From assembly GCF_028737255.1 (NCBI RefSeq), contig NZ_JAQZAN010000003.1, forward strand, positions 1-64,000: a stretch of DNA of 64,000 nucleotides, written 5' to 3'. Source of the DNA: Actinomycetospora straminea (GTDB lineage Bacteria > Actinomycetota > Actinomycetes > Mycobacteriales > Pseudonocardiaceae). The stretch's first letter is position 1, and each line of letters opens with the position of its first letter. Below are positions 1 to 64,000 of the stretch, one piece after another. A program made the position numbers and the translations under genes. The notes beneath the pieces were generated by a model. The model did not search any database. It was not told the origin of the DNA and worked only from the letters and a program-made list of their open reading frames with translations.

Positions 1-61
1 GCCCCCACCCCACCAGCCCCTGCCGCCCCACGCGCCGCCGTACTGAGCGCCGACCGGAGCA

Positions 62-108
62 GCGAGGGACGCCTCCGCTGCGCCGGACGCAGCGAGGGAC
101 GCCCTCGC
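62..108. repeat. 47-bp palindromic element, copy B
   Basis: Imperfect palindrome beginning GCGAGGG and ending CCCTCGC, with an inner core of GCTGCG facing CGCAGC. It has the same length as the copies at 7439-7485 and 18692-18738 and matches the latter at 37 of 47 positions by eye. It lies in the untranslated left edge of the window; I see no gene in 1-263. Confidence 0.7.
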
Positions 109-263
109 TCCCACACCCGGCCCCGCGCACGGGCGGTCACGAGCGGGCGTGAACCCGCTCACCGCGGCGGTCGCGGCGCGCGCGGAGGGTTACCGTGGGC
201 GCCAGTGATCGTCCGGTACCCGCGCGAGCGGGACGGGAACGAGCCGAACGAGTGAGGTGGCGC

Positions 264-1238
264 GTGGGCACCGACGCCGGCGAGGACGCCGGGCGGTGGG
301 AGCAGACGTCCGGTGAGCCCGGGCCGTCCCCCACCCCTCGGGAAGGCTCACGACTCGCGGTGGGCGTGGTCTCCGCCGGCCGGGTCGGCGCGGTGCTGGG
401 CGCCGCGCTCGCGCAGGCCGGGCACCAGGTCGTCGCCGCCTCCGCCGTCTCCCGCGCGTCGCGGGCGCGCGCCGAGGAGCTCCTGCCCGGCGCCGCGATC
501 CTCCCGCCCGACGAGGTGGTCCGTCGCGCCGACCTCGCCCTCCTCGCGGTCCCCGACGACGTGCTCCCCGGCCTCGTCCGCGGGCTCGCCGCGTCCGACT
601 GCCTGCGCCCCGGCCAGATCGTCGTCCACACGTGCGGCGCCGCCGGGGTCGGCGTGCTCGCCCCCGCCGCCGAGCACGACGTGCTGCCGATCGCCCTGCA
701 CCCCGCGATGACGATCACCGGGCGCCGCGAGGACGTCGCGCGCCTGACCGGCGCCTGCGTCGGCGTCACGGGCCCGGAGCCGACGACGGAGGACGCCGAC
801 GCGGCCTGGTTGGTCGGCGAGGCCCTGGTCGTCGAGATGGGCGCGGAGCCCGTGCGCGTCCCGGAGGCCGTGCGCCCGCTCTACCACGCCGCCCTCGCCC
901 ACGGGGCGAACCACCTGGTCACGCTCGTGCGCGAGGCCGCCGACCTGCTCGCCGGCGCCGGGGTCGAGCCCGCCGAGCGGGTCCTCGCCCCGCTGCTGTC
1001 CGCCGCGCTCGACAACGCCCTGCGCCACGGCGACCGGGCGCTCACCGGTCCCGTCGTCCGCGGCGACGCCGGCACGGTGGCGATGCACCTGCGCCACCTC
1101 GACGACCGCGCGCCCGCCGCGGCCCCGCTCTACCGGGCCCTGGCCCGGCGCACCGCCGAGCGCGCCCGCGACGGCGGACTGGTCGACCCGGCCGCCGCCG
1201 CCGACGTGGTGGCCGCCCTCGAGAGGCACTCCCCGTGA
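264..1238 (+). CDS. Rossmann-like/DUF2520 domain protein
   Basis: 324-residue protein with an N-terminal Rossmann dinucleotide-binding region ([16 protein letters not shown]) followed by a helical DUF2520-type domain. This is the family found directly upstream of panC in mycobacteria (Rv3603c type). The fold resembles ketopantoate reductase and ProC, so a reductase step of pantoate synthesis is a fair inference but is not shown by the sequence. Start chosen at GTG 264 because an AGG lies 6 nt upstream; GTG 252 and GTG 195 are open alternatives. The stop overlaps the panC start as GTGA, so the two are translationally coupled. Confidence 0.85.
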
Positions 1239-2152
1239 CCCGACCCTCCAGCCTGCGCACCCACGACCTCGTCGGCCGCGCACGCCCGCAGTACGACGCC
1301 GGGCGCCTCACGGTGCACCGCGACCCGAACACCTTGCGCCGCGTCACCAAGGCCCTCCGCGGCGGCGGGCGGCGCGTCACGCTCGTGCCCACCATGGGCG
1401 CCCTGCACGAGGGCCACCGCGAGCTGATGCGCCGCGCCCGCGGCGTGCCCGGCGCCGCGACCGTCGTGTCGATCTTCGTGAACCCGAAGCAGTTCGGGCC
1501 GAACGAGGACTACGGGCGCTACCCGCGGGCCTTCGAGGGCGACCTCGAGATGTGCCGCGAGGAGGGCGTCGAGCTGGTCTTCGCGCCCGAGGTCGAGGAC
1601 ATGTACCCCGCCGGGTTCGCGACCTCGATCCACCCCGGCCCACTGGGCGACGAGCTCGAGGGCGCGATCCGCCCGGGTCACTTCGCGGGGATGCTGACGG
1701 TCGTCAACAAGCTCTTCGCGATCACGACGCCCGACGTCGCGTTCTTCGGCGAGAAGGACTACCAGCAGCTCACGCTCATCCGGCGCATGGTCCGCGACCT
1801 CGACATGGACCTCCACGTCGTCGGCGTCCCCACCGTCCGCGAGCCCGACGGCTTGGCGCTGTCGAGCCGCAACGCCTACCTGTCGGCCGACGAGCGCCAC
1901 GCCGCCGTCGCGCTGTCCGCCGCCCTGTCGGCCGGCCAGCACGCGGGTGAGCAGGGCGCGGCGGCCGTCCTCGACGCCGCGCGCGCCGTGCTCGTCACCG
2001 AGCCGTCGCTGCAGGTCGACTACCTCGAGCTGCGCGACGAGGACCTCGGTCCCACCCCCGACATCGGTCCGGCGCGGCTGCTGGTCGCCGCCCGGGCCGG
2101 CACGACCCGTCTGATCGACAACGCCGCGGTGTCCCTCGTGAGGAGAGTCTGA
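1235..2152 (+). CDS. panC: Pantothenate synthetase
   Basis: 305 residues. Condenses pantoate with beta-alanine using ATP, the last step of pantothenate synthesis in the cytoplasm. Family hallmarks: [10 protein letters not shown] at residues 52-61 (nucleotide-binding HIGH-type motif), [33 protein letters not shown]. Length is normal apart from about 25 extra N-terminal residues. GTG start overlaps the DUF2520 stop. Together with panD one base downstream and coaX it forms a pantothenate/CoA operon, the mycobacterial arrangement. Confidence 0.97.
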
Positions 2153-2153
2153 C

Positions 2154-2747
2154 GTGCAGCGCACGATGCTGAAGTCCAAGATCCACCGGGCGACGGTGAC
2201 GGACGCGGACCTGCACTACGTGGGGTCGGTGACCGTCGACGAGGACCTGATGCGCGCCGCGGACCTCCTGCCCGGCGAGCAGGTCGCCATCGTCGACGTC
2301 ACCAACGGCGCGCGCCTCGAGACCTACGTGATCACCGGGCCCGCGGGCTCCGGCGTCATCGGGATCAACGGCGCGGCGGCCCACCTCGTGCAGCCCGGCG
2401 ACCTCGTCATCCTCATCTCCTACGGCGTGATGGACGACGCGGAGGCCCGCACCTACCAGCCGCGGGTGGTGTTCGTCGACCAGCACAACCGCGTCCTCGA
2501 CCGCGGCGCCGACCCGGCCCACGTGCCCGACGCCGCGCCGACGACGTCGCTGCTGCGCCCGGGCACGGAGGCGACCGGCGCCCGTCCGGCCCGCCGGCAC
2601 GAGGCCGCCGCCGGCCCGGCGATGACGACGGTCGGCGGGAGCTGGGGCGCCGAGCCGGCCCGCGACGAGCGTCCCGCCCGGCGCCGCGACGCCGCCGAGA
2701 CCACCGACGCGCGACGGCTCGACGCGCTGCTCTCCGCGGACCACTGA
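2154..2747 (+). CDS. panD: Aspartate 1-decarboxylase with C-terminal extension
   Basis: Makes beta-alanine for PanC. The self-cleavage site Gly24-Ser25 (HYVGSVTV) that yields the pyruvoyl group is present, and the catalytic core is complete to about residue 120 (FVDQHNRVL). The protein is 197 residues, about 60 longer than the mycobacterial enzyme. The tail is rich in Ala, Pro, Arg and Thr and looks disordered. GTG start one base after panC; coaX follows after 24 bases. The tail could be a regulatory or degradation signal, but nothing in it is recognisable. Confidence 0.96.
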
Positions 2748-2771
2748 GGGCCCGGGCAGACGCGATCACCA

Positions 2772-3596
2772 GTGCTCCTCTGCGTCGACGTCGGCAACAC
2801 GCAGACCGCGCTCGCCCTCTACCCGCCCGAGGGGCCCGCGGTGTGGGACGCGCGCCTGCGCACCGAGCCCCGGGCCACCGGCGACGAGATCGCGCTGCTG
2901 GTCCGGGGCCTGCTCGGCGCCCGGGTCGGCGACGTGTCGGCGGTCGCCGCGCTGTCGACGGTGCCGGCGCTGATGCGCGAGCTGCGGGGGATGGTCGCGC
3001 GGCACTTCGCGGGCCTCGACCACCTGCTCGTCGAGCCCGGTGTGCGCACCGGTGTGCCGCTGCTGGTCGACAACCCCAAGGAGGTCGGCGCCGACCGCGT
3101 CGTCCAGGCCCTCGCCGTGTTCGAGCGCCACGGCGGGCCCTGTGTCGTCGTCACGTTCGGGACGTCGACGACGGTGGACGGGGTGTCGGCGCGCGGGGAG
3201 TTCCTCGGCGGGGCGATCGCGGCCGGGGTCGCGGTGTCCGCCGAGGCGCTCGCGGTGCGGGCCGCGGCGCTGCGCCCGGTCGAGCTGGTCGTGCCGCGTT
3301 CGGTGCTCGGGCGCAACACCGTCGAGAGCATGCAGGCCGGGCTGGTGCTCGGGGCGGCCGCGCAGGTCGACGGGCTCGTCGCCCGGGTGGGCCGCGAGAT
3401 CACCGCGCGCGACCCCGAGGGCCGCGCGCCGGTCGCCGTCGTCGCGTCGGGCGGGCTCGCGCCGGTGGTCGTCGACGAGTGCGCGACGATCACCGACCAC
3501 GTGCCCGACCTGACCCTGCTGGGCCTGCGCACGGTGCACCGGCGGTGGCAGGAGCGCCGCGACGACCGCGCCGCGAAGCGGGCCGCGCGGTCCTGA
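2772..3596 (+). CDS. coaX: Type III pantothenate kinase
   Basis: 274 residues. Phosphorylates pantothenate, the first step of CoA synthesis. ASKHA-fold motifs: DVGNTQT at residues 6-12 (phosphate binding), NPKEVGADR, TFGTSTTVDGV and GGAIAAGV. GTG start at 2772. It ends the pan operon; the 51-bp hairpin at 3610-3660 follows 14 bases later and faces the convergent GAF regulator, so it probably terminates both. Confidence 0.95.
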   Translation: MLLCVDVGNTQTALALYPPEGPAVWDARLRTEPRATGDEIALLVRGLLGARVGDVSAVAALSTVPALMRELRGMVARHFAGLDHLLVEPGVRTGVPLLVDNPKEVGADRVVQALAVFERHGGPCVVVTFGTSTTVDGVSARGEFLGGAIAAGVAVSAEALAVRAAALRPVELVVPRSVLGRNTVESMQAGLVLGAAAQVDGLVARVGREITARDPEGRAPVAVVASGGLAPVVVDECATITDHVPDLTLLGLRTVHRRWQERRDDRAAKRAARS

Positions 3597-3609
3597 GGCG
3601 TCTCGGGCG

Positions 3610-3660
3610 CGGTTACTGGCCCGTATCGCTCGGTGGGCGAGCGATACGAGCCGGTAACCG
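3610..3660. repeat. 51-bp hairpin element (GGTTACTGGC family), copy 1
   Basis: 23-bp arms starting CGGTTACTGG with only two G-U type mismatches and a 5-nt loop, between convergent coaX and the GAF regulator. A near copy of equal length lies at 38489-38539, also between convergent genes. It can act as a bidirectional terminator, but the sequence identity of the two copies exceeds what termination needs. Confidence 0.75.
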
Positions 3661-3673
3661 CCGGGAGGCGCGC

Positions 3674-5167
3674 TCAGACCGCCAGCTCGTCGCGCCGCGG
3701 GTCGCCGGCGGGCAGGAGGTGGCGCAGGCGCTCGGCGATCTCCGGGTCGTCACCGGCGTCCACCTGCGCCAGCGCCCACAGCGCCTCGGCGTCGCCCCGG
3801 CGCAGCACCGCCCCGCGCACGGCGACCTCGAGGTGGTCGCGCTCCTCGCGCACGCCCGGGGCGTCGGAGGCGGGCAGCAGGGCGCCGCGGCGCAGCACCT
3901 CCGGCGGCGGCAGCCGGCGCGCCCGGAGGGCCTCGCGGACGTGCAGGAAGTCGGCGTCGACGCGGGCGCGCAGCCGGTAGGGCTGGGTGCTGATGATCGA
4001 GGACCCGAGCGCCGCGCGCAGCCGGTGCACCTCGGAGCGCACGGTCACCGGGTTGCCGGCGTCGCCGTAGAGCGCCTGGGCGAGCCCGTCGGCGGTGAGG
4101 CCGTCGGGGTGCAGGGCGAGCACGACGAGCATCTCGGCGTGGCGCAGGCTCAGGCGCACCGGACGGCCGTCGAGGCGGGCGACCGGGCGCTCGGCCCCGA
4201 GGAACGGCAGCACGAGGCTCGGCCCCGACGACGCCCGCGGCGCGAGGCGCAGCAGCCACCCCTCGGCGAGGGGCTCGAGGACGCCCTCGCCGCGCTCGCC
4301 GAGGTCCACGCGCCCGCCGCCCTCGGGGATCGCGACCCGCTCGCCGAGCCAGTCGGCGGGCTGCGCGTCGATCACCCGCCCGCCGGGCGCGAGCAGGGCC
4401 CCGGGCTCGCCGCGCAGGCCGTCGAGGTGGGTCCGGTTGCGGGTGCGCAGGCGCTCGTCGCGCTCGACGAGGCGCGCCCGCAGGTGCACCTCGGCGAGCT
4501 CGGCCGCCGCCCTCACCAGGGCCAGCGTGCTCGGGTGGAACGTGCGCAGCGGGCCGGTGAGGTCGATGGCGGCGACGACCTCGCCGCTGTCGGGGTCGTG
4601 GATCGGGGCCGCCGCGCACGTCCACGCGTGGTAGAGCCGCACGAGGTGCTCGGCGGAGTGGATCTGCACCGCCCGCCCCGAGGCGAGCGCGGTGCCCATC
4701 GCGTTGGTGCCGATCGAGTCCTCGCTCCAGCGCGTGCCCTCGACCAGCGCGACGTCGTCGGCGCGGCGCAGGACGTCGGCGTGGCCCTCGCGCCAGAGGA
4801 TGTGCCCGCGCGCGTCGGTCACGATCATCATGTGCACGGCCTCGTCGGCGACGTCGAGCAGCGTGCGCCGCAGCAGCGGCAGCACCGGCGCGAGCAGGTG
4901 CCCGCCGCGGACGTCGTCGAGCTCGTGGGTGCCGAACACCTGCCGCGGCCGCCCGTGGTCGGGGTCGACGTGGGCGTCGAGCGAGCGGCGCCAGGACGCC
5001 GACACCACGTCGCGCGGCGAGGCGGGGCTCGCGGTGCCCGAGAGGACCGCGTCGCGGATGCGTTCGAGGAGGTGGGCGCGCTCGACCGGGTCGGAGGGTC
5101 CGAGCGGCAGCGTCCCCGGCACCGTCAGGCGGGGCGTGCCGCGCGCACGACGCTGGCTCCCCGGCAT
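3674..5167 (-). CDS. GAF-domain transcriptional regulator with winged-helix C-terminus
   Basis: About 497 residues. An N-terminal segment with ASWRRSLDAHVDPD and HVLRR-like text is followed by a GAF-type sensor (TDARGHILWREGHADVL ... GTRWSEDSIGTNAMGTAL ... HAWTCAAAPIHDPDSGEVV), as in AcoR-like activators. There is no sigma54 AAA domain. Instead the C-terminus carries a winged-helix region (GNPVTVRSEVHRLRAALG). Start taken at ATG 5167 behind a GGGGG tract; ATG 5260 is an alternative. It diverges from the aldehyde dehydrogenase gene, which it probably controls in response to alcohol or aldehyde. Confidence 0.8.
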   Translation of the reverse strand: MPGSQRRARGTPRLTVPGTLPLGPSDPVERAHLLERIRDAVLSGTASPASPRDVVSASWRRSLDAHVDPDHGRPRQVFGTHELDDVRGGHLLAPVLPLLRRTLLDVADEAVHMMIVTDARGHILWREGHADVLRRADDVALVEGTRWSEDSIGTNAMGTALASGRAVQIHSAEHLVRLYHAWTCAAAPIHDPDSGEVVAAIDLTGPLRTFHPSTLALVRAAAELAEVHLRARLVERDERLRTRNRTHLDGLRGEPGALLAPGGRVIDAQPADWLGERVAIPEGGGRVDLGERGEGVLEPLAEGWLLRLAPRASSGPSLVLPFLGAERPVARLDGRPVRLSLRHAEMLVVLALHPDGLTADGLAQALYGDAGNPVTVRSEVHRLRAALGSSIISTQPYRLRARVDADFLHVREALRARRLPPPEVLRRGALLPASDAPGVREERDHLEVAVRGAVLRRGDAEALWALAQVDAGDDPEIAERLRHLLPAGDPRRDELAV

Positions 5168-5329
5168 CGGCGCCCCCTGCGACCCGTCGACGGGAGGTGC
5201 CGCCGTGGCACGCGGCGTCCCGCCGGGGACGCGAGTCCCCGTCGGTCGATCGTGCTCCATCGTCCGGGGTAAGGCAACCCTACACCGAATCCTCGTGTGC
5301 GCCCTGCGAGGTCCGAAAGTGCCGCGGAT

Positions 5330-5341
5330 GCGTTGCAACGC
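5330..5341. promoter_or_regulatory. Candidate operator GCGTTGCAACGC
   Basis: Perfect 12-bp palindrome in the divergent gap between the GAF regulator and the aldehyde dehydrogenase, with a further half-site GTGCAAC at 5344-5350. The position suits binding by the neighbouring regulator. Inference only. Confidence 0.45.
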
Positions 5342-5403
5342 CCGTGCAACCCTCGCGTCCCTAGTGTCCGCGCTCACGTAGCCCACGACGTGGAGGGACA
5401 CAG

Positions 5404-6927
<1,524 letters not shown>

Positions 6928-6964
6928 TCGGTCCGCGGGTTCCCCGGAGGTGGAGGTGGTCGCC

Positions 6965-7402
6965 ATGACCGAGATCAGCACCAGCACCGACGTCACCGAG
7001 CAGGTGCCGGAGGTGCCGGGGTCGGGCACCGGGCGGGTCGCCCTGTCGCCGCAGGCCGCCGAGCTCCTGGTGTCGCTCACCGCGGTCCACGGGCCCCTGA
7101 TGTTCCACCAGTCCGGCGGGTGCTGCGACGGCAGCGCGCCGATGTGCTACCCGGACGGGGACTTCAAGATCGGGGGCTCCGACGTGCACCTCGGTGACCT
7201 GGTCGTGGAGGGCCTGGAGAGGCCGATCGGCTTCTACATGTCCGCCTCGCAGTACGAGTACTGGAAGCACACGCACCTCACCGTCGACGTGGTGAAGGGT
7301 CGCGGCAGCGGGTTCTCGGTGGAGGCGCCCGAGGGCGTCCGCTTCATCATCCGCTCGCGCCTGTTCACCGACGACGAGCTGCGCGAGCTGGGCGACCGGT
7401 AG
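6965..7402 (+). CDS. DUF779 family protein
   Basis: 145 residues. Conserved DUF779 core with HQSGGCCDGSAPMCYP at about residues 49-64 and a run to RFIIRSRLF near the C-terminus. The family almost always sits next to acetaldehyde dehydrogenase genes, and its biochemical role is not established. ATG at 6965 chosen because a GGAGGTGGAGG tract precedes it; an in-frame GTG at 6950 is less likely. The CysCys pair may bind a metal (inference). The stop codon lies in the loop of a 7-bp hairpin (7393-7409). Confidence 0.9.
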   Translation: MTEISTSTDVTEQVPEVPGSGTGRVALSPQAAELLVSLTAVHGPLMFHQSGGCCDGSAPMCYPDGDFKIGGSDVHLGDLVVEGLERPIGFYMSASQYEYWKHTHLTVDVVKGRGSGFSVEAPEGVRFIIRSRLFTDDELRELGDR

Positions 7403-7438
7403 CCGGTCGCTGTACGGGCACGATCCGACCGAGTAGGA

Positions 7439-7485
7439 CCGAGGGGCGCCCCGGCTGCGTGCGACGCAGCGGGGGCGCCCCTCGC
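7439..7485. repeat. 47-bp palindromic element, copy C
   Basis: Hairpin with 12-bp GC-rich outer arms, a mismatch, then GCTGCGT-gcg-ACGCAGC. It ends CCCTCGC like copies A and B and has the same total length. It follows DUF779 and may serve as its terminator. Confidence 0.7.
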
Positions 7486-7525
7486 ACGTCAGCCCCCGAC
7501 GGCCCCCTGACGAAGGAGCTCGACG

Positions 7526-8161
7526 ATGAGCACCCCCTCGACGACGCCCTCGACGACACCCTCGACGACCCCCTCGACCACGCTGCGCGAGCTGACGGGC
7601 ATGCCCGCCGAGCCCGCGTCCCTGCGCGAGTCGGCGCTGGTCATGATCGACCTGCAGAACACCTACACCCGCGGCGTCATGGCCCTCGAGAACGTCGAGC
7701 CGGCGATCGACGAGGCCGCCGTCCTGCTCGACCGGGCGCGCAGCGCGGGCATCCCGATCGTCCACGTCCAGCACGACGCGGGGGAGGGCTCGCCGTACGA
7801 CGTGCGGGCCGAGATCGGGGCGATCGTCGACCGCGTCGCGCCGCGCGAGGGCGAGCACGTGGTCGTCAAGAACTTCCCGAACTCCTTCGTCGGCACCGAC
7901 CTCGAGGCGCACCTGCGCGGCGTGGGCGCGTCGAACCTGGTGCTGGCCGGGTTCATGACGCACATGTGCGTGAACTCCACCGCGCGCGGCGCGTTCAACG
8001 CCGGATTCGCGCCCTCGGTGGTCGCCGGCGCGACGGCGACCCGCGCCCTTCCCGGACCGGACGGTACGGTTTCGGCCTCGTCGCTGCAGCGTGCGAGCCT
8101 CGCTGCACTGGCCGACGTGTTCGCCGTCGTCGTTCCGGACAGCGCCGCGATCCCCGACTGA
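7526..8161 (+). CDS. Cysteine hydrolase, isochorismatase family
   Basis: 211 residues. Isochorismatase-like hydrolase fold with the usual triad: Asp in LVMIDLQNTY, Lys in VVVKNFPNSF and Cys in GFMTHMCVNSTARGA, plus the FVGTDLEAHL segment. Substrate unknown; relatives cleave isochorismate, nicotinamide or N-carbamoyl compounds. Good ribosome site (GAAGGAGCTCGACG) before ATG. The N-terminus carries a 12-bp tandem repeat giving a Ser-Thr-Pro tract of about 18 residues that is not part of the fold. Confidence 0.88.
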   Translation: MSTPSTTPSTTPSTTPSTTLRELTGMPAEPASLRESALVMIDLQNTYTRGVMALENVEPAIDEAAVLLDRARSAGIPIVHVQHDAGEGSPYDVRAEIGAIVDRVAPREGEHVVVKNFPNSFVGTDLEAHLRGVGASNLVLAGFMTHMCVNSTARGAFNAGFAPSVVAGATATRALPGPDGTVSASSLQRASLAALADVFAVVVPDSAAIPD

Positions 8162-8217
8162 CGCGGAATTGTCGGTATGCGCCGGGCATGAGGTGGTGAA
8201 ATCGCGGCGTGGATCAC

Positions 8218-8247
8218 TCGACAAACGCGTCGTCGCACAAATAAGGT
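8218..8247 (+). promoter_or_regulatory. Candidate lsr2 promoter
   Basis: -35 TCGACA at 8218-8223 and -10 TAAGGT at 8242-8247 with an 18-bp spacer, in an unusually AT-rich gap. GGAGGT at 8272 is the ribosome site for the ATG at 8285. Confidence 0.55.
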
Positions 8248-8284
8248 CCGGCCACATTCCCGGTCGGTGTGCGGAGGTCGCGTG

Positions 8285-8659
8285 ATGGCGCAGAAAGTCG
8301 TGGTGTCGCTCGTCGACGATCTGGACCAGTCGGAAGCCGACGAGACGGTCGAGTTCGGGATCGACGGCGCCACGTACGAGATCGACCTGTCCGAGGCGAA
8401 CGCCTCGGCGCTGCGCGACGCGCTCGCCGACTACGTCGCGCACGCCCGGCGCAGCGGGGGCCGGCGCCGGTCGTCGTCGGCGTCCTCGTCGGGCTCCACC
8501 GGCGGGCGGCGGGGCAGCGGTGGCGGCGGGGGCCGGGCGGCGGTCGACCGCGAGCAGAACCAGGCGATCCGCGAGTGGGCCCGCAAGCAGGGGATGACGG
8601 TCTCGGAGCGCGGGCGCATCCCCAGCGAGGTCAGCGAGGCGTACCACAAGGCCCACTGA
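8285..8659 (+). CDS. lsr2: Lsr2 nucleoid-associated protein
   Basis: 124 residues. H-NS-like xenogeneic silencer that binds AT-rich DNA. N-terminal dimerisation part ([28 protein letters not shown]), Ser/Gly-rich linker at about residues 60-85, then a DNA-binding domain with the RGRIPSEV hook that enters the minor groove. Length slightly above the mycobacterial protein because of the linker. Location two genes before clpC matches mycobacteria, although lysS is absent here. It is a plausible silencer of the AT-richer cargo at 48-55 kb. Confidence 0.95.
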
Positions 8660-8664
8660 CGTCC

Positions 8665-9357
8665 TCAGGCGTCGCCCGCGTAGGCGCCGAGCGCGGCGCG
8701 GTCGAGCGTCACGCCGCGCCCGCCCGGGTGCACGGTGACGAGGCCCCGGTCGGCCAGCGCGCGCAGGGCGGTGTTGAGCGTCTGCCGGGCGATGCCGAGA
8801 CGCTGGGCGAGCAGGGTCTGCGGGCCGCCGAAGTCGACGACGTCGCGGCCGGCGGCGAGCTCGAGCAGCAGGGCGGCGAGGCGCCGGTCGACGGGCCGGC
8901 GCAGCTCGCTGCGGGCGCGGTTCTGCAGGCTCACGATCCGGACGAGGTCGCGGGCGAGGGCGAGCAGGGTGTCGGGGCTGGACCGGAAGGCGCGCAGAGC
9001 CGCCGCGGCCGGGACGACGACGACCGTCGAGTCGCGGACGGCCACCGCGTCCTCGGTGCGCGGACCGGGCCGGAGGACCTCGAAGTAGCCGAACGCGTGC
9101 CCCTCCGCGGCGACCCCGAGGTCGATGACGTCGCCCGCCACCGAGCTGAGCCGCGCGACGACCGCGCCCTGCCGCAGGACGAACATGGCGTCGCCGGGCG
9201 CGCCCTCGAGGAAGACCGGCTCGCCGGCGGCGTAGTGGCGGACCACCGACGCCGCGCCGAGCGCCCGGACCGTCGCGTCGTCGAGGCCCCGCAGCTGCGG
9301 GCACGCCCGCAGGACCCGTTCGGCGCGCGCGTCCGGCGCGGAGACCGTCACCGTCAT
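8665..9357 (-). CDS. Crp/Fnr family transcriptional regulator
   Basis: 230 residues: cyclic-nucleotide-binding-like beta barrel (residues about 20-135, EGAPGDAMFVLRQGAV) and a Crp-type helix-turn-helix (TLLAQRLGIARQTLNTALRALADRGLV, residues about 181-207). No Cys cluster for an Fe-S centre and no clear cAMP arginine motif, so the ligand is unknown. ATG 9357 has an AGGGGG ribosome site; the open frame upstream is spurious. Convergent with lsr2, 5 bp apart. Confidence 0.9.
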   Translation of the reverse strand: MTVTVSAPDARAERVLRACPQLRGLDDATVRALGAASVVRHYAAGEPVFLEGAPGDAMFVLRQGAVVARLSSVAGDVIDLGVAAEGHAFGYFEVLRPGPRTEDAVAVRDSTVVVVPAAAALRAFRSSPDTLLALARDLVRIVSLQNRARSELRRPVDRRLAALLLELAAGRDVVDFGGPQTLLAQRLGIARQTLNTALRALADRGLVTVHPGGRGVTLDRAALGAYAGDA

Positions 9358-9526
9358 TCCTGCGACCCCCTGTTGCTTCGGCTCGATGCTGTTCACCTGT
9401 CCGGCGCAGCCGTGCTGTCGTCGCCATGACAGCGCGTCGATCATGTGGCGCCCTACCGTCCGCGTCGACGGTCCGGTCGGAACCCCGACATCTCGGGCCG
9501 CGTCGGTCGAGCCCCGGGAGACGGCA

Positions 9527-10831
9527 GTGGGCGTGCGCAGAGGTGGGCGGGCGGCGGTCGTGGGCGCCCTGATCGCGGCGGTGACGGTCCTGGCGGCGTG
9601 CGGCTCCTCGGGTGCGGGGGCGGCACCACCGACGACACCGCCCCCGTCGGCGTCGCCCGCTGCCGGCACCGCGGCCGTCGAGGGGCCGTTCGGCGGGCCG
9701 TCGGCCGCGGACTCGGCGGCGGGCGGGCCGTCGGTGTTCACGCCGGTTACCGCGTCGGTGCTCCGGGCCCCGATCCCGGTACCGGCGACCGACGGCCGCG
9801 TCCACCTGGCCTACGAGCTCGAGCTGACCAACGTCCTCTCCTCGCCGGTCACGATCAACACGGTCGAGGTGGTCGGCGACGGCCGGTCGCTGCTGCGGCT
9901 GGAGGGCGACGCCCTCGCCGAGTGGATCAAGCCGTTCGGCGGCAGCCCGGGCACGCGCGACCTCACGGCGGGGCAGGGCGGCCTGGTCTGGCTGGACGTG
10001 GTGCTCGCCCCCACCGACCCCGTCCCCGCCCGCCTCGAGCACCGCCTCGACCTGGCCTTCGCCCAGCCGTCGCCGCCGCTCGTGCCGCCGACCCTGACCG
10101 CGACGCTCGCCGCGTCCGCGGTCGACCGGACCCCGCCGATCCGCATCTCGCCGCCGCTGCGCGGACCCGGGTGGCTCGACGGCGACAGCTGCTGCCGCCT
10201 CGGTGCGCACCGGGGCGCGGTCAGCCCCATCGACGGGCAGCTGTGGGCGCCGGAGCGCTTCGCCATCGACTACGTCCAGACCGACGCCGCGGGCCGGATG
10301 ATGACCGGGCCGCCGACCGACATCGCCAGCTACCCGTACGTCGGTGCGGACATCCTGGCCGTCGCCGACGGGCCGGTCGTCGGGCTGGTCAGCGACCTCC
10401 CGCAGCAGCCGCCGGGCGCGAACCCGGGCGGTCTGACGCTGCAGCAGTACGGGGGCAACCACGTCGTGCAGGACCTCGGCGGCGGGCGCTACGCCTTCTA
10501 CGCGCACCTGCAGACGGGGAACCCGCTGAACCTCGCGGTGGGGCAGCAGCTGCGTCGGGGCCAGGTGCTCGGCAAGCTGGGCAACTCCGGCAACAGCGAT
10601 GCACCTCACCTGCACTTCCACGTGATGGACCGCCCGGACCCGCTCGCGTCCAACGGCGTGCCGTTCGAGTTCGACGCGTTCACCCTCGACGGGCGGGTGG
10701 TCTCCGAGGAGTCGCTGCAGCAGGGCACCGCGGGTCCCGTGCCGTTCGGCATCGACCGGGCCGGGGCGGGCCCGCGGGCCGGGGTGTCGCCGCTGGGCCT
10801 CGACGTCATGAGCTACCCGGCCGCGCCGTAG
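9527..10831 (+). CDS. M23 (LytM-type) peptidase lipoprotein
   Basis: 434 residues. Signal peptide with lipobox (VTVLAAC) at about residues 18-25, then a Pro/Ala-rich linker, a beta-rich domain of about 150 residues, and a C-terminal LytM domain. Zinc ligands visible: His in GAHRGAV, Asp in FAIDYV and the HLHFH motif near residue 365. GNHVV and YAFYAHLQTG are typical of the fold. Probably a membrane-anchored cell-wall endopeptidase or its degenerate relative. Start GTG 9527 fits a GGGAG ribosome site; ATG 9443 would precede a non-signal-like extension. Confidence 0.88.
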   Translation: MGVRRGGRAAVVGALIAAVTVLAACGSSGAGAAPPTTPPPSASPAAGTAAVEGPFGGPSAADSAAGGPSVFTPVTASVLRAPIPVPATDGRVHLAYELELTNVLSSPVTINTVEVVGDGRSLLRLEGDALAEWIKPFGGSPGTRDLTAGQGGLVWLDVVLAPTDPVPARLEHRLDLAFAQPSPPLVPPTLTATLAASAVDRTPPIRISPPLRGPGWLDGDSCCRLGAHRGAVSPIDGQLWAPERFAIDYVQTDAAGRMMTGPPTDIASYPYVGADILAVADGPVVGLVSDLPQQPPGANPGGLTLQQYGGNHVVQDLGGGRYAFYAHLQTGNPLNLAVGQQLRRGQVLGKLGNSGNSDAPHLHFHVMDRPDPLASNGVPFEFDAFTLDGRVVSEESLQQGTAGPVPFGIDRAGAGPRAGVSPLGLDVMSYPAAP

Positions 10832-11196
10832 CACGGTGCCGCCGGCCCGCCCACCCGACCGGGGGGAGCCCCGGTGGACCGACCGGCCTCCTCGGCCGGG
10901 TGGTTCACCGGTGGCGAACACCTCGGCGGGATGACCCGGACGTCGGGGATGGTTGGACAGGACGGAAACGGGGAGGACCCACGACGGTCCGTCGCCGCGT
11001 GTCCGCCGTCACGGTGGTGCAACCGTCACCGTCCCGTGACGTCACGCGCGACGACTAGGATGGCCTTACGGTGCAGTGGCAGTTCGGGCACCGTGGGGGT
11101 CCCGATCCGTCATCGGGCACCAGCCAAGGGGCCACCGGGGCGTTCCTTCGGGGACACTCGGTGGCGGACCGCCGGCGCAGCAGTCAGGAGTGACGA
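10832..11196 (+). other. clpC upstream region
   Basis: 365 bp without a gene. It holds the ClgR-like palindrome at 10903-10919, a possible -10 hexamer TAGGAT at 11056-11061 and the ribosome site AGGAG at 11187. The distance from operator to start suggests more than one promoter. Confidence 0.5.
10903..10919. promoter_or_regulatory. ClgR-box-like operator of clpC
   Basis: GTTCAC-N5-GCGAAC, one mismatch from the GTTCGC-N5-GCG form known for the ClgR activator of clp genes in streptomycetes. ClgR control of clpC is established in several actinobacteria; clgR itself is not in the window. Confidence 0.6.
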
Positions 11197-13734
<2,538 letters not shown>

Positions 13735-13754
13735 TCCGCCCGCCGCACGTCACC

Positions 13755-13792
13755 CGGAGCCCCGGTCCCCTCCCGAGGGGGCCGGGGCTCCG
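13755..13792. terminator. Bidirectional terminator hairpin
   Basis: 11-bp perfect outer stem CGGAGCCCCGG / CCGGGGCTCCG with a further C4/G4 inner stem, between convergent clpC and the WYL regulator. No U-tract, as is common in high-GC actinobacteria. Confidence 0.8.
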
Positions 13793-13798
13793 GCGTGT

Positions 13799-14794
13799 CT
13801 AGCCCCCGTACATCCCGGCGAGGGCGTGGGCGACGCCGGCCATCTGCTCCCGCAGGGCCAGGGGGGCGAGCACCTCGACGTCGGCGCCGAGGGCCAGCAG
13901 CTCGTGGCGGGCGTGGGCGATCGACTCGATCGGGATGACCGCCTCGACCCAGCCGTCGGCGTCGGCCGGCCACGTGCCCTCGGTCAGCGCGCGGGCGGTG
14001 TGGGGGGTGAGGACCACCGACGCGAGCTCGAGGGCCTGCGGCGAGAACCGCACGGTCGCCTCGGCCTGGTAGAGCGCGTCGGTGAGCTCCTGGGTGCGCT
14101 GGTGCCAGTACTTCCACAGGTCGAAGCCCTCGGGCCGCTCGAAACGGACGTCGAGGGTCTCGAGGTGGAGGATGCGCGCGACGCGGTAGGTGCGCGGCGT
14201 GGCGCCGGGCTCTCCGCTCGGCACGGCGACCAGGTACCAGGTGCCGGCCTTGAGCACGAGACCGAGCGGTTCCAGCTCGCGCTCGACCTCCGGCTCCCGC
14301 CCGCCGGTCGCCCAGCGCCGGTAGCGCACGCGCAGCACCCGCTGGTTCCACACGGCGTCGGCGACCCCGGTCAGGGTCGGGACGTGGTCGGCCTCGCGGA
14401 ACCAGCCGGGGGCGTCGAGGTGGAAGCGCTCGGCGATGCGGCCGGCGCGGTCGGAGAGCTCGCCGGGCAGCGCCGCCTGGACCTTGAGCTGCGCGGCCGC
14501 GAGCACCCGCCCGAGCCCGAGCTCCGCGGCCGCCTCGGGCATCCCCGAGAGCGCGAGGGCGTCGGCCTCCTCGGCGGTCATGCCGGTCAGGTGGGTGCGG
14601 TAGCCCTCCAGCAGCGAGTAGCCGCCGTCCGGGCCGCGGTCGGCGTAGACGGGCACCCCGGACGCCGAGAGCGCGTCCATGTCGCGGTAGATCGTGCGGA
14701 TCGAGACCTCGAGCTCGTCGGCGAGCTCCCGCGCCGTGAGACGGCCACGGTTCTGCAACAGCAGGAGCACGGAGAGGAGCCGGCTGGCGCGCAC
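13799..14794 (-). CDS. WYL-domain (YafY-type) transcriptional regulator
   Basis: 331 residues. N-terminal DeoR-like winged helix (LTARELADELEVSIRTIYRDMDAL, residues about 18-42), middle helical part, then a WYL domain (GTWYLVAVPSGE and TYRVARIL, residues about 185-208) and a WCX C-terminus. WYL domains sense nucleic acid or small ligands; the target is unknown. GTG start. The perfect palindrome at 14815-14831 lies 20-40 nt upstream and is a likely autoregulatory site. Confidence 0.9.
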   Translation of the reverse strand: MRASRLLSVLLLLQNRGRLTARELADELEVSIRTIYRDMDALSASGVPVYADRGPDGGYSLLEGYRTHLTGMTAEEADALALSGMPEAAAELGLGRVLAAAQLKVQAALPGELSDRAGRIAERFHLDAPGWFREADHVPTLTGVADAVWNQRVLRVRYRRWATGGREPEVERELEPLGLVLKAGTWYLVAVPSGEPGATPRTYRVARILHLETLDVRFERPEGFDLWKYWHQRTQELTDALYQAEATVRFSPQALELASVVLTPHTARALTEGTWPADADGWVEAVIPIESIAHARHELLALGADVEVLAPLALREQMAGVAHALAGMYGG

Positions 14795-14814
14795 AGGTCA
14801 GTGGTACCCCATGA

Positions 14815-14831
14815 CTGACAGGTCCTGTCAG
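14815..14831. promoter_or_regulatory. Candidate WYL-regulator operator
   Basis: Perfect inverted repeat CTGACAGG-T-CCTGTCAG. It overlaps the stop codon of the upstream YihY gene and sits just before the regulator start. Confidence 0.5.
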
Positions 14832-15886
14832 GCACGTCCCCCGTCCGGCGCGACGGTTTCAGCCGGTTGCTCGGGTTGGAGCTCGTCGGGGATGCCGTCG
14901 GCGTCGTCATCCCGCAGCAGCGGGTCGCCGATGCCGGCCCGCGCGCCCTCCAGCTGCGCGGCGACCGCGACCCCGAGCAGCAGCGCGATACCCGTCACCG
15001 TCGCCCACAGCAGCAGGGCCATGATCCCGGCGAGCGGGCCGTAGGTCTGGCTGAAGTCGCCGGAGACCGCGACGTAGAGCGCCACGCACCCGGACGCCGC
15101 GAGCCACAGGATCACCGTCAGCCCGGCGCCGAGCGCGAGCCACGACAGGCCCGGCTGGTGGCGGCGGGGCGCGTAGCGGAAGAGCACGGTGACGGCGACG
15201 ACGAGCGCGGCCAGGCCCACGGGCCAGCGCAGGACGTCGAACACCGTCTCGGCGACGTCACCCCAGCGGTAGACGTCCTCGACGGCGTCACCGAGCGGCC
15301 CACCAGCGATGATGAGCACCAGGCCGACACCGAGCGCCGAGCCCGCCGTCAGCGTCAGCACGGCCGCGCGGGCGTACTTGCGGACGAAGGGCCGGTCGCG
15401 CTCGGTGCCGTAGATGCGGTTGGTGCCGCGCTCGAGCTGGGCGATCGCGGACGTCATGGCCAGGAAGGCCGTGATCAGTCCCAGGGCGACGGCGATCTCG
15501 CCGACGTTCTCGCTGGGCGAGTCCTCGACCTCGCCGTCCTCCTCGGGCAGCTCCGCGGGGCCGCGGGCGACGACGTCGGCGAGCAGCTGGTCGCCGGCGC
15601 CCGGTGAGACCGCGACGACGGTGCGCGCCACGACCTGCGCCACCGACTCGGCGCCCACAGCTGTCGCGAGCCCGCTGCCGGCGATGACGAGCGGGACGAC
15701 GGCGAGCGCGAGCTGCAGCGCGAACCCCCGCGCGTGGCTGAAGCCGTCGCCGAACCGGAAGCGCATGAGGGCGTCGCGCAGCAGTGTCACGAGCCCGATC
15801 CGGCGCGCGGTGTGCCACGCGTCGTCGGCCGACAGCAGGTCACCGTCCATGTCCGTGGTGACGGGGACCGCGCGCACCGAGCTCAC
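14828..15886 (-). CDS. YihY/BrkB family inner-membrane protein
   Basis: 352 residues with about six hydrophobic spans (for example LQLALAVVPLVIAGSGLATAV and GIALLLGVAVAAQLEGARAG) and the family text FRFGDGFSHARGFALQLALA and FLAMTSAIAQLERGTNRIYG. Function of the family is not known despite the old RNase BN label. GTG start. The stop lies 33 bases upstream of the WYL regulator on the same strand, so they may be co-transcribed. Confidence 0.9.
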   Translation of the reverse strand: MSSVRAVPVTTDMDGDLLSADDAWHTARRIGLVTLLRDALMRFRFGDGFSHARGFALQLALAVVPLVIAGSGLATAVGAESVAQVVARTVVAVSPGAGDQLLADVVARGPAELPEEDGEVEDSPSENVGEIAVALGLITAFLAMTSAIAQLERGTNRIYGTERDRPFVRKYARAAVLTLTAGSALGVGLVLIIAGGPLGDAVEDVYRWGDVAETVFDVLRWPVGLAALVVAVTVLFRYAPRRHQPGLSWLALGAGLTVILWLAASGCVALYVAVSGDFSQTYGPLAGIMALLLWATVTGIALLLGVAVAAQLEGARAGIGDPLLRDDDADGIPDELQPEQPAETVAPDGGRA

Positions 15887-15946
15887 GCCGTCATCTTCCC
15901 CGGATCCTGACCGGAGATGTCAGCAGCGGTACGGCAGGCTCACCGC

Positions 15947-17053
15947 ATGGTCGAGACGCTGACCCGCGAGCAGGTCCTGGCGCACCGCGTCGCCGCGCAG
16001 GGCCTGCACCGCGACCGGCCGCTGGGGCCCCTGTTCTCGCTGGGTCTGCAGGACGCGGGGCCCACCGCACGGCTCGCGATCGCCGCACGGTCCGACGGCG
16101 ACCCCGACCCGGTGGCGCTCGGGCTGGTCGACGGTTGGACCCACCGAGGCGCGCCGCACCACCACCCGCCCGCCGAGCGCCCCGCCATCGCCGCAGCCGC
16201 GCGTCCCTTCGACGACGCCGACGCGGCGGCGCGCCTGAACTGGAGCGGACCCGAGCAGCGCCGGGTCGGCATCCCCGCCCGCGAGGCGATCGACCGGGCG
16301 GCGGACGCGCTCGCCGAGGTCGTCACCGAGCCGATGACCAAGGGTGCCGCCAGCGGCGCGGTGACGGAGCTGCTGCCCGACGCCCTGCTGCGCGACTGCC
16401 GCGGCTGCGCCACCGTCCACGTCAACGAGCAGCTCTTCCGGCTCTCGGCGTTCCCGGTCGGCGTCGGCCTCGACCCGACGGGCCGGACGCTGCTGCTGAT
16501 CCCGCCGCCGCCCGGCTGGGAGCGCCCCGTCGAGGGCGACCCGGCGCGGGCGGCGCGCCTGGTGCTCGACTACCTGCGGGTGCTGGGGCCCGCCGGGCCG
16601 CGCGAGGTCGCCGACTTCGTCGGGACGTCGACGGCGGCGTTCGCGCCCGCATGGGAGGCGGCGCTGCCAGAGCTGGTCGAGGTGGCCGTCGAGGGGCGGC
16701 CGGCGTGGCTGCCCGCCGACGACCTCGACGCCGCCCTGGCCGCCCCGGACCCCGACGTCGTGCGGTTCCTGCCTCCGCTCGACCCGATGCTGCAGGCCCG
16801 CGACCGCCCGCTCCTCGTTCCCGACGAGGCGCTGCGCAAGGACCTCTACAAGATCATCGGTAACCCCGGGGCGCTGCTGGTGGACGGGGAGATCGTCGGC
16901 ACCTGGCGGCCCCGGGCGTCGGGGAAGAAGCTGACGCTCGAGGTCGCGCCCGTGGTGCCGCTCGCCCCGGACGTGCGGGCGCGCCTCGACGACGAGGCGG
17001 AGCGCGTGGCCGCCGCCCGGGGCCTGCGGCCGGCGGGGCTCACGGGGGTCTAA
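15947..17053 (+). CDS. AlkZ-like winged-helix DNA-binding protein
   Basis: 368 residues of the HTH_42/AlkZ family, whose studied members are DNA glycosylases acting on interstrand crosslinks or alkylated bases. N-terminal VLAHRVAAQGLHRD, a helical core with GPAGPREVADFVG, and LLPPLDPML-type text (FLPPLDPMLQARDRPLLV) followed by GEIVGTWRPR. I do not see the QxQ catalytic motif of characterised AlkZ/YcaQ enzymes, so activity is uncertain. Start ATG 15947 has better spacing from CAGG than ATG 15917. Confidence 0.82.
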   Translation: MVETLTREQVLAHRVAAQGLHRDRPLGPLFSLGLQDAGPTARLAIAARSDGDPDPVALGLVDGWTHRGAPHHHPPAERPAIAAAARPFDDADAAARLNWSGPEQRRVGIPAREAIDRAADALAEVVTEPMTKGAASGAVTELLPDALLRDCRGCATVHVNEQLFRLSAFPVGVGLDPTGRTLLLIPPPPGWERPVEGDPARAARLVLDYLRVLGPAGPREVADFVGTSTAAFAPAWEAALPELVEVAVEGRPAWLPADDLDAALAAPDPDVVRFLPPLDPMLQARDRPLLVPDEALRKDLYKIIGNPGALLVDGEIVGTWRPRASGKKLTLEVAPVVPLAPDVRARLDDEAERVAAARGLRPAGLTGV

Positions 17054-17060
17054 GTTCGCA

Positions 17061-17107
17061 GCGAACGTGGCGTTCGCTGCTCCTAAGCGAGCAAAGCCCC
17101 CGTTGAT
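17061..17107. repeat. 47-bp palindromic element, copy H (decayed)
   Basis: Begins GCGAACG and matches copy F (32784-32830) at 31 of 47 positions in register. The right end reads GTTGAT instead of GTTCGC, so the outer palindrome is lost. An inner GCAGCGAACG-tgg-CGTTCGCTGC hairpin (17059-17081) remains. Lies between convergent genes. Confidence 0.55.
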
Positions 17108-17129
17108 CATCCGGGGAGCGCGGCGTCGA

Positions 17130-17972
17130 TCACCCGGGAAGCACGGCGTCGACCGCCTCGAGCGTCGCGCGGGCGCCGGCGGCGAGGGCGATACCGCGGC
17201 CGTGGCGGATGTCCGGCTCGCGGACGTTGATCCGCACGAGGGCGCCCGACGCCGCGGACGCGAGCTCCGCGTGGCGCCGCACGGTCGGCACGGCGGTGCC
17301 CGCGCCCAGCTCGAGGACGACGAGCCGCGACGCGTCCTGCGCGCGCAGCCAGGCCCGGTGCTCGGCCGCCTTCTCGCCGTGGTGTCCGGGCACCCAGGCG
17401 CCGTCACCGAACATGAGGATGTTGGGCCGCGTCACGCGCCCGCACCGGGGACACGCGGGCAGCGGCGGGCGGGCGCGCATCGTGTCCTCGTCGATGACGA
17501 CGTCCACGTCGTCGGCGGGCCAGGTGCCGTCGTGGCAGGGCCGGGTGCACTGCAGCATCCCGATCGCGCCGTGGCACTCGGTGACGACGTCGTCGGCGAA
17601 CCCGGCCGCCTGGAACGCGCCGTCGACGTTCGAGGTGAACACGCGCACTGGCCGGCGGTCGGCCCACCGCCGCAGCACCGCGAACCCGGCGTGGGGGACC
17701 GTGCGCCGGTAGAGGGCCAGGCGGTGGCCGTAGAACCCCCACGCCAGCTCGGGGTCGGCGTCGAAGTGCTCGGGATCGGCGATCTCCTCGAACCGCAGCC
17801 CCAGGCGCCGGTAGGGCGGGTAGGCGCGCCAGAAGCCCTCGGGCCCGCGGAAGTCGGGCAGCCCCGAGTCGACGCCCATCCCCGCCCCGGCGCAGACGAG
17901 CAGCGCCCCGGCGCCGGCCACCGCCTCCGCCGCGGCGGCGATGAGGGCCGGATCCGGAGCCTGGGGGCTCAG
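17130..17972 (-). CDS. Sir2-family NAD-dependent protein deacylase
   Basis: About 280 residues. Sirtuin motifs in order: CAGAGMGVDSGLPDFRG (NAD binding), FTSNVDGAFQAAG, catalytic His in TECHGAIG, a four-Cys zinc site (LQCTRPCHD and ACPRCGR) and NILMFGDGAWVPG. Removes acyl groups from lysines. No ATG, GTG or TTG lies close to the first conserved residues; the best start is a CTG at 17970-17972 that overlaps the stop of mhuD (CTGA), implying coupling. A GTG further in would truncate the fold. Start remains uncertain. Confidence 0.88.
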   Translation of the reverse strand: MSPQAPDPALIAAAAEAVAGAGALLVCAGAGMGVDSGLPDFRGPEGFWRAYPPYRRLGLRFEEIADPEHFDADPELAWGFYGHRLALYRRTVPHAGFAVLRRWADRRPVRVFTSNVDGAFQAAGFADDVVTECHGAIGMLQCTRPCHDGTWPADDVDVVIDEDTMRARPPLPACPRCGRVTRPNILMFGDGAWVPGHHGEKAAEHRAWLRAQDASRLVVLELGAGTAVPTVRRHAELASAASGALVRINVREPDIRHGRGIALAAGARATLEAVDAVLPG

Positions 17973-18289
17973 GACTCGCCGCCGCCCTTGCCGACGGACA
18001 GCGCGACCTCGAACTGCAGCAGGTCCGCACCCGTCACGACGGGCTGCTGGCGCTGCCCGGCGTGCGCGGCCTCGGCGGCACCGCCACCGCGCCACGCCTC
18101 GAACGCCTCGTCGGACTCCCAGCGCGTGTAGACGAAGTAGCGGTGCTCACCCTCGATCGGGCGCAGCAGCTCGTAGCCCAGGAAGCCGGGGGTGTCGAGC
18201 ATGCTGTCGCCGTGCGCGGCGAAGCGCTTCTCGAGCTCGGGACCGCTGCCCTCGGGGACGTGGATGGCGTTGATCTTCACGACGGCCAT
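17969..18289 (-). CDS. mhuD: Haem-degrading monooxygenase MhuD
   Basis: 106 residues, ferredoxin-like dimeric ABM fold. Very close to mycobacterial MhuD across its length (MAVVKINAIHVPEGSGPELE, GFLGYELLRP, ATGADLLQFEV-like end). Catalytic Asn7, Trp66 and the haem-ligating His (His76 here, His75 in Mycobacterium because of one inserted residue) are present, so it should cleave haem to mycobilin-type products and release iron without CO. Next to mutY, as in the mycobacterial neighbourhood. Coupled to the sirtuin downstream. Confidence 0.9.
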   Translation of the reverse strand: MAVVKINAIHVPEGSGPELEKRFAAHGDSMLDTPGFLGYELLRPIEGEHRYFVYTRWESDEAFEAWRGGGAAEAAHAGQRQQPVVTGADLLQFEVALSVGKGGGES

Positions 18290-18294
18290 GGCCG

Positions 18295-19290
18295 TCAGCC
18301 TACGTCGCCCGCCTCGCCCGGCAGCGCGAAGCGACCGTCGGCCAGCTGCTCGACGAGGCCGTCGACGAGCAGCGAGTCGAGACACCGCGAGCGCTGCGCC
18401 GGGTCGGTGAGCCAGGCCTTCTCGAGGGCCTCCGCGGTGACCGGTCCCGGAGCCCCGCGCAGGACGTCGAGCAGCCGCCCGCGCACCTGCCGGTCGGTGC
18501 CCGCCCAGGTCTGGGCCTTGGGCACCGGGCCGTCCCACGCCGGGCGCCCCAGCCGCTGCCAGGCGCACAGGCGCACCACCGGGCAGCCGCCGCACCGCGG
18601 CCCGCGGGCGACGCACACCGTCGCGCCGAGCTCCATCAGCGCCGCCGACATCGTCGCCGCGTCCTCGTCCCGCGGGGCGGCGAGGGGAGCAGCGAGGGTC
18701 ACGTCCGCTGCGTCCGACGCAGCGGACGTGACCCTCGCCCCCGGCAGCAGGGCCTCGACGTCCGCGAGGTCCCGCGAGGCGGCCGGCCCGGCCCCGGCGC
18801 GCCCGTGGACGGCGCGGGCGACGACGCGGCGGACGTTGGTGTCGACGACCGGCACCCGCTGCCCGTGGGCGAACGCCGCGACCGCGCGGGCGGTGTAGGT
18901 GCCGATCCCGGGCAGCGACTCGAGGGTGTCGACGTCGGTGGGCACGACGTCGTCGTGGTCGGCGGCGATGGCCTGCGCGGCCGCGTGCAGGCGCAGCGCC
19001 CGGCGCGGGTAGCCGAGCTTGCCCCAGGCCCGCAGCACGTCGGCGGCGGGCGCGGCGGCCATCGCCGAGGGACGGGGCCAGCGCTCGAGCCACGCGCGCC
19101 ACGGCTCCTCGACCCGCGCCACCGGCGTCTGCTGGAGCATGATCTCGCTCACGAGCACGCCCCACGGCGTCGTCCCGGGGCGGCGCCAGGGCAGGTCGCG
19201 GGCGTGCGCACGGAACCACGGGACGAGGACGTCGGCGAGCGGGGTGTCGTCGGCGGCGGGTGCGGCGGCGGCGGACGTGGTGGTGCCCAT
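18295..19290 (-). CDS. mutY: A/G-specific adenine glycosylase MutY
   Basis: 331 residues. Removes adenine opposite 8-oxoguanine. Catalytic Glu49 (SEIMLQQTPV), HhH motif LPGIGTYTARAV (126-137) and Asp150 (VPVVDTNVRR), then the Fe4S4 ligands C226-x6-C233-x2-C236-x5-C242. Residues 185-200 (ARVTSAASDAADVTLA) are an insertion encoded exactly by a 47-bp palindrome and are not part of the normal enzyme; they sit just before the MSAALMELGA helix. The C-terminus is short, without an obvious full NUDIX-like 8-oxoG domain. Confidence 0.95.
   Translation of the reverse strand: MGTTTSAAAAPAADDTPLADVLVPWFRAHARDLPWRRPGTTPWGVLVSEIMLQQTPVARVEEPWRAWLERWPRPSAMAAAPAADVLRAWGKLGYPRRALRLHAAAQAIAADHDDVVPTDVDTLESLPGIGTYTARAVAAFAHGQRVPVVDTNVRRVVARAVHGRAGAGPAASRDLADVEALLPGARVTSAASDAADVTLAAPLAAPRDEDAATMSAALMELGATVCVARGPRCGGCPVVRLCAWQRLGRPAWDGPVPKAQTWAGTDRQVRGRLLDVLRGAPGPVTAEALEKAWLTDPAQRSRCLDSLLVDGLVEQLADGRFALPGEAGDVG
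18692..18738. repeat. 47-bp palindromic element, copy A, inside mutY
   Basis: Perfect palindrome with 23-bp arms around a single central base, beginning GCGAGGGTCACG. Core GCTGCGTCCGACGCAGC differs by one base from the core of copy C at 7439-7485. Entirely inside the mutY frame without breaking it. Confidence 0.85.
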
Positions 19291-19401
19291 CGACCGCCGA
19301 TCCTGCCCCGACCGCCCGCCGTCGCCACCGTCGGGTGAAACGGGCCGGCGACCGCGTGGTGGAGGATCGCCCTGCGCAAGGGCGAACCTACTTTCCGTGA
19401 C

Positions 19402-20436
19402 GTGTGGGAGCCGGTCGGACCGCTCGCGCCGTCGGTCTACTGGCGGCGCCGGTTCCTCGCGCTCGGCGTCGTGACCCTCGTGCTCGGCGGGTTCGTCTGG
19501 GCCGCGATGGGTCTGGCCGGCGGTGAGCCGGAGCCGGCGACCGTCGAGGCTCGCGCCCGGGCCGCCGCGATGGCCGGGGCGGACCCCGGGAGCAGCGCCG
19601 CGGCGGCCGCCTCCGGCACGGACGCGCCGGGTCCGATCGAGGCGGCGCTTCCCGACGCCTCGGTCGACGGCCCGGTCCTGCCCGACGCCTCGGCCCCGCC
19701 CGGCGCCCTGCCGGCGCTCCCGACCGCCGGGGCGCTGCCCTCGGAGCCCGGCGCGCCCACCGTCGTCCCGCCGGGCGACGGGCCGGGTCTCGTGCCGACG
19801 CCGGTGCCCGACGGCGCGCTGCTCGTGCCCCCGGGCGGCACGGGGTTCCGCGGCTTCCTGCCGCCCGGCGTGCCGACGGGCTCCGCCGGCCCCCTGCTCG
19901 CCACGCCGACGACCACGCCGGCCCCGAGCACCCCGGTGCCCTCGACCACCACGCCCCCGACCACCACGCCCCCGACCACCACGCCCCCGAGCACGACGGC
20001 CACGACGCCCCCCGAGCCCCCGACCGCCGCCGTCCCCGAGCCCGGCCCGTGCGCCGACGGCGACCTGCGCGTCACCGCCCGCACCGACGCCACGAGCTAC
20101 CCGGCGGGCAGCAAGCCCGTCCTGAGCCTCGTCGTCACCAACACCGGCGGCGTGCCCTGTGTGCGGGACCTGGACGCCGCGAAGCAGGCGGTGGCCGTGG
20201 TCCGCACGCCCGGCGACGGCCTGTGGGGCAGCAACGACTGCTCGCCGGGCGACACCGACGACGTCCGTACGCTCGCGCCGGGCGAGGAGGCCGTGTTCTC
20301 GGTGCGCTGGTCGGGCAGGACGTCGATGCCGGGCTGTGCGGGGGAGCGGACGGTCGTGCCGCCGGGGACCTACCAGCTGCTCGCGCGCCTCGACGGCATC
20401 GTCAGCGACCCGGTGTCGTTCACCCTCGCGGGCTGA
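19402..20436 (+). CDS. Membrane-anchored Pro/Thr-rich protein (Rv3587c-like)
   Basis: 344 residues. Short cytoplasmic N-terminus, one membrane span (FLALGVVTLVLGGFVWAAMG, about 14-33), a long Pro/Ala/Thr linker with a 15-bp tandem repeat (Thr-Thr-Pro-Pro, about 19935-19995), and a beta-sandwich-like extracellular domain from about residue 213 (CADGDLRVTA ... SLVVTNTGGVPCVRDL). Position beside mutY and radA matches Rv3587c of M. tuberculosis; function unknown. TACTTT at 19389-19394 ends 7 nt before the GTG, suggesting leaderless transcription. Convergent with radA and overlapping it by 17 bp. Confidence 0.75.
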   Translation: MWEPVGPLAPSVYWRRRFLALGVVTLVLGGFVWAAMGLAGGEPEPATVEARARAAAMAGADPGSSAAAAASGTDAPGPIEAALPDASVDGPVLPDASAPPGALPALPTAGALPSEPGAPTVVPPGDGPGLVPTPVPDGALLVPPGGTGFRGFLPPGVPTGSAGPLLATPTTTPAPSTPVPSTTTPPTTTPPTTTPPSTTATTPPEPPTAAVPEPGPCADGDLRVTARTDATSYPAGSKPVLSLVVTNTGGVPCVRDLDAAKQAVAVVRTPGDGLWGSNDCSPGDTDDVRTLAPGEEAVFSVRWSGRTSMPGCAGERTVVPPGTYQLLARLDGIVSDPVSFTLAG

Positions 20437-21844
20437 GGTCCGGGTCCTTCTCCAGGGTCGTGCGCATGAGCGCGCCGCGGAGGTCGTCGACCGGGGCGGC
20501 CGTCAGCCCCTTCGGGGTGCGGACCTCACCGGGCGGGACGATCGCGCGGCTGATGCCGAGCCGGCCGGCCTCGGCGAGGCGACGCTCGAGGGCCACCACC
20601 CGGCGGACCTCGCCGCCCAGCCCGACCTCGCCGATGGCGACGAGCCCCGAGCGCACCGCCTCGCCGTGGTAGGCCGAGGCGATCGCGATGGCGACCGCGA
20701 GGTCGGCCGACGGCTCGCGCAGCTTCATGCCGCCGACCGTCGCGACGAAGACGTCCTTGTCGTGCAGGCGCAGCCCGCACCGCTCCTGGAGCACCGCGAG
20801 GATCTTGGCGACGCGGCCGCTGTCGAGGTCGGACACCACGCGGCGCGGCGGGGTGTCCGACGGCCGGGTGGCGACGAGGGCCTGCACCTCGGCCATCAGC
20901 GGGCGGCGCCCCTCCATCGCCACCGTCACGGTCTGCCCCGCGACCGTGCGCTCGAGGCCACCGGTGAACAGCCCCGACGGGTCGGTGACCTCGGCGATCC
21001 CGCGGTCGTTCATCTCGAAGCAGCCGACCTCGTCCGTGGCGCCGAAGCGGTTCTTCAGGCCGCGGACCAGGCGCAACGGCGAGTGCCGGTCGCCCTCGAA
21101 GGAGAGCACGACGTCGACGAGGTGCTCGAGCGTGCGGGGACCGGCCACCGCGCCGTCCTTGGTGACGTGCCCGATGAGCACCACGGGCAGGTCGCGCTGC
21201 TTGGCGAGCGCGACGAGCGCCGTCGTGACCGTGCGCACCTGAGAGACACCACCCGGCGAGCCCTCGGCCGTCGCGGTGCCGACCGTCTGCACCGAGTCGA
21301 CCACCAGCAGCTCGGGGTCGACGGCCTCGACGTGGGCCGCGATCTCCTCGAGGTCGCCCGTGGCCGAGAGGAACAGGTGCGGCGCGAGACCCCCGGTGCG
21401 CTCGGCTCGCAGGCGCACCTGGCCCGCCGACTCCTCGCCCGTGACGTACAGCACGGTGGCCCCGTCGCGCGCCCGGCGGGCCGCGACCTCGAGCAGCAGC
21501 GTCGACTTGCCCACCCCCGGCTCGCCCGCGAGCAGCACGACCACCCCGGGCACGAGACCGCCGCCCAGCACGCGGTCGAGCTCGCCGACACCCGTCCGAC
21601 GGGCCGTCGCGGTCTCGAGGTCGACCTGCCCGATCTGGCGGACCGGGCTGGCCGGGCGCGCCGCGGGAGTCGGCGCGACGCCGGGGCGTCCGCTGCGCCC
21701 CGCGGCTGGGGACGTGTCGGGGGCCTCCTCGACCGTGCCCCAGCCGCCGCAGTCGGGGCAGCGGCCGACCCACTTCGCGGCGGTGTGGCCGCAGGCGGTG
21801 CACTCGAAGCGGGCGGCGCGGGCGCGTGACGTCACGGGGGGCAC
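20420..21844 (-). CDS. radA: DNA repair protein RadA
   Basis: 474 residues. Branch-migration helicase related to RecA. N-terminal C4 zinc finger (CTACG ... CPDCG), Walker A GEPGVGKS near 98, the RadA-specific KNRFG motif in LKNRFGATDEVG, and a C-terminal Lon-like domain (DLAVAIAIASAYHGEAV). GTG start at 21844 (GTG 21835 also possible). In many actinobacteria disA follows radA; here it is missing and the Rv3587c-like gene faces radA directly. Confidence 0.96.
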   Translation of the reverse strand: MPPVTSRARAARFECTACGHTAAKWVGRCPDCGGWGTVEEAPDTSPAAGRSGRPGVAPTPAARPASPVRQIGQVDLETATARRTGVGELDRVLGGGLVPGVVVLLAGEPGVGKSTLLLEVAARRARDGATVLYVTGEESAGQVRLRAERTGGLAPHLFLSATGDLEEIAAHVEAVDPELLVVDSVQTVGTATAEGSPGGVSQVRTVTTALVALAKQRDLPVVLIGHVTKDGAVAGPRTLEHLVDVVLSFEGDRHSPLRLVRGLKNRFGATDEVGCFEMNDRGIAEVTDPSGLFTGGLERTVAGQTVTVAMEGRRPLMAEVQALVATRPSDTPPRRVVSDLDSGRVAKILAVLQERCGLRLHDKDVFVATVGGMKLREPSADLAVAIAIASAYHGEAVRSGLVAIGEVGLGGEVRRVVALERRLAEAGRLGISRAIVPPGEVRTPKGLTAAPVDDLRGALMRTTLEKDPDLSPRG

Positions 21845-21910
21845 CGTAGGACGGACCCCCGACAGTGCCGGGACGCGCGGCCGAGGCGTGCGCGGTTGTC
21901 GGCCCGGGGA

Positions 21911-22453
21911 TCAGCCCACGGACGGGCCGGCGCCGACGACGATCGTCGGCACGGTGACGGCCCCGGCGCGCTCGAAGGTGAAGGTCACGGCGTAGGTCGG
22001 GCCGGGACGCAGCTGCTGGGTGACACCGGTGAGCGCGATGCGCATGGCGCCGGCGAGGCGGGTGTCGAGGCTGCCGGGACCGATCGGCACCGGCTCGGCG
22101 CCGACCATCCGCACGGCGTTCTCGGCGGGCAGCGCGAGCTGGCCCTCGGGGCGGGCGCCGACCGCGTAGGGCGTCGACACCGACACGAGACGGTCGGCCG
22201 TGGCGCCCTGGTTGATGAGCGTGCCGCGCACGAAGATCTCACCGCCCGCCGGGACGGACTCGGCCGGCCCGGCGTCGAGGGAGACGTCCTGGAGGACGAT
22301 GTCCCCCACCTGGCCGCGTGCACCCGCCGCCTGGGAGACGATCGTGTCGGTCTGGGTGACGGCCCCGGCGCTGCACCCGGCGAGCGCGAGGGCCGCGGTG
22401 AGCAGGGTCGCGACGACGATCCCGGGTCGGGGCCCGCGCGGGCGGCGGCTCAT
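21911..22453 (-). CDS. LpqE-like lipoprotein
   Basis: 180 residues. Signal peptide with lipobox ALAGC at about residues 24-28 after an Arg/Pro-rich start; mature part is a small beta-sandwich resembling copper-chaperone PCuAC-like folds but without an obvious Met/His copper site. Location between radA and carD matches LpqE (Rv3584), whose role is unknown. ATG 22453 chosen so that the basic n-region directly precedes the hydrophobic core. Confidence 0.78.
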   Translation of the reverse strand: MSRRPRGPRPGIVVATLLTAALALAGCSAGAVTQTDTIVSQAAGARGQVGDIVLQDVSLDAGPAESVPAGGEIFVRGTLINQGATADRLVSVSTPYAVGARPEGQLALPAENAVRMVGAEPVPIGPGSLDTRLAGAMRIALTGVTQQLRPGPTYAVTFTFERAGAVTVPTIVVGAGPSVG

Positions 22454-22669
22454 GGGTCCGGGTGTCCTCTCGGGTGGGGGCGGTCTCCAGACGGCGTGCG
22501 ACACCCTAGTACCCGCGGGGCGTCCCGGCCGTCCGGGCGACGGCCCTGACCGGGAAGCACGCGCCCCGGCGAGTTGTCAAGTCCCTGACCTGCGAAGACG
22601 GCGCAATCCCCTGCAATGCCCGTGCGTCGGACGTGTTAATCTGGATGCAGCGAAAGGGGCTCGGGACAC

Positions 22670-23152
22670 ATGGTTTTCAAGGTCGGCGAGACCGTCGTCT
22701 ACCCGCACCACGGTGCCGCACTCATCGAGGCCATCGAGACCAGGACGATCAAGGGCGAGGAGAAGAAGTACCTCGTCCTCAAGGTTGCCCAGGGCGACCT
22801 GACCGTCCGGGTCCCCGCGGACAACGCCGAGATCGTCGGTGTCCGCGACGTCGTGGGCCAGGAGGGTCTGGACCGGGTGTTCGAGGTGCTGCGTGCGCCG
22901 CACACCGAGGAGCCGACCAACTGGTCGCGCCGGTACAAGGCGAACCTCGAGAAGCTCGCGTCGGGCGACGTGAACAAGGTCGCCGAGGTCGTCCGCGACC
23001 TGTGGCGCCGCGAGAAGGACCGCGGCCTGTCCGCGGGCGAGAAGCGGATGCTGGCGAAGGCGCGCCAGATCCTGGTCAGCGAGCTGGCGCTGGCGGAGGG
23101 CACCGACGAGGTGGCCGCCGAGTCGCTGCTCGACCAGGTCCTGGCCTCCTGA
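22670..23152 (+). CDS. carD: CarD family RNA polymerase-binding regulator
   Basis: 160 residues. Stabilises open promoter complexes, notably at rRNA promoters. N-terminal RNAP-interaction domain ([21 protein letters not shown]), C-terminal helical DNA-binding domain with Trp85 in [13 protein letters not shown], the residue that wedges the upstream fork in mycobacterial CarD. Close to full identity in key parts with mycobacterial CarD. Followed 16 bp later by ispD, as in mycobacteria. Confidence 0.97.
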
Positions 23153-23168
23153 GGGGCGTCCCGGGTCG

Positions 23169-23864
23169 GTGACCGTCGCGGCGATCGTGCCGGCGGCGGG
23201 ACGCGGTGAACGGCTCGGCCTCGGCCGGCCGAAGGCGCTCGCGGTCGTGGGTGGTCTGACGTTGGTGGCGCGCGCCGTCGACGGGCTCGTCGAGGGCGGG
23301 GTGGAGACGGTCGTCGTCGTCGCCCCGCCCGGTGACGAGGACGCGATGCGTGCGGCGCTCGGGTCGCGGCGCGCCGTGGTCGTCCCCGGCGCCGACGACC
23401 GCGTCGGCTCCGTCGCCGCGGGTCTCGACGCCCTGCCCGCCGACGTCGACGTGGTGCTCGTGCACGACGCGGCGCGGTGCCTGTGCCCGCCCGAGGTGGT
23501 GCGCGCCGTCGTCGACGCCGTCCGGGCGGGCCACCGTGCCGTGGTGCCGGTCACGGCCGTGGCGGACACCCTCCGGCGCACCGACCCCACGGGCGTCGTC
23601 ACCGGCCTCGTCGACCGCACCGGCCTCGCGGCCGTCCAGACGCCCCAGGGCTTCGACCCGGCGACGCTGCGGGCCGCGCACCGCCGCGCCGGTGAGCGGC
23701 GCGCCGCGGGCGGACCCGTCGTCGCCACCGACGACGCCGGCCTCGCCGAGGACCTCGGCGTGGGCGTCGTCACGGTCCCGGGCGACCCGCGCGCGTTCAA
23801 GGTGACGACGCCGCTGGACCTCGTGATGGCGGAGGCGCTGGTGGCGACGGTGGAGCACGCGTGA
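23169..23864 (+). CDS. ispD: 2-C-methyl-D-erythritol 4-phosphate cytidylyltransferase
   Basis: 231 residues. MEP isoprenoid pathway step making CDP-ME. CTP-binding signature [18 protein letters not shown] at the N-terminus, [15 protein letters not shown] and [27 protein letters not shown] near the end. GTG start. The stop overlaps the ispF start (GTGA). Confidence 0.95.
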
Positions 23865-24325
23865 GGGTCGGCATCGGGACCGACGTGCACCCGGTCCGCG
23901 CCGGCGTGCCGTGCTGGGTGGCCGGGCTGTTCTGGGAGGGCGTCGACGGCTGCGCCGGGCACTCCGACGGCGACGTCGCCGCGCACGCCCTGTGCGACGC
24001 GGTGCTCTCGGCCGTGGGGCTCGGGGACCTCGGCGCGGTGTTCGGCACCGGGCGCCCGGAGTGGGCCGGAGCGTCCGGGGTGCGGCTCCTGGAGGAGGTC
24101 CGCGCGCTGGTCGGCGCGGAGGGTTGGGTGCTGGGGAACGCGGCGGTCCAGGTGATCGGCAACGCGCCGAAGATCGGCACCCGCCGCGACGAGGCGCAGG
24201 CGGCGCTGTCCGCGGCCCTCGGCGGGCCGGTGGCGGTGTCGGGAACGACGTCCGACGGGCTGGGGCTCACCGGCCGCGGCGAGGGACTCGCGGCCGTCGC
24301 GACGGCGATGCTGCGGCCCGCCTGA
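23861..24325 (+). CDS. ispF: 2-C-methyl-D-erythritol 2,4-cyclodiphosphate synthase
   Basis: 154 residues, trimeric zinc enzyme of the MEP pathway. Metal ligands Asp8 and His10 (GTDVHPV), the [15 protein letters not shown] motif and the C-terminal [15 protein letters not shown]. Coupled to ispD. The next housekeeping gene in mycobacteria is cysS; here about 6 kb (PPE/EspG and ADH-MoxR-VWA) is inserted in between. Confidence 0.96.
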
Positions 24326-24388
24326 CTTTCCCGGAACCGCACCCACGCCCCGCTGCGTCTTCCTACGATCGCCGCGAGGAGGTGACCG

Positions 24389-26134
24389 GTGGCCCAAGGC
24401 GCCCCACCGTTCGGGACCAACTGGTACGGCGTGCCGCACCAGGTGATCTGGGACGCCCTGAGCGCGGGTCCCGGCTCGCCCGGCTTCCACGACGCGGGCG
24501 CGCGGTGGAACGAGCTGGCCGACCGGATGGTCGCGGTCACCGACGCGGTCGGCCGCGCCAACACCACGCTCGGCGTCGCGTGGACCGGGGACGCGGCGCT
24601 GTCCGCGCAGGAGCGCGTGGAGCCCCTGCGGCCGTGGATCGACCAGGCCCGGGGGCTCGCGACGGCGGTGCGGGGGATCGGCGACCAGCAGGGCGCCCAC
24701 CTGCAGGCCGCCCGCGCCGAGATCGTGGACGGCAAGGAGCGGCCCGCGGACGGGTCGGCGTGGGACGCCGCGGTCAGCGGCTACCTCGAGGGGCCGCTGC
24801 TCGCGCCGGTCCCGGCGGTCGGGGGCGGCGCGCTGCCGGGCGGGGGCGTCGACGTCCTCGCCCGGGTGGTCGAGCAGCAGGCCGCCCAGTTCATGGCGCA
24901 GCGGGCGATGGAGACCTACCAGGGCGCCAGCGGCGACGCGATGAGCACGCTGCCCCAGTTCGCCGGCCCGCAGGCCACCGGTGTGACGCCGGCCGCCCTG
25001 CCGCCCGCGCCACCGGTGACGGCCGGCGCCGAGGGCGTGTTCGGCGTGCCCGGCGGGGTGGGTGGCGGCGCCGGCGTGCCGGGTGGCGGCGGGGTCGGCG
25101 GTGGCACGGGTGCCGTGCCCGGCGGCGTTCCCGGTCCGCTCCCGGGCGGTGGCGCGGGTGCCGGGGGTGGCGGTGCTGGCGGCTCGTCTCCCGGGTCCAC
25201 GACGGCGACGGGTGTGCCCGGTGTCCCGGGCTCGCCGGGGAGCCCGGCGACGGGTGGCGCCGGTGCCGGCGGCGTGCCGGGCGGGGCGGGCCCCGGGGGT
25301 GTTGTCCCTGGTGGCCCAGGTGGCGCGGGGACGGGTGGTGCGGGCGCCGGGGACGGCGTGGTGCCTCCCGCGGGCGCCGTGCCGGGCGGCGGCGCGGGCG
25401 GTGCGGGACGCGTGCCGCCGGGGACGAGGCCCGGGTCGACGCCCGGCTCCGTCCCGGGCTCGACGGGCGCGGGTCGCGTCCCGGGCGTCCCGGGGCTCCC
25501 CGGCGGCCCGGGCGCGGGGCGGGCCGGGGGAGCCGGTGGCGTCCCGGGTGCGAGCGGCCTGCCGGGACCGAGCGGCGTGCCCGGCTCGAGCGGTGTGCCC
25601 GGCTCGAGCGGACTGCCGGGCTCGGGCGGTGTGCCCGGCTCGAGCGGAGTGCCGGGGTCGGGCGGGGTGCCGGGCTCGGGTGGCGTCGGCGGTGCCCGGC
25701 CGGGCACGGCGGTCGGTGCCGGGGAGGTGGGCAGCCGGCCGGGTGGAGGTCTCGGCGGCGGAGTCGGCGGCGGTCTCGGCGGCGCACCCGGGGGTGGTCT
25801 CGGCGGCGCGGGCGGTGGTGCCGGGAGTGGTGCCGGGAGTGGTGGCGGGAGTGGTGCCGGGAGTGGCGGCGTCGGGGCCGGTGAGCCGGGTCCGGGCGCG
25901 CGGGTCGGCGCCGGTGGGGGGGCCGCCGCGGAGGCCGCGGTGGCGCGCACGGCCGGGGCGGCGGCCGCGGCCGAGGGCCGCGGCGGCGCGGTGCCGATGA
26001 TCCCGCCCGCGGGCATGGTCGGCGGTCCGGGCGGCGACGGCCAGCGACGGCGTCCCGACTACCTCGCCGAGGACGACCCCGACGCCATCGCCGGCGCGCT
26101 CCCCGCCACCACGCCCCCGGTGATCGGCGAGTGA
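24389..26134 (+). CDS. PPE-like, Gly/Pro-rich ESX-type substrate
   Basis: 581 residues. The first 180 or so are helical with NWYGVPHQVIWDAL and AWTGDAALSAQE, resembling PPE/WXG100-type N-domains. From about residue 210 it is a disordered tract rich in Gly, Pro, Val and Ser, including collagen-like GVPGSS units. GTG start behind GAGGAGG. Directly coupled to an EspG-like gene, the chaperone class for PPE proteins, which supports export by a type VII system. No ESX core genes or small Esx partner are in the window. Confidence 0.72.
   Translation: MAQGAPPFGTNWYGVPHQVIWDALSAGPGSPGFHDAGARWNELADRMVAVTDAVGRANTTLGVAWTGDAALSAQERVEPLRPWIDQARGLATAVRGIGDQQGAHLQAARAEIVDGKERPADGSAWDAAVSGYLEGPLLAPVPAVGGGALPGGGVDVLARVVEQQAAQFMAQRAMETYQGASGDAMSTLPQFAGPQATGVTPAALPPAPPVTAGAEGVFGVPGGVGGGAGVPGGGGVGGGTGAVPGGVPGPLPGGGAGAGGGGAGGSSPGSTTATGVPGVPGSPGSPATGGAGAGGVPGGAGPGGVVPGGPGGAGTGGAGAGDGVVPPAGAVPGGGAGGAGRVPPGTRPGSTPGSVPGSTGAGRVPGVPGLPGGPGAGRAGGAGGVPGASGLPGPSGVPGSSGVPGSSGLPGSGGVPGSSGVPGSGGVPGSGGVGGARPGTAVGAGEVGSRPGGGLGGGVGGGLGGAPGGGLGGAGGGAGSGAGSGGGSGAGSGGVGAGEPGPGARVGAGGGAAAEAAVARTAGAAAAAEGRGGAVPMIPPAGMVGGPGGDGQRRRPDYLAEDDPDAIAGALPATTPPVIGE
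25549..25686 (+). repeat. Tandem 18-bp repeats (GVPGSS hexapeptide)
   Basis: Degenerate repeats coding for Gly-(Val/Leu)-Pro-Gly-Ser-(Ser/Gly) inside the PPE-like gene. Likely to vary in number between strains. Confidence 0.75.
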
Positions 26135-26952
26135 GGGGCGTCCTGCCGATGACGCTGGGCTCGCGGTTCGCGGGCGCCCGGCTCGACGTCGGTCAGTACG
26201 TCGCGCTCTGGCGCCACCTCGGGTTCGACGCGCGCCCGGCCGCCCTGCACGTCCTCGACCACGGTCGCACCTACGCCGAGCGCGACGCCCTCGACGCCGC
26301 GGCCTGGCGGCGCCTCGCGGCGCAGGGGCTGCTCGACGACCGCGGCGCGCCCGACCCGGGTCTCGCCGACGCCCTCGGGGTCCTCGCCCGCCCGGCCTGC
26401 GAGCTCGACGTCGTGGTGCTCGCCGACGGGCACGCCGCGCAGCCGACGCTCGCGGCCGCCCGCGGGACCCTCGGCGTCGTCGCCCGCCTCGACACCGAGG
26501 GACTGCTCCTCGAGACCGTCGACCCGCACGACCTCGCCGGCGCCCTGCTCGCCCGCCTCCCCGACGCGCGCGCCGCGCCCGGGGTGCCGATGTCGCTGCC
26601 CGCCGACGCCCTGTTCGGCCCGGGCCTGACCCTCGACGACCGCTGCCGCCGGGTCCGGCGCGCCGGCGCGTCCGCGCACCACGTCGAGCGCCTGCGGGCG
26701 CTGTGGGCGCGCACCCCGGACCGCGCCATGACCTTCGGGGTGACCGCCCGCGACGCCGACGGCGTGCCGCGCCGGGGTCCGCGCACCGTCACCGTGCTCG
26801 ACACCGAGGTCGGCCGCGTCGCCTGGGGTCTCGACGCCGGCGGTCGCCGGGTCCTCGTCCACCCGATCGACCGGCCGCGGCTGCGCCACGAGCTCGCGGC
26901 CCTGCTCGACGGCCACGCCACCGACGTCGTGCGCCGTCGCGGGTCGGCGTAG
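26131..26952 (+). CDS. EspG-family ESX secretion-associated protein
   Basis: 273 residues. EspG-like layout: an early LDVGQYVALWRHLG helix, ELDVVVLADG strand followed by repeats of mixed alpha/beta structure, and GRVAWGLDAGGRRVLVHPIDRPRLRHELAALLD at the end. EspG proteins bind PPE tips in the cytoplasm before secretion. GTG start overlaps the PPE-like stop (GTGA), so the pair is a unit. ATG 26149 is an alternative start. Confidence 0.75.
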   Translation: MRGVLPMTLGSRFAGARLDVGQYVALWRHLGFDARPAALHVLDHGRTYAERDALDAAAWRRLAAQGLLDDRGAPDPGLADALGVLARPACELDVVVLADGHAAQPTLAAARGTLGVVARLDTEGLLLETVDPHDLAGALLARLPDARAAPGVPMSLPADALFGPGLTLDDRCRRVRRAGASAHHVERLRALWARTPDRAMTFGVTARDADGVPRRGPRTVTVLDTEVGRVAWGLDAGGRRVLVHPIDRPRLRHELAALLDGHATDVVRRRGSA

Positions 26953-26978
26953 CAGCCCCCGCGGACCGCGACGATCCG

Positions 26979-27025
26979 GCGAAGGGCACCCCTCGCCCAT
27001 CTCTCCGACCGACGGTGCCCTTCGC
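26979..27025. repeat. 47-bp palindromic element, copy D
   Basis: 12-bp perfect arms GCGAAGGGCACC / GGTGCCCTTCGC around a non-palindromic 23-nt centre. 39 of 47 positions match copy E at 32858-32904, including the centre. Lies between convergent espG-like and VWA genes. Confidence 0.75.
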
Positions 27026-27044
27026 TCAGACACCGCGTCCGCCC

Positions 27045-28037
27045 CTACCGCAGCACCGCGCGCACCGCCGCCGGGGCGTCCGAGGGCTTGAACAGCGGCA
27101 CCGACCGCCCGCCCCCGGCCGCGGCGAGGCGCGCGCAGGAGATCCGGGCCTCGTCGTCGTCGACCGTCACGAGCGTGTGCACCCGCGCCGGTCCCGACGC
27201 GCCGGCGACGGGCGCGGGGTCCTCGCCCTCGTTCCACGCCCCGTCGGTGAGGACGATGACGTCGGCGTGCGGCACCCGCGCCGCGGTGGCCTGGGCGAGC
27301 GCGGTGCGCAGGCCGAGCGCGAGGTCGGTGGTGGAGCCGCCGCGCAGGTCGAGCAGCGCGTCGAGCACCGCCGACGCGGGGGCGGGGGAGTGCAGGTGGC
27401 GCAGCAGCACCGCCCGCGACCAGAACGCCACGACGGCGAGCTCGTCGTCGGTGCGCAGGCCCGCGGCGAGCGCGCCGGCCGTCGTCACCGCTGTCGTCAG
27501 CGGCTTGCCGGCCACCGACCCCGAGGCGTCGACGAGCAGCACGATCGCCCGCCCCGGGGAGCGCCAGCCGCGCCAGCGCAGGTCCTCGGCGCGGATGGGG
27601 CGGTGCTCCAGGGACCGTTCGAGGGTGGCGTCGAGGTCCAGGTCGAGGCCGTCGCCGGCGACGGTCGCGAGCCGGCTCGACCCCCGCCGCTCCGTCTCGC
27701 CCGCGCGCGCCGGCGGCACGAGCAGGCGCACCGCGAGCCGCCGGGCCGCCGCGCGCAGGGCGGGGTCGGTGGCGCGGGCGAGGTCGGCGAGGAGGTCGAC
27801 GGTGGCGTCGGGGTCCTCCTCGTAGGCGCCCGACACCGCGGCCTCGTCGAGCACCCCGACCGTCGGGGTGACCTGCTCGAGGTCGTCGTGGCGTCGCTGC
27901 AGGTCGGCGCGGGTCTCGGTGCGCCGGGACTGGTCCCGCAGGAGCTCCTCGACCTCCTTGGGGTCGGTGACGACGCGCGGCGGTGCCCCGGGCGAGCGGC
28001 CCGACCCGGGCGGGGGCGGCGCCGCGTCGGGGCTCAG
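27045..28037 (-). CDS. VWA-domain protein (MoxR partner)
   Basis: About 330 residues. C-terminal von Willebrand A domain with an intact MIDAS: AIVLLVDASGSVAG, GGSTTDLAL and VLTDGAWNEG. The N-terminal half is helical and Arg/Asp-rich. Members pair with MoxR ATPases to assemble or insert metals into enzymes. No ATG, GTG or TTG start precedes the conserved N-terminal helix; a CTG at 28035-28037 overlapping the MoxR stop (CTGA) is favoured, GTG 27854 being the alternative. Likely works on the alcohol dehydrogenase or another enzyme of this operon (inference). Confidence 0.82.
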   Translation of the reverse strand: MSPDAAPPPPGSGRSPGAPPRVVTDPKEVEELLRDQSRRTETRADLQRRHDDLEQVTPTVGVLDEAAVSGAYEEDPDATVDLLADLARATDPALRAAARRLAVRLLVPPARAGETERRGSSRLATVAGDGLDLDLDATLERSLEHRPIRAEDLRWRGWRSPGRAIVLLVDASGSVAGKPLTTAVTTAGALAAGLRTDDELAVVAFWSRAVLLRHLHSPAPASAVLDALLDLRGGSTTDLALGLRTALAQATAARVPHADVIVLTDGAWNEGEDPAPVAGASGPARVHTLVTVDDDEARISCARLAAAGGGRSVPLFKPSDAPAAVRAVLR

Positions 28038-29023
28038 GCTTTTCCCGGGTCACCGTCCTCGGAGCCGAACTCGTCGACCGGCGCGCTCGCCGCCCACAGC
28101 TCGGCGACGACCTCCTCGACCGTGCGCGTCGAGCCCTCGAGCAGCTGCACCCGTCCGGACAGCGCGGCCAGCGCGGCGTCGGTGCCCGTCGTCTCCGCGG
28201 CCGGGGCGAGGCGGCCCGCGAGCGGCACGTCGCGCAGCTCGGCGAGCGAGGCGGCGACGGCGACGAGGTCGAGCGCGCCGCGCACCGACGAGCCCAGCCG
28301 CAGGTCCCGGTGCTCCCGCGTCGCCCGCGTCGCCCGGACCGCGCGCTCCACGAACGCCGCGTCGACGACGCCGTGGTCGCGGCGCACGATCGCGGTCTCC
28401 TCCTCGGCGCTCTGGTGGGCGAACCCGACACGGCAGGAGCGGTCGTAGAGCGCGGGGGTGATGCGCCCGGTGCCGACGGCGTCCGAGGGGTTCATGGCCG
28501 CGACCAGCCGGAAGCTCGGCGCGGCGTCGACGACCCCGAGGCGCGGCACGTGCAGGCGCCGCTCGGAGAGCACGCCGAGCAGCACGTTGAGCGTCTCCTC
28601 GGGGACGCGGTTGAGCTCCTCGACGTAGAGCAGGGCGCCCGTGGTCAGGGCGCGCACGAGGGGGCCGGGCACGAAGTTCTCGGGCCGGTAGTCCTCGGTG
28701 AGCACGCGGGAGGGGTCGTGGTGGCCGACGAGGCGCGCCGGGGACAGCTCGGCGTTGCCCTCGACGAGCTCGAGGCCGACGCCGGCGCCCTCGGCGAGCG
28801 CGCGCAGCAGGGTCGTCTTGCCGGTGCCCGGCGGGCCCTCGAGCAGGATGCTGCGCCCGGCGGCGAGCGCGGCGGCGATGACCTCCGACTCGCGCACGCG
28901 CCCGACGACGCGCGCGCGGGACGCGTCGATCATCGCGCGCACCGGGAGGGGGCCGGCGGTGGGCAGACCGGGGACGGCCCCGGCGTCCACGAGGGACACC
29001 GGGGCCGCGGAACCGTTCGTCAC
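28034..29023 (-). CDS. MoxR-type AAA+ ATPase
   Basis: 329 residues. Walker A EGPPGTGKTT, Walker B LLYVEELNRVPEE, sensor I VAAMNPSDAVG and arginine-finger region ALYDRSCRV are present. It is a chaperone-like ATPase that works with the VWA protein encoded immediately downstream. Start GTG 29023 (ATG 28933 would remove an unconserved leader). 27 bp after the alcohol dehydrogenase, same strand. Confidence 0.9.
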   Translation of the reverse strand: MTNGSAAPVSLVDAGAVPGLPTAGPLPVRAMIDASRARVVGRVRESEVIAAALAAGRSILLEGPPGTGKTTLLRALAEGAGVGLELVEGNAELSPARLVGHHDPSRVLTEDYRPENFVPGPLVRALTTGALLYVEELNRVPEETLNVLLGVLSERRLHVPRLGVVDAAPSFRLVAAMNPSDAVGTGRITPALYDRSCRVGFAHQSAEEETAIVRRDHGVVDAAFVERAVRATRATREHRDLRLGSSVRGALDLVAVAASLAELRDVPLAGRLAPAAETTGTDAALAALSGRVQLLEGSTRTVEEVVAELWAASAPVDEFGSEDGDPGKA

Positions 29024-29049
29024 GGGTGTCGGATACCTCGGATCGGGGT

Positions 29050-30174
29050 TCAGTCGAAGACCACGACGCCGCGGATGTTCTTGCCCGCGTGCATGTCCTC
29101 GTAGCCCTGGGCGATCTCGTCGATCTTGTAGCGCTTGGTGACCAGCTCGTCGAGCTTGAGCTTGCCGGCGTTGTAGAGGTCGAGCATGCGCGGGATGTCG
29201 GCCTTCGGGTTCGACGAGCCGAACAGCGCGCCCTTGAGCTGCTTCTCGAACAGGGTCAGCTCGCCGATCGGGATCGGCACCCCGATCTCGGTGATGTCGC
29301 CGAGGCCGGTGACGACGACCGTGCCCTGCTTGCGGATCGCGGCGAACGCCTCGCCCACGTGCTCGGGCTTGGTGATGCCGATGGTGACGAGCGCGGAGTC
29401 GGCGCCCTGGCCGTTGGTGAAGCCCTTGGCGATCTCGGTGGCCTCCTCCATCGACTCGACCGCGTGGGTCGCGCCGAGCTCGAGGGCCTTCTCGCGCTTG
29501 AACGCGACCGGGTCGACCGCGATGACGTTGGCCGCGCCCGCGTGCGCGGCGCCCTGGACGGCGTTGGCGCCGATGCCGCCGATGCCCTGGATGATCACCG
29601 TGTCGCCCGGGCTCACCGCGGCGGCGTTGACCGCCGTGCCCCAGCCGGTGCCGACCGAGCAGCCGAGCAGGCAGGTGACCTCGAGGTTGGTGTCCTGCGG
29701 GACCTTGATCGCCGAGTCGACGGCGACGGTCGTGTACTCGCTGAAGGTCGAGATGCCGCACATCTGGCCGACGTTGCTGCCGTCCTCGAGGTGCAGGCGG
29801 GTGGAGTCCTCCTCCCAGCGGGTGCCCGCGAGGAGGTTCGCCCCGAGGTCGCAGAGGTTGGAGTGGCCGGTCGCGCACCAGCGGCAGTGTCCACAGGCCG
29901 GCAGGAACGAGAAGAGGACCTTGTCGCCGACCTCGAAGCCCTTGGTGTTCGGGCCGACCGACTCGACGATGCCGCCGCCCTCGTGGCCGCCGGCGAACGG
30001 GTAGGTGCCGACGGGGATGTCACCGGTGGCGATGTGGTCGTCGGAGTGGCACAGACCCGAGGCGACCATCTTCACCCGGATCTCGTCCTGCCGCGGGTCG
30101 TCGACCTGGATCGTCGCCGTCTCGTACTTGCCGGGGGCCTGACGGACGAGAGACGTCCGGCACGTGATGGACAA
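29050..30174 (-). CDS. NDMA-dependent zinc alcohol dehydrogenase
   Basis: 374 residues of the class III-like family in which NAD(H) stays bound and NDMA is an artificial acceptor. Catalytic zinc: CHSDDH and GGHEGGG; structural zinc: ACGHCRWCATGHSNLCDLGANLL, with spacing CxxCxxCx(n)C of the family. NAD fold GIGGIGANAVQGA. TTG start at 30174 with GAGGAG upstream. Head of an operon with MoxR and VWA genes, suggesting use of alcohols whose dehydrogenase needs assembly help. Confidence 0.9.
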   Translation of the reverse strand: MSITCRTSLVRQAPGKYETATIQVDDPRQDEIRVKMVASGLCHSDDHIATGDIPVGTYPFAGGHEGGGIVESVGPNTKGFEVGDKVLFSFLPACGHCRWCATGHSNLCDLGANLLAGTRWEEDSTRLHLEDGSNVGQMCGISTFSEYTTVAVDSAIKVPQDTNLEVTCLLGCSVGTGWGTAVNAAAVSPGDTVIIQGIGGIGANAVQGAAHAGAANVIAVDPVAFKREKALELGATHAVESMEEATEIAKGFTNGQGADSALVTIGITKPEHVGEAFAAIRKQGTVVVTGLGDITEIGVPIPIGELTLFEKQLKGALFGSSNPKADIPRMLDLYNAGKLKLDELVTKRYKIDEIAQGYEDMHAGKNIRGVVVFD

Positions 30175-30337
30175 CGCTGACCACTCCTCGCGTAGCGAAA
30201 CCGTCGAATGACTGGCGCGACTCTATGTCTGTCCTCACACCTTGGGAAGGGGCTTCCCGAACGATCGATCGGTTGGCGAGGAGGCGAGTCCCGACGTCTC
30301 GGCGAGGGCGGATCCGGCGTTCCGTAGGATCCGGGCG

Positions 30338-31738
<1,401 letters not shown>

Positions 31739-31742
31739 CGCC

Positions 31743-32774
31743 ATGGCCGGCAACTCCCGCCGCCCCGGGGCCCGTCGCAACCCGGGCTCGAAGAAGGGTC
31801 CGACGAAGGGCTCGGGCGGCAAGGGCCGTAGGAGCCTGGAGGGCAAGGGCCCGACCCCGCCCGCCGAGAAGCGCCCGAACCACAAGGCCTACCGCTCGGA
31901 CGGCGCGTCGTCCTCGACGTCGCGGAGCTCGGCGACCCGCCGGCCCGCCGGCGACGAGCGCGGCCCCGCCCGTCGCGGCCCGTCGCGGCGCGAGGACCCG
32001 GACGGCCCGCAGGTCGTGCTCGGTCGCAACCCCGTGGTCGAGAGCCTGCGCGCGCACAGCCCGGCGACCGCGCTCTACGTCGCGCAGAACATCGACGTCG
32101 ACGACCGCGTGCGCGAGGCGATCAAGATGGCGTCCGAGCGGGGCATCTCGGTGCTCGAGGTCCCGCGCGGCGACGTCGACCGGATGGCCGACGGCGCCCT
32201 GCACCAGGGGCTCGCGCTCGCGGTGCCGGCGTTCGAGTACCTGCACCCCGACGACCTGCTCGAGGAGGCGCGCCAGCGGGCGCACCTGGCGCGGGTCGAG
32301 CCGCTGCTCGTGGCGCTCGACGGCGTGCAGGACCCCCGCAACCTCGGTGCGGTGCTGCGCTCGGCGGCGGCGTTCGGCGCGCACGGGGTGCTGCTACCGC
32401 TGCGCCGCTCGGTCGGCGTGACGCCGGTGGCCTGGCGGACCTCGGCGGGTGCCGCCGCGCGCGTGCCCGTCGGGCGCGCGACGAACCTGTCGCGGACCCT
32501 GACCAGCTGGCTCGACGAGGGCCTCGTCGCGGTCGGGCTGGACGGCGAAGCGGGCACCGACATCGACCACCTCGACGACGTCGCCGGCCCCGACGCCGCC
32601 CGCGGTCCGCTGGTGCTGGTCGTGGGCTCGGAGGGCAAGGGCCTGTCGCGCCTCGTGCGCGAGACCTGCACGGGCGTGGTGTCGATCCCCATGGCGGGCG
32701 ACGTGGAGTCGCTCAACGCCTCGGTGGCCGCCGGCGTGGCCCTGGCCGAGGTCGCGAGGCGCCGGCGCGGCTAG
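31743..32774 (+). CDS. rlmB: 23S rRNA 2'-O-ribose methyltransferase (SpoU/TrmH family)
   Basis: 343 residues. A Lys/Arg/Gly-rich disordered N-terminus of about 85 residues, then a substrate-binding L30e-like part ([13 protein letters not shown]) and a SPOUT knot domain with [30 protein letters not shown] and [16 protein letters not shown], the three family motifs. ATG 31743. Target guanosine inferred from family. Confidence 0.92.
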
Positions 32775-32783
32775 GGAGTGGCA

Positions 32784-32830
32784 GCGAACGGGCGGCTCGC
32801 TGCCTCTACGCGCCGGAACTCCCCGTTCGC
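32784..32830. repeat. 47-bp palindromic element, copy F
   Basis: 9-bp arms GCGAACGGG / CCCGTTCGC at the outer ends. 31 of 47 positions match copy H at 17061-17107. Lies directly after rlmB. Confidence 0.7.
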
Positions 32831-32857
32831 TCGCGGACCTCCACGAGCGGGGTTCTG

Positions 32858-32904
32858 GCGGCGGGCGCCCCTCGCCCGTCTATCCGAGCGACGGGGCCCG
32901 TCGC
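32858..32904. repeat. 47-bp palindromic element, copy E
   Basis: Arms GCGGCGGGCGCC / GGGGCCCGTCGC (10 of 12 paired) plus an inner CCGAGCGACGGG-g-CCCGTCGCTCGG hairpin at 32884-32908. It overlaps the 3' end of the cyclase gene and supplies its last codons and stop. Confidence 0.7.
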
Positions 32905-34556
32905 TCGGCATCCTGGCGCGCGTCCCCGTGCCGCGCCTCGGCACCCTCGTCCGAACCCGGCCCCGCGCCCGACCCCGCGCACGCGCCGGCATGCTCGCGC
33001 GGCACGGCGAGGTCGGTCTCGCCCTCGCGGCCGCGCAGGACGCGGGCGTCGATGACCTGCCAGCGGTCGGCCTCGTCGCCCGCCCGGGACAGCGCCGCGC
33101 CGGACGCCAGGACGCAGCCGTCGATCTCCTTCGCCGCCTCGGTGAGCCGGGCCGCCTCGTTCACCGGGTCGCCGATCACCGTGTACTCGTAGCGCCGCGT
33201 GTCGCCGATGTTGCCCGCGACCGCCTCGCCCGCCGACACCCCGATGCCCGCGGAGATGCCGTCGAGCTCGGTGGCGATCCGCCGCGAGAGCTCGCGCCCC
33301 GCGCGCAGGGCGCAGCCGGCGGCGTCGTCGAGCGCGGTCGGCGCCCCGAACACAGCGAGCGCGGCGTCGCCCTCGAACTTGTTGATCCAGCCGTCGTGCT
33401 GCTCGACGACGTCGATGACCACGGCGAAGAACCCGTTGAGCATCTCGACGACCTCCTGCGGCGGGCGGGAGGCGGCGAGCCGCGTCGACCCGACGAGGTC
33501 GACGAACAGCACGGCGACCTCGCGGACCTCGCCGCCGAGCTCGACGTCGTTCTCCAGCGCGGTCCGCGCGACGTCCTCGCCGACGTGCCGCCCGAACAGG
33601 TCGCGCACCCGCTCGCGTTCCCGCAGCCCCGCGACCATCGTGTTGAAGCCGGCCTGGAGCAGCCCGAGCTCGGTGGTGTCGAAGACGGGGACCTCGGCGT
33701 CGTAGTCGCCGTCCTCGACCCGTCGCTGGGCGCGGCGCACGGCGAGCACGGGCGCGGCGGTCGAGGCCGCCGTGAGCACGGTGACGAGGAAGCCGACGAC
33801 GAGCGCCACCCCGCCCAGCACGAGCACCACCAGGGCCAGCCGGTCGGTGGTGTAGCCGCCGAACGCCAGCGACGCCACGGCCGCCAGCAGCACGCCGACC
33901 AGCGGCACCGCCGTCCCCACCGCCCACGAGCCCACCGACCGCAGCGCGACGCCGGGCAGCACGCGGCCCTCGGGCGGCTTGTCGTTGAGCACCCGGGCGA
34001 CCTCGCGGCGCAGCACCCGCTCGACGAGGCGGTAGGTCACCGCGACGGTCGCGACCCCGCCCAGCCCGACCGTGATCCCCACCGACACCCCCAGCCGCGG
34101 GCTGGAGAAGACGTTGATGAGCACGAACAGCACGAGCGCCGCCAGCCACAGCACCGTCTGCACCGTCGCGAGCCGCAGCGGCCCGCGCAGCACCACCCGG
34201 CGCACGCGCTTGCGGTGGCGGCGCACGGCGGCCTGGTCGGCGCCGGGCCCGGGCGCGCGCGGCACGCGCATCCGGAAGTGCCCCCAGACCGAGCCGACGA
34301 CCACCGCGGCGAGCAGGTAGGCCCCGAACGCGACGAGGTTGCGCATCAGCGCGCCGGGGTCGTCCTCGACGAGCTCACCGAGCGGGAGCACCCAGGCGGC
34401 GACGACGAGCACGACGCCCGCGCCGACGATGTTGGGGGTGACGACGACGAGCGCGAGCGCCACCCGCGTCACCAGGCGCAGGCCGCGATCCTGGGAGCGG
34501 TCCTGGGAGCGGTCGGGGGTGTCGGCGTCCTCGGCAGCCCTGCCGCGCTGGGACAT
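32880..34556 (-). CDS. Membrane-bound class III adenylate/guanylate cyclase
   Basis: 558 residues. Six predicted membrane spans (about 30-290), a HAMP linker (VLAVRRAQRRVEDGDYDAEVPVFDTTELG), then a cyclase homology domain with VAVLFVDLVGSTRLA (metal Asp), INKFEGDAALAVFG (second metal Asp and base-recognition Lys) and YEYTVIGDPVNEAARL (Asn/Arg transition-state part). Same architecture as mycobacterial Rv1318c-Rv1320c and Rv3645. Product likely cAMP. The C-terminal tail is disordered and ends within palindrome copy E. Confidence 0.9.
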   Translation of the reverse strand: MSQRGRAAEDADTPDRSQDRSQDRGLRLVTRVALALVVVTPNIVGAGVVLVVAAWVLPLGELVEDDPGALMRNLVAFGAYLLAAVVVGSVWGHFRMRVPRAPGPGADQAAVRRHRKRVRRVVLRGPLRLATVQTVLWLAALVLFVLINVFSSPRLGVSVGITVGLGGVATVAVTYRLVERVLRREVARVLNDKPPEGRVLPGVALRSVGSWAVGTAVPLVGVLLAAVASLAFGGYTTDRLALVVLVLGGVALVVGFLVTVLTAASTAAPVLAVRRAQRRVEDGDYDAEVPVFDTTELGLLQAGFNTMVAGLRERERVRDLFGRHVGEDVARTALENDVELGGEVREVAVLFVDLVGSTRLAASRPPQEVVEMLNGFFAVVIDVVEQHDGWINKFEGDAALAVFGAPTALDDAAGCALRAGRELSRRIATELDGISAGIGVSAGEAVAGNIGDTRRYEYTVIGDPVNEAARLTEAAKEIDGCVLASGAALSRAGDEADRWQVIDARVLRGREGETDLAVPREHAGACAGSGAGPGSDEGAEARHGDARQDAERRAPSLG

Positions 34557-34597
34557 GCGCGGACTCTAGCGTCGCCCCGTCACCCGGACAGCGCAGC

Positions 34598-35443
34598 TCA
34601 CGCGGTGGTGACGGCGACGCGTCGCCGGGTCCGCAGCGCGCCCAGGGCCCGGCAGACCAGGTAGATCGCGAAGGCGATCGAGGCGACGAACGGGCTGATC
34701 GGCAGCCCGGCGTCCAGCGACGCGACGATCCCGCCGATCACCGCGACCTCGGCGAACACCACCGCGAGCACCGAGGCCAGGGTGGGCGACGCCGTCACCT
34801 GTGCGGCCGCGGCCGGCGGCGTGATGAGCAGGCAGAGCACGAGCAGGGCGCCGACGATCTGCACGCCCAGCGCGACCGTGACGCCCAGCAGCACCGCGAA
34901 GACGATCGACAGCGCCCGCACCGGCACCCCGCGGGCGGCGGCCATGTCGGGGTCGAGGCTCGCGAACAGCAGCGGCCGGCGGACCACCGCCAGCACCCCG
35001 AGCACGACCACCCCGACCACGGTCAGCGTCAGCACGTCGCCGACGTCGACCCCGACGATCTGGCCCACGAGCAGGCCGAACTTGTTCGCCGACCGACCGG
35101 TGTAGAGCGCCTGGAACAGCACCCCGAGCCCGAGGCCGAACGACAGCAGCACGCCGATCACCGAGTCCCGCTCCCGCTGCGCCCGCCCGAGCGCACCGAA
35201 CAGCAGCGCGACCAGCACCGCACCGACCAGCGCGCCCCACCCGATCGCCTCGGTGCCGAACACCAGCAGCGCGCCCGCCCCGCCGGCGAACGCGAGCTCG
35301 GCGGTGCCGTGCACCGAGAACGCCATCCCGCGGCCCACCACGAGCGGCCCGAGCAGCCCCGCGAGCACGGCCAGCACGACGCCCGCGACGAGGGCGTTGC
35401 GGACGAAGTCGAGCGCCAGCAGGTCGAGCAGGGAGTACGTCAC
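34598..35443 (-). CDS. Metal (zinc-type) ABC transporter permease
   Basis: 281 residues, about eight hydrophobic helices, ABC-3 family (FSVHGTAELAFAGGAGALL, SFGLGLGVLFQALY, QIVGALLVLCLLITPPAAA). GTG start overlaps the ATPase gene stop (GTGA). Third gene of an operon with substrate-binding protein and ATPase. Confidence 0.92.
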   Translation of the reverse strand: MTYSLLDLLALDFVRNALVAGVVLAVLAGLLGPLVVGRGMAFSVHGTAELAFAGGAGALLVFGTEAIGWGALVGAVLVALLFGALGRAQRERDSVIGVLLSFGLGLGVLFQALYTGRSANKFGLLVGQIVGVDVGDVLTLTVVGVVVLGVLAVVRRPLLFASLDPDMAAARGVPVRALSIVFAVLLGVTVALGVQIVGALLVLCLLITPPAAAAQVTASPTLASVLAVVFAEVAVIGGIVASLDAGLPISPFVASIAFAIYLVCRALGALRTRRRVAVTTA

Positions 35444-36237
35444 CGCGGCCCGCCCCCGGTGTGCACGAGGCGGTCCTCGGCGCCGACGACGACGATGCGG
35501 TCGCGCACGCGCACCACGTCGACGTCGGTGCGGTAGAGCTCGGAGAGCGTCTCGGAGGTCATGACCTCGTCGGGCGTGCCGATCCGGAACTGCCCGTCGA
35601 CGAGGTAGAGCACCCGGTCGGTGACGGGCAGGACCGGGTTGAGCTCGTGGGTCACGAACACGATCGCGGTGCCGCGGTCGCGGCGGCGGCGCTCGAGCAG
35701 GTCGACGACCGCCCGCTGGCGGGCCAGGTCCAGCGAGTGCAGCGGCTCGTCGGCCAGCAGCAGGCCGGGGTCCCCGACGAGCGCCTGTGCGATCCGCAGC
35801 CGCTGCTGCTCGCCGCCGGACAGCGCGCCCACCGGCGCGTCGGCGAGGTCGAGGGCGTCGACCTGCAGCAACGCCTCGCGGACCTTCCGGGCCCGCTCGG
35901 CGCGTCCGCGGAACGGCAGGCCGAAGCAGTGGCCGTCGAGACCCAGCCCGACCAGGTCGCGGCCACGCAGCGGGGTGAGCGCGTCCATGCTCGTCTGCTG
36001 CGGGACGTACCCGACGTCCGCGCTGCCCCGCCGCGGCGCCCGCCCGGCCACCTCGCACGTGCCCGCCGCGAGCGGCAGCAGCCCGAGCAGCACGGTCAGC
36101 AGCGTCGTCTTCCCGGAGCCGTTGGGGCCCAGGACGGTGACGAACTCGCCGGGCGCGACGTCCAGGTCGAGCCCGGTCCAGAGCGTGCGCCCCCCGCGGC
36201 GGACCTCCGCACCGGACAGGCGGATGGACGGCGTCAT
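35440..36237 (-). CDS. Metal ABC transporter ATP-binding protein
   Basis: 265 residues. Walker A GPNGSGKTT, Q-loop YVPQQTSMD, signature LSGGEQQRLRIAQAL, Walker B LLLADEPLHSLD and switch His in VFVTHELN. ATG 36237; the 11 codons upstream in frame are not conserved. Follows the binding-protein gene by 10 bp. Confidence 0.94.
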   Translation of the reverse strand: MTPSIRLSGAEVRRGGRTLWTGLDLDVAPGEFVTVLGPNGSGKTTLLTVLLGLLPLAAGTCEVAGRAPRRGSADVGYVPQQTSMDALTPLRGRDLVGLGLDGHCFGLPFRGRAERARKVREALLQVDALDLADAPVGALSGGEQQRLRIAQALVGDPGLLLADEPLHSLDLARQRAVVDLLERRRRDRGTAIVFVTHELNPVLPVTDRVLYLVDGQFRIGTPDEVMTSETLSELYRTDVDVVRVRDRIVVVGAEDRLVHTGGGPR

Positions 36238-36247
36238 CCCTCGAACC

Positions 36248-37213
36248 TCACGCAGGGGCCCCCAGGGCACGGGCGAGCTCGGCGCGCGTGGCGTCGAGCC
36301 AGGTCAGGTAGTCCTGCCCGGCGGGCAGTGTCTCGGTCACGTTCACCACCGGCACCCCCGCACCCGTCGCGGCGTCGCGGAGCTGGGTCGTGATGGGGGT
36401 CTCGGTCTGCGGATTGAACACCAGCGCGTCCACGCCCCGCGACGCCACCAGCTGGTTGGTCTCCGCGAGGGTGGCGGCCGGCGGGTCGGTCTCGTTCTCG
36501 ATCGCCTCGCTGAACGCCGGCGGGGTGGCGTCGGCGACGCCCGCGGTGGTCAGCAGGTACTGCGCGATCGGCTCGGAGGCGAGCACGCGGGCGCCCGGAC
36601 GGGCCTGCCCGATCGACGCCAGGCGTGCGGCCTGCTCGTCGACGCGGCCGGCGAACGCGGTCGCCCGCTCGCGCAGGGCGGCGGCCTGGGCGGGCTCGAC
36701 GGCGGCGAGGCGCTCGGCGACCTGGCTCACGACGCCCTTCACCGCGGTCGGGTCGAACCACACGTGCTCGTTCTCCTGCGCCTGGTCCCCGCGCAGCGCG
36801 AAGGCCTCGATCGTGCGGGACTGCAGGGCCGGGTCGGCCGCGAGGATCTGCTCGACCCAGTCGTCGTACCCCCCGCCGTTGACCACGACGAGGTCGGCGT
36901 TCGCCAGGGCCGCGGCGTCGGCGGGGGTGCTCTCGTAGGAGTGCGGGTCGGAGGCCGGGTCCTGGATGATCGAGCGCACCTCGACGCCCGGGCCGGCGAT
37001 CGCGCTCGCCACCGAGCCCCAGACGTTCGTCGTGGCCACGACCGTCAGCGTGCGCCCCGGGCCCGGCGCGGGCGACGGCGGGGTCGCCGCCGGCGCGGGG
37101 GCGGCGGCGGGGGTGCCGCCGGAGCCGCCGGACCCACCCCCGCAGGCGACCAGCACCAGCAAGGCCCCGAGCAGTGCGGCCACCAGGGACACGGGACGGG
37201 CACGGACGGGCAC
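36248..37213 (-). CDS. Zinc/manganese ABC transporter binding lipoprotein (ZnuA type)
   Basis: 321 residues. Lipobox LVLVAC near residue 23 and a Gly/Pro-rich linker, then the TroA fold. Metal ligands visible: His in DPHSYESTP, His in ENEHVWFDP, and Glu/Asp in FSEAIENETDPP and FNPQTET. No long His-rich loop. GTG start. The 25-bp near-palindrome upstream suggests zinc-dependent repression by Zur, favouring zinc over manganese. Confidence 0.88.
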   Translation of the reverse strand: MPVRARPVSLVAALLGALLVLVACGGGSGGSGGTPAAAPAPAATPPSPAPGPGRTLTVVATTNVWGSVASAIAGPGVEVRSIIQDPASDPHSYESTPADAAALANADLVVVNGGGYDDWVEQILAADPALQSRTIEAFALRGDQAQENEHVWFDPTAVKGVVSQVAERLAAVEPAQAAALRERATAFAGRVDEQAARLASIGQARPGARVLASEPIAQYLLTTAGVADATPPAFSEAIENETDPPAATLAETNQLVASRGVDALVFNPQTETPITTQLRDAATGAGVPVVNVTETLPAGQDYLTWLDATRAELARALGAPA

Positions 37214-37265
37214 GGAGCGGCTCCTCGGGAGTGGGACGGGTCGGTCGAACGCGTCGGCTTCGACC

Positions 37266-37290
37266 GCAAACGATAACGGTTATCGATTGC
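37266..37290. promoter_or_regulatory. Zur-like operator
   Basis: 25-bp near-perfect palindrome: GCAA-a-CGATAAC-g-GTTATCG-a-TTGC. It is the only AT-rich patch in the divergent gap between the metal-transport operon and the LacI regulator. The CGATAAC/GTTATCG halves resemble Zur boxes; a site for the LacI protein is the alternative. Confidence 0.55.
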
Positions 37291-37395
37291 GAGTGGGAGC
37301 GTCGGTGTCCTCCGAGCAGGTCACACCCGGCGCTCGGGGACACCCATCGGTCGCGTGGAGTGGCCCTAGATCGAAACAGTCGATACGTTCGGGAG

Positions 37396-38484
37396 GTGGG
37401 TGAGGCACTCGAGGGTCGCCGGTCGCGGCGGACCGCCACGCTGGCCTCGCTGGCGGCCGAGCTGGGCGTGTCCCGCACGACGGTGTCGAACGCCTACAAC
37501 CGCCCCGACCAGCTCTCGCCGGCGCTGCGGCGCCGCGTGCTCGACACCGCGCGCCGCCTCGGCTACCCCGGCCCCGACCCCGTCGCGCGCTCGCTGCGCA
37601 CCCGCAAGGCCGGCGCGGTCGGTCTCCTGCTCACCGAGGCGCTGTCGTACGCGTTCCGCGACCCGGTGGCCGTCCAGTTCCTCGAGGGGCTCGCGCTGGC
37701 CTGCGAGGACAACGGCTCGGGCCTGCTGCTCGTCCCGGTGAGCCCCGAGGCCGACGACCCGGGCGCGGTCGCGCGGGCCGGCGTCGACGGGTTCGTCGTC
37801 TACTCGATGCCCGACGACGACGACAACTTCCACGCCGTGCTCGAGCGCCCGGTCCCGGTCGTCGTCTGCGACCAGCCGACCGCGGTCCAGGACGTCGACC
37901 GCGTCGGCATCGACGACCACGCCGCCATGGTCGACATGGCCCGCCACCTCGCGGGCCTCGGCCACCGCAAGGTCGGCGTGCTCTGCATGCGCCTGTCGAC
38001 CGAGCGCAACGACGGCTTCGCGAGCGTCGAGCGCCAGCAGCGCGCCCGCTACGAGGTCCAGCGCCGGCGCCTCGCGGGCCTGCGCGAGGGCTTCGGCGAG
38101 GCGGGCGTCGACTGGACGAGGGTCCCCGTCGTCGAGCGCTACGACCACAGCGAGTCCGCCGGCGCCTCGGCCGCCGAGCAGCTGCTCGCCCAGCACGACG
38201 TCACCGCCGTCGTCTGCACCTCGGACATCCTGGCGCTCGGCGCGCTGCGCCACGCCCGCCAGACCGGTCGCTCGGTGCCCGAGGACGTGACCGTCACCGG
38301 CTTCGACGGCGTCCCGGCCGCCGAGCGCGCGGAGCTGACGACCATCCGCCAGCCGACCCTGGACAAGGGCCGTGCCGCGGGCGAGCTGCTGCTCGACCGC
38401 GGCGACCGTCAGCGCTCCCGCACGCTCCTGCTGCCCACCGAGCTGCTCGCCCGCGTGACGTCGGGCCCGGCCCGCGAGGTCTGA
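37396..38484 (+). CDS. LacI family transcriptional regulator
   Basis: 362 residues. LacI helix-turn-helix ATLASLAAELGVSRTTVSNAYNRPDQLS at residues about 14-41, hinge LRTRKAGAVGLLLTE, and a periplasmic-binding-protein-like effector domain (VVCTSDILALGALRHA, DVTVTGFDGVPAAE). Effector unknown. GTG 37396 chosen; TACGTT at 37384-37389 lies 6 nt before it, so a leaderless transcript is possible. GTG 37360 is an alternative. Confidence 0.9.
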   Translation: MGEALEGRRSRRTATLASLAAELGVSRTTVSNAYNRPDQLSPALRRRVLDTARRLGYPGPDPVARSLRTRKAGAVGLLLTEALSYAFRDPVAVQFLEGLALACEDNGSGLLLVPVSPEADDPGAVARAGVDGFVVYSMPDDDDNFHAVLERPVPVVVCDQPTAVQDVDRVGIDDHAAMVDMARHLAGLGHRKVGVLCMRLSTERNDGFASVERQQRARYEVQRRRLAGLREGFGEAGVDWTRVPVVERYDHSESAGASAAEQLLAQHDVTAVVCTSDILALGALRHARQTGRSVPEDVTVTGFDGVPAAERAELTTIRQPTLDKGRAAGELLLDRGDRQRSRTLLLPTELLARVTSGPAREV

Positions 38485-38488
38485 GTCG

Positions 38489-38539
38489 CGGTTACTGGCT
38501 GGTATCGCCCGCTCGGCGAGCGATACCAGCCAGTAACCG
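38489..38539. repeat. 51-bp hairpin element (GGTTACTGGC family), copy 2
   Basis: Perfect 20-bp arms beginning CGGTTACTGG with an 11-nt loop, filling the gap between convergent LacI and otsA. Differs from copy 1 (3610-3660) at about eight positions. Confidence 0.78.
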
Positions 38540-39970
38540 TCAGGACCCGACGCCCAGCGCCTCGAGGAACCCTGCGGCCCAGCGCTCGACGTCGTTGGCC
38601 AGCACCTGCTCGCGCATGAGGCCCATCCGGCGGCGGGACTCCTCGTGGTCCAGCGACGCCGCGGTGACGATCGCGTCGCCGACCGCGTCGATGTCGTGCG
38701 GGTTGACGAGGAACGCGCCCTCGCCCAGGTCGTCGGCGGCGCCGGTGAACTCCGAGAGCACCAGCGCACCGTCGCCGTCGGGGCGCGAGGCGACGTACTC
38801 CTTGGCGACGAGGTTCATGCCGTCGCGGTAGGGCGTCACGAGCATGACGTCGGCGGCCCGGTAGAAGGCGACGAGCTCGTCGCGGGGGGTCGACCGGTGC
38901 ACGTAGTGGATCACGGGGTGGCCGATCGAGCCGTACTCGCCGTTGACGCGCCCGACGGTGAGCTCGATGTCGTCGCGCATCTCGGCGTAGTGCTCGACGC
39001 GCTCGCGGCTCGGCGTCGCCACCTGGATGAGCACGGTCTCGGCGGGATCGAGCCGCCCGTCCTCGAGCGTCTCGGCGAACGCCTGCAGGCGGACGTCGAT
39101 GCCCTTGGTGTAGTCGAGGCGGTCCACCCCGAGCAGGACCGTGCGCGGGTCGCCGAGCTCGTGGCGCAGAGACCGCGCCCGCTCGGCGACCTCGTCGCCG
39201 CGGGCCGTCTCGTCGAGGTGCCCGGCGTCGACGGAGATGGGGTGCGCGCCGACGGTGATCGTGCGCCCGTCCGGCGCGGTGACGTGCCCCGACCCGCCGT
39301 TCACGGTGATCGGGGCGTCGTCGGCCGTCGCGTCGGTGAGCCGGGCGGCGACGCGCCGGAAGTTCTCGGCGCCCCCGACCGTCTGGAACCCGACGACGTC
39401 GGCCCCCAGCAGGCCCTCCACCACCGGGCGCCGCCACGGCAGCTGGGCGAACAGCTCGGCGGGCGGGAAGGGGATGTGCAGGAAGAAGCCGATGCGCAGG
39501 TCCGGGCGCCGGTCCCGCAGCATCTGCGGGACGAGCTGGAGCTGGTAGTCCTGCACCCAGACGGTCGCGCCCTCGGCCGCGGCGTCGGCGGCGGCCGCGG
39601 CGAAGCGCTCGTTGACCGTCCGGTAGGCCTCCCACCAGGAGCGCTCGAACCGCGGCCTCGCCACGACGTCGTGGTAGAGCGGCCAGAGGGTCGCGTTGGC
39701 GAAGCCCTCGTAGTAGGCGGCGACCTCGTCGGCGCTGATCGGCACCGGGCGGATGGCCATGCCCTCGTCGTCGAACGCGGACGGCGCGACGTCGGGCTTG
39801 CCCGGCCACCCCACCCACGCGCCGCCGCGCGAGCGCAGCGTCGGCTCGAGTGCGGTGACCAGGCCCCCCGGGGCGCGGCGCCACTCGCCGTCCTCGTCGA
39901 GGTCGAAGGGCAACCGGTTGGCCACCACCAGCAGGTCAGAAGACCCGGGGGCGTCCTCGGCGTGCGTCAC
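38540..39970 (-). CDS. otsA: Trehalose-6-phosphate synthase
   Basis: 476 residues, GT20 family. Transfers glucose from UDP- (or ADP-) glucose to glucose-6-phosphate. Motifs: [57 protein letters not shown] and REGMNL-type [16 protein letters not shown] start lies 34 bp inside the end of thrE, so the two are coupled. Confidence 0.96.
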
Positions 39971-41465
39971 GTGCTCTGTCCTCCGCGGTGACTCCGGGCA
40001 GCAGACGGCGGACCAGCCGCTGCAGGGGCCAGCCGATCTGCTCCCCGACCGAGACCCCGGCCGCGAGGGCGAGACCGAAGGTCAGGGCCAGCAGGATCGT
40101 CACCGCGCCCTGGGCGACGCTGCCGTACGCGAGCTGGGAGAACCCGCGGTACATCGTCAGACCCGGCAGGAGCGGCGTGATCCCGGCGATCACCAGCACC
40201 AACGGAGGTGTACCCAGTGCGCGGGGCAGGAGCATCGCCACGAGGCCCAGCGCCGCGGCCGCGAGCGCGGCGGCGACGACCTCGCCCGCCCCGACCAGGC
40301 CGAGGATCGCGTAGGCGGCCCACGCCGTCGCCCCGGCCAGCGCGGCCAGCGGCAGCGACCGCCACGGCGCGTAGGCCGAGAGGGCGAAGAGCATCCCGGC
40401 CGCCGCGGCCGCGAACAGCGACAGCGGGTGCAGCGACGGCAGCGGCCCCGGCGGGACCACGGCCGCGTAGGCGCCGGCGTCGGTGCCCAGGATCGTGCCG
40501 ACGAGCTTGATGCTGACGACGACCCCGACCAGCAGCCCGGCCGACGCGATGACGACCTCGACGACGCGCCCCGCGGCCGTCAGCGGGAAGCCCGAGATGG
40601 CGTCCTGCACCAGGCCGACCAGCGACAGCCCCGAGAGCAGCACGACGATCCCGGCCGCGATGACGAAGACCGGCGAGTCGTCGAGCGTGCCGGTCCAGGC
40701 CAGCGACGTCGCGCTGAGCGTGACGATGGCGGCACCGACCATCTGTTGGAAGAACATGGGCACCCCGCGCCGGCCCAGCCAGCGCGCGACCGCCCAGATG
40801 ACGCCCGTCGCGACGGTGGCCAGCGCGGCGACGACCCAGCCGCCGCCGAGCAGGAACGCGACCGCCCCGGCGAACAGCGACCGCGCGATCCCCGCGACGA
40901 AGCGCGGGTACGGGTGGTTCGCCCGCACGGCGTTGCCGAGCCGGGTGGTCGCCTCCTCGACGGGCGTCGGCTCCTCGCGGTCGACGATGGCGGTGATGAT
41001 GTCGTCGACCTCGGTGAGGCGCGTGTAGTCCTGGGTCCGGTAGCGGACGTTGCGCATCGTCGTCACCGGACCGGCCTCGTTGCCGCGGTGGCAGCACATG
41101 GTGATCGTCGAGAACGCGATGTCGACGTCGCAGGTCGGCAGGCCGTAGGCGCGCGCGATCTCGATCATCGTGTCGTGGGCGACGGCCGCGCCGGCACCGG
41201 TCGCGAGCTGGACCTCGCCGATGCGCAGCGCGAGGTCGAGCACGCGCAGGACCAGCGCGTCCTCGGCGACCTGAGGGCCGGTGACGGCCGGCAGGAGGTT
41301 GTCGCGGACCGTCGGCGCGTCCACGGAGCGCCGCAGGTCGGGTGTGACGGGGAACTGTCGACGGAGCGAGCCTCGTGCTCGCTGGGCCACCCCCACGGGC
41401 GGACCTTCCTCTCCTCGCTCTCCGGTGTGCTCGGGCCGCGGACGGTGCACGCCGGGAATCTTCAT
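39936..41465 (-). CDS. thrE: ThrE-type threonine/serine exporter
   Basis: 509 residues. N-terminal hydrolase-like soluble part ([43 protein letters not shown]) and about ten membrane helices, the fused ThrE arrangement of actinobacteria. Exports threonine and serine by proton antiport in Corynebacterium. ATG 41465. Overlaps otsA. Confidence 0.92.
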
Positions 41466-41650
41466 CCAGCCACCTGCGCAGACGTGTGGGAGTCGATCGT
41501 GGTTGCCGGGCCGGGACGTGCCCCACGTCCCACCCGACCGGGCCCGCCAGGGGCCCCCGCCCGCCCACCGTGCCGACGCACGAGGTTACGGCCCCGCGCC
41601 TGTGGGCGGGGTCTCTCCGCGGGCTCCGGCTCTCGTACGATGGCCCGCGT

Positions 41651-41726
41651 GCCGGCGTAGCTCAATCGGCAGAGCGCTCGCCTTGTAAGCGAAAGGTCCG
41701 GGGTTCGATTCCCCGCGCCGGCTCCA
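41651..41726 (+). tRNA. tRNA-Thr (anticodon UGU)
   Basis: 76 nt including encoded CCA. Acceptor GCCGGCG pairs with CGCCGGC; anticodon loop CTTGTAA gives TGT; T loop GGTTCGATTCC. The 3' half is the attachment site of the integrated element, which restores an intact gene. Confidence 0.96.
41689..41726 (+). repeat. attL core (38 bp)
   Basis: Runs from GCGAAAGGTCC to the CCA end of tRNA-Thr; identical to 59239-59276. Confidence 0.93.
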
Positions 41727-41780
41727 TCGTCGCAGCTCAGGCGAGTTGTTGGGTTGTGACCGCAGTGATCGACCCACGTC

Positions 41781-42935
41781 TTACTCACCGGATTCCTCCT
41801 CGTCGTGCCAGGCGTCGAGGGCCGCGGCCGCGCCGGGGTTGGCGATCCGTCGCCCCAGGTAGTGGTTCTGGGTCATCGAGACGTGGGCGTGACCGAGCTG
41901 GTCGGCGATGGCGCGAGGGCTCTGGCCGGCGTAGTCGAGGATCGTGGCGCAGGTCCGCCGGAACACGTGGGTGGTCACCCAGGCGAAGCCGTCGCTGCCT
42001 CGGGCCTCGCGGAAGGCCCGGCGCGTGTTGGACGGGTCGCGGTATCCGCCGAGGGTGTCCGGGAAGACCGGTCCCTCGGCGTCGCCGGCTCGGTAACGCC
42101 GCCCCAGCATCGAGCGGAGGAACCCCGGCAGGATCAGGAGCCGCTCACCGGTCTCGGTCTTGGTGGTCTTGCGGACCAGGCCGACACCCGTGACACGGAT
42201 GAGCGTGTGCCCGACGTCGACGGTTCCGGCGTCGAGGTCCACCTCCGACCAGTCCACGGCCAGCGCCTCACCGACACGGACCCCGGTTCCGATCATGAAC
42301 AGGCACAGGTCAGGGAGATCCTTCTCGACCGCTGTCTCGTCCGCCCTGAGCTGCTTGAGCCAGGCACGGCACTCGTCGAAGGTGAGCGCCCGCGTCGCCT
42401 TGCGTCGATTGGTGTTGATGCGGCCGACGTCCCGCACCGGATTCGAGGGGATCGCTCCGTGCCGCACGGCGACCCCGAGCACGCCCGAGAGCACCGTCCT
42501 CGTGAGCTTCGCGGCGGCCGGGCCCCGTTCCGTTCGCACGGTCTGGATGAACGCGTCGAGGACGGGAACGGTGGCCTCTCGCAGCCTCAGCTCACCGACG
42601 CCGGGGAGGATGATCCGGTCGAGCTGGCGCCGGTAGTGCTCGGCCGTGCTCGGAGACCGGTCGCCGGCTTCGGCCGCCACGTCGATCTTCTTCAGCCACT
42701 CGGGGACGACCTCGCGAATCCTGGTCTCCGCGGTGACTCCTGTGCCAGTTCGTGCTCGGTCCTTGAGCGCCGCCTTGAGGTTGTCCCTGGCCTTGGTCTT
42801 GCTGGTGCCCCGGCGCTCGACCTGCCGGGCCTGGCCATCCAGGTCACGGAACAGCGCTCGTGCGACGTAGTTGCCGGGCTCCCCGCGGACGGTGATCTGC
42901 CCGTAGCTCCCGATCGGGATCGAGGGTCGTGGCAT
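41781..42935 (-). CDS. int: Tyrosine site-specific integrase
   Basis: 384 residues. Arm-binding N-terminus, SAM-like core-binding domain (about 70-170), catalytic domain with Arg in GTGVRVGEAL, Lys in KTTKTETGERLL, HxxR in THVFRRTCAT, His in LGHAHVSMTQ and the nucleophile Tyr in NHYLGR. It is 54 bp from the tRNA end, in the usual AICE order, and is the last gene of the leftward operon after xis. Confidence 0.96.
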   Translation of the reverse strand: MPRPSIPIGSYGQITVRGEPGNYVARALFRDLDGQARQVERRGTSKTKARDNLKAALKDRARTGTGVTAETRIREVVPEWLKKIDVAAEAGDRSPSTAEHYRRQLDRIILPGVGELRLREATVPVLDAFIQTVRTERGPAAAKLTRTVLSGVLGVAVRHGAIPSNPVRDVGRINTNRRKATRALTFDECRAWLKQLRADETAVEKDLPDLCLFMIGTGVRVGEALAVDWSEVDLDAGTVDVGHTLIRVTGVGLVRKTTKTETGERLLILPGFLRSMLGRRYRAGDAEGPVFPDTLGGYRDPSNTRRAFREARGSDGFAWVTTHVFRRTCATILDYAGQSPRAIADQLGHAHVSMTQNHYLGRRIANPGAAAALDAWHDEEESGE

Positions 42936-42941
42936 GGCCGA

Positions 42942-43190
42942 TCAGCCCCGCTCGGTGTCGTCAAGGCCCTCGAACCACGCTCGGACCTCGGCGGGGTCGT
43001 AGCGCAGGTACCGGCCCACACGCCTGCCGCGCGGGCCGTACTTGGTGTAGCGCCACTGGTAGATCGTCCGGAGCGGGACGCAGAGGAAGCTCGCGACGTC
43101 CTCGGCGCCCCAGAGACGCTCGGGGCGGGTCGACCGTGTCGCGGCCCTCGGTCGCTCACCAACGGGCCGGACGACATCGTGGGTGGTCAT
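42942..43190 (-). CDS. xis: Excisionase-like helix-turn-helix protein
   Basis: 82 residues. MerR/HTH_17-type DNA-binding fold: LWGAEDVASFLCVPLRTIYQWRYTKYGPRGRRVGRYLRYDPAEVRAWFE. Such proteins direct the integrase towards excision. 6 bp upstream of int on the same strand. Confidence 0.88.
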   Translation of the reverse strand: MTTHDVVRPVGERPRAATRSTRPERLWGAEDVASFLCVPLRTIYQWRYTKYGPRGRRVGRYLRYDPAEVRAWFEGLDDTERG

Positions 43191-43192
43191 GG

Positions 43193-43543
43193 CTAGTCCT
43201 CCTGGTTCCGTCGTGCGAGGTGCGTGAGCTGGCCGAGGGCTCGCTCGAGGTGGGCCGTCACGGGCTCGAGGGCGGCTGCGGCCTCGTCGAGCTCCGACTG
43301 CGCCTCGAGCAACGTCATAGCGGGATCAGAGCCGCGGTCGTCGCGGACGCGGGCCGCCTCCGCACGCCCAACACAGCGGCCGAGGTAGCGCAGGAGCTGG
43401 GGCAGGCGACCGGCGATGGTGTCGAGCTGGAAGACCGCCGAGTGGACGGCGTGCACGTCGACCAGGCCGTGGTACGAGACGTGGTTGGCCTGGCTGATGC
43501 CGCGGGCTGCGCGGTCGAGCGGGTACCACAGCTCCTCGATCAT
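43193..43543 (-). CDS. Hypothetical AICE protein
   Basis: 116 residues, mostly helical (QLDTIAGRLPQLLRYLGRCV and LDEAAAALEPVTAHLERALGQL) with no recognised domain. ATG start overlaps the stop of the next upstream gene (ATGA), and its own stop is 2 bp before xis, so it is translationally tied to both. Coiled-coil-like C-terminus may mediate self-association. Confidence 0.7.
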   Translation of the reverse strand: MIEELWYPLDRAARGISQANHVSYHGLVDVHAVHSAVFQLDTIAGRLPQLLRYLGRCVGRAEAARVRDDRGSDPAMTLLEAQSELDEAAAALEPVTAHLERALGQLTHLARRNQED

Positions 43544-43752
43544 GTGCGCGCTCCAGCCGAGGCGGCGGAGAGGGCGTCGCCGATGCCGGTGGCGATGGCG
43601 CCCAGGACGTCGCCGGTGCCGGTGACGAGGCCGGGGGCGACGACGGCGAGCAGGGCGACGGTGATGACGCCGAGGACGACGGCGGCGCCGACGGCACGGG
43701 TCTGGGCGGCGATCACCGTGAGCAGGGCGGCGATGATGACGGCGGCGATCAC
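43540..43752 (-). CDS. Small membrane protein, Spd-like
   Basis: 70 residues with two hydrophobic stretches (VIIAALLTVIAAQ and VVLGVITVALLAVVAPGLV). Small membrane proteins of this kind act in intramycelial spread of actinomycete elements; assignment rests on position next to the translocase. GTG start overlaps the previous stop. Confidence 0.65.
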   Translation of the reverse strand: MIAAVIIAALLTVIAAQTRAVGAAVVLGVITVALLAVVAPGLVTGTGDVLGAIATGIGDALSAASAGART

Positions 43753-44180
43753 GGGCGCTTCCCTCCGGGCTCGGCGCGGTCGAGTCGGACCGCGTGGACG
43801 TGGTGGAGCTGGCGAGGCTCCGGCTGGGATTGGGGCGCGAGCTGGCGCTGGCGATGGGCTTCGAGGGCGCAGTCGGTGGCGGCGGTGAAGGCCTCCACCA
43901 CGGGCGCCTCGCGGAGGGCGCGTCGTCGAGCTAGTAGGACCCAGCCGGCGGCCGTGAGGGCGCCGAGGACCAGGACGATGGCAACGCCCCAGCCGACGAC
44001 GCGGTTGGCCTCGGCGGTGGTGGCGGTGATGCCGCGGACTCCGGCGTCCAGAGCGCGGTAGCCGGCCACACCGAGGACGACCAGCGCGATCAGGCCGACG
44101 AGTGCGCCGAGGCCTCCTGAGCGGCCGCGCGTGCTGGCGCCGGTGATGCAGATGATGTTGATCAGGCCGGTCTGCCTCAT
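43749..44180 (-). CDS. Membrane protein, SpdB-like
   Basis: 143 residues with two membrane helices (GLGALVGLIALVVLGVAGY and VGWGVAIVLVLGALTAAGWVLL) and a polar C-terminus. Overlaps the translocase gene stop by ATGA. Placed as a plasmid-spread protein from context and topology, not from motifs. Confidence 0.7.
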   Translation of the reverse strand: MRQTGLINIICITGASTRGRSGGLGALVGLIALVVLGVAGYRALDAGVRGITATTAEANRVVGWGVAIVLVLGALTAAGWVLLARRRALREAPVVEAFTAATDCALEAHRQRQLAPQSQPEPRQLHHVHAVRLDRAEPGGKRP

Positions 44181-45688
44181 GCCGCCTGCCCTCCCGAGGT
44201 GGAGCCCCCGGAGCGCTTGGCGCGGGTGGCGAGCGGAGGGACGTCGACCCGCTCGGGCGCCGGATACTCGGCGGCCAGGTAGGCGAGCTCGGCGTCGGAC
44301 ACCCAGTCGGCGCGGACCTTGATCGGCTGGCGCTTGCCGCCGTCCTCGTCGACGACGAACCCCATCCCGGGGCAGGCCTCTGGGATGGCGTCGCAGCGCG
44401 CACCGCGGTCGTACGCCGAGTCGGAGAGGACCATGCGGGTCTCGACGTCGGAGTCCAGCCGCAGGGCGACGCGGTAGCCGAACATGTCGCGGAACGACAG
44501 GACTTCCTTGCGGGGGTCCTGCACGCACCCGATGACCACGACGCCCGGCGCGCGGCCCTGGGAGAGCATCCGGCGCACGGCGGCGCTGGCGCGATCCTTG
44601 AGCTCGCGGTTGGCGATGTAGGTGGTCAGCGCGAGCAGCTCGTCGACGAGGATCACGTAGAGCGGGTAGTCGCCGAACATCCGCGCGAGCAGCTTCCGCA
44701 CGTTCCCGCCCAGCGCCTCGGCGCGCTGGCGCATCAGGTCAGCCGCGAACTCGAGGGCGGCCACGAGGTGCTCGTCGTCGCCGTAGGCGAGCATGTAGAA
44801 CAGCTCGGAGACCATGCGGTACTCCATGCCGCCCTTGGGGTCGACCCCGACCAGGCGCACCTTCCCGGCCGCGATGGCCGGCGCGAGGGCGCGGATGATG
44901 CAGGCGACCAGCCCGGACTTGCCGGCGCCGGTCAGCCCGGCGATCAGGACGTGGGTGCCCATCAGGCGCAGCCACCAGGGTTCGCCGTCCTCGCGCCGCC
45001 CGACCCTTGCCCACTGGAAGTCCGGGGTAACCAGGTTGTCCCGCTCGTCCTCGTCCTCGGCGAGCATGTCGCGGTAGACGACCCGGAGCAGCACCCACCC
45101 TTCGCGGGTGGGGTGGGCCAGGACGCGGACCTCGAGGGCGCACCACTCGCAGGCCAGCGCGTCGGCCTGGCGGGCGATGACGCCGGGGGTGACGCCGGCG
45201 CAGAGCTGGACGTGGAGCTGGTCGACGTGCTCACCGAGGCTCACCCAGAGCAGGCGGGGGACGATGACGCGGTGGGAGGCGTCGGTGGCCTTGACCCCGG
45301 TGGCGGCGCACACGTCGTCCCAGGACCAGCGGTAGCGGGTGCGGCGCACGAACCGGCGCAGCCGCGAGACCACCCGGGTCTCCCACGAGGCGGGGGAGCT
45401 GCGCGACCACAGCCGCGCTACCAGCGCCCCGACCAGGACGACGACCAGCAGCCCCCACGGACCGAGCGCGAGCCAGGCGAGGGCAGCGACGGTGAGCGCG
45501 GCGCCGAGTGCGGGCACGTAGAGCGCCGCCCAGACAGTCATGACGGTGAGCCAGCCGGCCCACCAGCCGGCGGTGAGGCTCCAGCGAATGAGTCGGGAGC
45601 GCTCGTGGAGGCGCTCCATGCGCATCACGTCGGCGCGGGTGCGGATGGTCTGGCCGCGCCACAGTCGCGCGGTGGTGATCTCTCTCAT
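44177..45688 (-). CDS. FtsK/SpoIIIE-type conjugal DNA translocase (TraB-like)
   Basis: 503 residues. Two N-terminal membrane helices (about 39-82, GWWAGWLTVMTVWAALYV), then an FtsK-like ATPase with Walker A GLTGAGKSGLV, VGVDPKGGMEYRM, Walker B YVILVDELLALTTY and LSQGRAPGVVVIGCVQDPRK. In actinomycete elements one such protein moves double-stranded DNA into the recipient. ATG 45688 overlaps the previous stop. Confidence 0.93.
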   Translation of the reverse strand: MREITTARLWRGQTIRTRADVMRMERLHERSRLIRWSLTAGWWAGWLTVMTVWAALYVPALGAALTVAALAWLALGPWGLLVVVLVGALVARLWSRSSPASWETRVVSRLRRFVRRTRYRWSWDDVCAATGVKATDASHRVIVPRLLWVSLGEHVDQLHVQLCAGVTPGVIARQADALACEWCALEVRVLAHPTREGWVLLRVVYRDMLAEDEDERDNLVTPDFQWARVGRREDGEPWWLRLMGTHVLIAGLTGAGKSGLVACIIRALAPAIAAGKVRLVGVDPKGGMEYRMVSELFYMLAYGDDEHLVAALEFAADLMRQRAEALGGNVRKLLARMFGDYPLYVILVDELLALTTYIANRELKDRASAAVRRMLSQGRAPGVVVIGCVQDPRKEVLSFRDMFGYRVALRLDSDVETRMVLSDSAYDRGARCDAIPEACPGMGFVVDEDGGKRQPIKVRADWVSDAELAYLAAEYPAPERVDVPPLATRAKRSGGSTSGGQAA

Positions 45689-45918
45689 CGGGCTCGCCCC
45701 CCGAGCCCGCGGCGGGTGACGCGGGCGCTGGGTCGGTCCTTGGGGGCGTGGTTGGCGAACTTGCCGCCCTTGCCGTTGCAGGCCCCGCACTTGCCGTAGG
45801 AGCGCTCCCAGCCGCGGGAGGTCCAGGTGCGCTGGGCGCAGGAGCCGGAGCCCTGGCAGGCGGTGCAGAAGTGGTAGCCGCCGGTCGTGAGGCCGGTGGC
45901 GCGCATCGGTCGAGCCAT
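45685..45918 (-). CDS. Zinc-finger-like small protein (CxxCxGxG repeats)
   Basis: 77 residues. Two DnaJ-type motifs, CTACQGSGSC and CGACNGKGGK, likely binding one zinc, with a basic C-terminus. Common in AICE transfer operons; role unknown. Start ATG 45918. Confidence 0.75.
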   Translation of the reverse strand: MARPMRATGLTTGGYHFCTACQGSGSCAQRTWTSRGWERSYGKCGACNGKGGKFANHAPKDRPSARVTRRGLGGRAR

Positions 45919-45920
45919 GA

Positions 45921-46241
45921 TCAGAAACCCCTTCCGGAGTGGGACGAGCGGTGGGAGCGGCGGTTCTGGCGACGGCGGCGGACCTGCGCCGAGGGCGAGC
46001 CGGCGACCTGGACTTCGGTCACCTCCCAGGTGGAGGAGCCGCAGGCCGGGCAGACCTCGATCGACAGGGCGATCACGAGCCGGCCGTCGCGTTCGACGGG
46101 TGCGGGGGTCCACTGCGCGAGGCAGTCCCCGTCGCGGCAGGTCAGGACGAGCACGTCGAGCGCGGCCGAGGTGTCGACGTGCATCGAGGCCGTGGCGAGG
46201 GAGAACTCGGGCGTTCCGGGGCAGGGCAGCTGTCGGGTCAT
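45921..46241 (-). CDS. Hypothetical AICE protein with Cys pairs
   Basis: 106 residues. LTCRDGDCLAQW and EVCPACGSSTWEVTEV suggest a zinc-ribbon. The C-terminus is Arg/Ser/His-rich. No named family recognised. 1-bp contact with the WhiB-like gene upstream. Confidence 0.7.
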   Translation of the reverse strand: MTRQLPCPGTPEFSLATASMHVDTSAALDVLVLTCRDGDCLAQWTPAPVERDGRLVIALSIEVCPACGSSTWEVTEVQVAGSPSAQVRRRRQNRRSHRSSHSGRGF

Positions 46242-46606
46242 CACGCGGCCCTCCGCTCGACGCAGGCCGGGCACAGCTCCCCGTCGACCGCGGGCATCGG
46301 GAACAGCAGCGCGCAGGCCGGGCACGACGCGGCGTCGCCGAACGAGGCGGAGGCGCCAGCCAGGCGCAGCCGGCGCATCAGCCGACGCTCACCGGGGATG
46401 GTTGCGGCCCACACGCCGTGGTCCTCGCCGGAGTCGAGCGCCCAGGCCAGGCACTCTCTCTGCACCGGGCAGAACCGGCAGACGTGGCGGGCGGCGGCCA
46501 CCTGCTGCTGCACGGCTGGCGCGTCGTCGAGGCCCTGGCCGTCGTCGGGCGGGAAGAACAGCTCCGGATCGTGGTTGCGGCAGGTGCCGCGGGTCTGCCA
46601 GCGCAT
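46241..46606 (-). CDS. WhiB-like transcription factor
   Basis: 121 residues. Fe-S ligands Cys9, Cys43, Cys46 and Cys52 (C-x2-C-x5-C), then GVWAATIPGERRL, a variant of the GVWGG turn, and a basic helix LMRRLRLAG. A second CPAC ... CPAC zinc-ribbon forms the C-terminus, which is unusual for the family. Probably controls element genes together with the sigma subunit. Confidence 0.88.
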   Translation of the reverse strand: MRWQTRGTCRNHDPELFFPPDDGQGLDDAPAVQQQVAAARHVCRFCPVQRECLAWALDSGEDHGVWAATIPGERRLMRRLRLAGASASFGDAASCPACALLFPMPAVDGELCPACVERRAA

Positions 46607-47010
46607 CACGCGGCCTCGCCCTCGGCGGCGCGCCGATTCGGACGCTGAGGGCCGGCCACGGGCCGGATGGCCTCGGCGGAGAAGCTGACCTCGACGCCCT
46701 TGCCGCCGTTGCGGGCGGGCTTGACGCGGACCCACAGCCCGTCCAGCTCCACGGGCGAGTAGGGCGCCAGCTCGGGAACCTCGTGAGAGACGACCCGGAT
46801 GCCGTGCAGCTCGTGCCGCCCGTCGCGGCCGGTCGGCAGCATCACGTCGTAGATGCGGACCGGGGCGCCGGTGGCCTCGTCGATGAGCGGCTGGCCCGAG
46901 GACCGGCGGCCGGTCGGGGTGTCCTCCCAGCGCTCCATGGTGGCGCCGTGGCCGGTCGCAATCGCGTCCAGCCGGCTCGTGTCGATCGGTGCGGAGATGT
47001 CGTACGCCAT
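46606..47010 (-). CDS. Hypothetical protein, first gene of the transfer operon
   Basis: 134 residues: MAYDISAPIDTSRLDAIATG, later VELDGLWVRVKPARNGGKGVEVSFSAEAI-type beta strands. A recurring but unnamed AICE protein. It is the promoter-proximal gene of the leftward operon; the GGGACRY operator cluster is 70 bp upstream. Confidence 0.72.
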   Translation of the reverse strand: MAYDISAPIDTSRLDAIATGHGATMERWEDTPTGRRSSGQPLIDEATGAPVRIYDVMLPTGRDGRHELHGIRVVSHEVPELAPYSPVELDGLWVRVKPARNGGKGVEVSFSAEAIRPVAGPQRPNRRAAEGEAA

Positions 47011-47079
47011 TTCGTTCGACTCCTGATGCGGGCGGCGGGGCCGCTTGTGTGGTGCATCACCAGGAGACGGCGGAGGCGG

Positions 47080-47160
47080 GGGACACCAGCACCACCAAGA
47101 AGGGACGTGACGGGACGTCCTCGCTCGCCTAAAGTGTCCCCATCGGCGACGAAACGTCCC
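47080..47160. promoter_or_regulatory. GGGACRY heptamer cluster and regulator promoter
   Basis: Five heptamers: direct at 47080, 47102 and 47112; inverted at 47134 and 47154. They overlap a candidate rightward promoter (-35 GTGACG 47107-47112, 17-bp spacer, -10 TAAAGT 47130-47135) for the XRE-DUF5919 gene. Looks like an autoregulated switch between the regulator and the transfer operon. Confidence 0.6.
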
Positions 47161-47172
47161 AAGGAGTCCCTC

Positions 47173-48003
47173 ATGGGAACCAACCAGCGTCTGCGCGGCT
47201 CGATCGTTTCGGCGGGTCTGAGGCCTGCTGAGCTCGCGGAACGGATCGGCGTGGACGCCAAGACGGTCGAGCGCTGGATCACGAAGGGACGTCTCCCGCA
47301 CCGGACGCACCGGGTCGCCGTGGCGTCCGCCCTTGACGTCGATGAGGCCTACATCTGGCCCGAGGTGGTCGACGCGCCGGCCACGCAGTCAGCGAGCGTC
47401 GCCGAGCTCCTGGCGCTGCACCCGACTCGGGCGGCCATCCCGCACGACACGTGGGCTCAGCTCATGGTCGGGGCTCGCGAGGCCATCGACGTGCTCGTGT
47501 ACGCGGGATCGTTCCTCTTCGAGCAGTACGACTTCACTGAGACCATCACGCAAAAGGCGGCCCAGGGCGTCCGGATTCGGATTCTCCTGGCGGACGAGAA
47601 GGCGCCGGCCGTCGCGCTCCGCGCCGAGGAGGAGGGCACGACCGGCGGTTTGCAGGGGCGCATCCAGCTCCACCGCCGCTATCTGCGACAGGTTCACGGC
47701 GTCCGCGGGGTCGAGGTCCGGACGCACGGGACGACGCTCTACAACAGCCTGTTCCGATTCGACCAGGACATGCTGGTCAACGGCCACGCATACGGTGCGC
47801 CGGCTGGCGAGTCGCCGGTCCTCCACTTGCGGCGTGTGCCCGGTGGGCGGATGTGGGACCACTACATGCGGTCCTTCGAGGACGTGTGGGCGGGCGCCCG
47901 TACGGAGCCCGCGCTCGGCAGGACCGGGAGTGGGGAAGCGCCACCGTTCGCCCCTGAGCTAGCTGTGGCACCCCAGCACCCTGCCGAGCCGACGTCAGAC
48001 TAG
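47173..48003 (+). CDS. XRE-type regulator with DUF5919 domain
   Basis: 276 residues. Helix-turn-helix LRPAELAERIGVDAKTVERWITKGRLPHRTHR (residues about 16-47), then a DUF5919 domain, a degenerate phospholipase-D-like fold (VLVYAGSFLFEQYDF ... VRIRILLADEKAPAVALRAEEEG ... YNSLFRFDQDMLVNGHAYG). ATG with AAGGAG. Probably the master repressor of the element and may sense a ligand with its C-terminus; known relatives sit beside NUDIX/HD genes in Streptomyces elements. Confidence 0.85.
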   Translation: MGTNQRLRGSIVSAGLRPAELAERIGVDAKTVERWITKGRLPHRTHRVAVASALDVDEAYIWPEVVDAPATQSASVAELLALHPTRAAIPHDTWAQLMVGAREAIDVLVYAGSFLFEQYDFTETITQKAAQGVRIRILLADEKAPAVALRAEEEGTTGGLQGRIQLHRRYLRQVHGVRGVEVRTHGTTLYNSLFRFDQDMLVNGHAYGAPAGESPVLHLRRVPGGRMWDHYMRSFEDVWAGARTEPALGRTGSGEAPPFAPELAVAPQHPAEPTSD

Positions 48004-48305
48004 ACCGTGCGGCCCTTGATAACGGCCCACGTTGGCGGGAAAGCTAACGCGGCAAGAGGACGACTGGAAAGACTAACTTCTAGGACCGAACGGGTCAGCG
48101 AAGGGGCGCGTGGTTCAACGTAGCTCGAGCCAGGGTCAAGACGACCACGCGTTCATCTGACCTCGCGAGTAGAGGCAGGCCCACCTTGCGACACGCCAAG
48201 GTCATGTTCGCGGCGTGCATGGGGGTAGATCCATCTAGTCTCTCCTTCGACGGGCCCATCTACGAGCCCAGGAGATGCACCCTCACGAGCCTGAAGGCGA
48301 GAGAA
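48004..48305 (+). other. AT-richer leader before the DUF3644 gene
   Basis: No convincing gene. The DUF3644 frame stays open upstream to TTG 48186 and ATG 48204, but that part is not like the family. Possible promoter pieces (TTGATA near 48018, TAGGAC near 48090) are weak. Confidence 0.4.
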
Positions 48306-49436
48306 ATGGCGAGGCGGCCGAATTGGTGGCACCAGATGGTCGCATCAAAGAACGAGGCGACTCTCGCCGTCGATCTCTACAATCGCTCAGTGCACGATAG
48401 GCAAGTGGAGGCATTCGTCGTCCACATGACGCTCGCATGGCTGAAGTTGATTCAAGCTCTTTACATGCGGGAGACCGGCCCCTCTTACGACCTATATATT
48501 CGGGACGGGCGGAAACGGCGCCAACGGACGAAGGATGGCGATTGGCTGATGAAGCCATTGTCCTTATTGATCTCTGAGGTGATGTCAGAGCAGGACCCTA
48601 GACGCAAGAACCTCGAGTTTTTCATCGGTCTCCGCAACAAGATCGAGCACCGCTTTGACCACGAGATTGCAGCTCTCGTGGCCGGAAAGAGTCAGGCGCT
48701 CCTGCTTAATTACGAGAACTTCCTCGTGGAAAAGTTTGGGGCCACTGAAGGGCTGGCCGACAAATTGCGGTTCCCGCTATTCGTGTCGACGATAACGGGC
48801 GATGCGGTTGCCGCCGTAAAGGAGGTTCGGTCGCGAGTGCCTCGCGCTGTGCTGGATTACGTCCAGGACTTCGACGCGTCTCTTGACCCCGACACTGTCG
48901 CGGATCAAAGCTACGACTTCCGGGTTTACCTTCTTCCGAAGACCGGGCCGAAGACTCAGGCCGACGTAGCTATGAGTTTCGTTCGGCTAGAAGACCTTGA
49001 CGCGGACCAACTGGCAGCCATGGACAAGATGCAGACGATCATTCGTGAGAAGCAAGTGCCGGTCTCCGGTCTTGGTGACTTGCTACCCACTACGGTCGTG
49101 ACAACAGTACAAGCGCGGATCAAGAAGAAGTTTACGACGAACGACCACACCGCGGCCTGGCGATTCTGGGAGGTGAGGCCGCCCGAAGGCACCGACCATC
49201 CAGAACGGACGAAGGCAGACTTCTGTAGGTACAACGAACCATTCAAACGTTGGGTCTACACAGACGCATGGGTCGATTTCTTGACGAGAAAGATGAACGA
49301 CCCAGAGACATATGAGGCTGTGACGGGTCGTCAGGCAACCGCACTTGAAGTCGATCAAGCCGAGCCGAGCTCGAAGGCGACGCTCACTGATGCTGGTAGG
49401 GCTATCGATGTAGACGAAGACGCAGGAGCAAACTAG
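48306..49436 (+). CDS. DUF3644 (HEPN-type) protein
   Basis: 376 residues. N-terminal DUF3644 region: NEATLAVDLYNRS, EAFVVHMTLAWLKLIQALYMRE, and FFIGLRNKIEHRFDHEI near residues 105-121. The RNKIEH sequence is the R-x4-H signature of HEPN ribonucleases, which act in toxin and phage-defence systems. The C-terminal 150 residues match nothing I know. Codons are far less GC-biased than the chromosome (for example ttg, tta, ata, ttt), a mark of transfer. Next gene starts 2 bp later. Start uncertain (see upstream region). Confidence 0.78.
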   Translation: MARRPNWWHQMVASKNEATLAVDLYNRSVHDRQVEAFVVHMTLAWLKLIQALYMRETGPSYDLYIRDGRKRRQRTKDGDWLMKPLSLLISEVMSEQDPRRKNLEFFIGLRNKIEHRFDHEIAALVAGKSQALLLNYENFLVEKFGATEGLADKLRFPLFVSTITGDAVAAVKEVRSRVPRAVLDYVQDFDASLDPDTVADQSYDFRVYLLPKTGPKTQADVAMSFVRLEDLDADQLAAMDKMQTIIREKQVPVSGLGDLLPTTVVTTVQARIKKKFTTNDHTAAWRFWEVRPPEGTDHPERTKADFCRYNEPFKRWVYTDAWVDFLTRKMNDPETYEAVTGRQATALEVDQAEPSSKATLTDAGRAIDVDEDAGAN

Positions 49437-49438
49437 CG

Positions 49439-50239
49439 GTGCCCCGTTACGATTCTATGCGCGTGCTCGTCACCGTAAAGGCCTATCCTCAACCGTCACG
49501 AACTTATGGGGAAACGGTATGTGTAGCCGGGGTCCGAATCGACTCCGCAGCGCCGAGTTGGGTCAGGCTCTACCCCGTTGCCTACCGAGAACTAGCCCTT
49601 GTCGATCGCTTCCACAAGTATCAGGTCGTCTCGCTTGACGCCTTTCGTTCCACTTCTGATAAGCGTCCAGAGAGCTACAAGCCTGTGCTTCCGAGTGCAG
49701 TCTTGGGCGATCAAATAGGTACAGGTGGACGTTGGGCAGCCCGTTGGACCTACCTCGATGCGCTCGCTGGCCAGACTACCGCTTGCGAACTTCTGCACCG
49801 ACAGGGAAGGCCCGGGGCCCCGTCGCTGGGCTTGGTGAAGCCAAGAGCGGTGCACGACCTGATCGTTGAGCCGAATGAGGCGTTCACGGACGACCGCCGT
49901 CGGCTAGCCGAACTCGCAGCCCAAGGAGACTTGTTTAGCGATGATCGCTCGATCTTAGAACCCGCTCCCTTCCGGCTGAAGTACCGATATACATGCCAAT
50001 CGACTCACTGTCGCAGCCACACACAAACTCTTGTCGACTGGGAAGCTGGCCAGGCAGCGCGGTCATGGCGCGAACTGTATCCGGCCGCGGAGCTACCGAG
50101 TCGCTTGCGCGACAAGTTTCTGCACGACCTCTGCTCGACGAATCGAGACACCTACTTCTTTCTTAGGAAATCAGCACCAGCATCCCACGAGCTTTCTAGT
50201 CCTCGGTGTCTTCTGGCCGCCATCGGGAAGCCGGCCTGA
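49439..50239 (+). CDS. Unnamed protein with VLVTVKAYPQPS motif and C-x5-C finger
   Basis: 266 residues, no named domain recognised. The N-terminus (MRVLVTVKAYPQPSRTYGET, WVRLYPVAYREL, KYQVVSLDAF) and centre (SLGLVKPRAVHDLIVEP) are typical of a small conserved bacterial family I have seen near DUF488 genes but which has no name that I know. The C-terminal KYRYTCQSTHCRSHTQTLVDWE looks like a metal finger followed by an Asp-Trp-Glu that could be catalytic. GTG start 2 bp after DUF3644, same codon style. Confidence 0.7.
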   Translation: MPRYDSMRVLVTVKAYPQPSRTYGETVCVAGVRIDSAAPSWVRLYPVAYRELALVDRFHKYQVVSLDAFRSTSDKRPESYKPVLPSAVLGDQIGTGGRWAARWTYLDALAGQTTACELLHRQGRPGAPSLGLVKPRAVHDLIVEPNEAFTDDRRRLAELAAQGDLFSDDRSILEPAPFRLKYRYTCQSTHCRSHTQTLVDWEAGQAARSWRELYPAAELPSRLRDKFLHDLCSTNRDTYFFLRKSAPASHELSSPRCLLAAIGKPA

Positions 50240-50254
50240 CCCTCGACTCTTCGA

Positions 50255-50704
50255 CTAAAGGTGCAGAACACTTAGCGACGGCTCCTGCCGAGCCAGCTCT
50301 TTCGTAACCATGTCACGATGGCAGGAACTCGCATCTCGCTCATAACAGAGCAGCACCACTGATTGGGATGCGGCGAGCGACCATAATTCGTCTAGGGCTG
50401 CCCTACCCGTGGTCGATCGGAGTATTGAGAGGAATCGCTCACGGGCTTCCGGGCACCCGACTCGATATGGCTCGCGATTATCTCTTGGGTTCCCAAGTGC
50501 AGGCATGTGCATGTACGAGACGCCCTCGCGCTCAAGGTGGTCGGCCAGCTTCCTCTTCGATAGACCGGCCTTGCGAGAGAGAGGCGTCTGACGCAGGTCG
50601 ACTAACAGAGTGGCGCCGGCTGCCGCTACCGTCGTGACCAACTCCTCGGCGGTAGCGCCCTCATACCCAACCGTCGCCACTCTCACCGGTCGCTCCTCCA
50701 CCAT
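50255..50704 (-). CDS. DUF488 family protein
   Basis: 149 residues. Family motifs TVGYEG, LLVDLRQTPLSRKAGLSKRKL, YMHMPALGNP, and SVVLLCYERDASSCHR with the conserved Cys pair. Function of DUF488 is not established. Convergent with the unnamed gene, 15 bp apart, and similar in low-GC codon use, so the three genes probably moved together. ATG 50704 fits the family start; ATG 50746 is an alternative. Confidence 0.82.
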   Translation of the reverse strand: MVEERPVRVATVGYEGATAEELVTTVAAAGATLLVDLRQTPLSRKAGLSKRKLADHLEREGVSYMHMPALGNPRDNREPYRVGCPEARERFLSILRSTTGRAALDELWSLAASQSVVLLCYERDASSCHRDMVTKELARQEPSLSVLHL

Positions 50705-50997
50705 GAGTCGATCATGCCGTGTCAAGCTGTCCTCTGGTGGCAACATGCCGCCGAGAGTAGGGGCCAACTTTGGGTTGGCTCGGGCGGCAGAGCTGGACAG
50801 GAGGTTGAGGCCACCCACCCGGTGCTGGCAGAGCGCGTGGCTCCCGATCCGCCGACGTGGCGAGCTGCGGTCTAACGACCTGACGTCCAGCCTGGTTGGT
50901 CCTAGTGGTCGGCGCCGAGCAAGGTTCAGGAGCTAGCCACCCGCGCACCGTGTGGTTCCTAGCCAACATCTCCCCGCCTCCGAGGGATGATGGCCCC

Positions 50998-51471
50998 ATG
51001 GCTCGCATCGACTACTACGACGACCCCGAGGCACCTCGGGCCAACAGCCTCGTCCCATCCGTGACCGCTGCGGTGCGAGACAGCGAGGGGCGCCTCCTCT
51101 TGATTCACAAGATCGACAACGACCGTTGGGCGCTGCCAGGAGGAGGCATGGACCTTGGGGAGTCGGTGACCGAGGCCGCGGTTCGCGAAGTCGAGGAGGA
51201 GACCGGCGTCCGCGTCGAGGTCACCGGGCTCGTTGGCATCTACACCGACCCCGGCCATGTCATGGCCTATGACGACGGTGAGGTCCGCCAGGAGTTCTCC
51301 GTGTGCTTTCACGCGCGCGTGATCAGTGGCGAGCCGCGCCAGGACGACGTCGAGACGAAGGCGGCCAAGTGGGTGGACGTCGCGGTCGTTCCCGAGCTCG
51401 ACATCCATCCCTCAATGCGCCGGCGCATCGACGCAGCACTCAGGGCAAGCAGCGAGCCCGAGATCGTTTAG
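50998..51471 (+). CDS. NUDIX hydrolase (possible Pif-like immunity protein)
   Basis: 157 residues. Complete Nudix box G-x5-E-x7-REUxEExGU (GGMDLGESVTEAAVREVEEETGV). Hydrolyses nucleoside diphosphate-X compounds. In pSAM2 the NUDIX gene pif blocks conjugation between cells that already carry the element; position in an AICE makes that role possible here, unproven. Codon use is GC-rich like the backbone. Stop overlaps that of the convergent HD gene by 3 bp. Confidence 0.85.
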   Translation: MARIDYYDDPEAPRANSLVPSVTAAVRDSEGRLLLIHKIDNDRWALPGGGMDLGESVTEAAVREVEEETGVRVEVTGLVGIYTDPGHVMAYDDGEVRQEFSVCFHARVISGEPRQDDVETKAAKWVDVAVVPELDIHPSMRRRIDAALRASSEPEIV

Positions 51472-52088
51472 CCAGCTCGGAGCCGGGAGCTGGTGCGATC
51501 GATCGCGGCCTGAATCGACGGCTGTGCCTGCGACATCGCTCGTCCGACGATCGAGTCCGAGTCGTACCGAGCGAGAATCTCGGCGAGACGCTCGGAGTAG
51601 TCGAGTTCTTCGCCCCGGGGTCCGGTCGTCATGTCCGCGGTCCACAGTGCGTCGGGTACAGGCCCTTCCTCGCGCGGCCACTCCTCGAGATCAGCTTCGA
51701 GGCCCCTCTCTGCGGCTTCGAACGTCGCCGCCGAGTGGTGAGCGACAAGGCCGCACAGCCGCGGTGAGTGACCCTTGGCAGCCAGGTATCGGGCGCCGTC
51801 AACAGGGTGGAAGCCGGTCTGGACGAGGTCGGGTGCGTACCCAAGATCGTGCCACCAGGCCGCCACGACGAGTAACTCACGGTCCGACTGGGGTACAGCG
51901 GGCGTCAGCTCCTTTGCGCGAGCCGCAACCTTGACCGTGTGCAGGTACCGGTCGCCAAGCGGTGCCAGCAACTCGAAGGCCAGAGCAGCAGCGACGTCGC
52001 GTGCAGTCTTGCCGGAAGCGTTCACGTCCTCGGTACCTCGAAGATCAGGCCCACGAGCATCGTCCAGCACACACCACACGGTAGCCAT
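51468..52088 (-). CDS. HD-domain phosphohydrolase
   Basis: 206 residues. Metal-dependent HD fold: VAARAKEL early, then WWHDLGYAPDLVQTGFHPVDGARYL with the His-Asp pair and a further His, and CGLVAHHSAATFEA. Substrate unknown, probably a nucleotide. ATG 52088 has GGGGAG upstream. NUDIX plus HD beside an XRE-DUF5919 regulator recurs in actinomycete elements, so this is likely backbone. Confidence 0.82.
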   Translation of the reverse strand: MATVWCVLDDARGPDLRGTEDVNASGKTARDVAAALAFELLAPLGDRYLHTVKVAARAKELTPAVPQSDRELLVVAAWWHDLGYAPDLVQTGFHPVDGARYLAAKGHSPRLCGLVAHHSAATFEAAERGLEADLEEWPREEGPVPDALWTADMTTGPRGEELDYSERLAEILARYDSDSIVGRAMSQAQPSIQAAIDRTSSRLRAG

Positions 52089-52402
52089 CCCGTGCTCCCC
52101 ACCGACCGGTCCGATCGCGGACGTGCAACCGGGAGCTCCGCAAGGGTCGAGGGCTACGGACGAGCGGCGGCATCGGCGCAGCGTGCTCGACGATGACTTC
52201 GTCAGCAACCTCATCGCCTCGACGGTCAGCGTCGGAGCCGCGTCCAGGTCAGCCACCCCATCTTGCATCGCGCAGGCCATCGACGGCGTGGCCCCGTTCC
52301 GCCGCCCCTACGACGCAAGCATGTCGCTGCCGTTCACGCCGCGGCTTGCGCTAAATCTGAGACCGCCCCACCTACCTGGTCGAGGACCGATACCCTCCCC
52401 TC
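52089..52402. other. Divergent gap between HD gene and R-M gene
   Basis: 314 bp, no convincing gene. TACCCT at 52391-52396 ends 6 nt before GTG 52403 and could be the -10 of a leaderless R-M transcript. Confidence 0.4.
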
Positions 52403-55400
52403 GTGCGCGACCTCAAAGACCTCACCGCTGACATCGCACGTCGGGTTCCGGGGCGTCCCGAGGCGGAACTTCAGGCCGACATTCGGGAGTTCTTGCTGAG
52501 GTCAGGTCTCAATCTGAGCGACACTCAGGTGCTCGACGTGAACATGGAAACGCAACTGGGTGACGCGACGAGGCGCCGAATCGATGTTGAAGTTGGCAAT
52601 CTAGTAATCGAAGTCAAACGCGATCTGTTGCAGGCAGGAGTTCGGGAAGAAGCGATAGAGCAACTCGCGGGGTACGTCGCGTCCCGCACTCAGAAGATGA
52701 AGTCTCGTTATGTCGGCGTTCTGACGGACGGTCGTCTCTGGTCTCTCTTCTACCTCGATGGCGAGGAATTAGAGGAGATCGCGAACTTAGAGCTTGTGGG
52801 CCCGCCTGAAGGTGACTTAGAGAATCTTCGTGTCTGGCTTGAAACCATCCTCGCCACGGTCCGCGACATAGCTCCTGTACCGGAGGAGATTCACCGGCGC
52901 CTGGGGGCTAGCTCAAACTCGCACAAGCTCGATCACGCAACCTTGGCGAGTCTCCTACACGCAAGCCAGTCGCCCGACGTTGAGCTGAAACGCCAGTTGT
53001 GGGCGACACTCCTACGCACCGCCTTCGGGGCGAACTTCGTCGACGATGAGCGCCTATTTATCGACCACACTTTGCTGGTCCTCTCGGCCGAGATCATTGC
53101 TCATGCGGCGTTGGGTTTCGACGTCTCCGATCCCTCGCTAACTCCGGAGGCGCTGGTCCGCGGCGACGCATTCGCGGACACACTCATCTACGGTGTCGTC
53201 GAACAGGACTTCTTTGACTGGGTTCTCGATGTCGAGGGCGGCCGTTCGTTCGTGGCATCTCTGGCTCGACGGCTGTGGCGGTTCGATTGGGCGAGCGTCG
53301 AGCACGACGTCCTCAAGGTTCTTTATGAGTCTGTGATCCAGCCCGAGGAGCGTCGGAAGCTCGGCGAGTACTACACACCGGACTGGCTAGCAGATCGAAC
53401 TGTGGAGAAGGTCCAAGGCGAGAATCTAGAGCAGCGATTGCTCGACCCTTCTTGTGGCTCCGGAACGTTTCTATTCCACGCGATCAAGAATTACCTGGCG
53501 CACGCAACAGAGGCTGGTCTTTCATGCGAGGACACGCTCTCAGGTCTGACGTCAAGAATCATTGGCATCGATGTACACCCAGTCGCGGTAACACTCGCAC
53601 GAGTCACCTATCTACTCGCAATAGGGTCGGGGCTTCTTAACGACGACGAACGCCCCGCGATCGCGATCCCCGTCTATCTCGGAGATTCTGTCCAATGGGA
53701 CCAGCGAACTGACATACTCGGCAGCGATAAGGTGAACGTGCCAACTGCCGGGGACGACCTCGTCGACACCGGTCAGGGCGCGCTCTTCGGAGATGCTTTG
53801 GAGTTCCCTCGTTCGATTATCGCCGACGCGCGGTCTTTCGACTTGCTCGTGAACGAGATGGCCGAACGGGTCCAAAAGTACGACGGGAAGGGCGATTACC
53901 CACGCCTCGCGCCCTTGATTCGGAAGTACGGCGTTCACGAAGCCGATGTCGAAATGCTCACTGCCACCTTTCATACTTGGTGTCAGCTCCAGGCCAGAGG
54001 CAGGAACCACATTTGGGGGTACTACGTTCGGAACCTAATTCGTCCACTTTGGCTTACTGAGCCTGCGAACAAGGTCGATGCGCTCGTCGGTAACCCGCCG
54101 TGGCTTCGGTACAACAATATGCACTCGAACATGCAGCAGCGCTATAAGGAGATGTCTAAGGATCGCGGACTGCTTCAAGGCGGTCTGGGTGCCTCAGCGC
54201 GCGACTTGTCGTCTTTTTTCGTTGTTCGGTGCGTCGAGTTGTACCTTGAAGAAGAGGGTAGGTTTGCCTTCTTGATGCCGCGCGCTGCTCTCTCGCGTAA
54301 ACCGTACTCTGGCTTCCGTTCAGGTCGCTGGGCTTCGTCTCAAGCCGGCCTGCTTGCAGCGCGCTTCGATACTGCGTGGGACCTAGATGGTGTTGTCCCA
54401 AATATCTTTCCGGTCCCAGCCGCCATGGTCTCAGGCACCTATAGCCCCAATCGTCCGCGAAGACTCTCCAGCGAAGTACTCGTCTGGTCGGGGCGGCTCC
54501 CGGCCGTAGCGGTCTCGTGGAAGGACGCGGAGGATCACCTCAGCATCACTCCAGGGGACATCTCGTCGACAACGCAAGGTGATCTCGATTCCGGCTCGAA
54601 GTACCGAACTAGATTTCGAGATGGCGCAATTCTATATCCGAGATATCTCCTTTTCGTTGAAGATGCGCCATCTGGACCGTTTGGTGCGGGCAAGGGACGG
54701 AAAAAGGTCCACTCGCGCCGGAGCGTGCAAGAGAAAGAGCCCTGGAAGCTGCAGCCTTCGCTCACTGGAACAGTCGAACGTCGATTCGTCTTTAAGGTTC
54801 ATCTCGGCGAGACGATCGCACCTTTCCGTGCCTTGGAGCCGCTCGCTGCGGTTCTTCCTTTGCGCAACGATAAGATTATGGATCGCACTCAGATCGAGGA
54901 CTACGCGGGCCTCAACACGTGGTGGGAAGAGGTGGAGGCGGCCTGGAAGGCTAATCGCGCCAAGACAGAACTCAACGACTTGGTCGATCGGATGGACTAC
55001 CACAAGCAGCTGAGCTCGCAGCTGCCAGCGCCGTCCAATCGCGTGGTCTATTCCAAGGCTGGCAATAGCCTCTCGGCAGCCAGAGTCTCGGACTCTGAGT
55101 GCATCATCGATCACAAGCTTTACTGGGCCGCAGCCAGTAGTGCTGAGGAAGCTCACTACTTGGTCGCAATCCTGAACTCGCAAGCCCTTCTAGAGCGGGT
55201 GGCGCCGCTGCAGTCGAAAGGTCTCTTTGGGCCAAGAGATTTTGATAAGAACGTCTTTCGCGTAGCGATCCCGATATTTAGCCCGCTCGACGAAGATCAC
55301 ATTGAGCTTGCACGCGTATCAGCTGAGGCGGAGGAACTCGCCTTCCATGTCGAGATTAACGACAAGCTCACGTTCCAGGCCAATCGACGAAAGGTCCGAG

Positions 55401-55477
55401 AAGCTTTGACGGAAGCTGGGCTCGACGAACAGATCGAGAACCTCGTACGGCGTGTGGTTCCCTTTCCGGCGACGTAG
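52403..55477 (+). CDS. Type IIG restriction-modification enzyme (fused nuclease and N6-adenine methylase)
   Basis: 1024 residues in one chain. N-terminal PD-(D/E)xK nuclease (RRIDVEVGNLVIEVKRDLL, about 65-85), helical connector, methylase domain with motif I LLDPSCGSGTFLF near 347, IGIDVHPVAVTLARV, and motif IV GNPPWLRYNN near 563, then a C-terminal target-recognition part (about 700-1000). Eco57I/BREX-like methylase class; without a separate endonuclease or specificity subunit it should both cut and protect. Low-GC codon use marks it as cargo. GTG start. Confidence 0.85.
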   Translation: MRDLKDLTADIARRVPGRPEAELQADIREFLLRSGLNLSDTQVLDVNMETQLGDATRRRIDVEVGNLVIEVKRDLLQAGVREEAIEQLAGYVASRTQKMKSRYVGVLTDGRLWSLFYLDGEELEEIANLELVGPPEGDLENLRVWLETILATVRDIAPVPEEIHRRLGASSNSHKLDHATLASLLHASQSPDVELKRQLWATLLRTAFGANFVDDERLFIDHTLLVLSAEIIAHAALGFDVSDPSLTPEALVRGDAFADTLIYGVVEQDFFDWVLDVEGGRSFVASLARRLWRFDWASVEHDVLKVLYESVIQPEERRKLGEYYTPDWLADRTVEKVQGENLEQRLLDPSCGSGTFLFHAIKNYLAHATEAGLSCEDTLSGLTSRIIGIDVHPVAVTLARVTYLLAIGSGLLNDDERPAIAIPVYLGDSVQWDQRTDILGSDKVNVPTAGDDLVDTGQGALFGDALEFPRSIIADARSFDLLVNEMAERVQKYDGKGDYPRLAPLIRKYGVHEADVEMLTATFHTWCQLQARGRNHIWGYYVRNLIRPLWLTEPANKVDALVGNPPWLRYNNMHSNMQQRYKEMSKDRGLLQGGLGASARDLSSFFVVRCVELYLEEEGRFAFLMPRAALSRKPYSGFRSGRWASSQAGLLAARFDTAWDLDGVVPNIFPVPAAMVSGTYSPNRPRRLSSEVLVWSGRLPAVAVSWKDAEDHLSITPGDISSTTQGDLDSGSKYRTRFRDGAILYPRYLLFVEDAPSGPFGAGKGRKKVHSRRSVQEKEPWKLQPSLTGTVERRFVFKVHLGETIAPFRALEPLAAVLPLRNDKIMDRTQIEDYAGLNTWWEEVEAAWKANRAKTELNDLVDRMDYHKQLSSQLPAPSNRVVYSKAGNSLSAARVSDSECIIDHKLYWAAASSAEEAHYLVAILNSQALLERVAPLQSKGLFGPRDFDKNVFRVAIPIFSPLDEDHIELARVSAEAEELAFHVEINDKLTFQANRRKVREALTEAGLDEQIENLVRRVVPFPAT

Positions 55478-55652
55478 CCACCTAGCATCGAGAACGATGG
55501 TGGTGCATCCTGGGACCGAGTCGGTAGCGTCGGCGTGACCCTGAGCCAGGCGGAACATCGCACCGATGGGCGGCCGGCCGTGGCTCAATGGGGGGTCTCG
55601 CTGCGTGGGCAAGTTGATGCGGTTCGGGGCCAAGTCGCCACCGGGAGTAGCT

Positions 55653-55898
55653 ATGAACGCGACGTCGGGACCTGATCGGCGACCGAGGGGACCTCACTCA
55701 GAGCGAGGAGCACCAACGGAGCGGTCGGTGCCCTCGCCGAGAAGCACATCGGAGATTTACGGAGTGACCCACGAGCAGGTGGTCCGAGCACGCATGGCAG
55801 TCGCTCGCAACTCCGTGGACACCGACGACTGCCGCGCGCTGCTTGACATGCTTGGGCTGATCGGCGCGGGCGGCGATGCACCGCCCGTGCAGCACTAG
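55653..55898 (+). CDS. Small hypothetical AICE protein
   Basis: 81 residues. Disordered basic N-terminus and a conserved helical end (GVTHEQVVRARMAVARNSVDTDDCRALLDMLGLI). Similar C-termini occur in small proteins of actinomycete elements; role unknown. ATG 55653 is preferred over the longer open frame from 55566. Confidence 0.6.
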   Translation: MNATSGPDRRPRGPHSERGAPTERSVPSPRSTSEIYGVTHEQVVRARMAVARNSVDTDDCRALLDMLGLIGAGGDAPPVQH

Positions 55899-55942
55899 CG
55901 CTCTCGGCGCGCGAGCGCCAGCGTCTTCGGGTGCGATGAAGA

Positions 55943-55982
55943 TGGGGGAACCCGGACGAGCGTGGGGGAACCCGGACGAGCG
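55943..55982. repeat. Two tandem 20-bp repeats
   Basis: Unit TGGGGGAACCCGGACGAGCG in two exact copies, just downstream of the rep gene. Could be a regulator or replication protein site; too few copies to call iterons. Confidence 0.65.
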
Positions 55983-56054
55983 GGAGGGACGCCGCTCGGC
56001 CGGGGCATCCCTAGGCTAGACGGCATTAGCCGACGATGCCGATTTCATGAGCGC

Positions 56055-57395
56055 CTAAGGCATTTTGCCCAAAGGTGGCCGCTCTGTCTCGTGCGTCCAG
56101 GCAAGGCCACGGATGGTTAGCCACGCCTTCGCCGCAGGTATTCCACCAAGCTCAGCGATACGCATCAGCTCAGCGCCTAGCTCTCCACGTTCCAGCGCAT
56201 CCCACGTATCCATCGTCAACCCGAGACGTAGGTCGGCGTCGAGGTCCTCGGAAGCGATGTCCTCGTCCATGGGCTCGGCGCCGAGCCCGGCGAGCTTGCG
56301 CAGGTCCCGCGCGCCAATGGACCAGGTGAGTTGACGGCGGCCCTCTGATGCCTGTTCCCACTCCCACCATCGCGCCAGCGCGGATTCCTCGGAGGTGTCG
56401 ACCGCGTCGGCGAGGAGCTGCATGGGGGTCCGCCCACCGGCGCGGCGGCCTTCCTTGCGGTGTGAGCCGGTGACTTCGTGGGCGATCTTGGTGAAGTAGT
56501 CGGCCAGGTCACCGTCGCCGAGCTGCACGCGTCGCAGGTCCCAGCCGTGTTCCTCCGACGCGTCGAAGCCCTTGCGCTCCAGAGCGGCCCGCCAGCGGGT
56601 GAACATGCGAGCGCCGACGCTGGCCGCGACGAGTTCGGCGGAGACCTGCTCGCCGAAGCAGAGCAGGGCGTGGATGTGGACGTGCCAGCCGTTGTCGCCG
56701 TCGGTGACCTCCACGACCCGCGCCCACCCGAGTAGCCCGCCGAACAGCTTCTGGTCGGCCTGCCACACCCCGCCAGAGGTGACCCGTGCCCACGCGTCGG
56801 ATAGGACGTCCCAGCACCCGCGGGCGTGGCGCAGGGTCTGCTCCTCGATGGCCTCGGCCTCGGCTTCGCGTTCGTCGAAGTCCCAGTGGTTCGCGTTGGC
56901 CGCTTCGTAGAGCGAGCGGTTCTCCTCGAGGCAGCGCAGCCGGGCCCGCTCCTCCTTGCTCAGGCCAAGTCGATCGCCCCGAGCGTGGCGCATGGTCAGC
57001 GTCAGCAGGAACGCCGAGCCACCGGCTTCGTCGACTGCCCGCATCACCTTGGACAGCTCGTCGGCGCGGCGGGTGGCGATCTTCGCGGCGCACTGCGGGC
57101 ACGCCCACACGGAGCCGCATGACGCCAGGCCTGAGTAGCCGGCCGACCGGGACCCGTCGGTGTTCGTCGTGACCGCGAGCGTGACCCCGCCGTCGGGATC
57201 GAGCGGTGTGCCGCAGTTCCGGACCCTCCGCAGGGTGGTGATGCCGCGAAGCTGCGACCGACGGGCCCACCGGCCTTCACGGCGATGTTGGGCCATCGCC
57301 ACTCGCTCCGCGGGTGTGAGCCGTTCGTTCGGTTCGCGACGCGTCCGGGTCCTGTGAAGACCTGTTCGCCCATTACCGAGAGCCGGCCGCGTCAT
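56055..57395 (-). CDS. rep: HUH rolling-circle replication initiator
   Basis: 446 residues. Zinc-like CGSVWACPQCAAKIATRRADEL (residues about 93-114), HUH metal motif HVHIHALLCF near 250, and the nicking Tyr in LADYFTKIAHEVTG. Same class as the Rep proteins of pSAM2 and pIJ101-type plasmids. It nicks the double-strand origin so that the excised element can replicate. ATG 57395. In the circular form it faces away from int across attP. Confidence 0.9.
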   Translation of the reverse strand: MTRPALGNGRTGLHRTRTRREPNERLTPAERVAMAQHRREGRWARRSQLRGITTLRRVRNCGTPLDPDGGVTLAVTTNTDGSRSAGYSGLASCGSVWACPQCAAKIATRRADELSKVMRAVDEAGGSAFLLTLTMRHARGDRLGLSKEERARLRCLEENRSLYEAANANHWDFDEREAEAEAIEEQTLRHARGCWDVLSDAWARVTSGGVWQADQKLFGGLLGWARVVEVTDGDNGWHVHIHALLCFGEQVSAELVAASVGARMFTRWRAALERKGFDASEEHGWDLRRVQLGDGDLADYFTKIAHEVTGSHRKEGRRAGGRTPMQLLADAVDTSEESALARWWEWEQASEGRRQLTWSIGARDLRKLAGLGAEPMDEDIASEDLDADLRLGLTMDTWDALERGELGAELMRIAELGGIPAAKAWLTIRGLAWTHETERPPLGKMP

Positions 57396-57417
57396 CGCAC
57401 ACCACCAGCGGTGAGGG

Positions 57418-57460
57418 CCGGCGCTGCCGCGCCGGTGCCCGGCCCCTTCGGGCCGGGCAC
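57418..57460. other. Two adjacent perfect hairpins upstream of rep, candidate origin
   Basis: CCGGCGC-tgcc-GCGCCGG (57418-57435) followed directly by GTGCCCGGCCC-cttc-GGGCCGGGCAC (57435-57460). Paired hairpins next to a HUH Rep gene suit a rolling-circle double-strand origin. Could instead be a transcription attenuator. Confidence 0.5.
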
Positions 57461-57589
57461 GCTTCCGCTCCTGTCTCCGACCCGCGGCGCGCGCCCGACC
57501 CGGGGGCCGGGCCAGGGCACAATGGCGACGGCCTCCACCACGGCGGGGTACGACTCACGACGCGCCCACCATCGCCACAGGGACAGCTC

Positions 57590-57925
57590 ATGACCCTCTC
57601 GCAGACAGCCAGCGCTCACACCGCACTGCGCGAAGCGACGCAGGCCCTCAGCGTCCGCCGCGACGACGGCGACACCGAGCTCTCGGTCACCGACCACCAA
57701 GCGCTGGCCACCGATCTCGCCGACACCCTCGACGCCATCGCCAGCCTGTTGCGCTCGGTCGGCGTCGGAGTCCAGGCGGACGGCACGGGCCACGGCTTGC
57801 CCGCTGTCGCTGAGTACGTGGACCGTGGCGCGCTCATGGCCCGTCGGGCCAGCGGTAACCAGGACGGAGACGTCCCAGAGGCGGCGCACCTCGACCCTGA
57901 GCGCTGCGGTACCGCGGACGACTGA
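57590..57925 (+). CDS. Hypothetical AICE protein
   Basis: 111 residues, mainly helical (LATDLADTLDAIASLLRSVGVGV) with a polar C-terminus. Strong GC third-position bias supports coding. No domain recognised. Divergent from rep. Confidence 0.62.
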   Translation: MTLSQTASAHTALREATQALSVRRDDGDTELSVTDHQALATDLADTLDAIASLLRSVGVGVQADGTGHGLPAVAEYVDRGALMARRASGNQDGDVPEAAHLDPERCGTADD

Positions 57926-58414
57926 GCGGTCACCTGCCCTGTCCATCCGGCAAGCACGCCTCCGGCGGCCAGACGCTCCGCCCTGGACCAGGGCACCGAC
58001 CTCAGGAGAGCCCCCTCCAGCGACGATCTGAGGGATAGGGGAGTGGTTGTGGTCGGGGCGGGGACTCACCCACGACGGCGCGCCCGAGGGCTGCCAGACC
58101 GCCCGCACGGCCGCAAGCGCCACCAGGCACCAGACGCGCCGGCCATCGACGACGGGGGCGCTTGCACCCGCACGGGCGGCCCGGCAGGGCAGAGCCCGCG
58201 CCGCCGAGGGAGAGACCCCGACGCCGGTCCGCGTCCGTAGGGACCGAACGAATGCCCCATGCGGCGTCACCGTAGTCCGTCTGTCACGCTGGGGTGGACG
58301 GATAACGAACTCACCGTCCCAGAACGGGGCAGCGGTCAACCACACGGCCGGATCGTGAGCAGCGCGAACAGCGGTCCCGGGTGCGGTCAGTCTCGGGTCG
58401 CCGGGAGGCCGCCC
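57926..58414. other. Gene-poor stretch in the element's right part
   Basis: 489 bp. Several open frames run through on both strands but none has a good start, a recognisable product or consistent codon bias. No RNA gene seen. Confidence 0.4.
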
Positions 58415-58615
58415 GTGTCCGACACCGCCGCTGGGCAGGTACTGCCGCCTCATGCGATCACCAGCGCCACCGGCATCCTCATGGAGCGCTACGACTGCAC
58501 CGAGGACGACGCCACGGAAGTCCTCATCGACTGGTCGCTCCGCACCGGTGTCGGCCTGACCGACGTCGTCGCCTGGCTGATCAAGGACGCCAGGAGCGTC
58601 CCGGCCGGCAGCTGA
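58415..58615 (+). CDS. Small stand-alone ANTAR-like protein
   Basis: 66 residues: AITSATGILMERYDCTEDDATEVLIDWSLRTGVGLTDVVAWLIKDAR, an ANTAR-type RNA-binding helix bundle without the usual GAF or receiver sensor. ANTAR proteins bind paired stem-loops to stop transcription termination. GTG 58415 behind GGGAGG is preferred over the longer open frame. Confidence 0.7.
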   Translation: MSDTAAGQVLPPHAITSATGILMERYDCTEDDATEVLIDWSLRTGVGLTDVVAWLIKDARSVPAGS

Positions 58616-58880
58616 CCCCAAGCCCGGTCGCCCACCCTCGGCACTCAGACCCTGGGCCCGCCGAGGGTCCGGCGACCGCACGGGATCCCACAGCGTCGGC
58701 TCACACCAGACGCCGACCGCCGGTGCACCACCCGAGCCGGCTCGAAGCTCACACCAGCAGCTTCGCGGGCAGGCCCCGTGCCGAGCATCCCCCCGCTTCG
58801 GCGCGGGGCCCGTCTCGCCTCCGCCCCGCCGTGGGTCGTGGCGGTCCGTGCCCCGAGCGCGACCCCGACGAGGAGACTCC

Positions 58881-59054
58881 ATGCCCGAGCTCGGCCACCC
58901 CGGCGACGTCGACGACATCGACACGCCACCAGTCGGTGTCCCGACCCTGTCTGGATGGCTGCGAGACCGGGATGTGGTGGAGCTGGCGGGCGTGGCCCGC
59001 GATGCCCGCCTCGTCGGAGGCTCCTTCGGGCGCCACCTGCGCGAGCGCACGTAG
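58881..59054 (+). CDS. Small hypothetical protein near attR
   Basis: 57 residues, acidic first half, then LSGWLRDRDVVELAGVARDARL. Good GAGGAG ribosome site. No family recognised. Confidence 0.5.
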   Translation: MPELGHPGDVDDIDTPPVGVPTLSGWLRDRDVVELAGVARDARLVGGSFGRHLRERT

Positions 59055-59786
<732 letters not shown>

Positions 59787-59895
59787 CCAGGCCACGAGAC
59801 GTCGTACAGCGCTCCACGAGCAGGACGACCGACGAGCCGGGGCGTTCGACCTCCACGGACGCCCCGGTCGACGAGGACCGATCCAGGAACGGTAG

Positions 59896-59913
59896 ATACC
59901 CTACCGGGTAGGG
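59896..59913. promoter_or_regulatory. CstR-type operator 2
   Basis: ATACCC-TACC-GGGTA, overlapping the perfect palindrome CCCTACC-G-GGTAGGG, directly before the CstB-like start. Confidence 0.7.
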
Positions 59914-59921
59914 AACCCAGC

Positions 59922-61331
59922 ATGATCGACGTGCAGACCATCGCCACGACGAGCCTCGGTGACCGCAGCTATCTCGCCCACGACGGCGACGTCGCGCTGG
60001 TCGTCGACCCGCAGCGCGACATCGACCGGGTGTTCGCCCTGGTCGAACGGCTCGGGGTGCGGATCACCCACGTCGCCGAGACCCACATCCACAACGACTA
60101 CGTCACCGGCGGGCTCGAGCTCGCGGCGCGCACCGGCGCGGCCTACCTCGTCGACGCCCGCGACCAGGTCGGCTTCGAGCGCACCCCGGTCACCGAGGGC
60201 GAGGACATCGCGATCGGGTCGATGCGGCTGCGGCCCCTGGCCACGCCGGGCCACACCCACCACCACCTGTCCTACGCCCTGATCGACACCCAGGCCGACG
60301 ACTCCGGCGCCGTGGCGGCGGTGTTCACCGGCGGCTCGATGCTCTACGGCACCACCGGTCGCACCGACCTCGTCTCGCCCGACGACACCGTCGAACTCAC
60401 CCACGCCCAGTACCACTCGGTGCGCCGGCTGGTCGGCGAGCTCCCGGCCGACGCGGTGGTCTACCCGACCCACGGGTTCGGCAGCTTCTGCTCGGCCACC
60501 CCGCCCTCGGGCGAGGCGTCCACCGTCGGCGACCAGCGCACGGCCAATCCGGCGCTGACCCAGGACGAGCAGGAGTTCGTCGACACCCTGATCGCCGGGC
60601 TCGGTGCCTATCCCGCCTACTACGCGCGGATGGCGCCGACCAACGCCGCCGGACCCGCCCCGGTCGACCTCTCGGCCCCCGAGCCGGTCGCGCCCGTCGA
60701 GCTGCGCACCCGCCTCGAGGCCGGCATCGCCGCCGGGCAGTGGGTGGTCGACCTGCGCGAGCGCACCGCCTTCGCCGCCGGGCACCTGGTCGGGTCGTTG
60801 AGCTTCCAGCTCGCCCAGCCCTTCGTCACCTACCTGGGCTGGCTCCTGCCCGACGACGCGGAGCTGACCCTGATCGGTGAGACCAGCGAGCAGGTCGCCG
60901 ACGCCCGCCGCGAGCTCGTGCGCATCGGCATCGACCGCATCGCGGGCGCCGCCACCGGCCCGGTCGACACCCTCGCCGACGACGCCCCCGTGGCGTCCTA
61001 CCGTGTGTGCGACTTCGCGGGGCTGCTCGACCGCGACCCGTCCGCGGTGGTCGTCGTCGACGCCCGCACCGAGAACGAACGCGCCGGCGGCGGCGTCGCC
61101 GGGTCGGTGCACATCCCGCTGCACGAGATGCTCGCCCGTCGCGAGGAGGTTCCCGACGGCGAGGTGTGGATCTACTGCGGGTCGGGCTATCGCGCGTCGG
61201 TTGCGGCCTCCCTGCTCGCCGCAGAGCCCGGCCGCGACCGTGAGCTCGTCGTCGTCAACGACGACTGGCCGAACGCCGCCGAGTCCGGTCTGCCCATCGC
61301 GCACGACCGGACATCCGTGCCGGTCGGCTGA
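59922..61331 (+). CDS. CstB-like persulfide dioxygenase-rhodanese
   Basis: 469 residues. N-terminal metallo-beta-lactamase dioxygenase (THIHNDYVTG, TPGHTHHHLSY, VYPTHGFGSFCSA), a middle rhodanese-like domain without active Cys (LIGETSEQ where the Cys loop would be) and a C-terminal rhodanese with Cys in WIYCGSGYRAS. This three-part order, including the pseudo-rhodanese, is that of CstB, which oxidises low-molecular-weight persulfides and makes thiosulfate. Cytoplasmic. Confidence 0.9.
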   Translation: MIDVQTIATTSLGDRSYLAHDGDVALVVDPQRDIDRVFALVERLGVRITHVAETHIHNDYVTGGLELAARTGAAYLVDARDQVGFERTPVTEGEDIAIGSMRLRPLATPGHTHHHLSYALIDTQADDSGAVAAVFTGGSMLYGTTGRTDLVSPDDTVELTHAQYHSVRRLVGELPADAVVYPTHGFGSFCSATPPSGEASTVGDQRTANPALTQDEQEFVDTLIAGLGAYPAYYARMAPTNAAGPAPVDLSAPEPVAPVELRTRLEAGIAAGQWVVDLRERTAFAAGHLVGSLSFQLAQPFVTYLGWLLPDDAELTLIGETSEQVADARRELVRIGIDRIAGAATGPVDTLADDAPVASYRVCDFAGLLDRDPSAVVVVDARTENERAGGGVAGSVHIPLHEMLARREEVPDGEVWIYCGSGYRASVAASLLAAEPGRDRELVVVNDDWPNAAESGLPIAHDRTSVPVG

Positions 61332-61386
61332 CACCCGACCCTCCGGCAGCGCTCGGGCGTCCCCGGCCCCCCACTGCTCGAGCGCC

Positions 61387-61419
61387 GGGGTGGCCCGGCC
61401 CCCGGGTCGGGGCCACCCC
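61387..61419 (+). terminator. Hairpin between cstB-like and tauE
   Basis: 9-bp GGGGTGGCC / GGCCACCCC stem in a 114-bp gap; may lower transcription of downstream genes or protect the mRNA. Confidence 0.5.
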
Positions 61420-61445
61420 ACCTTCCGCGTGACGAGAGGACTGCG

Positions 61446-62231
61446 ATGACCGGGCTCGCCGCGCTGTTCGGCGCCGTGATCGGTGCCCTGCTCGGCCTGG
61501 TCGGCGGGGGCGGCGGCATCCTCGCCGTCCCCGCCCTGGTCTACGGGCTCGGGTTCCCCGTCTCCGCCGCTGTCCCCGCCTCGCTGGTGGTCATCGGACT
61601 CACCTCCGCCGTCGCGGTCGCACCGCGGGTCCGTCGGGAGGTCAACTGGCGACTCGCCGCGATCGTCGGAGCCGCCGGCATCCCCACCGCGCTGCTCGGA
61701 GGTGTGGTCAACCACCGCCTCGACCAGGACGTGCTGCTGGTGGTCTTCGCCGCCATCATGATCCTCGCCGCGGTGCGGATGCTGCGCGGCACCGACGAGA
61801 CCGGCGGGGTGTGCGACCTGCCCGACGGCGGGGTCGCCTGGCGGCGCTGCCTGCCCCGCGCGATGGCGACCGGGCTGCTGGTCGGGTTCCTGACCGGGCT
61901 CCTCGGGGTGGGCGGCGGGTTCCTGCTGGTGCCCGCCCTGATCATCGCCCTCGGGCTGCGGACCCCGATCGCCGTGGCGACCTCGCTGGTCATCATGGTG
62001 ATCAACTCGGCGGCCGGGCTCGTGCCCCATCTCGCCTCCGGGGGCCTCGCCGCCGGGATGGACTGGCCGGTCATCGCCGTGTTCGCCCTGGCCGCCTTCG
62101 TCGTCTCCCTGCCCGCCGGCCGACTCGCCCGCCGTGTCCCCGCCGCCGTCCTGCGCCGCGGGTTCGCCGTGCTGGTCCTGCTCGTCGCCGCCGGCGTCAC
62201 CACCCGGTCCCTCACCACCCTGATCGCCTGA
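61446..62231 (+). CDS. TauE/SafE-family sulfite or anion exporter
   Basis: 261 residues, about eight membrane helices. Family repeats GALLGLVGGGGGILAVPALVYGLG and GLLGVGGGFLLVPALIIALG. In cst operons TauE exports sulfite or related products of the dioxygenase. ATG start. Confidence 0.92.
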   Translation: MTGLAALFGAVIGALLGLVGGGGGILAVPALVYGLGFPVSAAVPASLVVIGLTSAVAVAPRVRREVNWRLAAIVGAAGIPTALLGGVVNHRLDQDVLLVVFAAIMILAAVRMLRGTDETGGVCDLPDGGVAWRRCLPRAMATGLLVGFLTGLLGVGGGFLLVPALIIALGLRTPIAVATSLVIMVINSAAGLVPHLASGGLAAGMDWPVIAVFALAAFVVSLPAGRLARRVPAAVLRRGFAVLVLLVAAGVTTRSLTTLIA

Positions 62232-62253
62232 CCCACCGACCGAAGGAACATCG

Positions 62254-62616
62254 ATGACCACCATCCGCGAGATCACCGTCGACGACCTCGCCGCCGCGCT
62301 CCGGGACTCGGACCCCCCGATGCTGCTCGACGTCCGGGGCCACGCCGAGTACGCCACCGGCCACGTCCCCGGCGCCGTCAACATCGCCCTCGACGAGCTC
62401 CCGGAGCGCCTGGGCGAGCTGCGAGGCAGCGCGCAGATCGCGGCGATCTGCCAGTCCGGGCGACGCAGTGCCCAGGCGGCCGAACAGCTCGGAGCCACCG
62501 GCATCGACGTGGTGTCGGTCGCGGGCGGGACGAGCGCCTGGGTCGAGTCGGGCCGTCCGACCCTCAGCGGCCGGCGACCGCCGGTTCAGCCTCACCCGGA
62601 GGAGGAGTCGTCATGA
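62254..62616 (+). CDS. Single-domain rhodanese
   Basis: 120 residues. LLDVRGHAEYATGHVPGAVNI and active-site loop ICQSGRRS with catalytic Cys. Sulfur transferase between persulfide and thiol or sulfite. Stop overlaps the next ATG (ATGA). Confidence 0.93.
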   Translation: MTTIREITVDDLAAALRDSDPPMLLDVRGHAEYATGHVPGAVNIALDELPERLGELRGSAQIAAICQSGRRSAQAAEQLGATGIDVVSVAGGTSAWVESGRPTLSGRRPPVQPHPEEESS

Positions 62617-62826
62617 TGGGTTCCCTGCCGATGCTGGGGTGGCTGTGGCCCTCCCTGATCGTGATCGGGCTGGCCCTGATCGCCGTCGCCACGGTCGTCC
62701 TGGCACGTCGCCGGCACGGGTCGGCGGCGCCCCGTCCGTCGACCGCCCGCGAGCTGCTCGACGCGCGGTACGCCCGCGGCGAGATCGACGACGACGACTA
62801 TCAGCGCCGACGACCTGCTCCGATGA
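62613..62826 (+). CDS. SHOCT-type small membrane protein, frame-shifted into the oxidase
   Basis: About 70 residues: membrane span (LWPSLIVIGLALIAVATVVLA, about 9-29) and a SHOCT motif (ARELLDARYARGEIDDDDY). The frame has no stop and runs into the oxidase start. One base fewer near 62807 would give an ending DDLLR and a TGA at 62824-62826 that overlaps the oxidase ATG, the normal layout. Either a real 1-nt insertion, a sequencing error or a true fusion. Confidence 0.65.
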
Positions 62827-64000
62827 CCGGGCGCCCCCGTTCCGGCGGTCGGATCAGCCGCCGACGAGCACTCGGGCTGCTCGGGCTCGGCGCCGCCGCG
62901 GTCACCGTCGGCACCACCGGGTGGGCGACCCTCGGGACCACCGGCACCACGCGTCCGAGCTCCGACCTGCCCACCGGTGAACCGCTGGCGCCACCGCCCG
63001 AACTCGCCAGCCGCCAGGGCCGGCTCGACGTCGCACTGACCGCAGCACCGGGCGCGTCCCTGGCCGGACGACCCGCCTCGAGCTGGGGGTACAACGGCTC
63101 CAGCCCGGGCCCCACCCTGCGGGTGCGGCCCGGCGACGTCCTCGCGATTCGATTGCGCAACGGACTCGACCAACCCACCAACCTGCACACCCACGGCCTG
63201 CGGGTCTCCCCCGAGGGCAACTCCGACAACCCGTTCATCCACATCGCGCCCGGCGAGACGTTCGACTACCGCATCGCCATCCCCGACAGCCACCCCGCCG
63301 GCACGTTCTGGTACCACCCCCACGCCCACGGCGACGTCGCCGACCAGCTCTTCGCCGGCCTCGCCGGAGCCCTCCTCGTCGACGACGCCGGCGAGCCCGC
63401 CGTCACGGCGGACCGGGTCCTGCTCATCACCGACACCACGCTCACCAGCGCCGGCCCCGCCGCCGCCGACACCGCGTCGCGCATGGTCGGCCGGCAGGGT
63501 GAACTGTTGCTGCTCAACGGCCAGCACCAGCCCGTCATCCCGGCCACCACCGGCGACCTGCAGCGTTGGCGACTGATCAACGCCACCACCTCACGCACCC
63601 TGACCCTGCACCTCGACGCCCACCAGCTGGCCCGCATCGCCCTCGACGGGAGCACCCTGCCGACCGCCACCATCGGCGACACCGTTCGGCTCGCCCCGGG
63701 CAACCGCACCGACGTCCTCGTCCGCCCGGACCGACCCGGCACCGTCGCGCTCACCGCCCACACCGAGCCGCGCCGCGCGATGGGCATGATGGGCGGGGCG
63801 GACACCGGAGGGGAGACCGAGGTCCTGGCCACGCTGGCGACCAGCGGCCCCGCCCGGGCTCCGAGCGCGCTGCCCACCTTCCCGGCCGGGCCCGCGCCCG
63901 ACACCGGCGCGACGTCCCGCGCTCGCCAGCTCGCGTTCACCATGGGCATGGGCAGCGGGATGGGCCCGGGCGGGACGGGGTCGAGCGGCCAGGGCATGAC
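62823..64000 (+). CDS. Tat-exported multicopper oxidase (partial)
   Basis: At least 392 residues, cut by the window edge. Tat signal (ISRRRALGLLGLGAAAVTVG), then cupredoxin domains with LHTHGLRVSPEGN and TFWYHPHAHGDVADQLFAGLAGALLV copper ligands. Met-rich stretches (MGMMGG, MGMGSGMGPGG) as in CueO-type copper oxidases. Extracellular oxidase of copper, phenols or possibly sulfur species. ATG 62823. Confidence 0.88.
   Translation, partial: MTGRPRSGGRISRRRALGLLGLGAAAVTVGTTGWATLGTTGTTRPSSDLPTGEPLAPPPELASRQGRLDVALTAAPGASLAGRPASSWGYNGSSPGPTLRVRPGDVLAIRLRNGLDQPTNLHTHGLRVSPEGNSDNPFIHIAPGETFDYRIAIPDSHPAGTFWYHPHAHGDVADQLFAGLAGALLVDDAGEPAVTADRVLLITDTTLTSAGPAAADTASRMVGRQGELLLLNGQHQPVIPATTGDLQRWRLINATTSRTLTLHLDAHQLARIALDGSTLPTATIGDTVRLAPGNRTDVLVRPDRPGTVALTAHTEPRRAMGMMGGADTGGETEVLATLATSGPARAPSALPTFPAGPAPDTGATSRARQLAFTMGMGSGMGPGGTGSSGQGM

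What the first reader, a model, noticed from the sequence alone, without database searches (positions are those of the whole stretch)
62..32904. A family of exactly 47-bp palindromic elements
Seven copies of identical length: 62-108, 7439-7485, 18692-18738, 17061-17107, 26979-27025, 32784-32830 and 32858-32904. Most open with GCGA and close with TCGC. They fall into three subfamilies by their centres (core GCTGCGT-CGACGCAGC; D/E; F/H). D and E match at 39 of 47 positions including the non-palindromic middle, which termination alone does not explain. They may be small dispersed elements, RNA structural modules or protein-binding sites.
Basis: seen in the sequence. Interest (0 to 1): 0.8.

Follow-up and report, generated by a model that had tools for sequence, protein, structure and literature searches.

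The report
Helically spaced 47-bp dispersed repeats
The short palindromic repeats seen here belong to related families of 47-bp elements scattered mostly behind genes in one bacterial genus, and neighbouring copies tend to sit a set number of DNA-helix turns apart, which suggests that they work as DNA sites for an unknown protein rather than as simple RNA hairpins.

Summary
Elements 62, 7439 and 18692 belong to family F1: 88 copies in the 6.29-Mb genome, reversed-pattern control 0. 17061/32784 belong to F2 (91 pattern hits, control 0) and 26979/32858 to F3. All are 47 bp, laid out 17+13+17. Matches were confined to one genus: F1 9 of 61, F2 11 of 150, F3 7 of 200 genomes searched.

The new point is spacing. 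Of 62 distinct adjacent F1 pairs under 125 bp, 61 lie within 2 bp of 75.2+10.6n. Eleven of twelve couples with F2 or F3 under 125 bp fit too, including inverted F2 pairs. Variable symmetric positions show no compensatory pairing. F1 favours gene 3' ends over promoter-only gaps. One copy was gained in frame inside mutY. No Y1/RAYT transposase was found (0 of 18 genus genomes), though 23 of 40 F2 copies carry a REP-like GTAG.

Best reading: BIME/REPIN-like DNA modules bound in helical phase by an unidentified protein. The protein and the copying mechanism are inferred, not shown.

The parts
62..108 (.). F1 copy A (49-mer with flanking A..T), at the contig start; orthologous site holds 3 copies spaced 75 bp in G012 and 1 in G011
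7439..7485 (+). F1 copy B, between the DUF779 gene (6950-7402) and the isochorismatase-domain gene (7526-8161); F1-type element at the orthologous site in G008, G012, G011, G010, G005, G017 and G002
18692..18738 (.). F1 copy C, nearly perfect palindrome (46 of 47), in frame inside mutY
18295..19290 (-). mutY-like DNA glycosylase gene carrying copy C in frame (about 22 extra codons against most congeners)
   Evidence: HhH-GPD; the name mutY is my reading
17061..17107 (+). F2 copy, 8 bp after the stop of the AlkZ-like gene 15947-17053, convergent with the SIR2-family gene
26979..27025 (+). F3 copy between the convergent EspG-like gene (ends 26952) and VWA gene (3' end 27045)
32784..32830 (+). 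F2 copy, 10 bp after the stop of the SpoU methylase gene 31743-32774
32858..32904 (+). F3 copy, starting 74 bp after the start of the F2 copy; F3 present at the orthologous site in G012, G011, G010, G017, G002; the segment is missing in G008

Best explanation
These are modules of a genus-specific, BIME/REPIN-like set of dispersed DNA elements. Each module is a 47-bp two-fold site (17-bp palindrome, 13-bp joint, 17-bp palindrome), mostly placed behind genes. Most likely an unidentified protein binds each module through its constant blocks. Neighbouring modules are kept, or created, only when they lie on the same face of the helix, so that bound proteins can touch; hence spacings of 75.2+10.6n bp. 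At gene 3' ends such complexes would act as roadblocks, terminators or supercoiling barriers. Shown: families, length, restriction to one genus in the genomes searched, quantised spacing, 3'-end placement, a gain in coding DNA, no Y1 transposase found. Inferred: the protein, the same-face contacts, the effect on transcription or topology, and the copying mechanism.
For: Families: F1 88 copies at up to 3 mismatches, reversed-pattern control 0; 74 ungapped profile hits with an empty score gap, none in shuffled DNA; F2 91 pattern hits, control 0; F3 26 profile hits in 2.37 Mb from 11 genomes, none in shuffled DNA. Spacing: 61 of 62 distinct adjacent F1 pairs under 125 bp lie within 2 bp of 75.2+10.6n, linear fit 75.17+10.63n. 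In one search, four inverted F2 pairs, one direct F2 pair and one F2-F3 couple are at 74, two F3 pairs at 75, an F3 pair at 65, an F2-F3 couple at 64 and an F1-F2 couple at 86. Spacers differ between arrays, judged by eye. Constant blocks are near-invariant while variable positions do not co-vary. Placement: F1 in 15 of 51 convergent, 19 of 208 co-directional and 5 of 122 divergent gaps of 60 bp or more; in other genomes 14, 20 and 0 of 34 occupied gaps, one locus counted twice.
Against: No protein was identified and no binding was tested. Most off-75 spacings cluster at 84-88, so the period itself rests on few values (64, 65, 96, 96, 98, 107, 117). Several arrays look like tandem duplications including flanks, so the spacing could be a by-product of how duplications arise. 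Couples at 113, 158, 177 and 180 are off the grid or only roughly on it. Of 17 odd one-sided pattern rows, seven were not checked. Strong predicted hairpins at gene ends also fit plain terminators. Gene calls are my own crude ones.
Confidence: 0.4

Rival explanations
1. Selfish REPIN/MITE-like elements copied by an unknown enzyme acting in trans; the phased spacing records a ruler in insertion or duplication (a complex bound to an existing copy directs the next event at a fixed helical distance), not a function.
For: Copy numbers swing between congeners: F1 0 in 9 of 18 genus genomes and 59 in G005 (at most 1 mismatch); F2 71 hits in G017 against 3 in its close relative G002. In-frame gain in mutY and an in-frame copy in a lysR-type gene. 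Four arrays read by eye as tandem duplications with variable breakpoints but the same length class (L183, L196, L233, L240). On the reverse strand 23 of 40 F2 copies have GTAG two bases before the hairpin, the tag of RAYT-linked REPs.
Against: No Y1_Tnp in 18 genus genomes. No target-site duplication could be made out at mutY (by eye). No exact match to the F1 or F2 patterns in IMG/VR contigs. Other transposase families were not tested. Inverted F2 pairs at 74 bp are not simple tandem duplications. F1 has no GTAG (0 of 74).
Confidence: 0.3
2. Ordinary bidirectional intrinsic-terminator hairpins that share sequence by descent.
For: 3'-end placement; strong predicted RNA folds, -31.6 to -56.8 kcal/mol for 60-nt segments at 20 loci; at site B the three genomes of the other clade carry different GC-rich hairpins; F2 is a GC-rich hairpin followed by TTCTA, often within 40 bp of a stop codon, reading with the genes in 4 of 5 co-directional gaps and away from the nearer stop in 7 of 10 convergent ones.
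Against: No T-run follows F1. Symmetric variable positions pair less often than chance at several places (9/39, 15/33, 23/25). A terminator needs neither constant primary sequence nor helical spacing. Copy C lies inside an open reading frame.
Confidence: 0.2
3. RNA structural modules acting on the transcript (processing or stability).
For: F1 orientation followed transcription in 16 of 19 co-directional gaps with a clear orientation (16 of 21 without that filter; one tie left out in each) in the set where orientation was defined.
Against: In other genomes only 13 of 20 rows agreed (p about 0.13; two of the disagreeing rows are the same locus). Orientation did not follow the nearer gene in convergent gaps (13 of 27). 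No compensatory changes. Helical spacing has no RNA reason.
Confidence: 0.08

Closest known systems
REPINs (REP doublets, Pseudomonas fluorescens; PMC3116915, passages seen)
   Same: Dispersed extragenic units made of two inverted smaller palindromes; characteristic neighbour distances (71 and 110 bp there); tandem clusters that repeat flanking sequence
   Different: No RAYT/Y1 transposase found in the genus; unit only 47 bp; very few solo F1 halves; several discrete spacings in steps of about 10.6 bp, shared by three families
GTAG-tagged REPs (PMC3733652, passages and section 6 seen)
   Same: F2, read on the reverse strand, often has GTAG just before a GC-rich hairpin (23 of 40 copies)
   Different: Tag absent in F1 and in 17 of 40 F2 copies (mostly CTAG or ATAG instead); no transposase of the linked kind found
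BIMEs/REPs of enterobacteria and Xanthomonas (PMC2817692, abstract and one passage seen; gyrase and terminator roles partly recalled)
   Same: Regularly spaced palindromes outside genes, reported as binding sites of several proteins
   Different: Different sequence and lineage; helical quantisation not mentioned in the passages and listings I saw
CGTC-tagged REPs incl. RPE-4/RPE-6 and dRS3 (PMC3733652, section 6 and passages seen)
   Same: Palindromic repeats without a dedicated transposase; some inserted inside open reading frames
   Different: Those have 8-9-bp stems with AT pairs first, 4-5-nt loops, a terminal CGTC-like tag and a CCA tail; F1 ends are GCGA/TCGC
Rickettsia palindromic elements (search listing; otherwise recalled)
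   Same: In-frame insertion in protein genes
   Different: Here mainly intergenic (two clear intragenic cases among 74 F1 copies), unrelated GC-rich sequence

Membership tests
REPIN/RAYT system | Cognate Y1 (RAYT) transposase in the genome | tested here: not met
   PF01797: 0 of 18 genus genomes; control genomes ring in 5 of 14
REPIN/RAYT system | GTAG-type tag at each REP | tested here: inconclusive
   F1: 0 of 74 copies hold GTAG or CTAC; F2: 23 of 40 copies have GTAG on the reverse strand beside the hairpin; F3 not counted
REPIN/RAYT system | Unit of two inverted palindromic halves | tested here: met
   17+13+17 layout seen in F1, and less regularly in F2 and F3
REPIN/RAYT system | Solo halves as decaying remnants | tested here: not met
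   F1 half-profile hits of 18 bits or more: 184 in full copies, 6 outside, 1 in shuffled DNA; 4 of the 6 belong to a damaged, a cut-off or an F2 copy
BIME | Clusters of regularly spaced palindromes in extragenic DNA | tested here: met
   62 F1 pairs under 125 bp at discrete spacings; mostly intergenic
BIME | Binding of gyrase, Pol I or IHF (recalled) | not testable with these tools
   Needs biochemistry
CGTC REP | Terminal CGTC-like tag, 8-9-bp stem with AT first, CCA tail | tested here: not met
   F1 compared by eye with section 6 of PMC3733652; F1 ends are GCGA/TCGC
Intrinsic terminator | GC-rich hairpin followed by a T-run | tested here: not met
   F1 is mostly followed by TCC or TGC; F2 has only a TTCTA-like stretch
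Intrinsic terminator | Gene 3'-end placement | tested here: met
Known Rfam RNA | Covariance-model match | tested here: not met
   Only a tRNA reached a gathering score in the window

The most novel reading that the evidence does not exclude
A previously undescribed chromosome-organising system: interchangeable families of 47-bp sites read by a dedicated, still unknown protein that polymerises or docks along one face of the helix, marking gene 3' ends, with helical phase the conserved trait while sequence families turn over between species.
Probability: 0.25. Interest if true: 0.85.

Novelty: new variant of a known kind. Interest (0 to 1): 0.62.

Why it matters
If the phase rule is real, it is a sequence-only test of whether palindromic intergenic repeats act as DNA sites: the spacing follows the helix, not the sequence family or orientation. 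It gives a concrete bait (a 47-mer) and a concrete prediction (half-turn changes break the effect) for finding the protein behind REP-like elements in a lineage where no RAYT was found.

Tried and rejected
Whole-hairpin and half-hairpin covariation for F1: neither supported. Carriage by phages: no exact match of the F1 or F2 pattern in IMG/VR. A count of inverted repeats by total length did not separate 47 bp from background. EM orientation of F1: the fit was not better than that of shuffled symmetric columns, and its agreement with transcription was not significant elsewhere, so I give it little weight. Odd spacings in the raw pattern listing (17 rows at 62-73, 80-83, 88 and 92): ten of the 17 were held as loci and none had two full copies at that distance; seven were not checked. 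A real 88-bp pair exists at another locus (L329). An F3 profile trained from five seeds drifted into F1 and was redone with F1 and F2 places left out. The 192-bp F1 gap holds a damaged copy (L195) and reads as two steps of 96. A rare unrelated hairpin family (U) has spacings of 81-82 bp, off the F1 grid. The F3 pattern missed the own genome's F3 copies, so it undercounts.
Full report
Observation. Pairwise identity confirms the three groups, including the 39 of 47 match, which is between 26979 and 32858. Near-perfect overall palindromy applies only to the first group, and there best to 18692.

Families. Searching the own genome with the F1 pattern gives 88 copies with up to 3 mismatches and 0 for the reversed control. 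In 844,370 bases of own sequence (the window plus 40 stretches, 33 of them around listed copies, one around a core hit, six arbitrary) a profile finds 74 copies, all ungapped by construction, at 40-73 bits, with nothing from 8 to 40 bits and nothing in shuffled sequence; one damaged copy and one cut by a contig end were missed. F1 reads AGCGARGG xyz C... GCTGC.T...A.GCAGC ...G xyz CCYTCGCT. The pair 17061/32784 is F2: 17 copies in the same stretches and 91 pattern hits in the genome (a copy can be hit on both strands, as one in G011 was, so hits may slightly exceed copies). The pair 26979/32858 is F3: 26 profile hits in 2,373,496 bases from 11 genomes, 6 of them in the own genome, none at that score in shuffled sequence. 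All three are 47 bp in a 17+13+17 layout, and F2 and F3 mostly have a TCT-containing centre.

Distribution. F1 at up to 1 mismatch was found in 9 of 61 genomes, all in the own genus (9 of 18 genus members; the nine without include two that are only 59% and 83% complete), 0 of 43 outside it. In the order it was found in 1 of 298 genomes, where only the own genome and G003 represented the genus. F2: 11 of 150 genomes, all in the genus, 0 of 132 outside. F3: 7 of 200, all in the genus (this pattern missed the own copies), with profile hits in genomes with and without F1. By mutY sequence, judged by eye without a tree, the F1 carriers look like one clade (with G004, which has none at 1 mismatch). 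F1 and F2 numbers are independent: G002 has 18 F1 and 3 F2 hits, G017 18 and 71, G008 5 and 81, although G002 and G017 are 92-97% identical over the main matches compared. The host family is judged from mutY best hits (Tamaricihabitans, Saccharothrix, Amycolatopsis) to be Pseudonocardiaceae; the genus name was not established (Actinomycetospora is a guess from recall of GC content and size).

Gain and loss. Copy C lies in frame in mutY. Of 17 congeners, 14 lack an insertion there, G008 has a decayed in-frame copy, and G012 and G004 have a shorter in-frame insert that I read as a remnant (inference). A second copy lies in frame within a gene that scores as a LysR-type regulator; no orthologue was compared. 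Three further copies overlapped doubtful gene calls. At orthologous sites around mutY, B is F1-like in all eight F1-clade genomes compared, own included; the F2 of site D is in six of the eight, degenerate in G011 and absent in G002. In 255 kb of G002, no F2 reaches 18 bits; at three of three further G017 F2 sites G002 lacks an intact copy, one of them showing a damaged remnant, whereas both F1 sites compared are occupied in both species.

Spacing. In the own genome neighbouring F1 copies are 75, 76, 84-87, 96, 98, 107, 117 and 192 bp apart. Pooling held loci and counting identical pairs once, 63 pairs remain: 75 (33), 76 (5), 84-88 (19), 96 (2), 98, 107, 117 and 192. Of the 62 below 125 bp, 61 are within 2 bp of 75.2+10.6n, the exception being 88; the fit is 75.17+10.63n. 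The loci came from own and other stretches and from pattern searches that allowed every spacing from 62 to 123 bp, so the gaps between classes are not a search effect. The 192 gap holds a damaged copy. A Rayleigh test on the 24 values other than 75/76 gives p about 7e-9, but this is inflated by the 84-88 cluster and by shared arrays; the claim of a period rests on the discreteness of 64-65, 74-76, 84-88, 96-98, 107 and 117. Couples with F2 or F3: F2-F2 inverted 74 (four: two own, two in G017), F2-F2 direct 74, F2-F3 74 and 64, F3-F3 65, 75 and 75, F1-F2 86; off or only roughly on the grid: 113, 158, 177, 180. Two more F3 pairs at 74 and 75 appear in the G006 rows. Four arrays read by eye as tandem duplications including flanks, with variable breakpoints but like length; inverted F2 pairs cannot be simple tandem duplications.

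Structure. If F1 acted as one RNA hairpin, its variable symmetric positions should co-vary. Across 102 distinct copies they do not, and several pair less often than expected (9/39 z -4.1, 15/33 z -3.8, 23/25 z -3.4); with one copy per array (65) the same three remain low (z -2.7, -2.9, -3.5). Against this, the outermost pair 1/47 is above chance (z 4.8, from one doubly changed copy set of few variants) and 13/35 leans up (z 1.9). Half-hairpins show at most a weak excess (5/13, z 2.1). F2 differs: on the reverse strand GTAG stands two bases before the hairpin in 23 of 40 copies, CTAG in 9 and ATAG in 4, which recalls GTAG-tagged REPs; F1 has none (0 of 74).

Context. With crude gene calls, F1 occupies 15 of 51 convergent, 19 of 208 co-directional and 5 of 122 divergent gaps of 60 bp or more (the stretches were chosen around copies, which should raise all three alike). 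In other genomes 34 occupied gaps split 14/20/0, one locus counted twice. F2 is often within 40 bp of a stop codon; of 15 own copies with called neighbours it reads with the genes in 4 of 5 co-directional gaps and away from the nearer stop in 7 of 10 convergent ones (my tally). F1 orientation agreed with transcription in 16 of 19 co-directional gaps (16 of 21 without a margin filter) in the set that defined it and in 13 of 20 rows elsewhere, the latter not significant.

Interpretation. A spacing rule that ignores sequence family and orientation but follows the helix points to DNA-level action. The simplest picture is a protein on each 47-bp unit with contacts between neighbours on one face, at gene ends. 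Nearly as open is a copying or duplicating enzyme that measures in helical turns. Comparison with what I could see: REPINs have fixed neighbour distances and tandem clusters (PMC3116915, passages); BIMEs are regularly spaced (PMC2817692, passages); CGTC REPs seem to lack a transposase (PMC3733652, passages and section 6); the one RepRanger passage seen (PMC12306157) names three other actinomycetes. My searches listed no paper that I recognised as dealing with this family or with helical spacing of such repeats; the library holds only open-licence papers, and ranked lists were cut.

Noticed in passing
3610-3661 and 38488-38539: T family: 52-bp near-perfect palindromes GGTTACTGGC..GCCAGTAACC filling gaps between convergent genes; also in L193:3956, L212:9172 and G012; the 38488 copy is cleanly absent in G008, G010 and G011.
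   Followed up: partly
41651-41726 to beyond 64000: Colinearity with G008 stops at base 41726, the 3' end of tRNA-Thr, and resumes near 72901 of the contig: a probable integrated island of about 31 kb.
   Followed up: no
E-site orthologues in G008, G012, G010, G017, G002: U family: short GATGCTTCGGTTTCCGAAGCATC-like hairpins, three in a row in G017 at 82-bp steps.
   Followed up: partly
L163 (G012) near 34385 in the joined frame, and G002:C1 near 29302: A CCTATCGGCGTGCTC-containing insert inside the F2 hairpin loop in two species.
   Followed up: no
L197:10009-10055: F1 copy in frame inside a LysR-type regulator gene.
   Followed up: partly
G002 against G017: Close relatives with equal F1 numbers (18 each) but 3 against 71 F2 pattern hits.
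   Followed up: partly
17061, 32784 and other F2 copies: On the reverse strand F2 often reads GTAG-AA-hairpin, as GTAG-tagged REPs do, although no Y1 transposase was found.
   Followed up: partly
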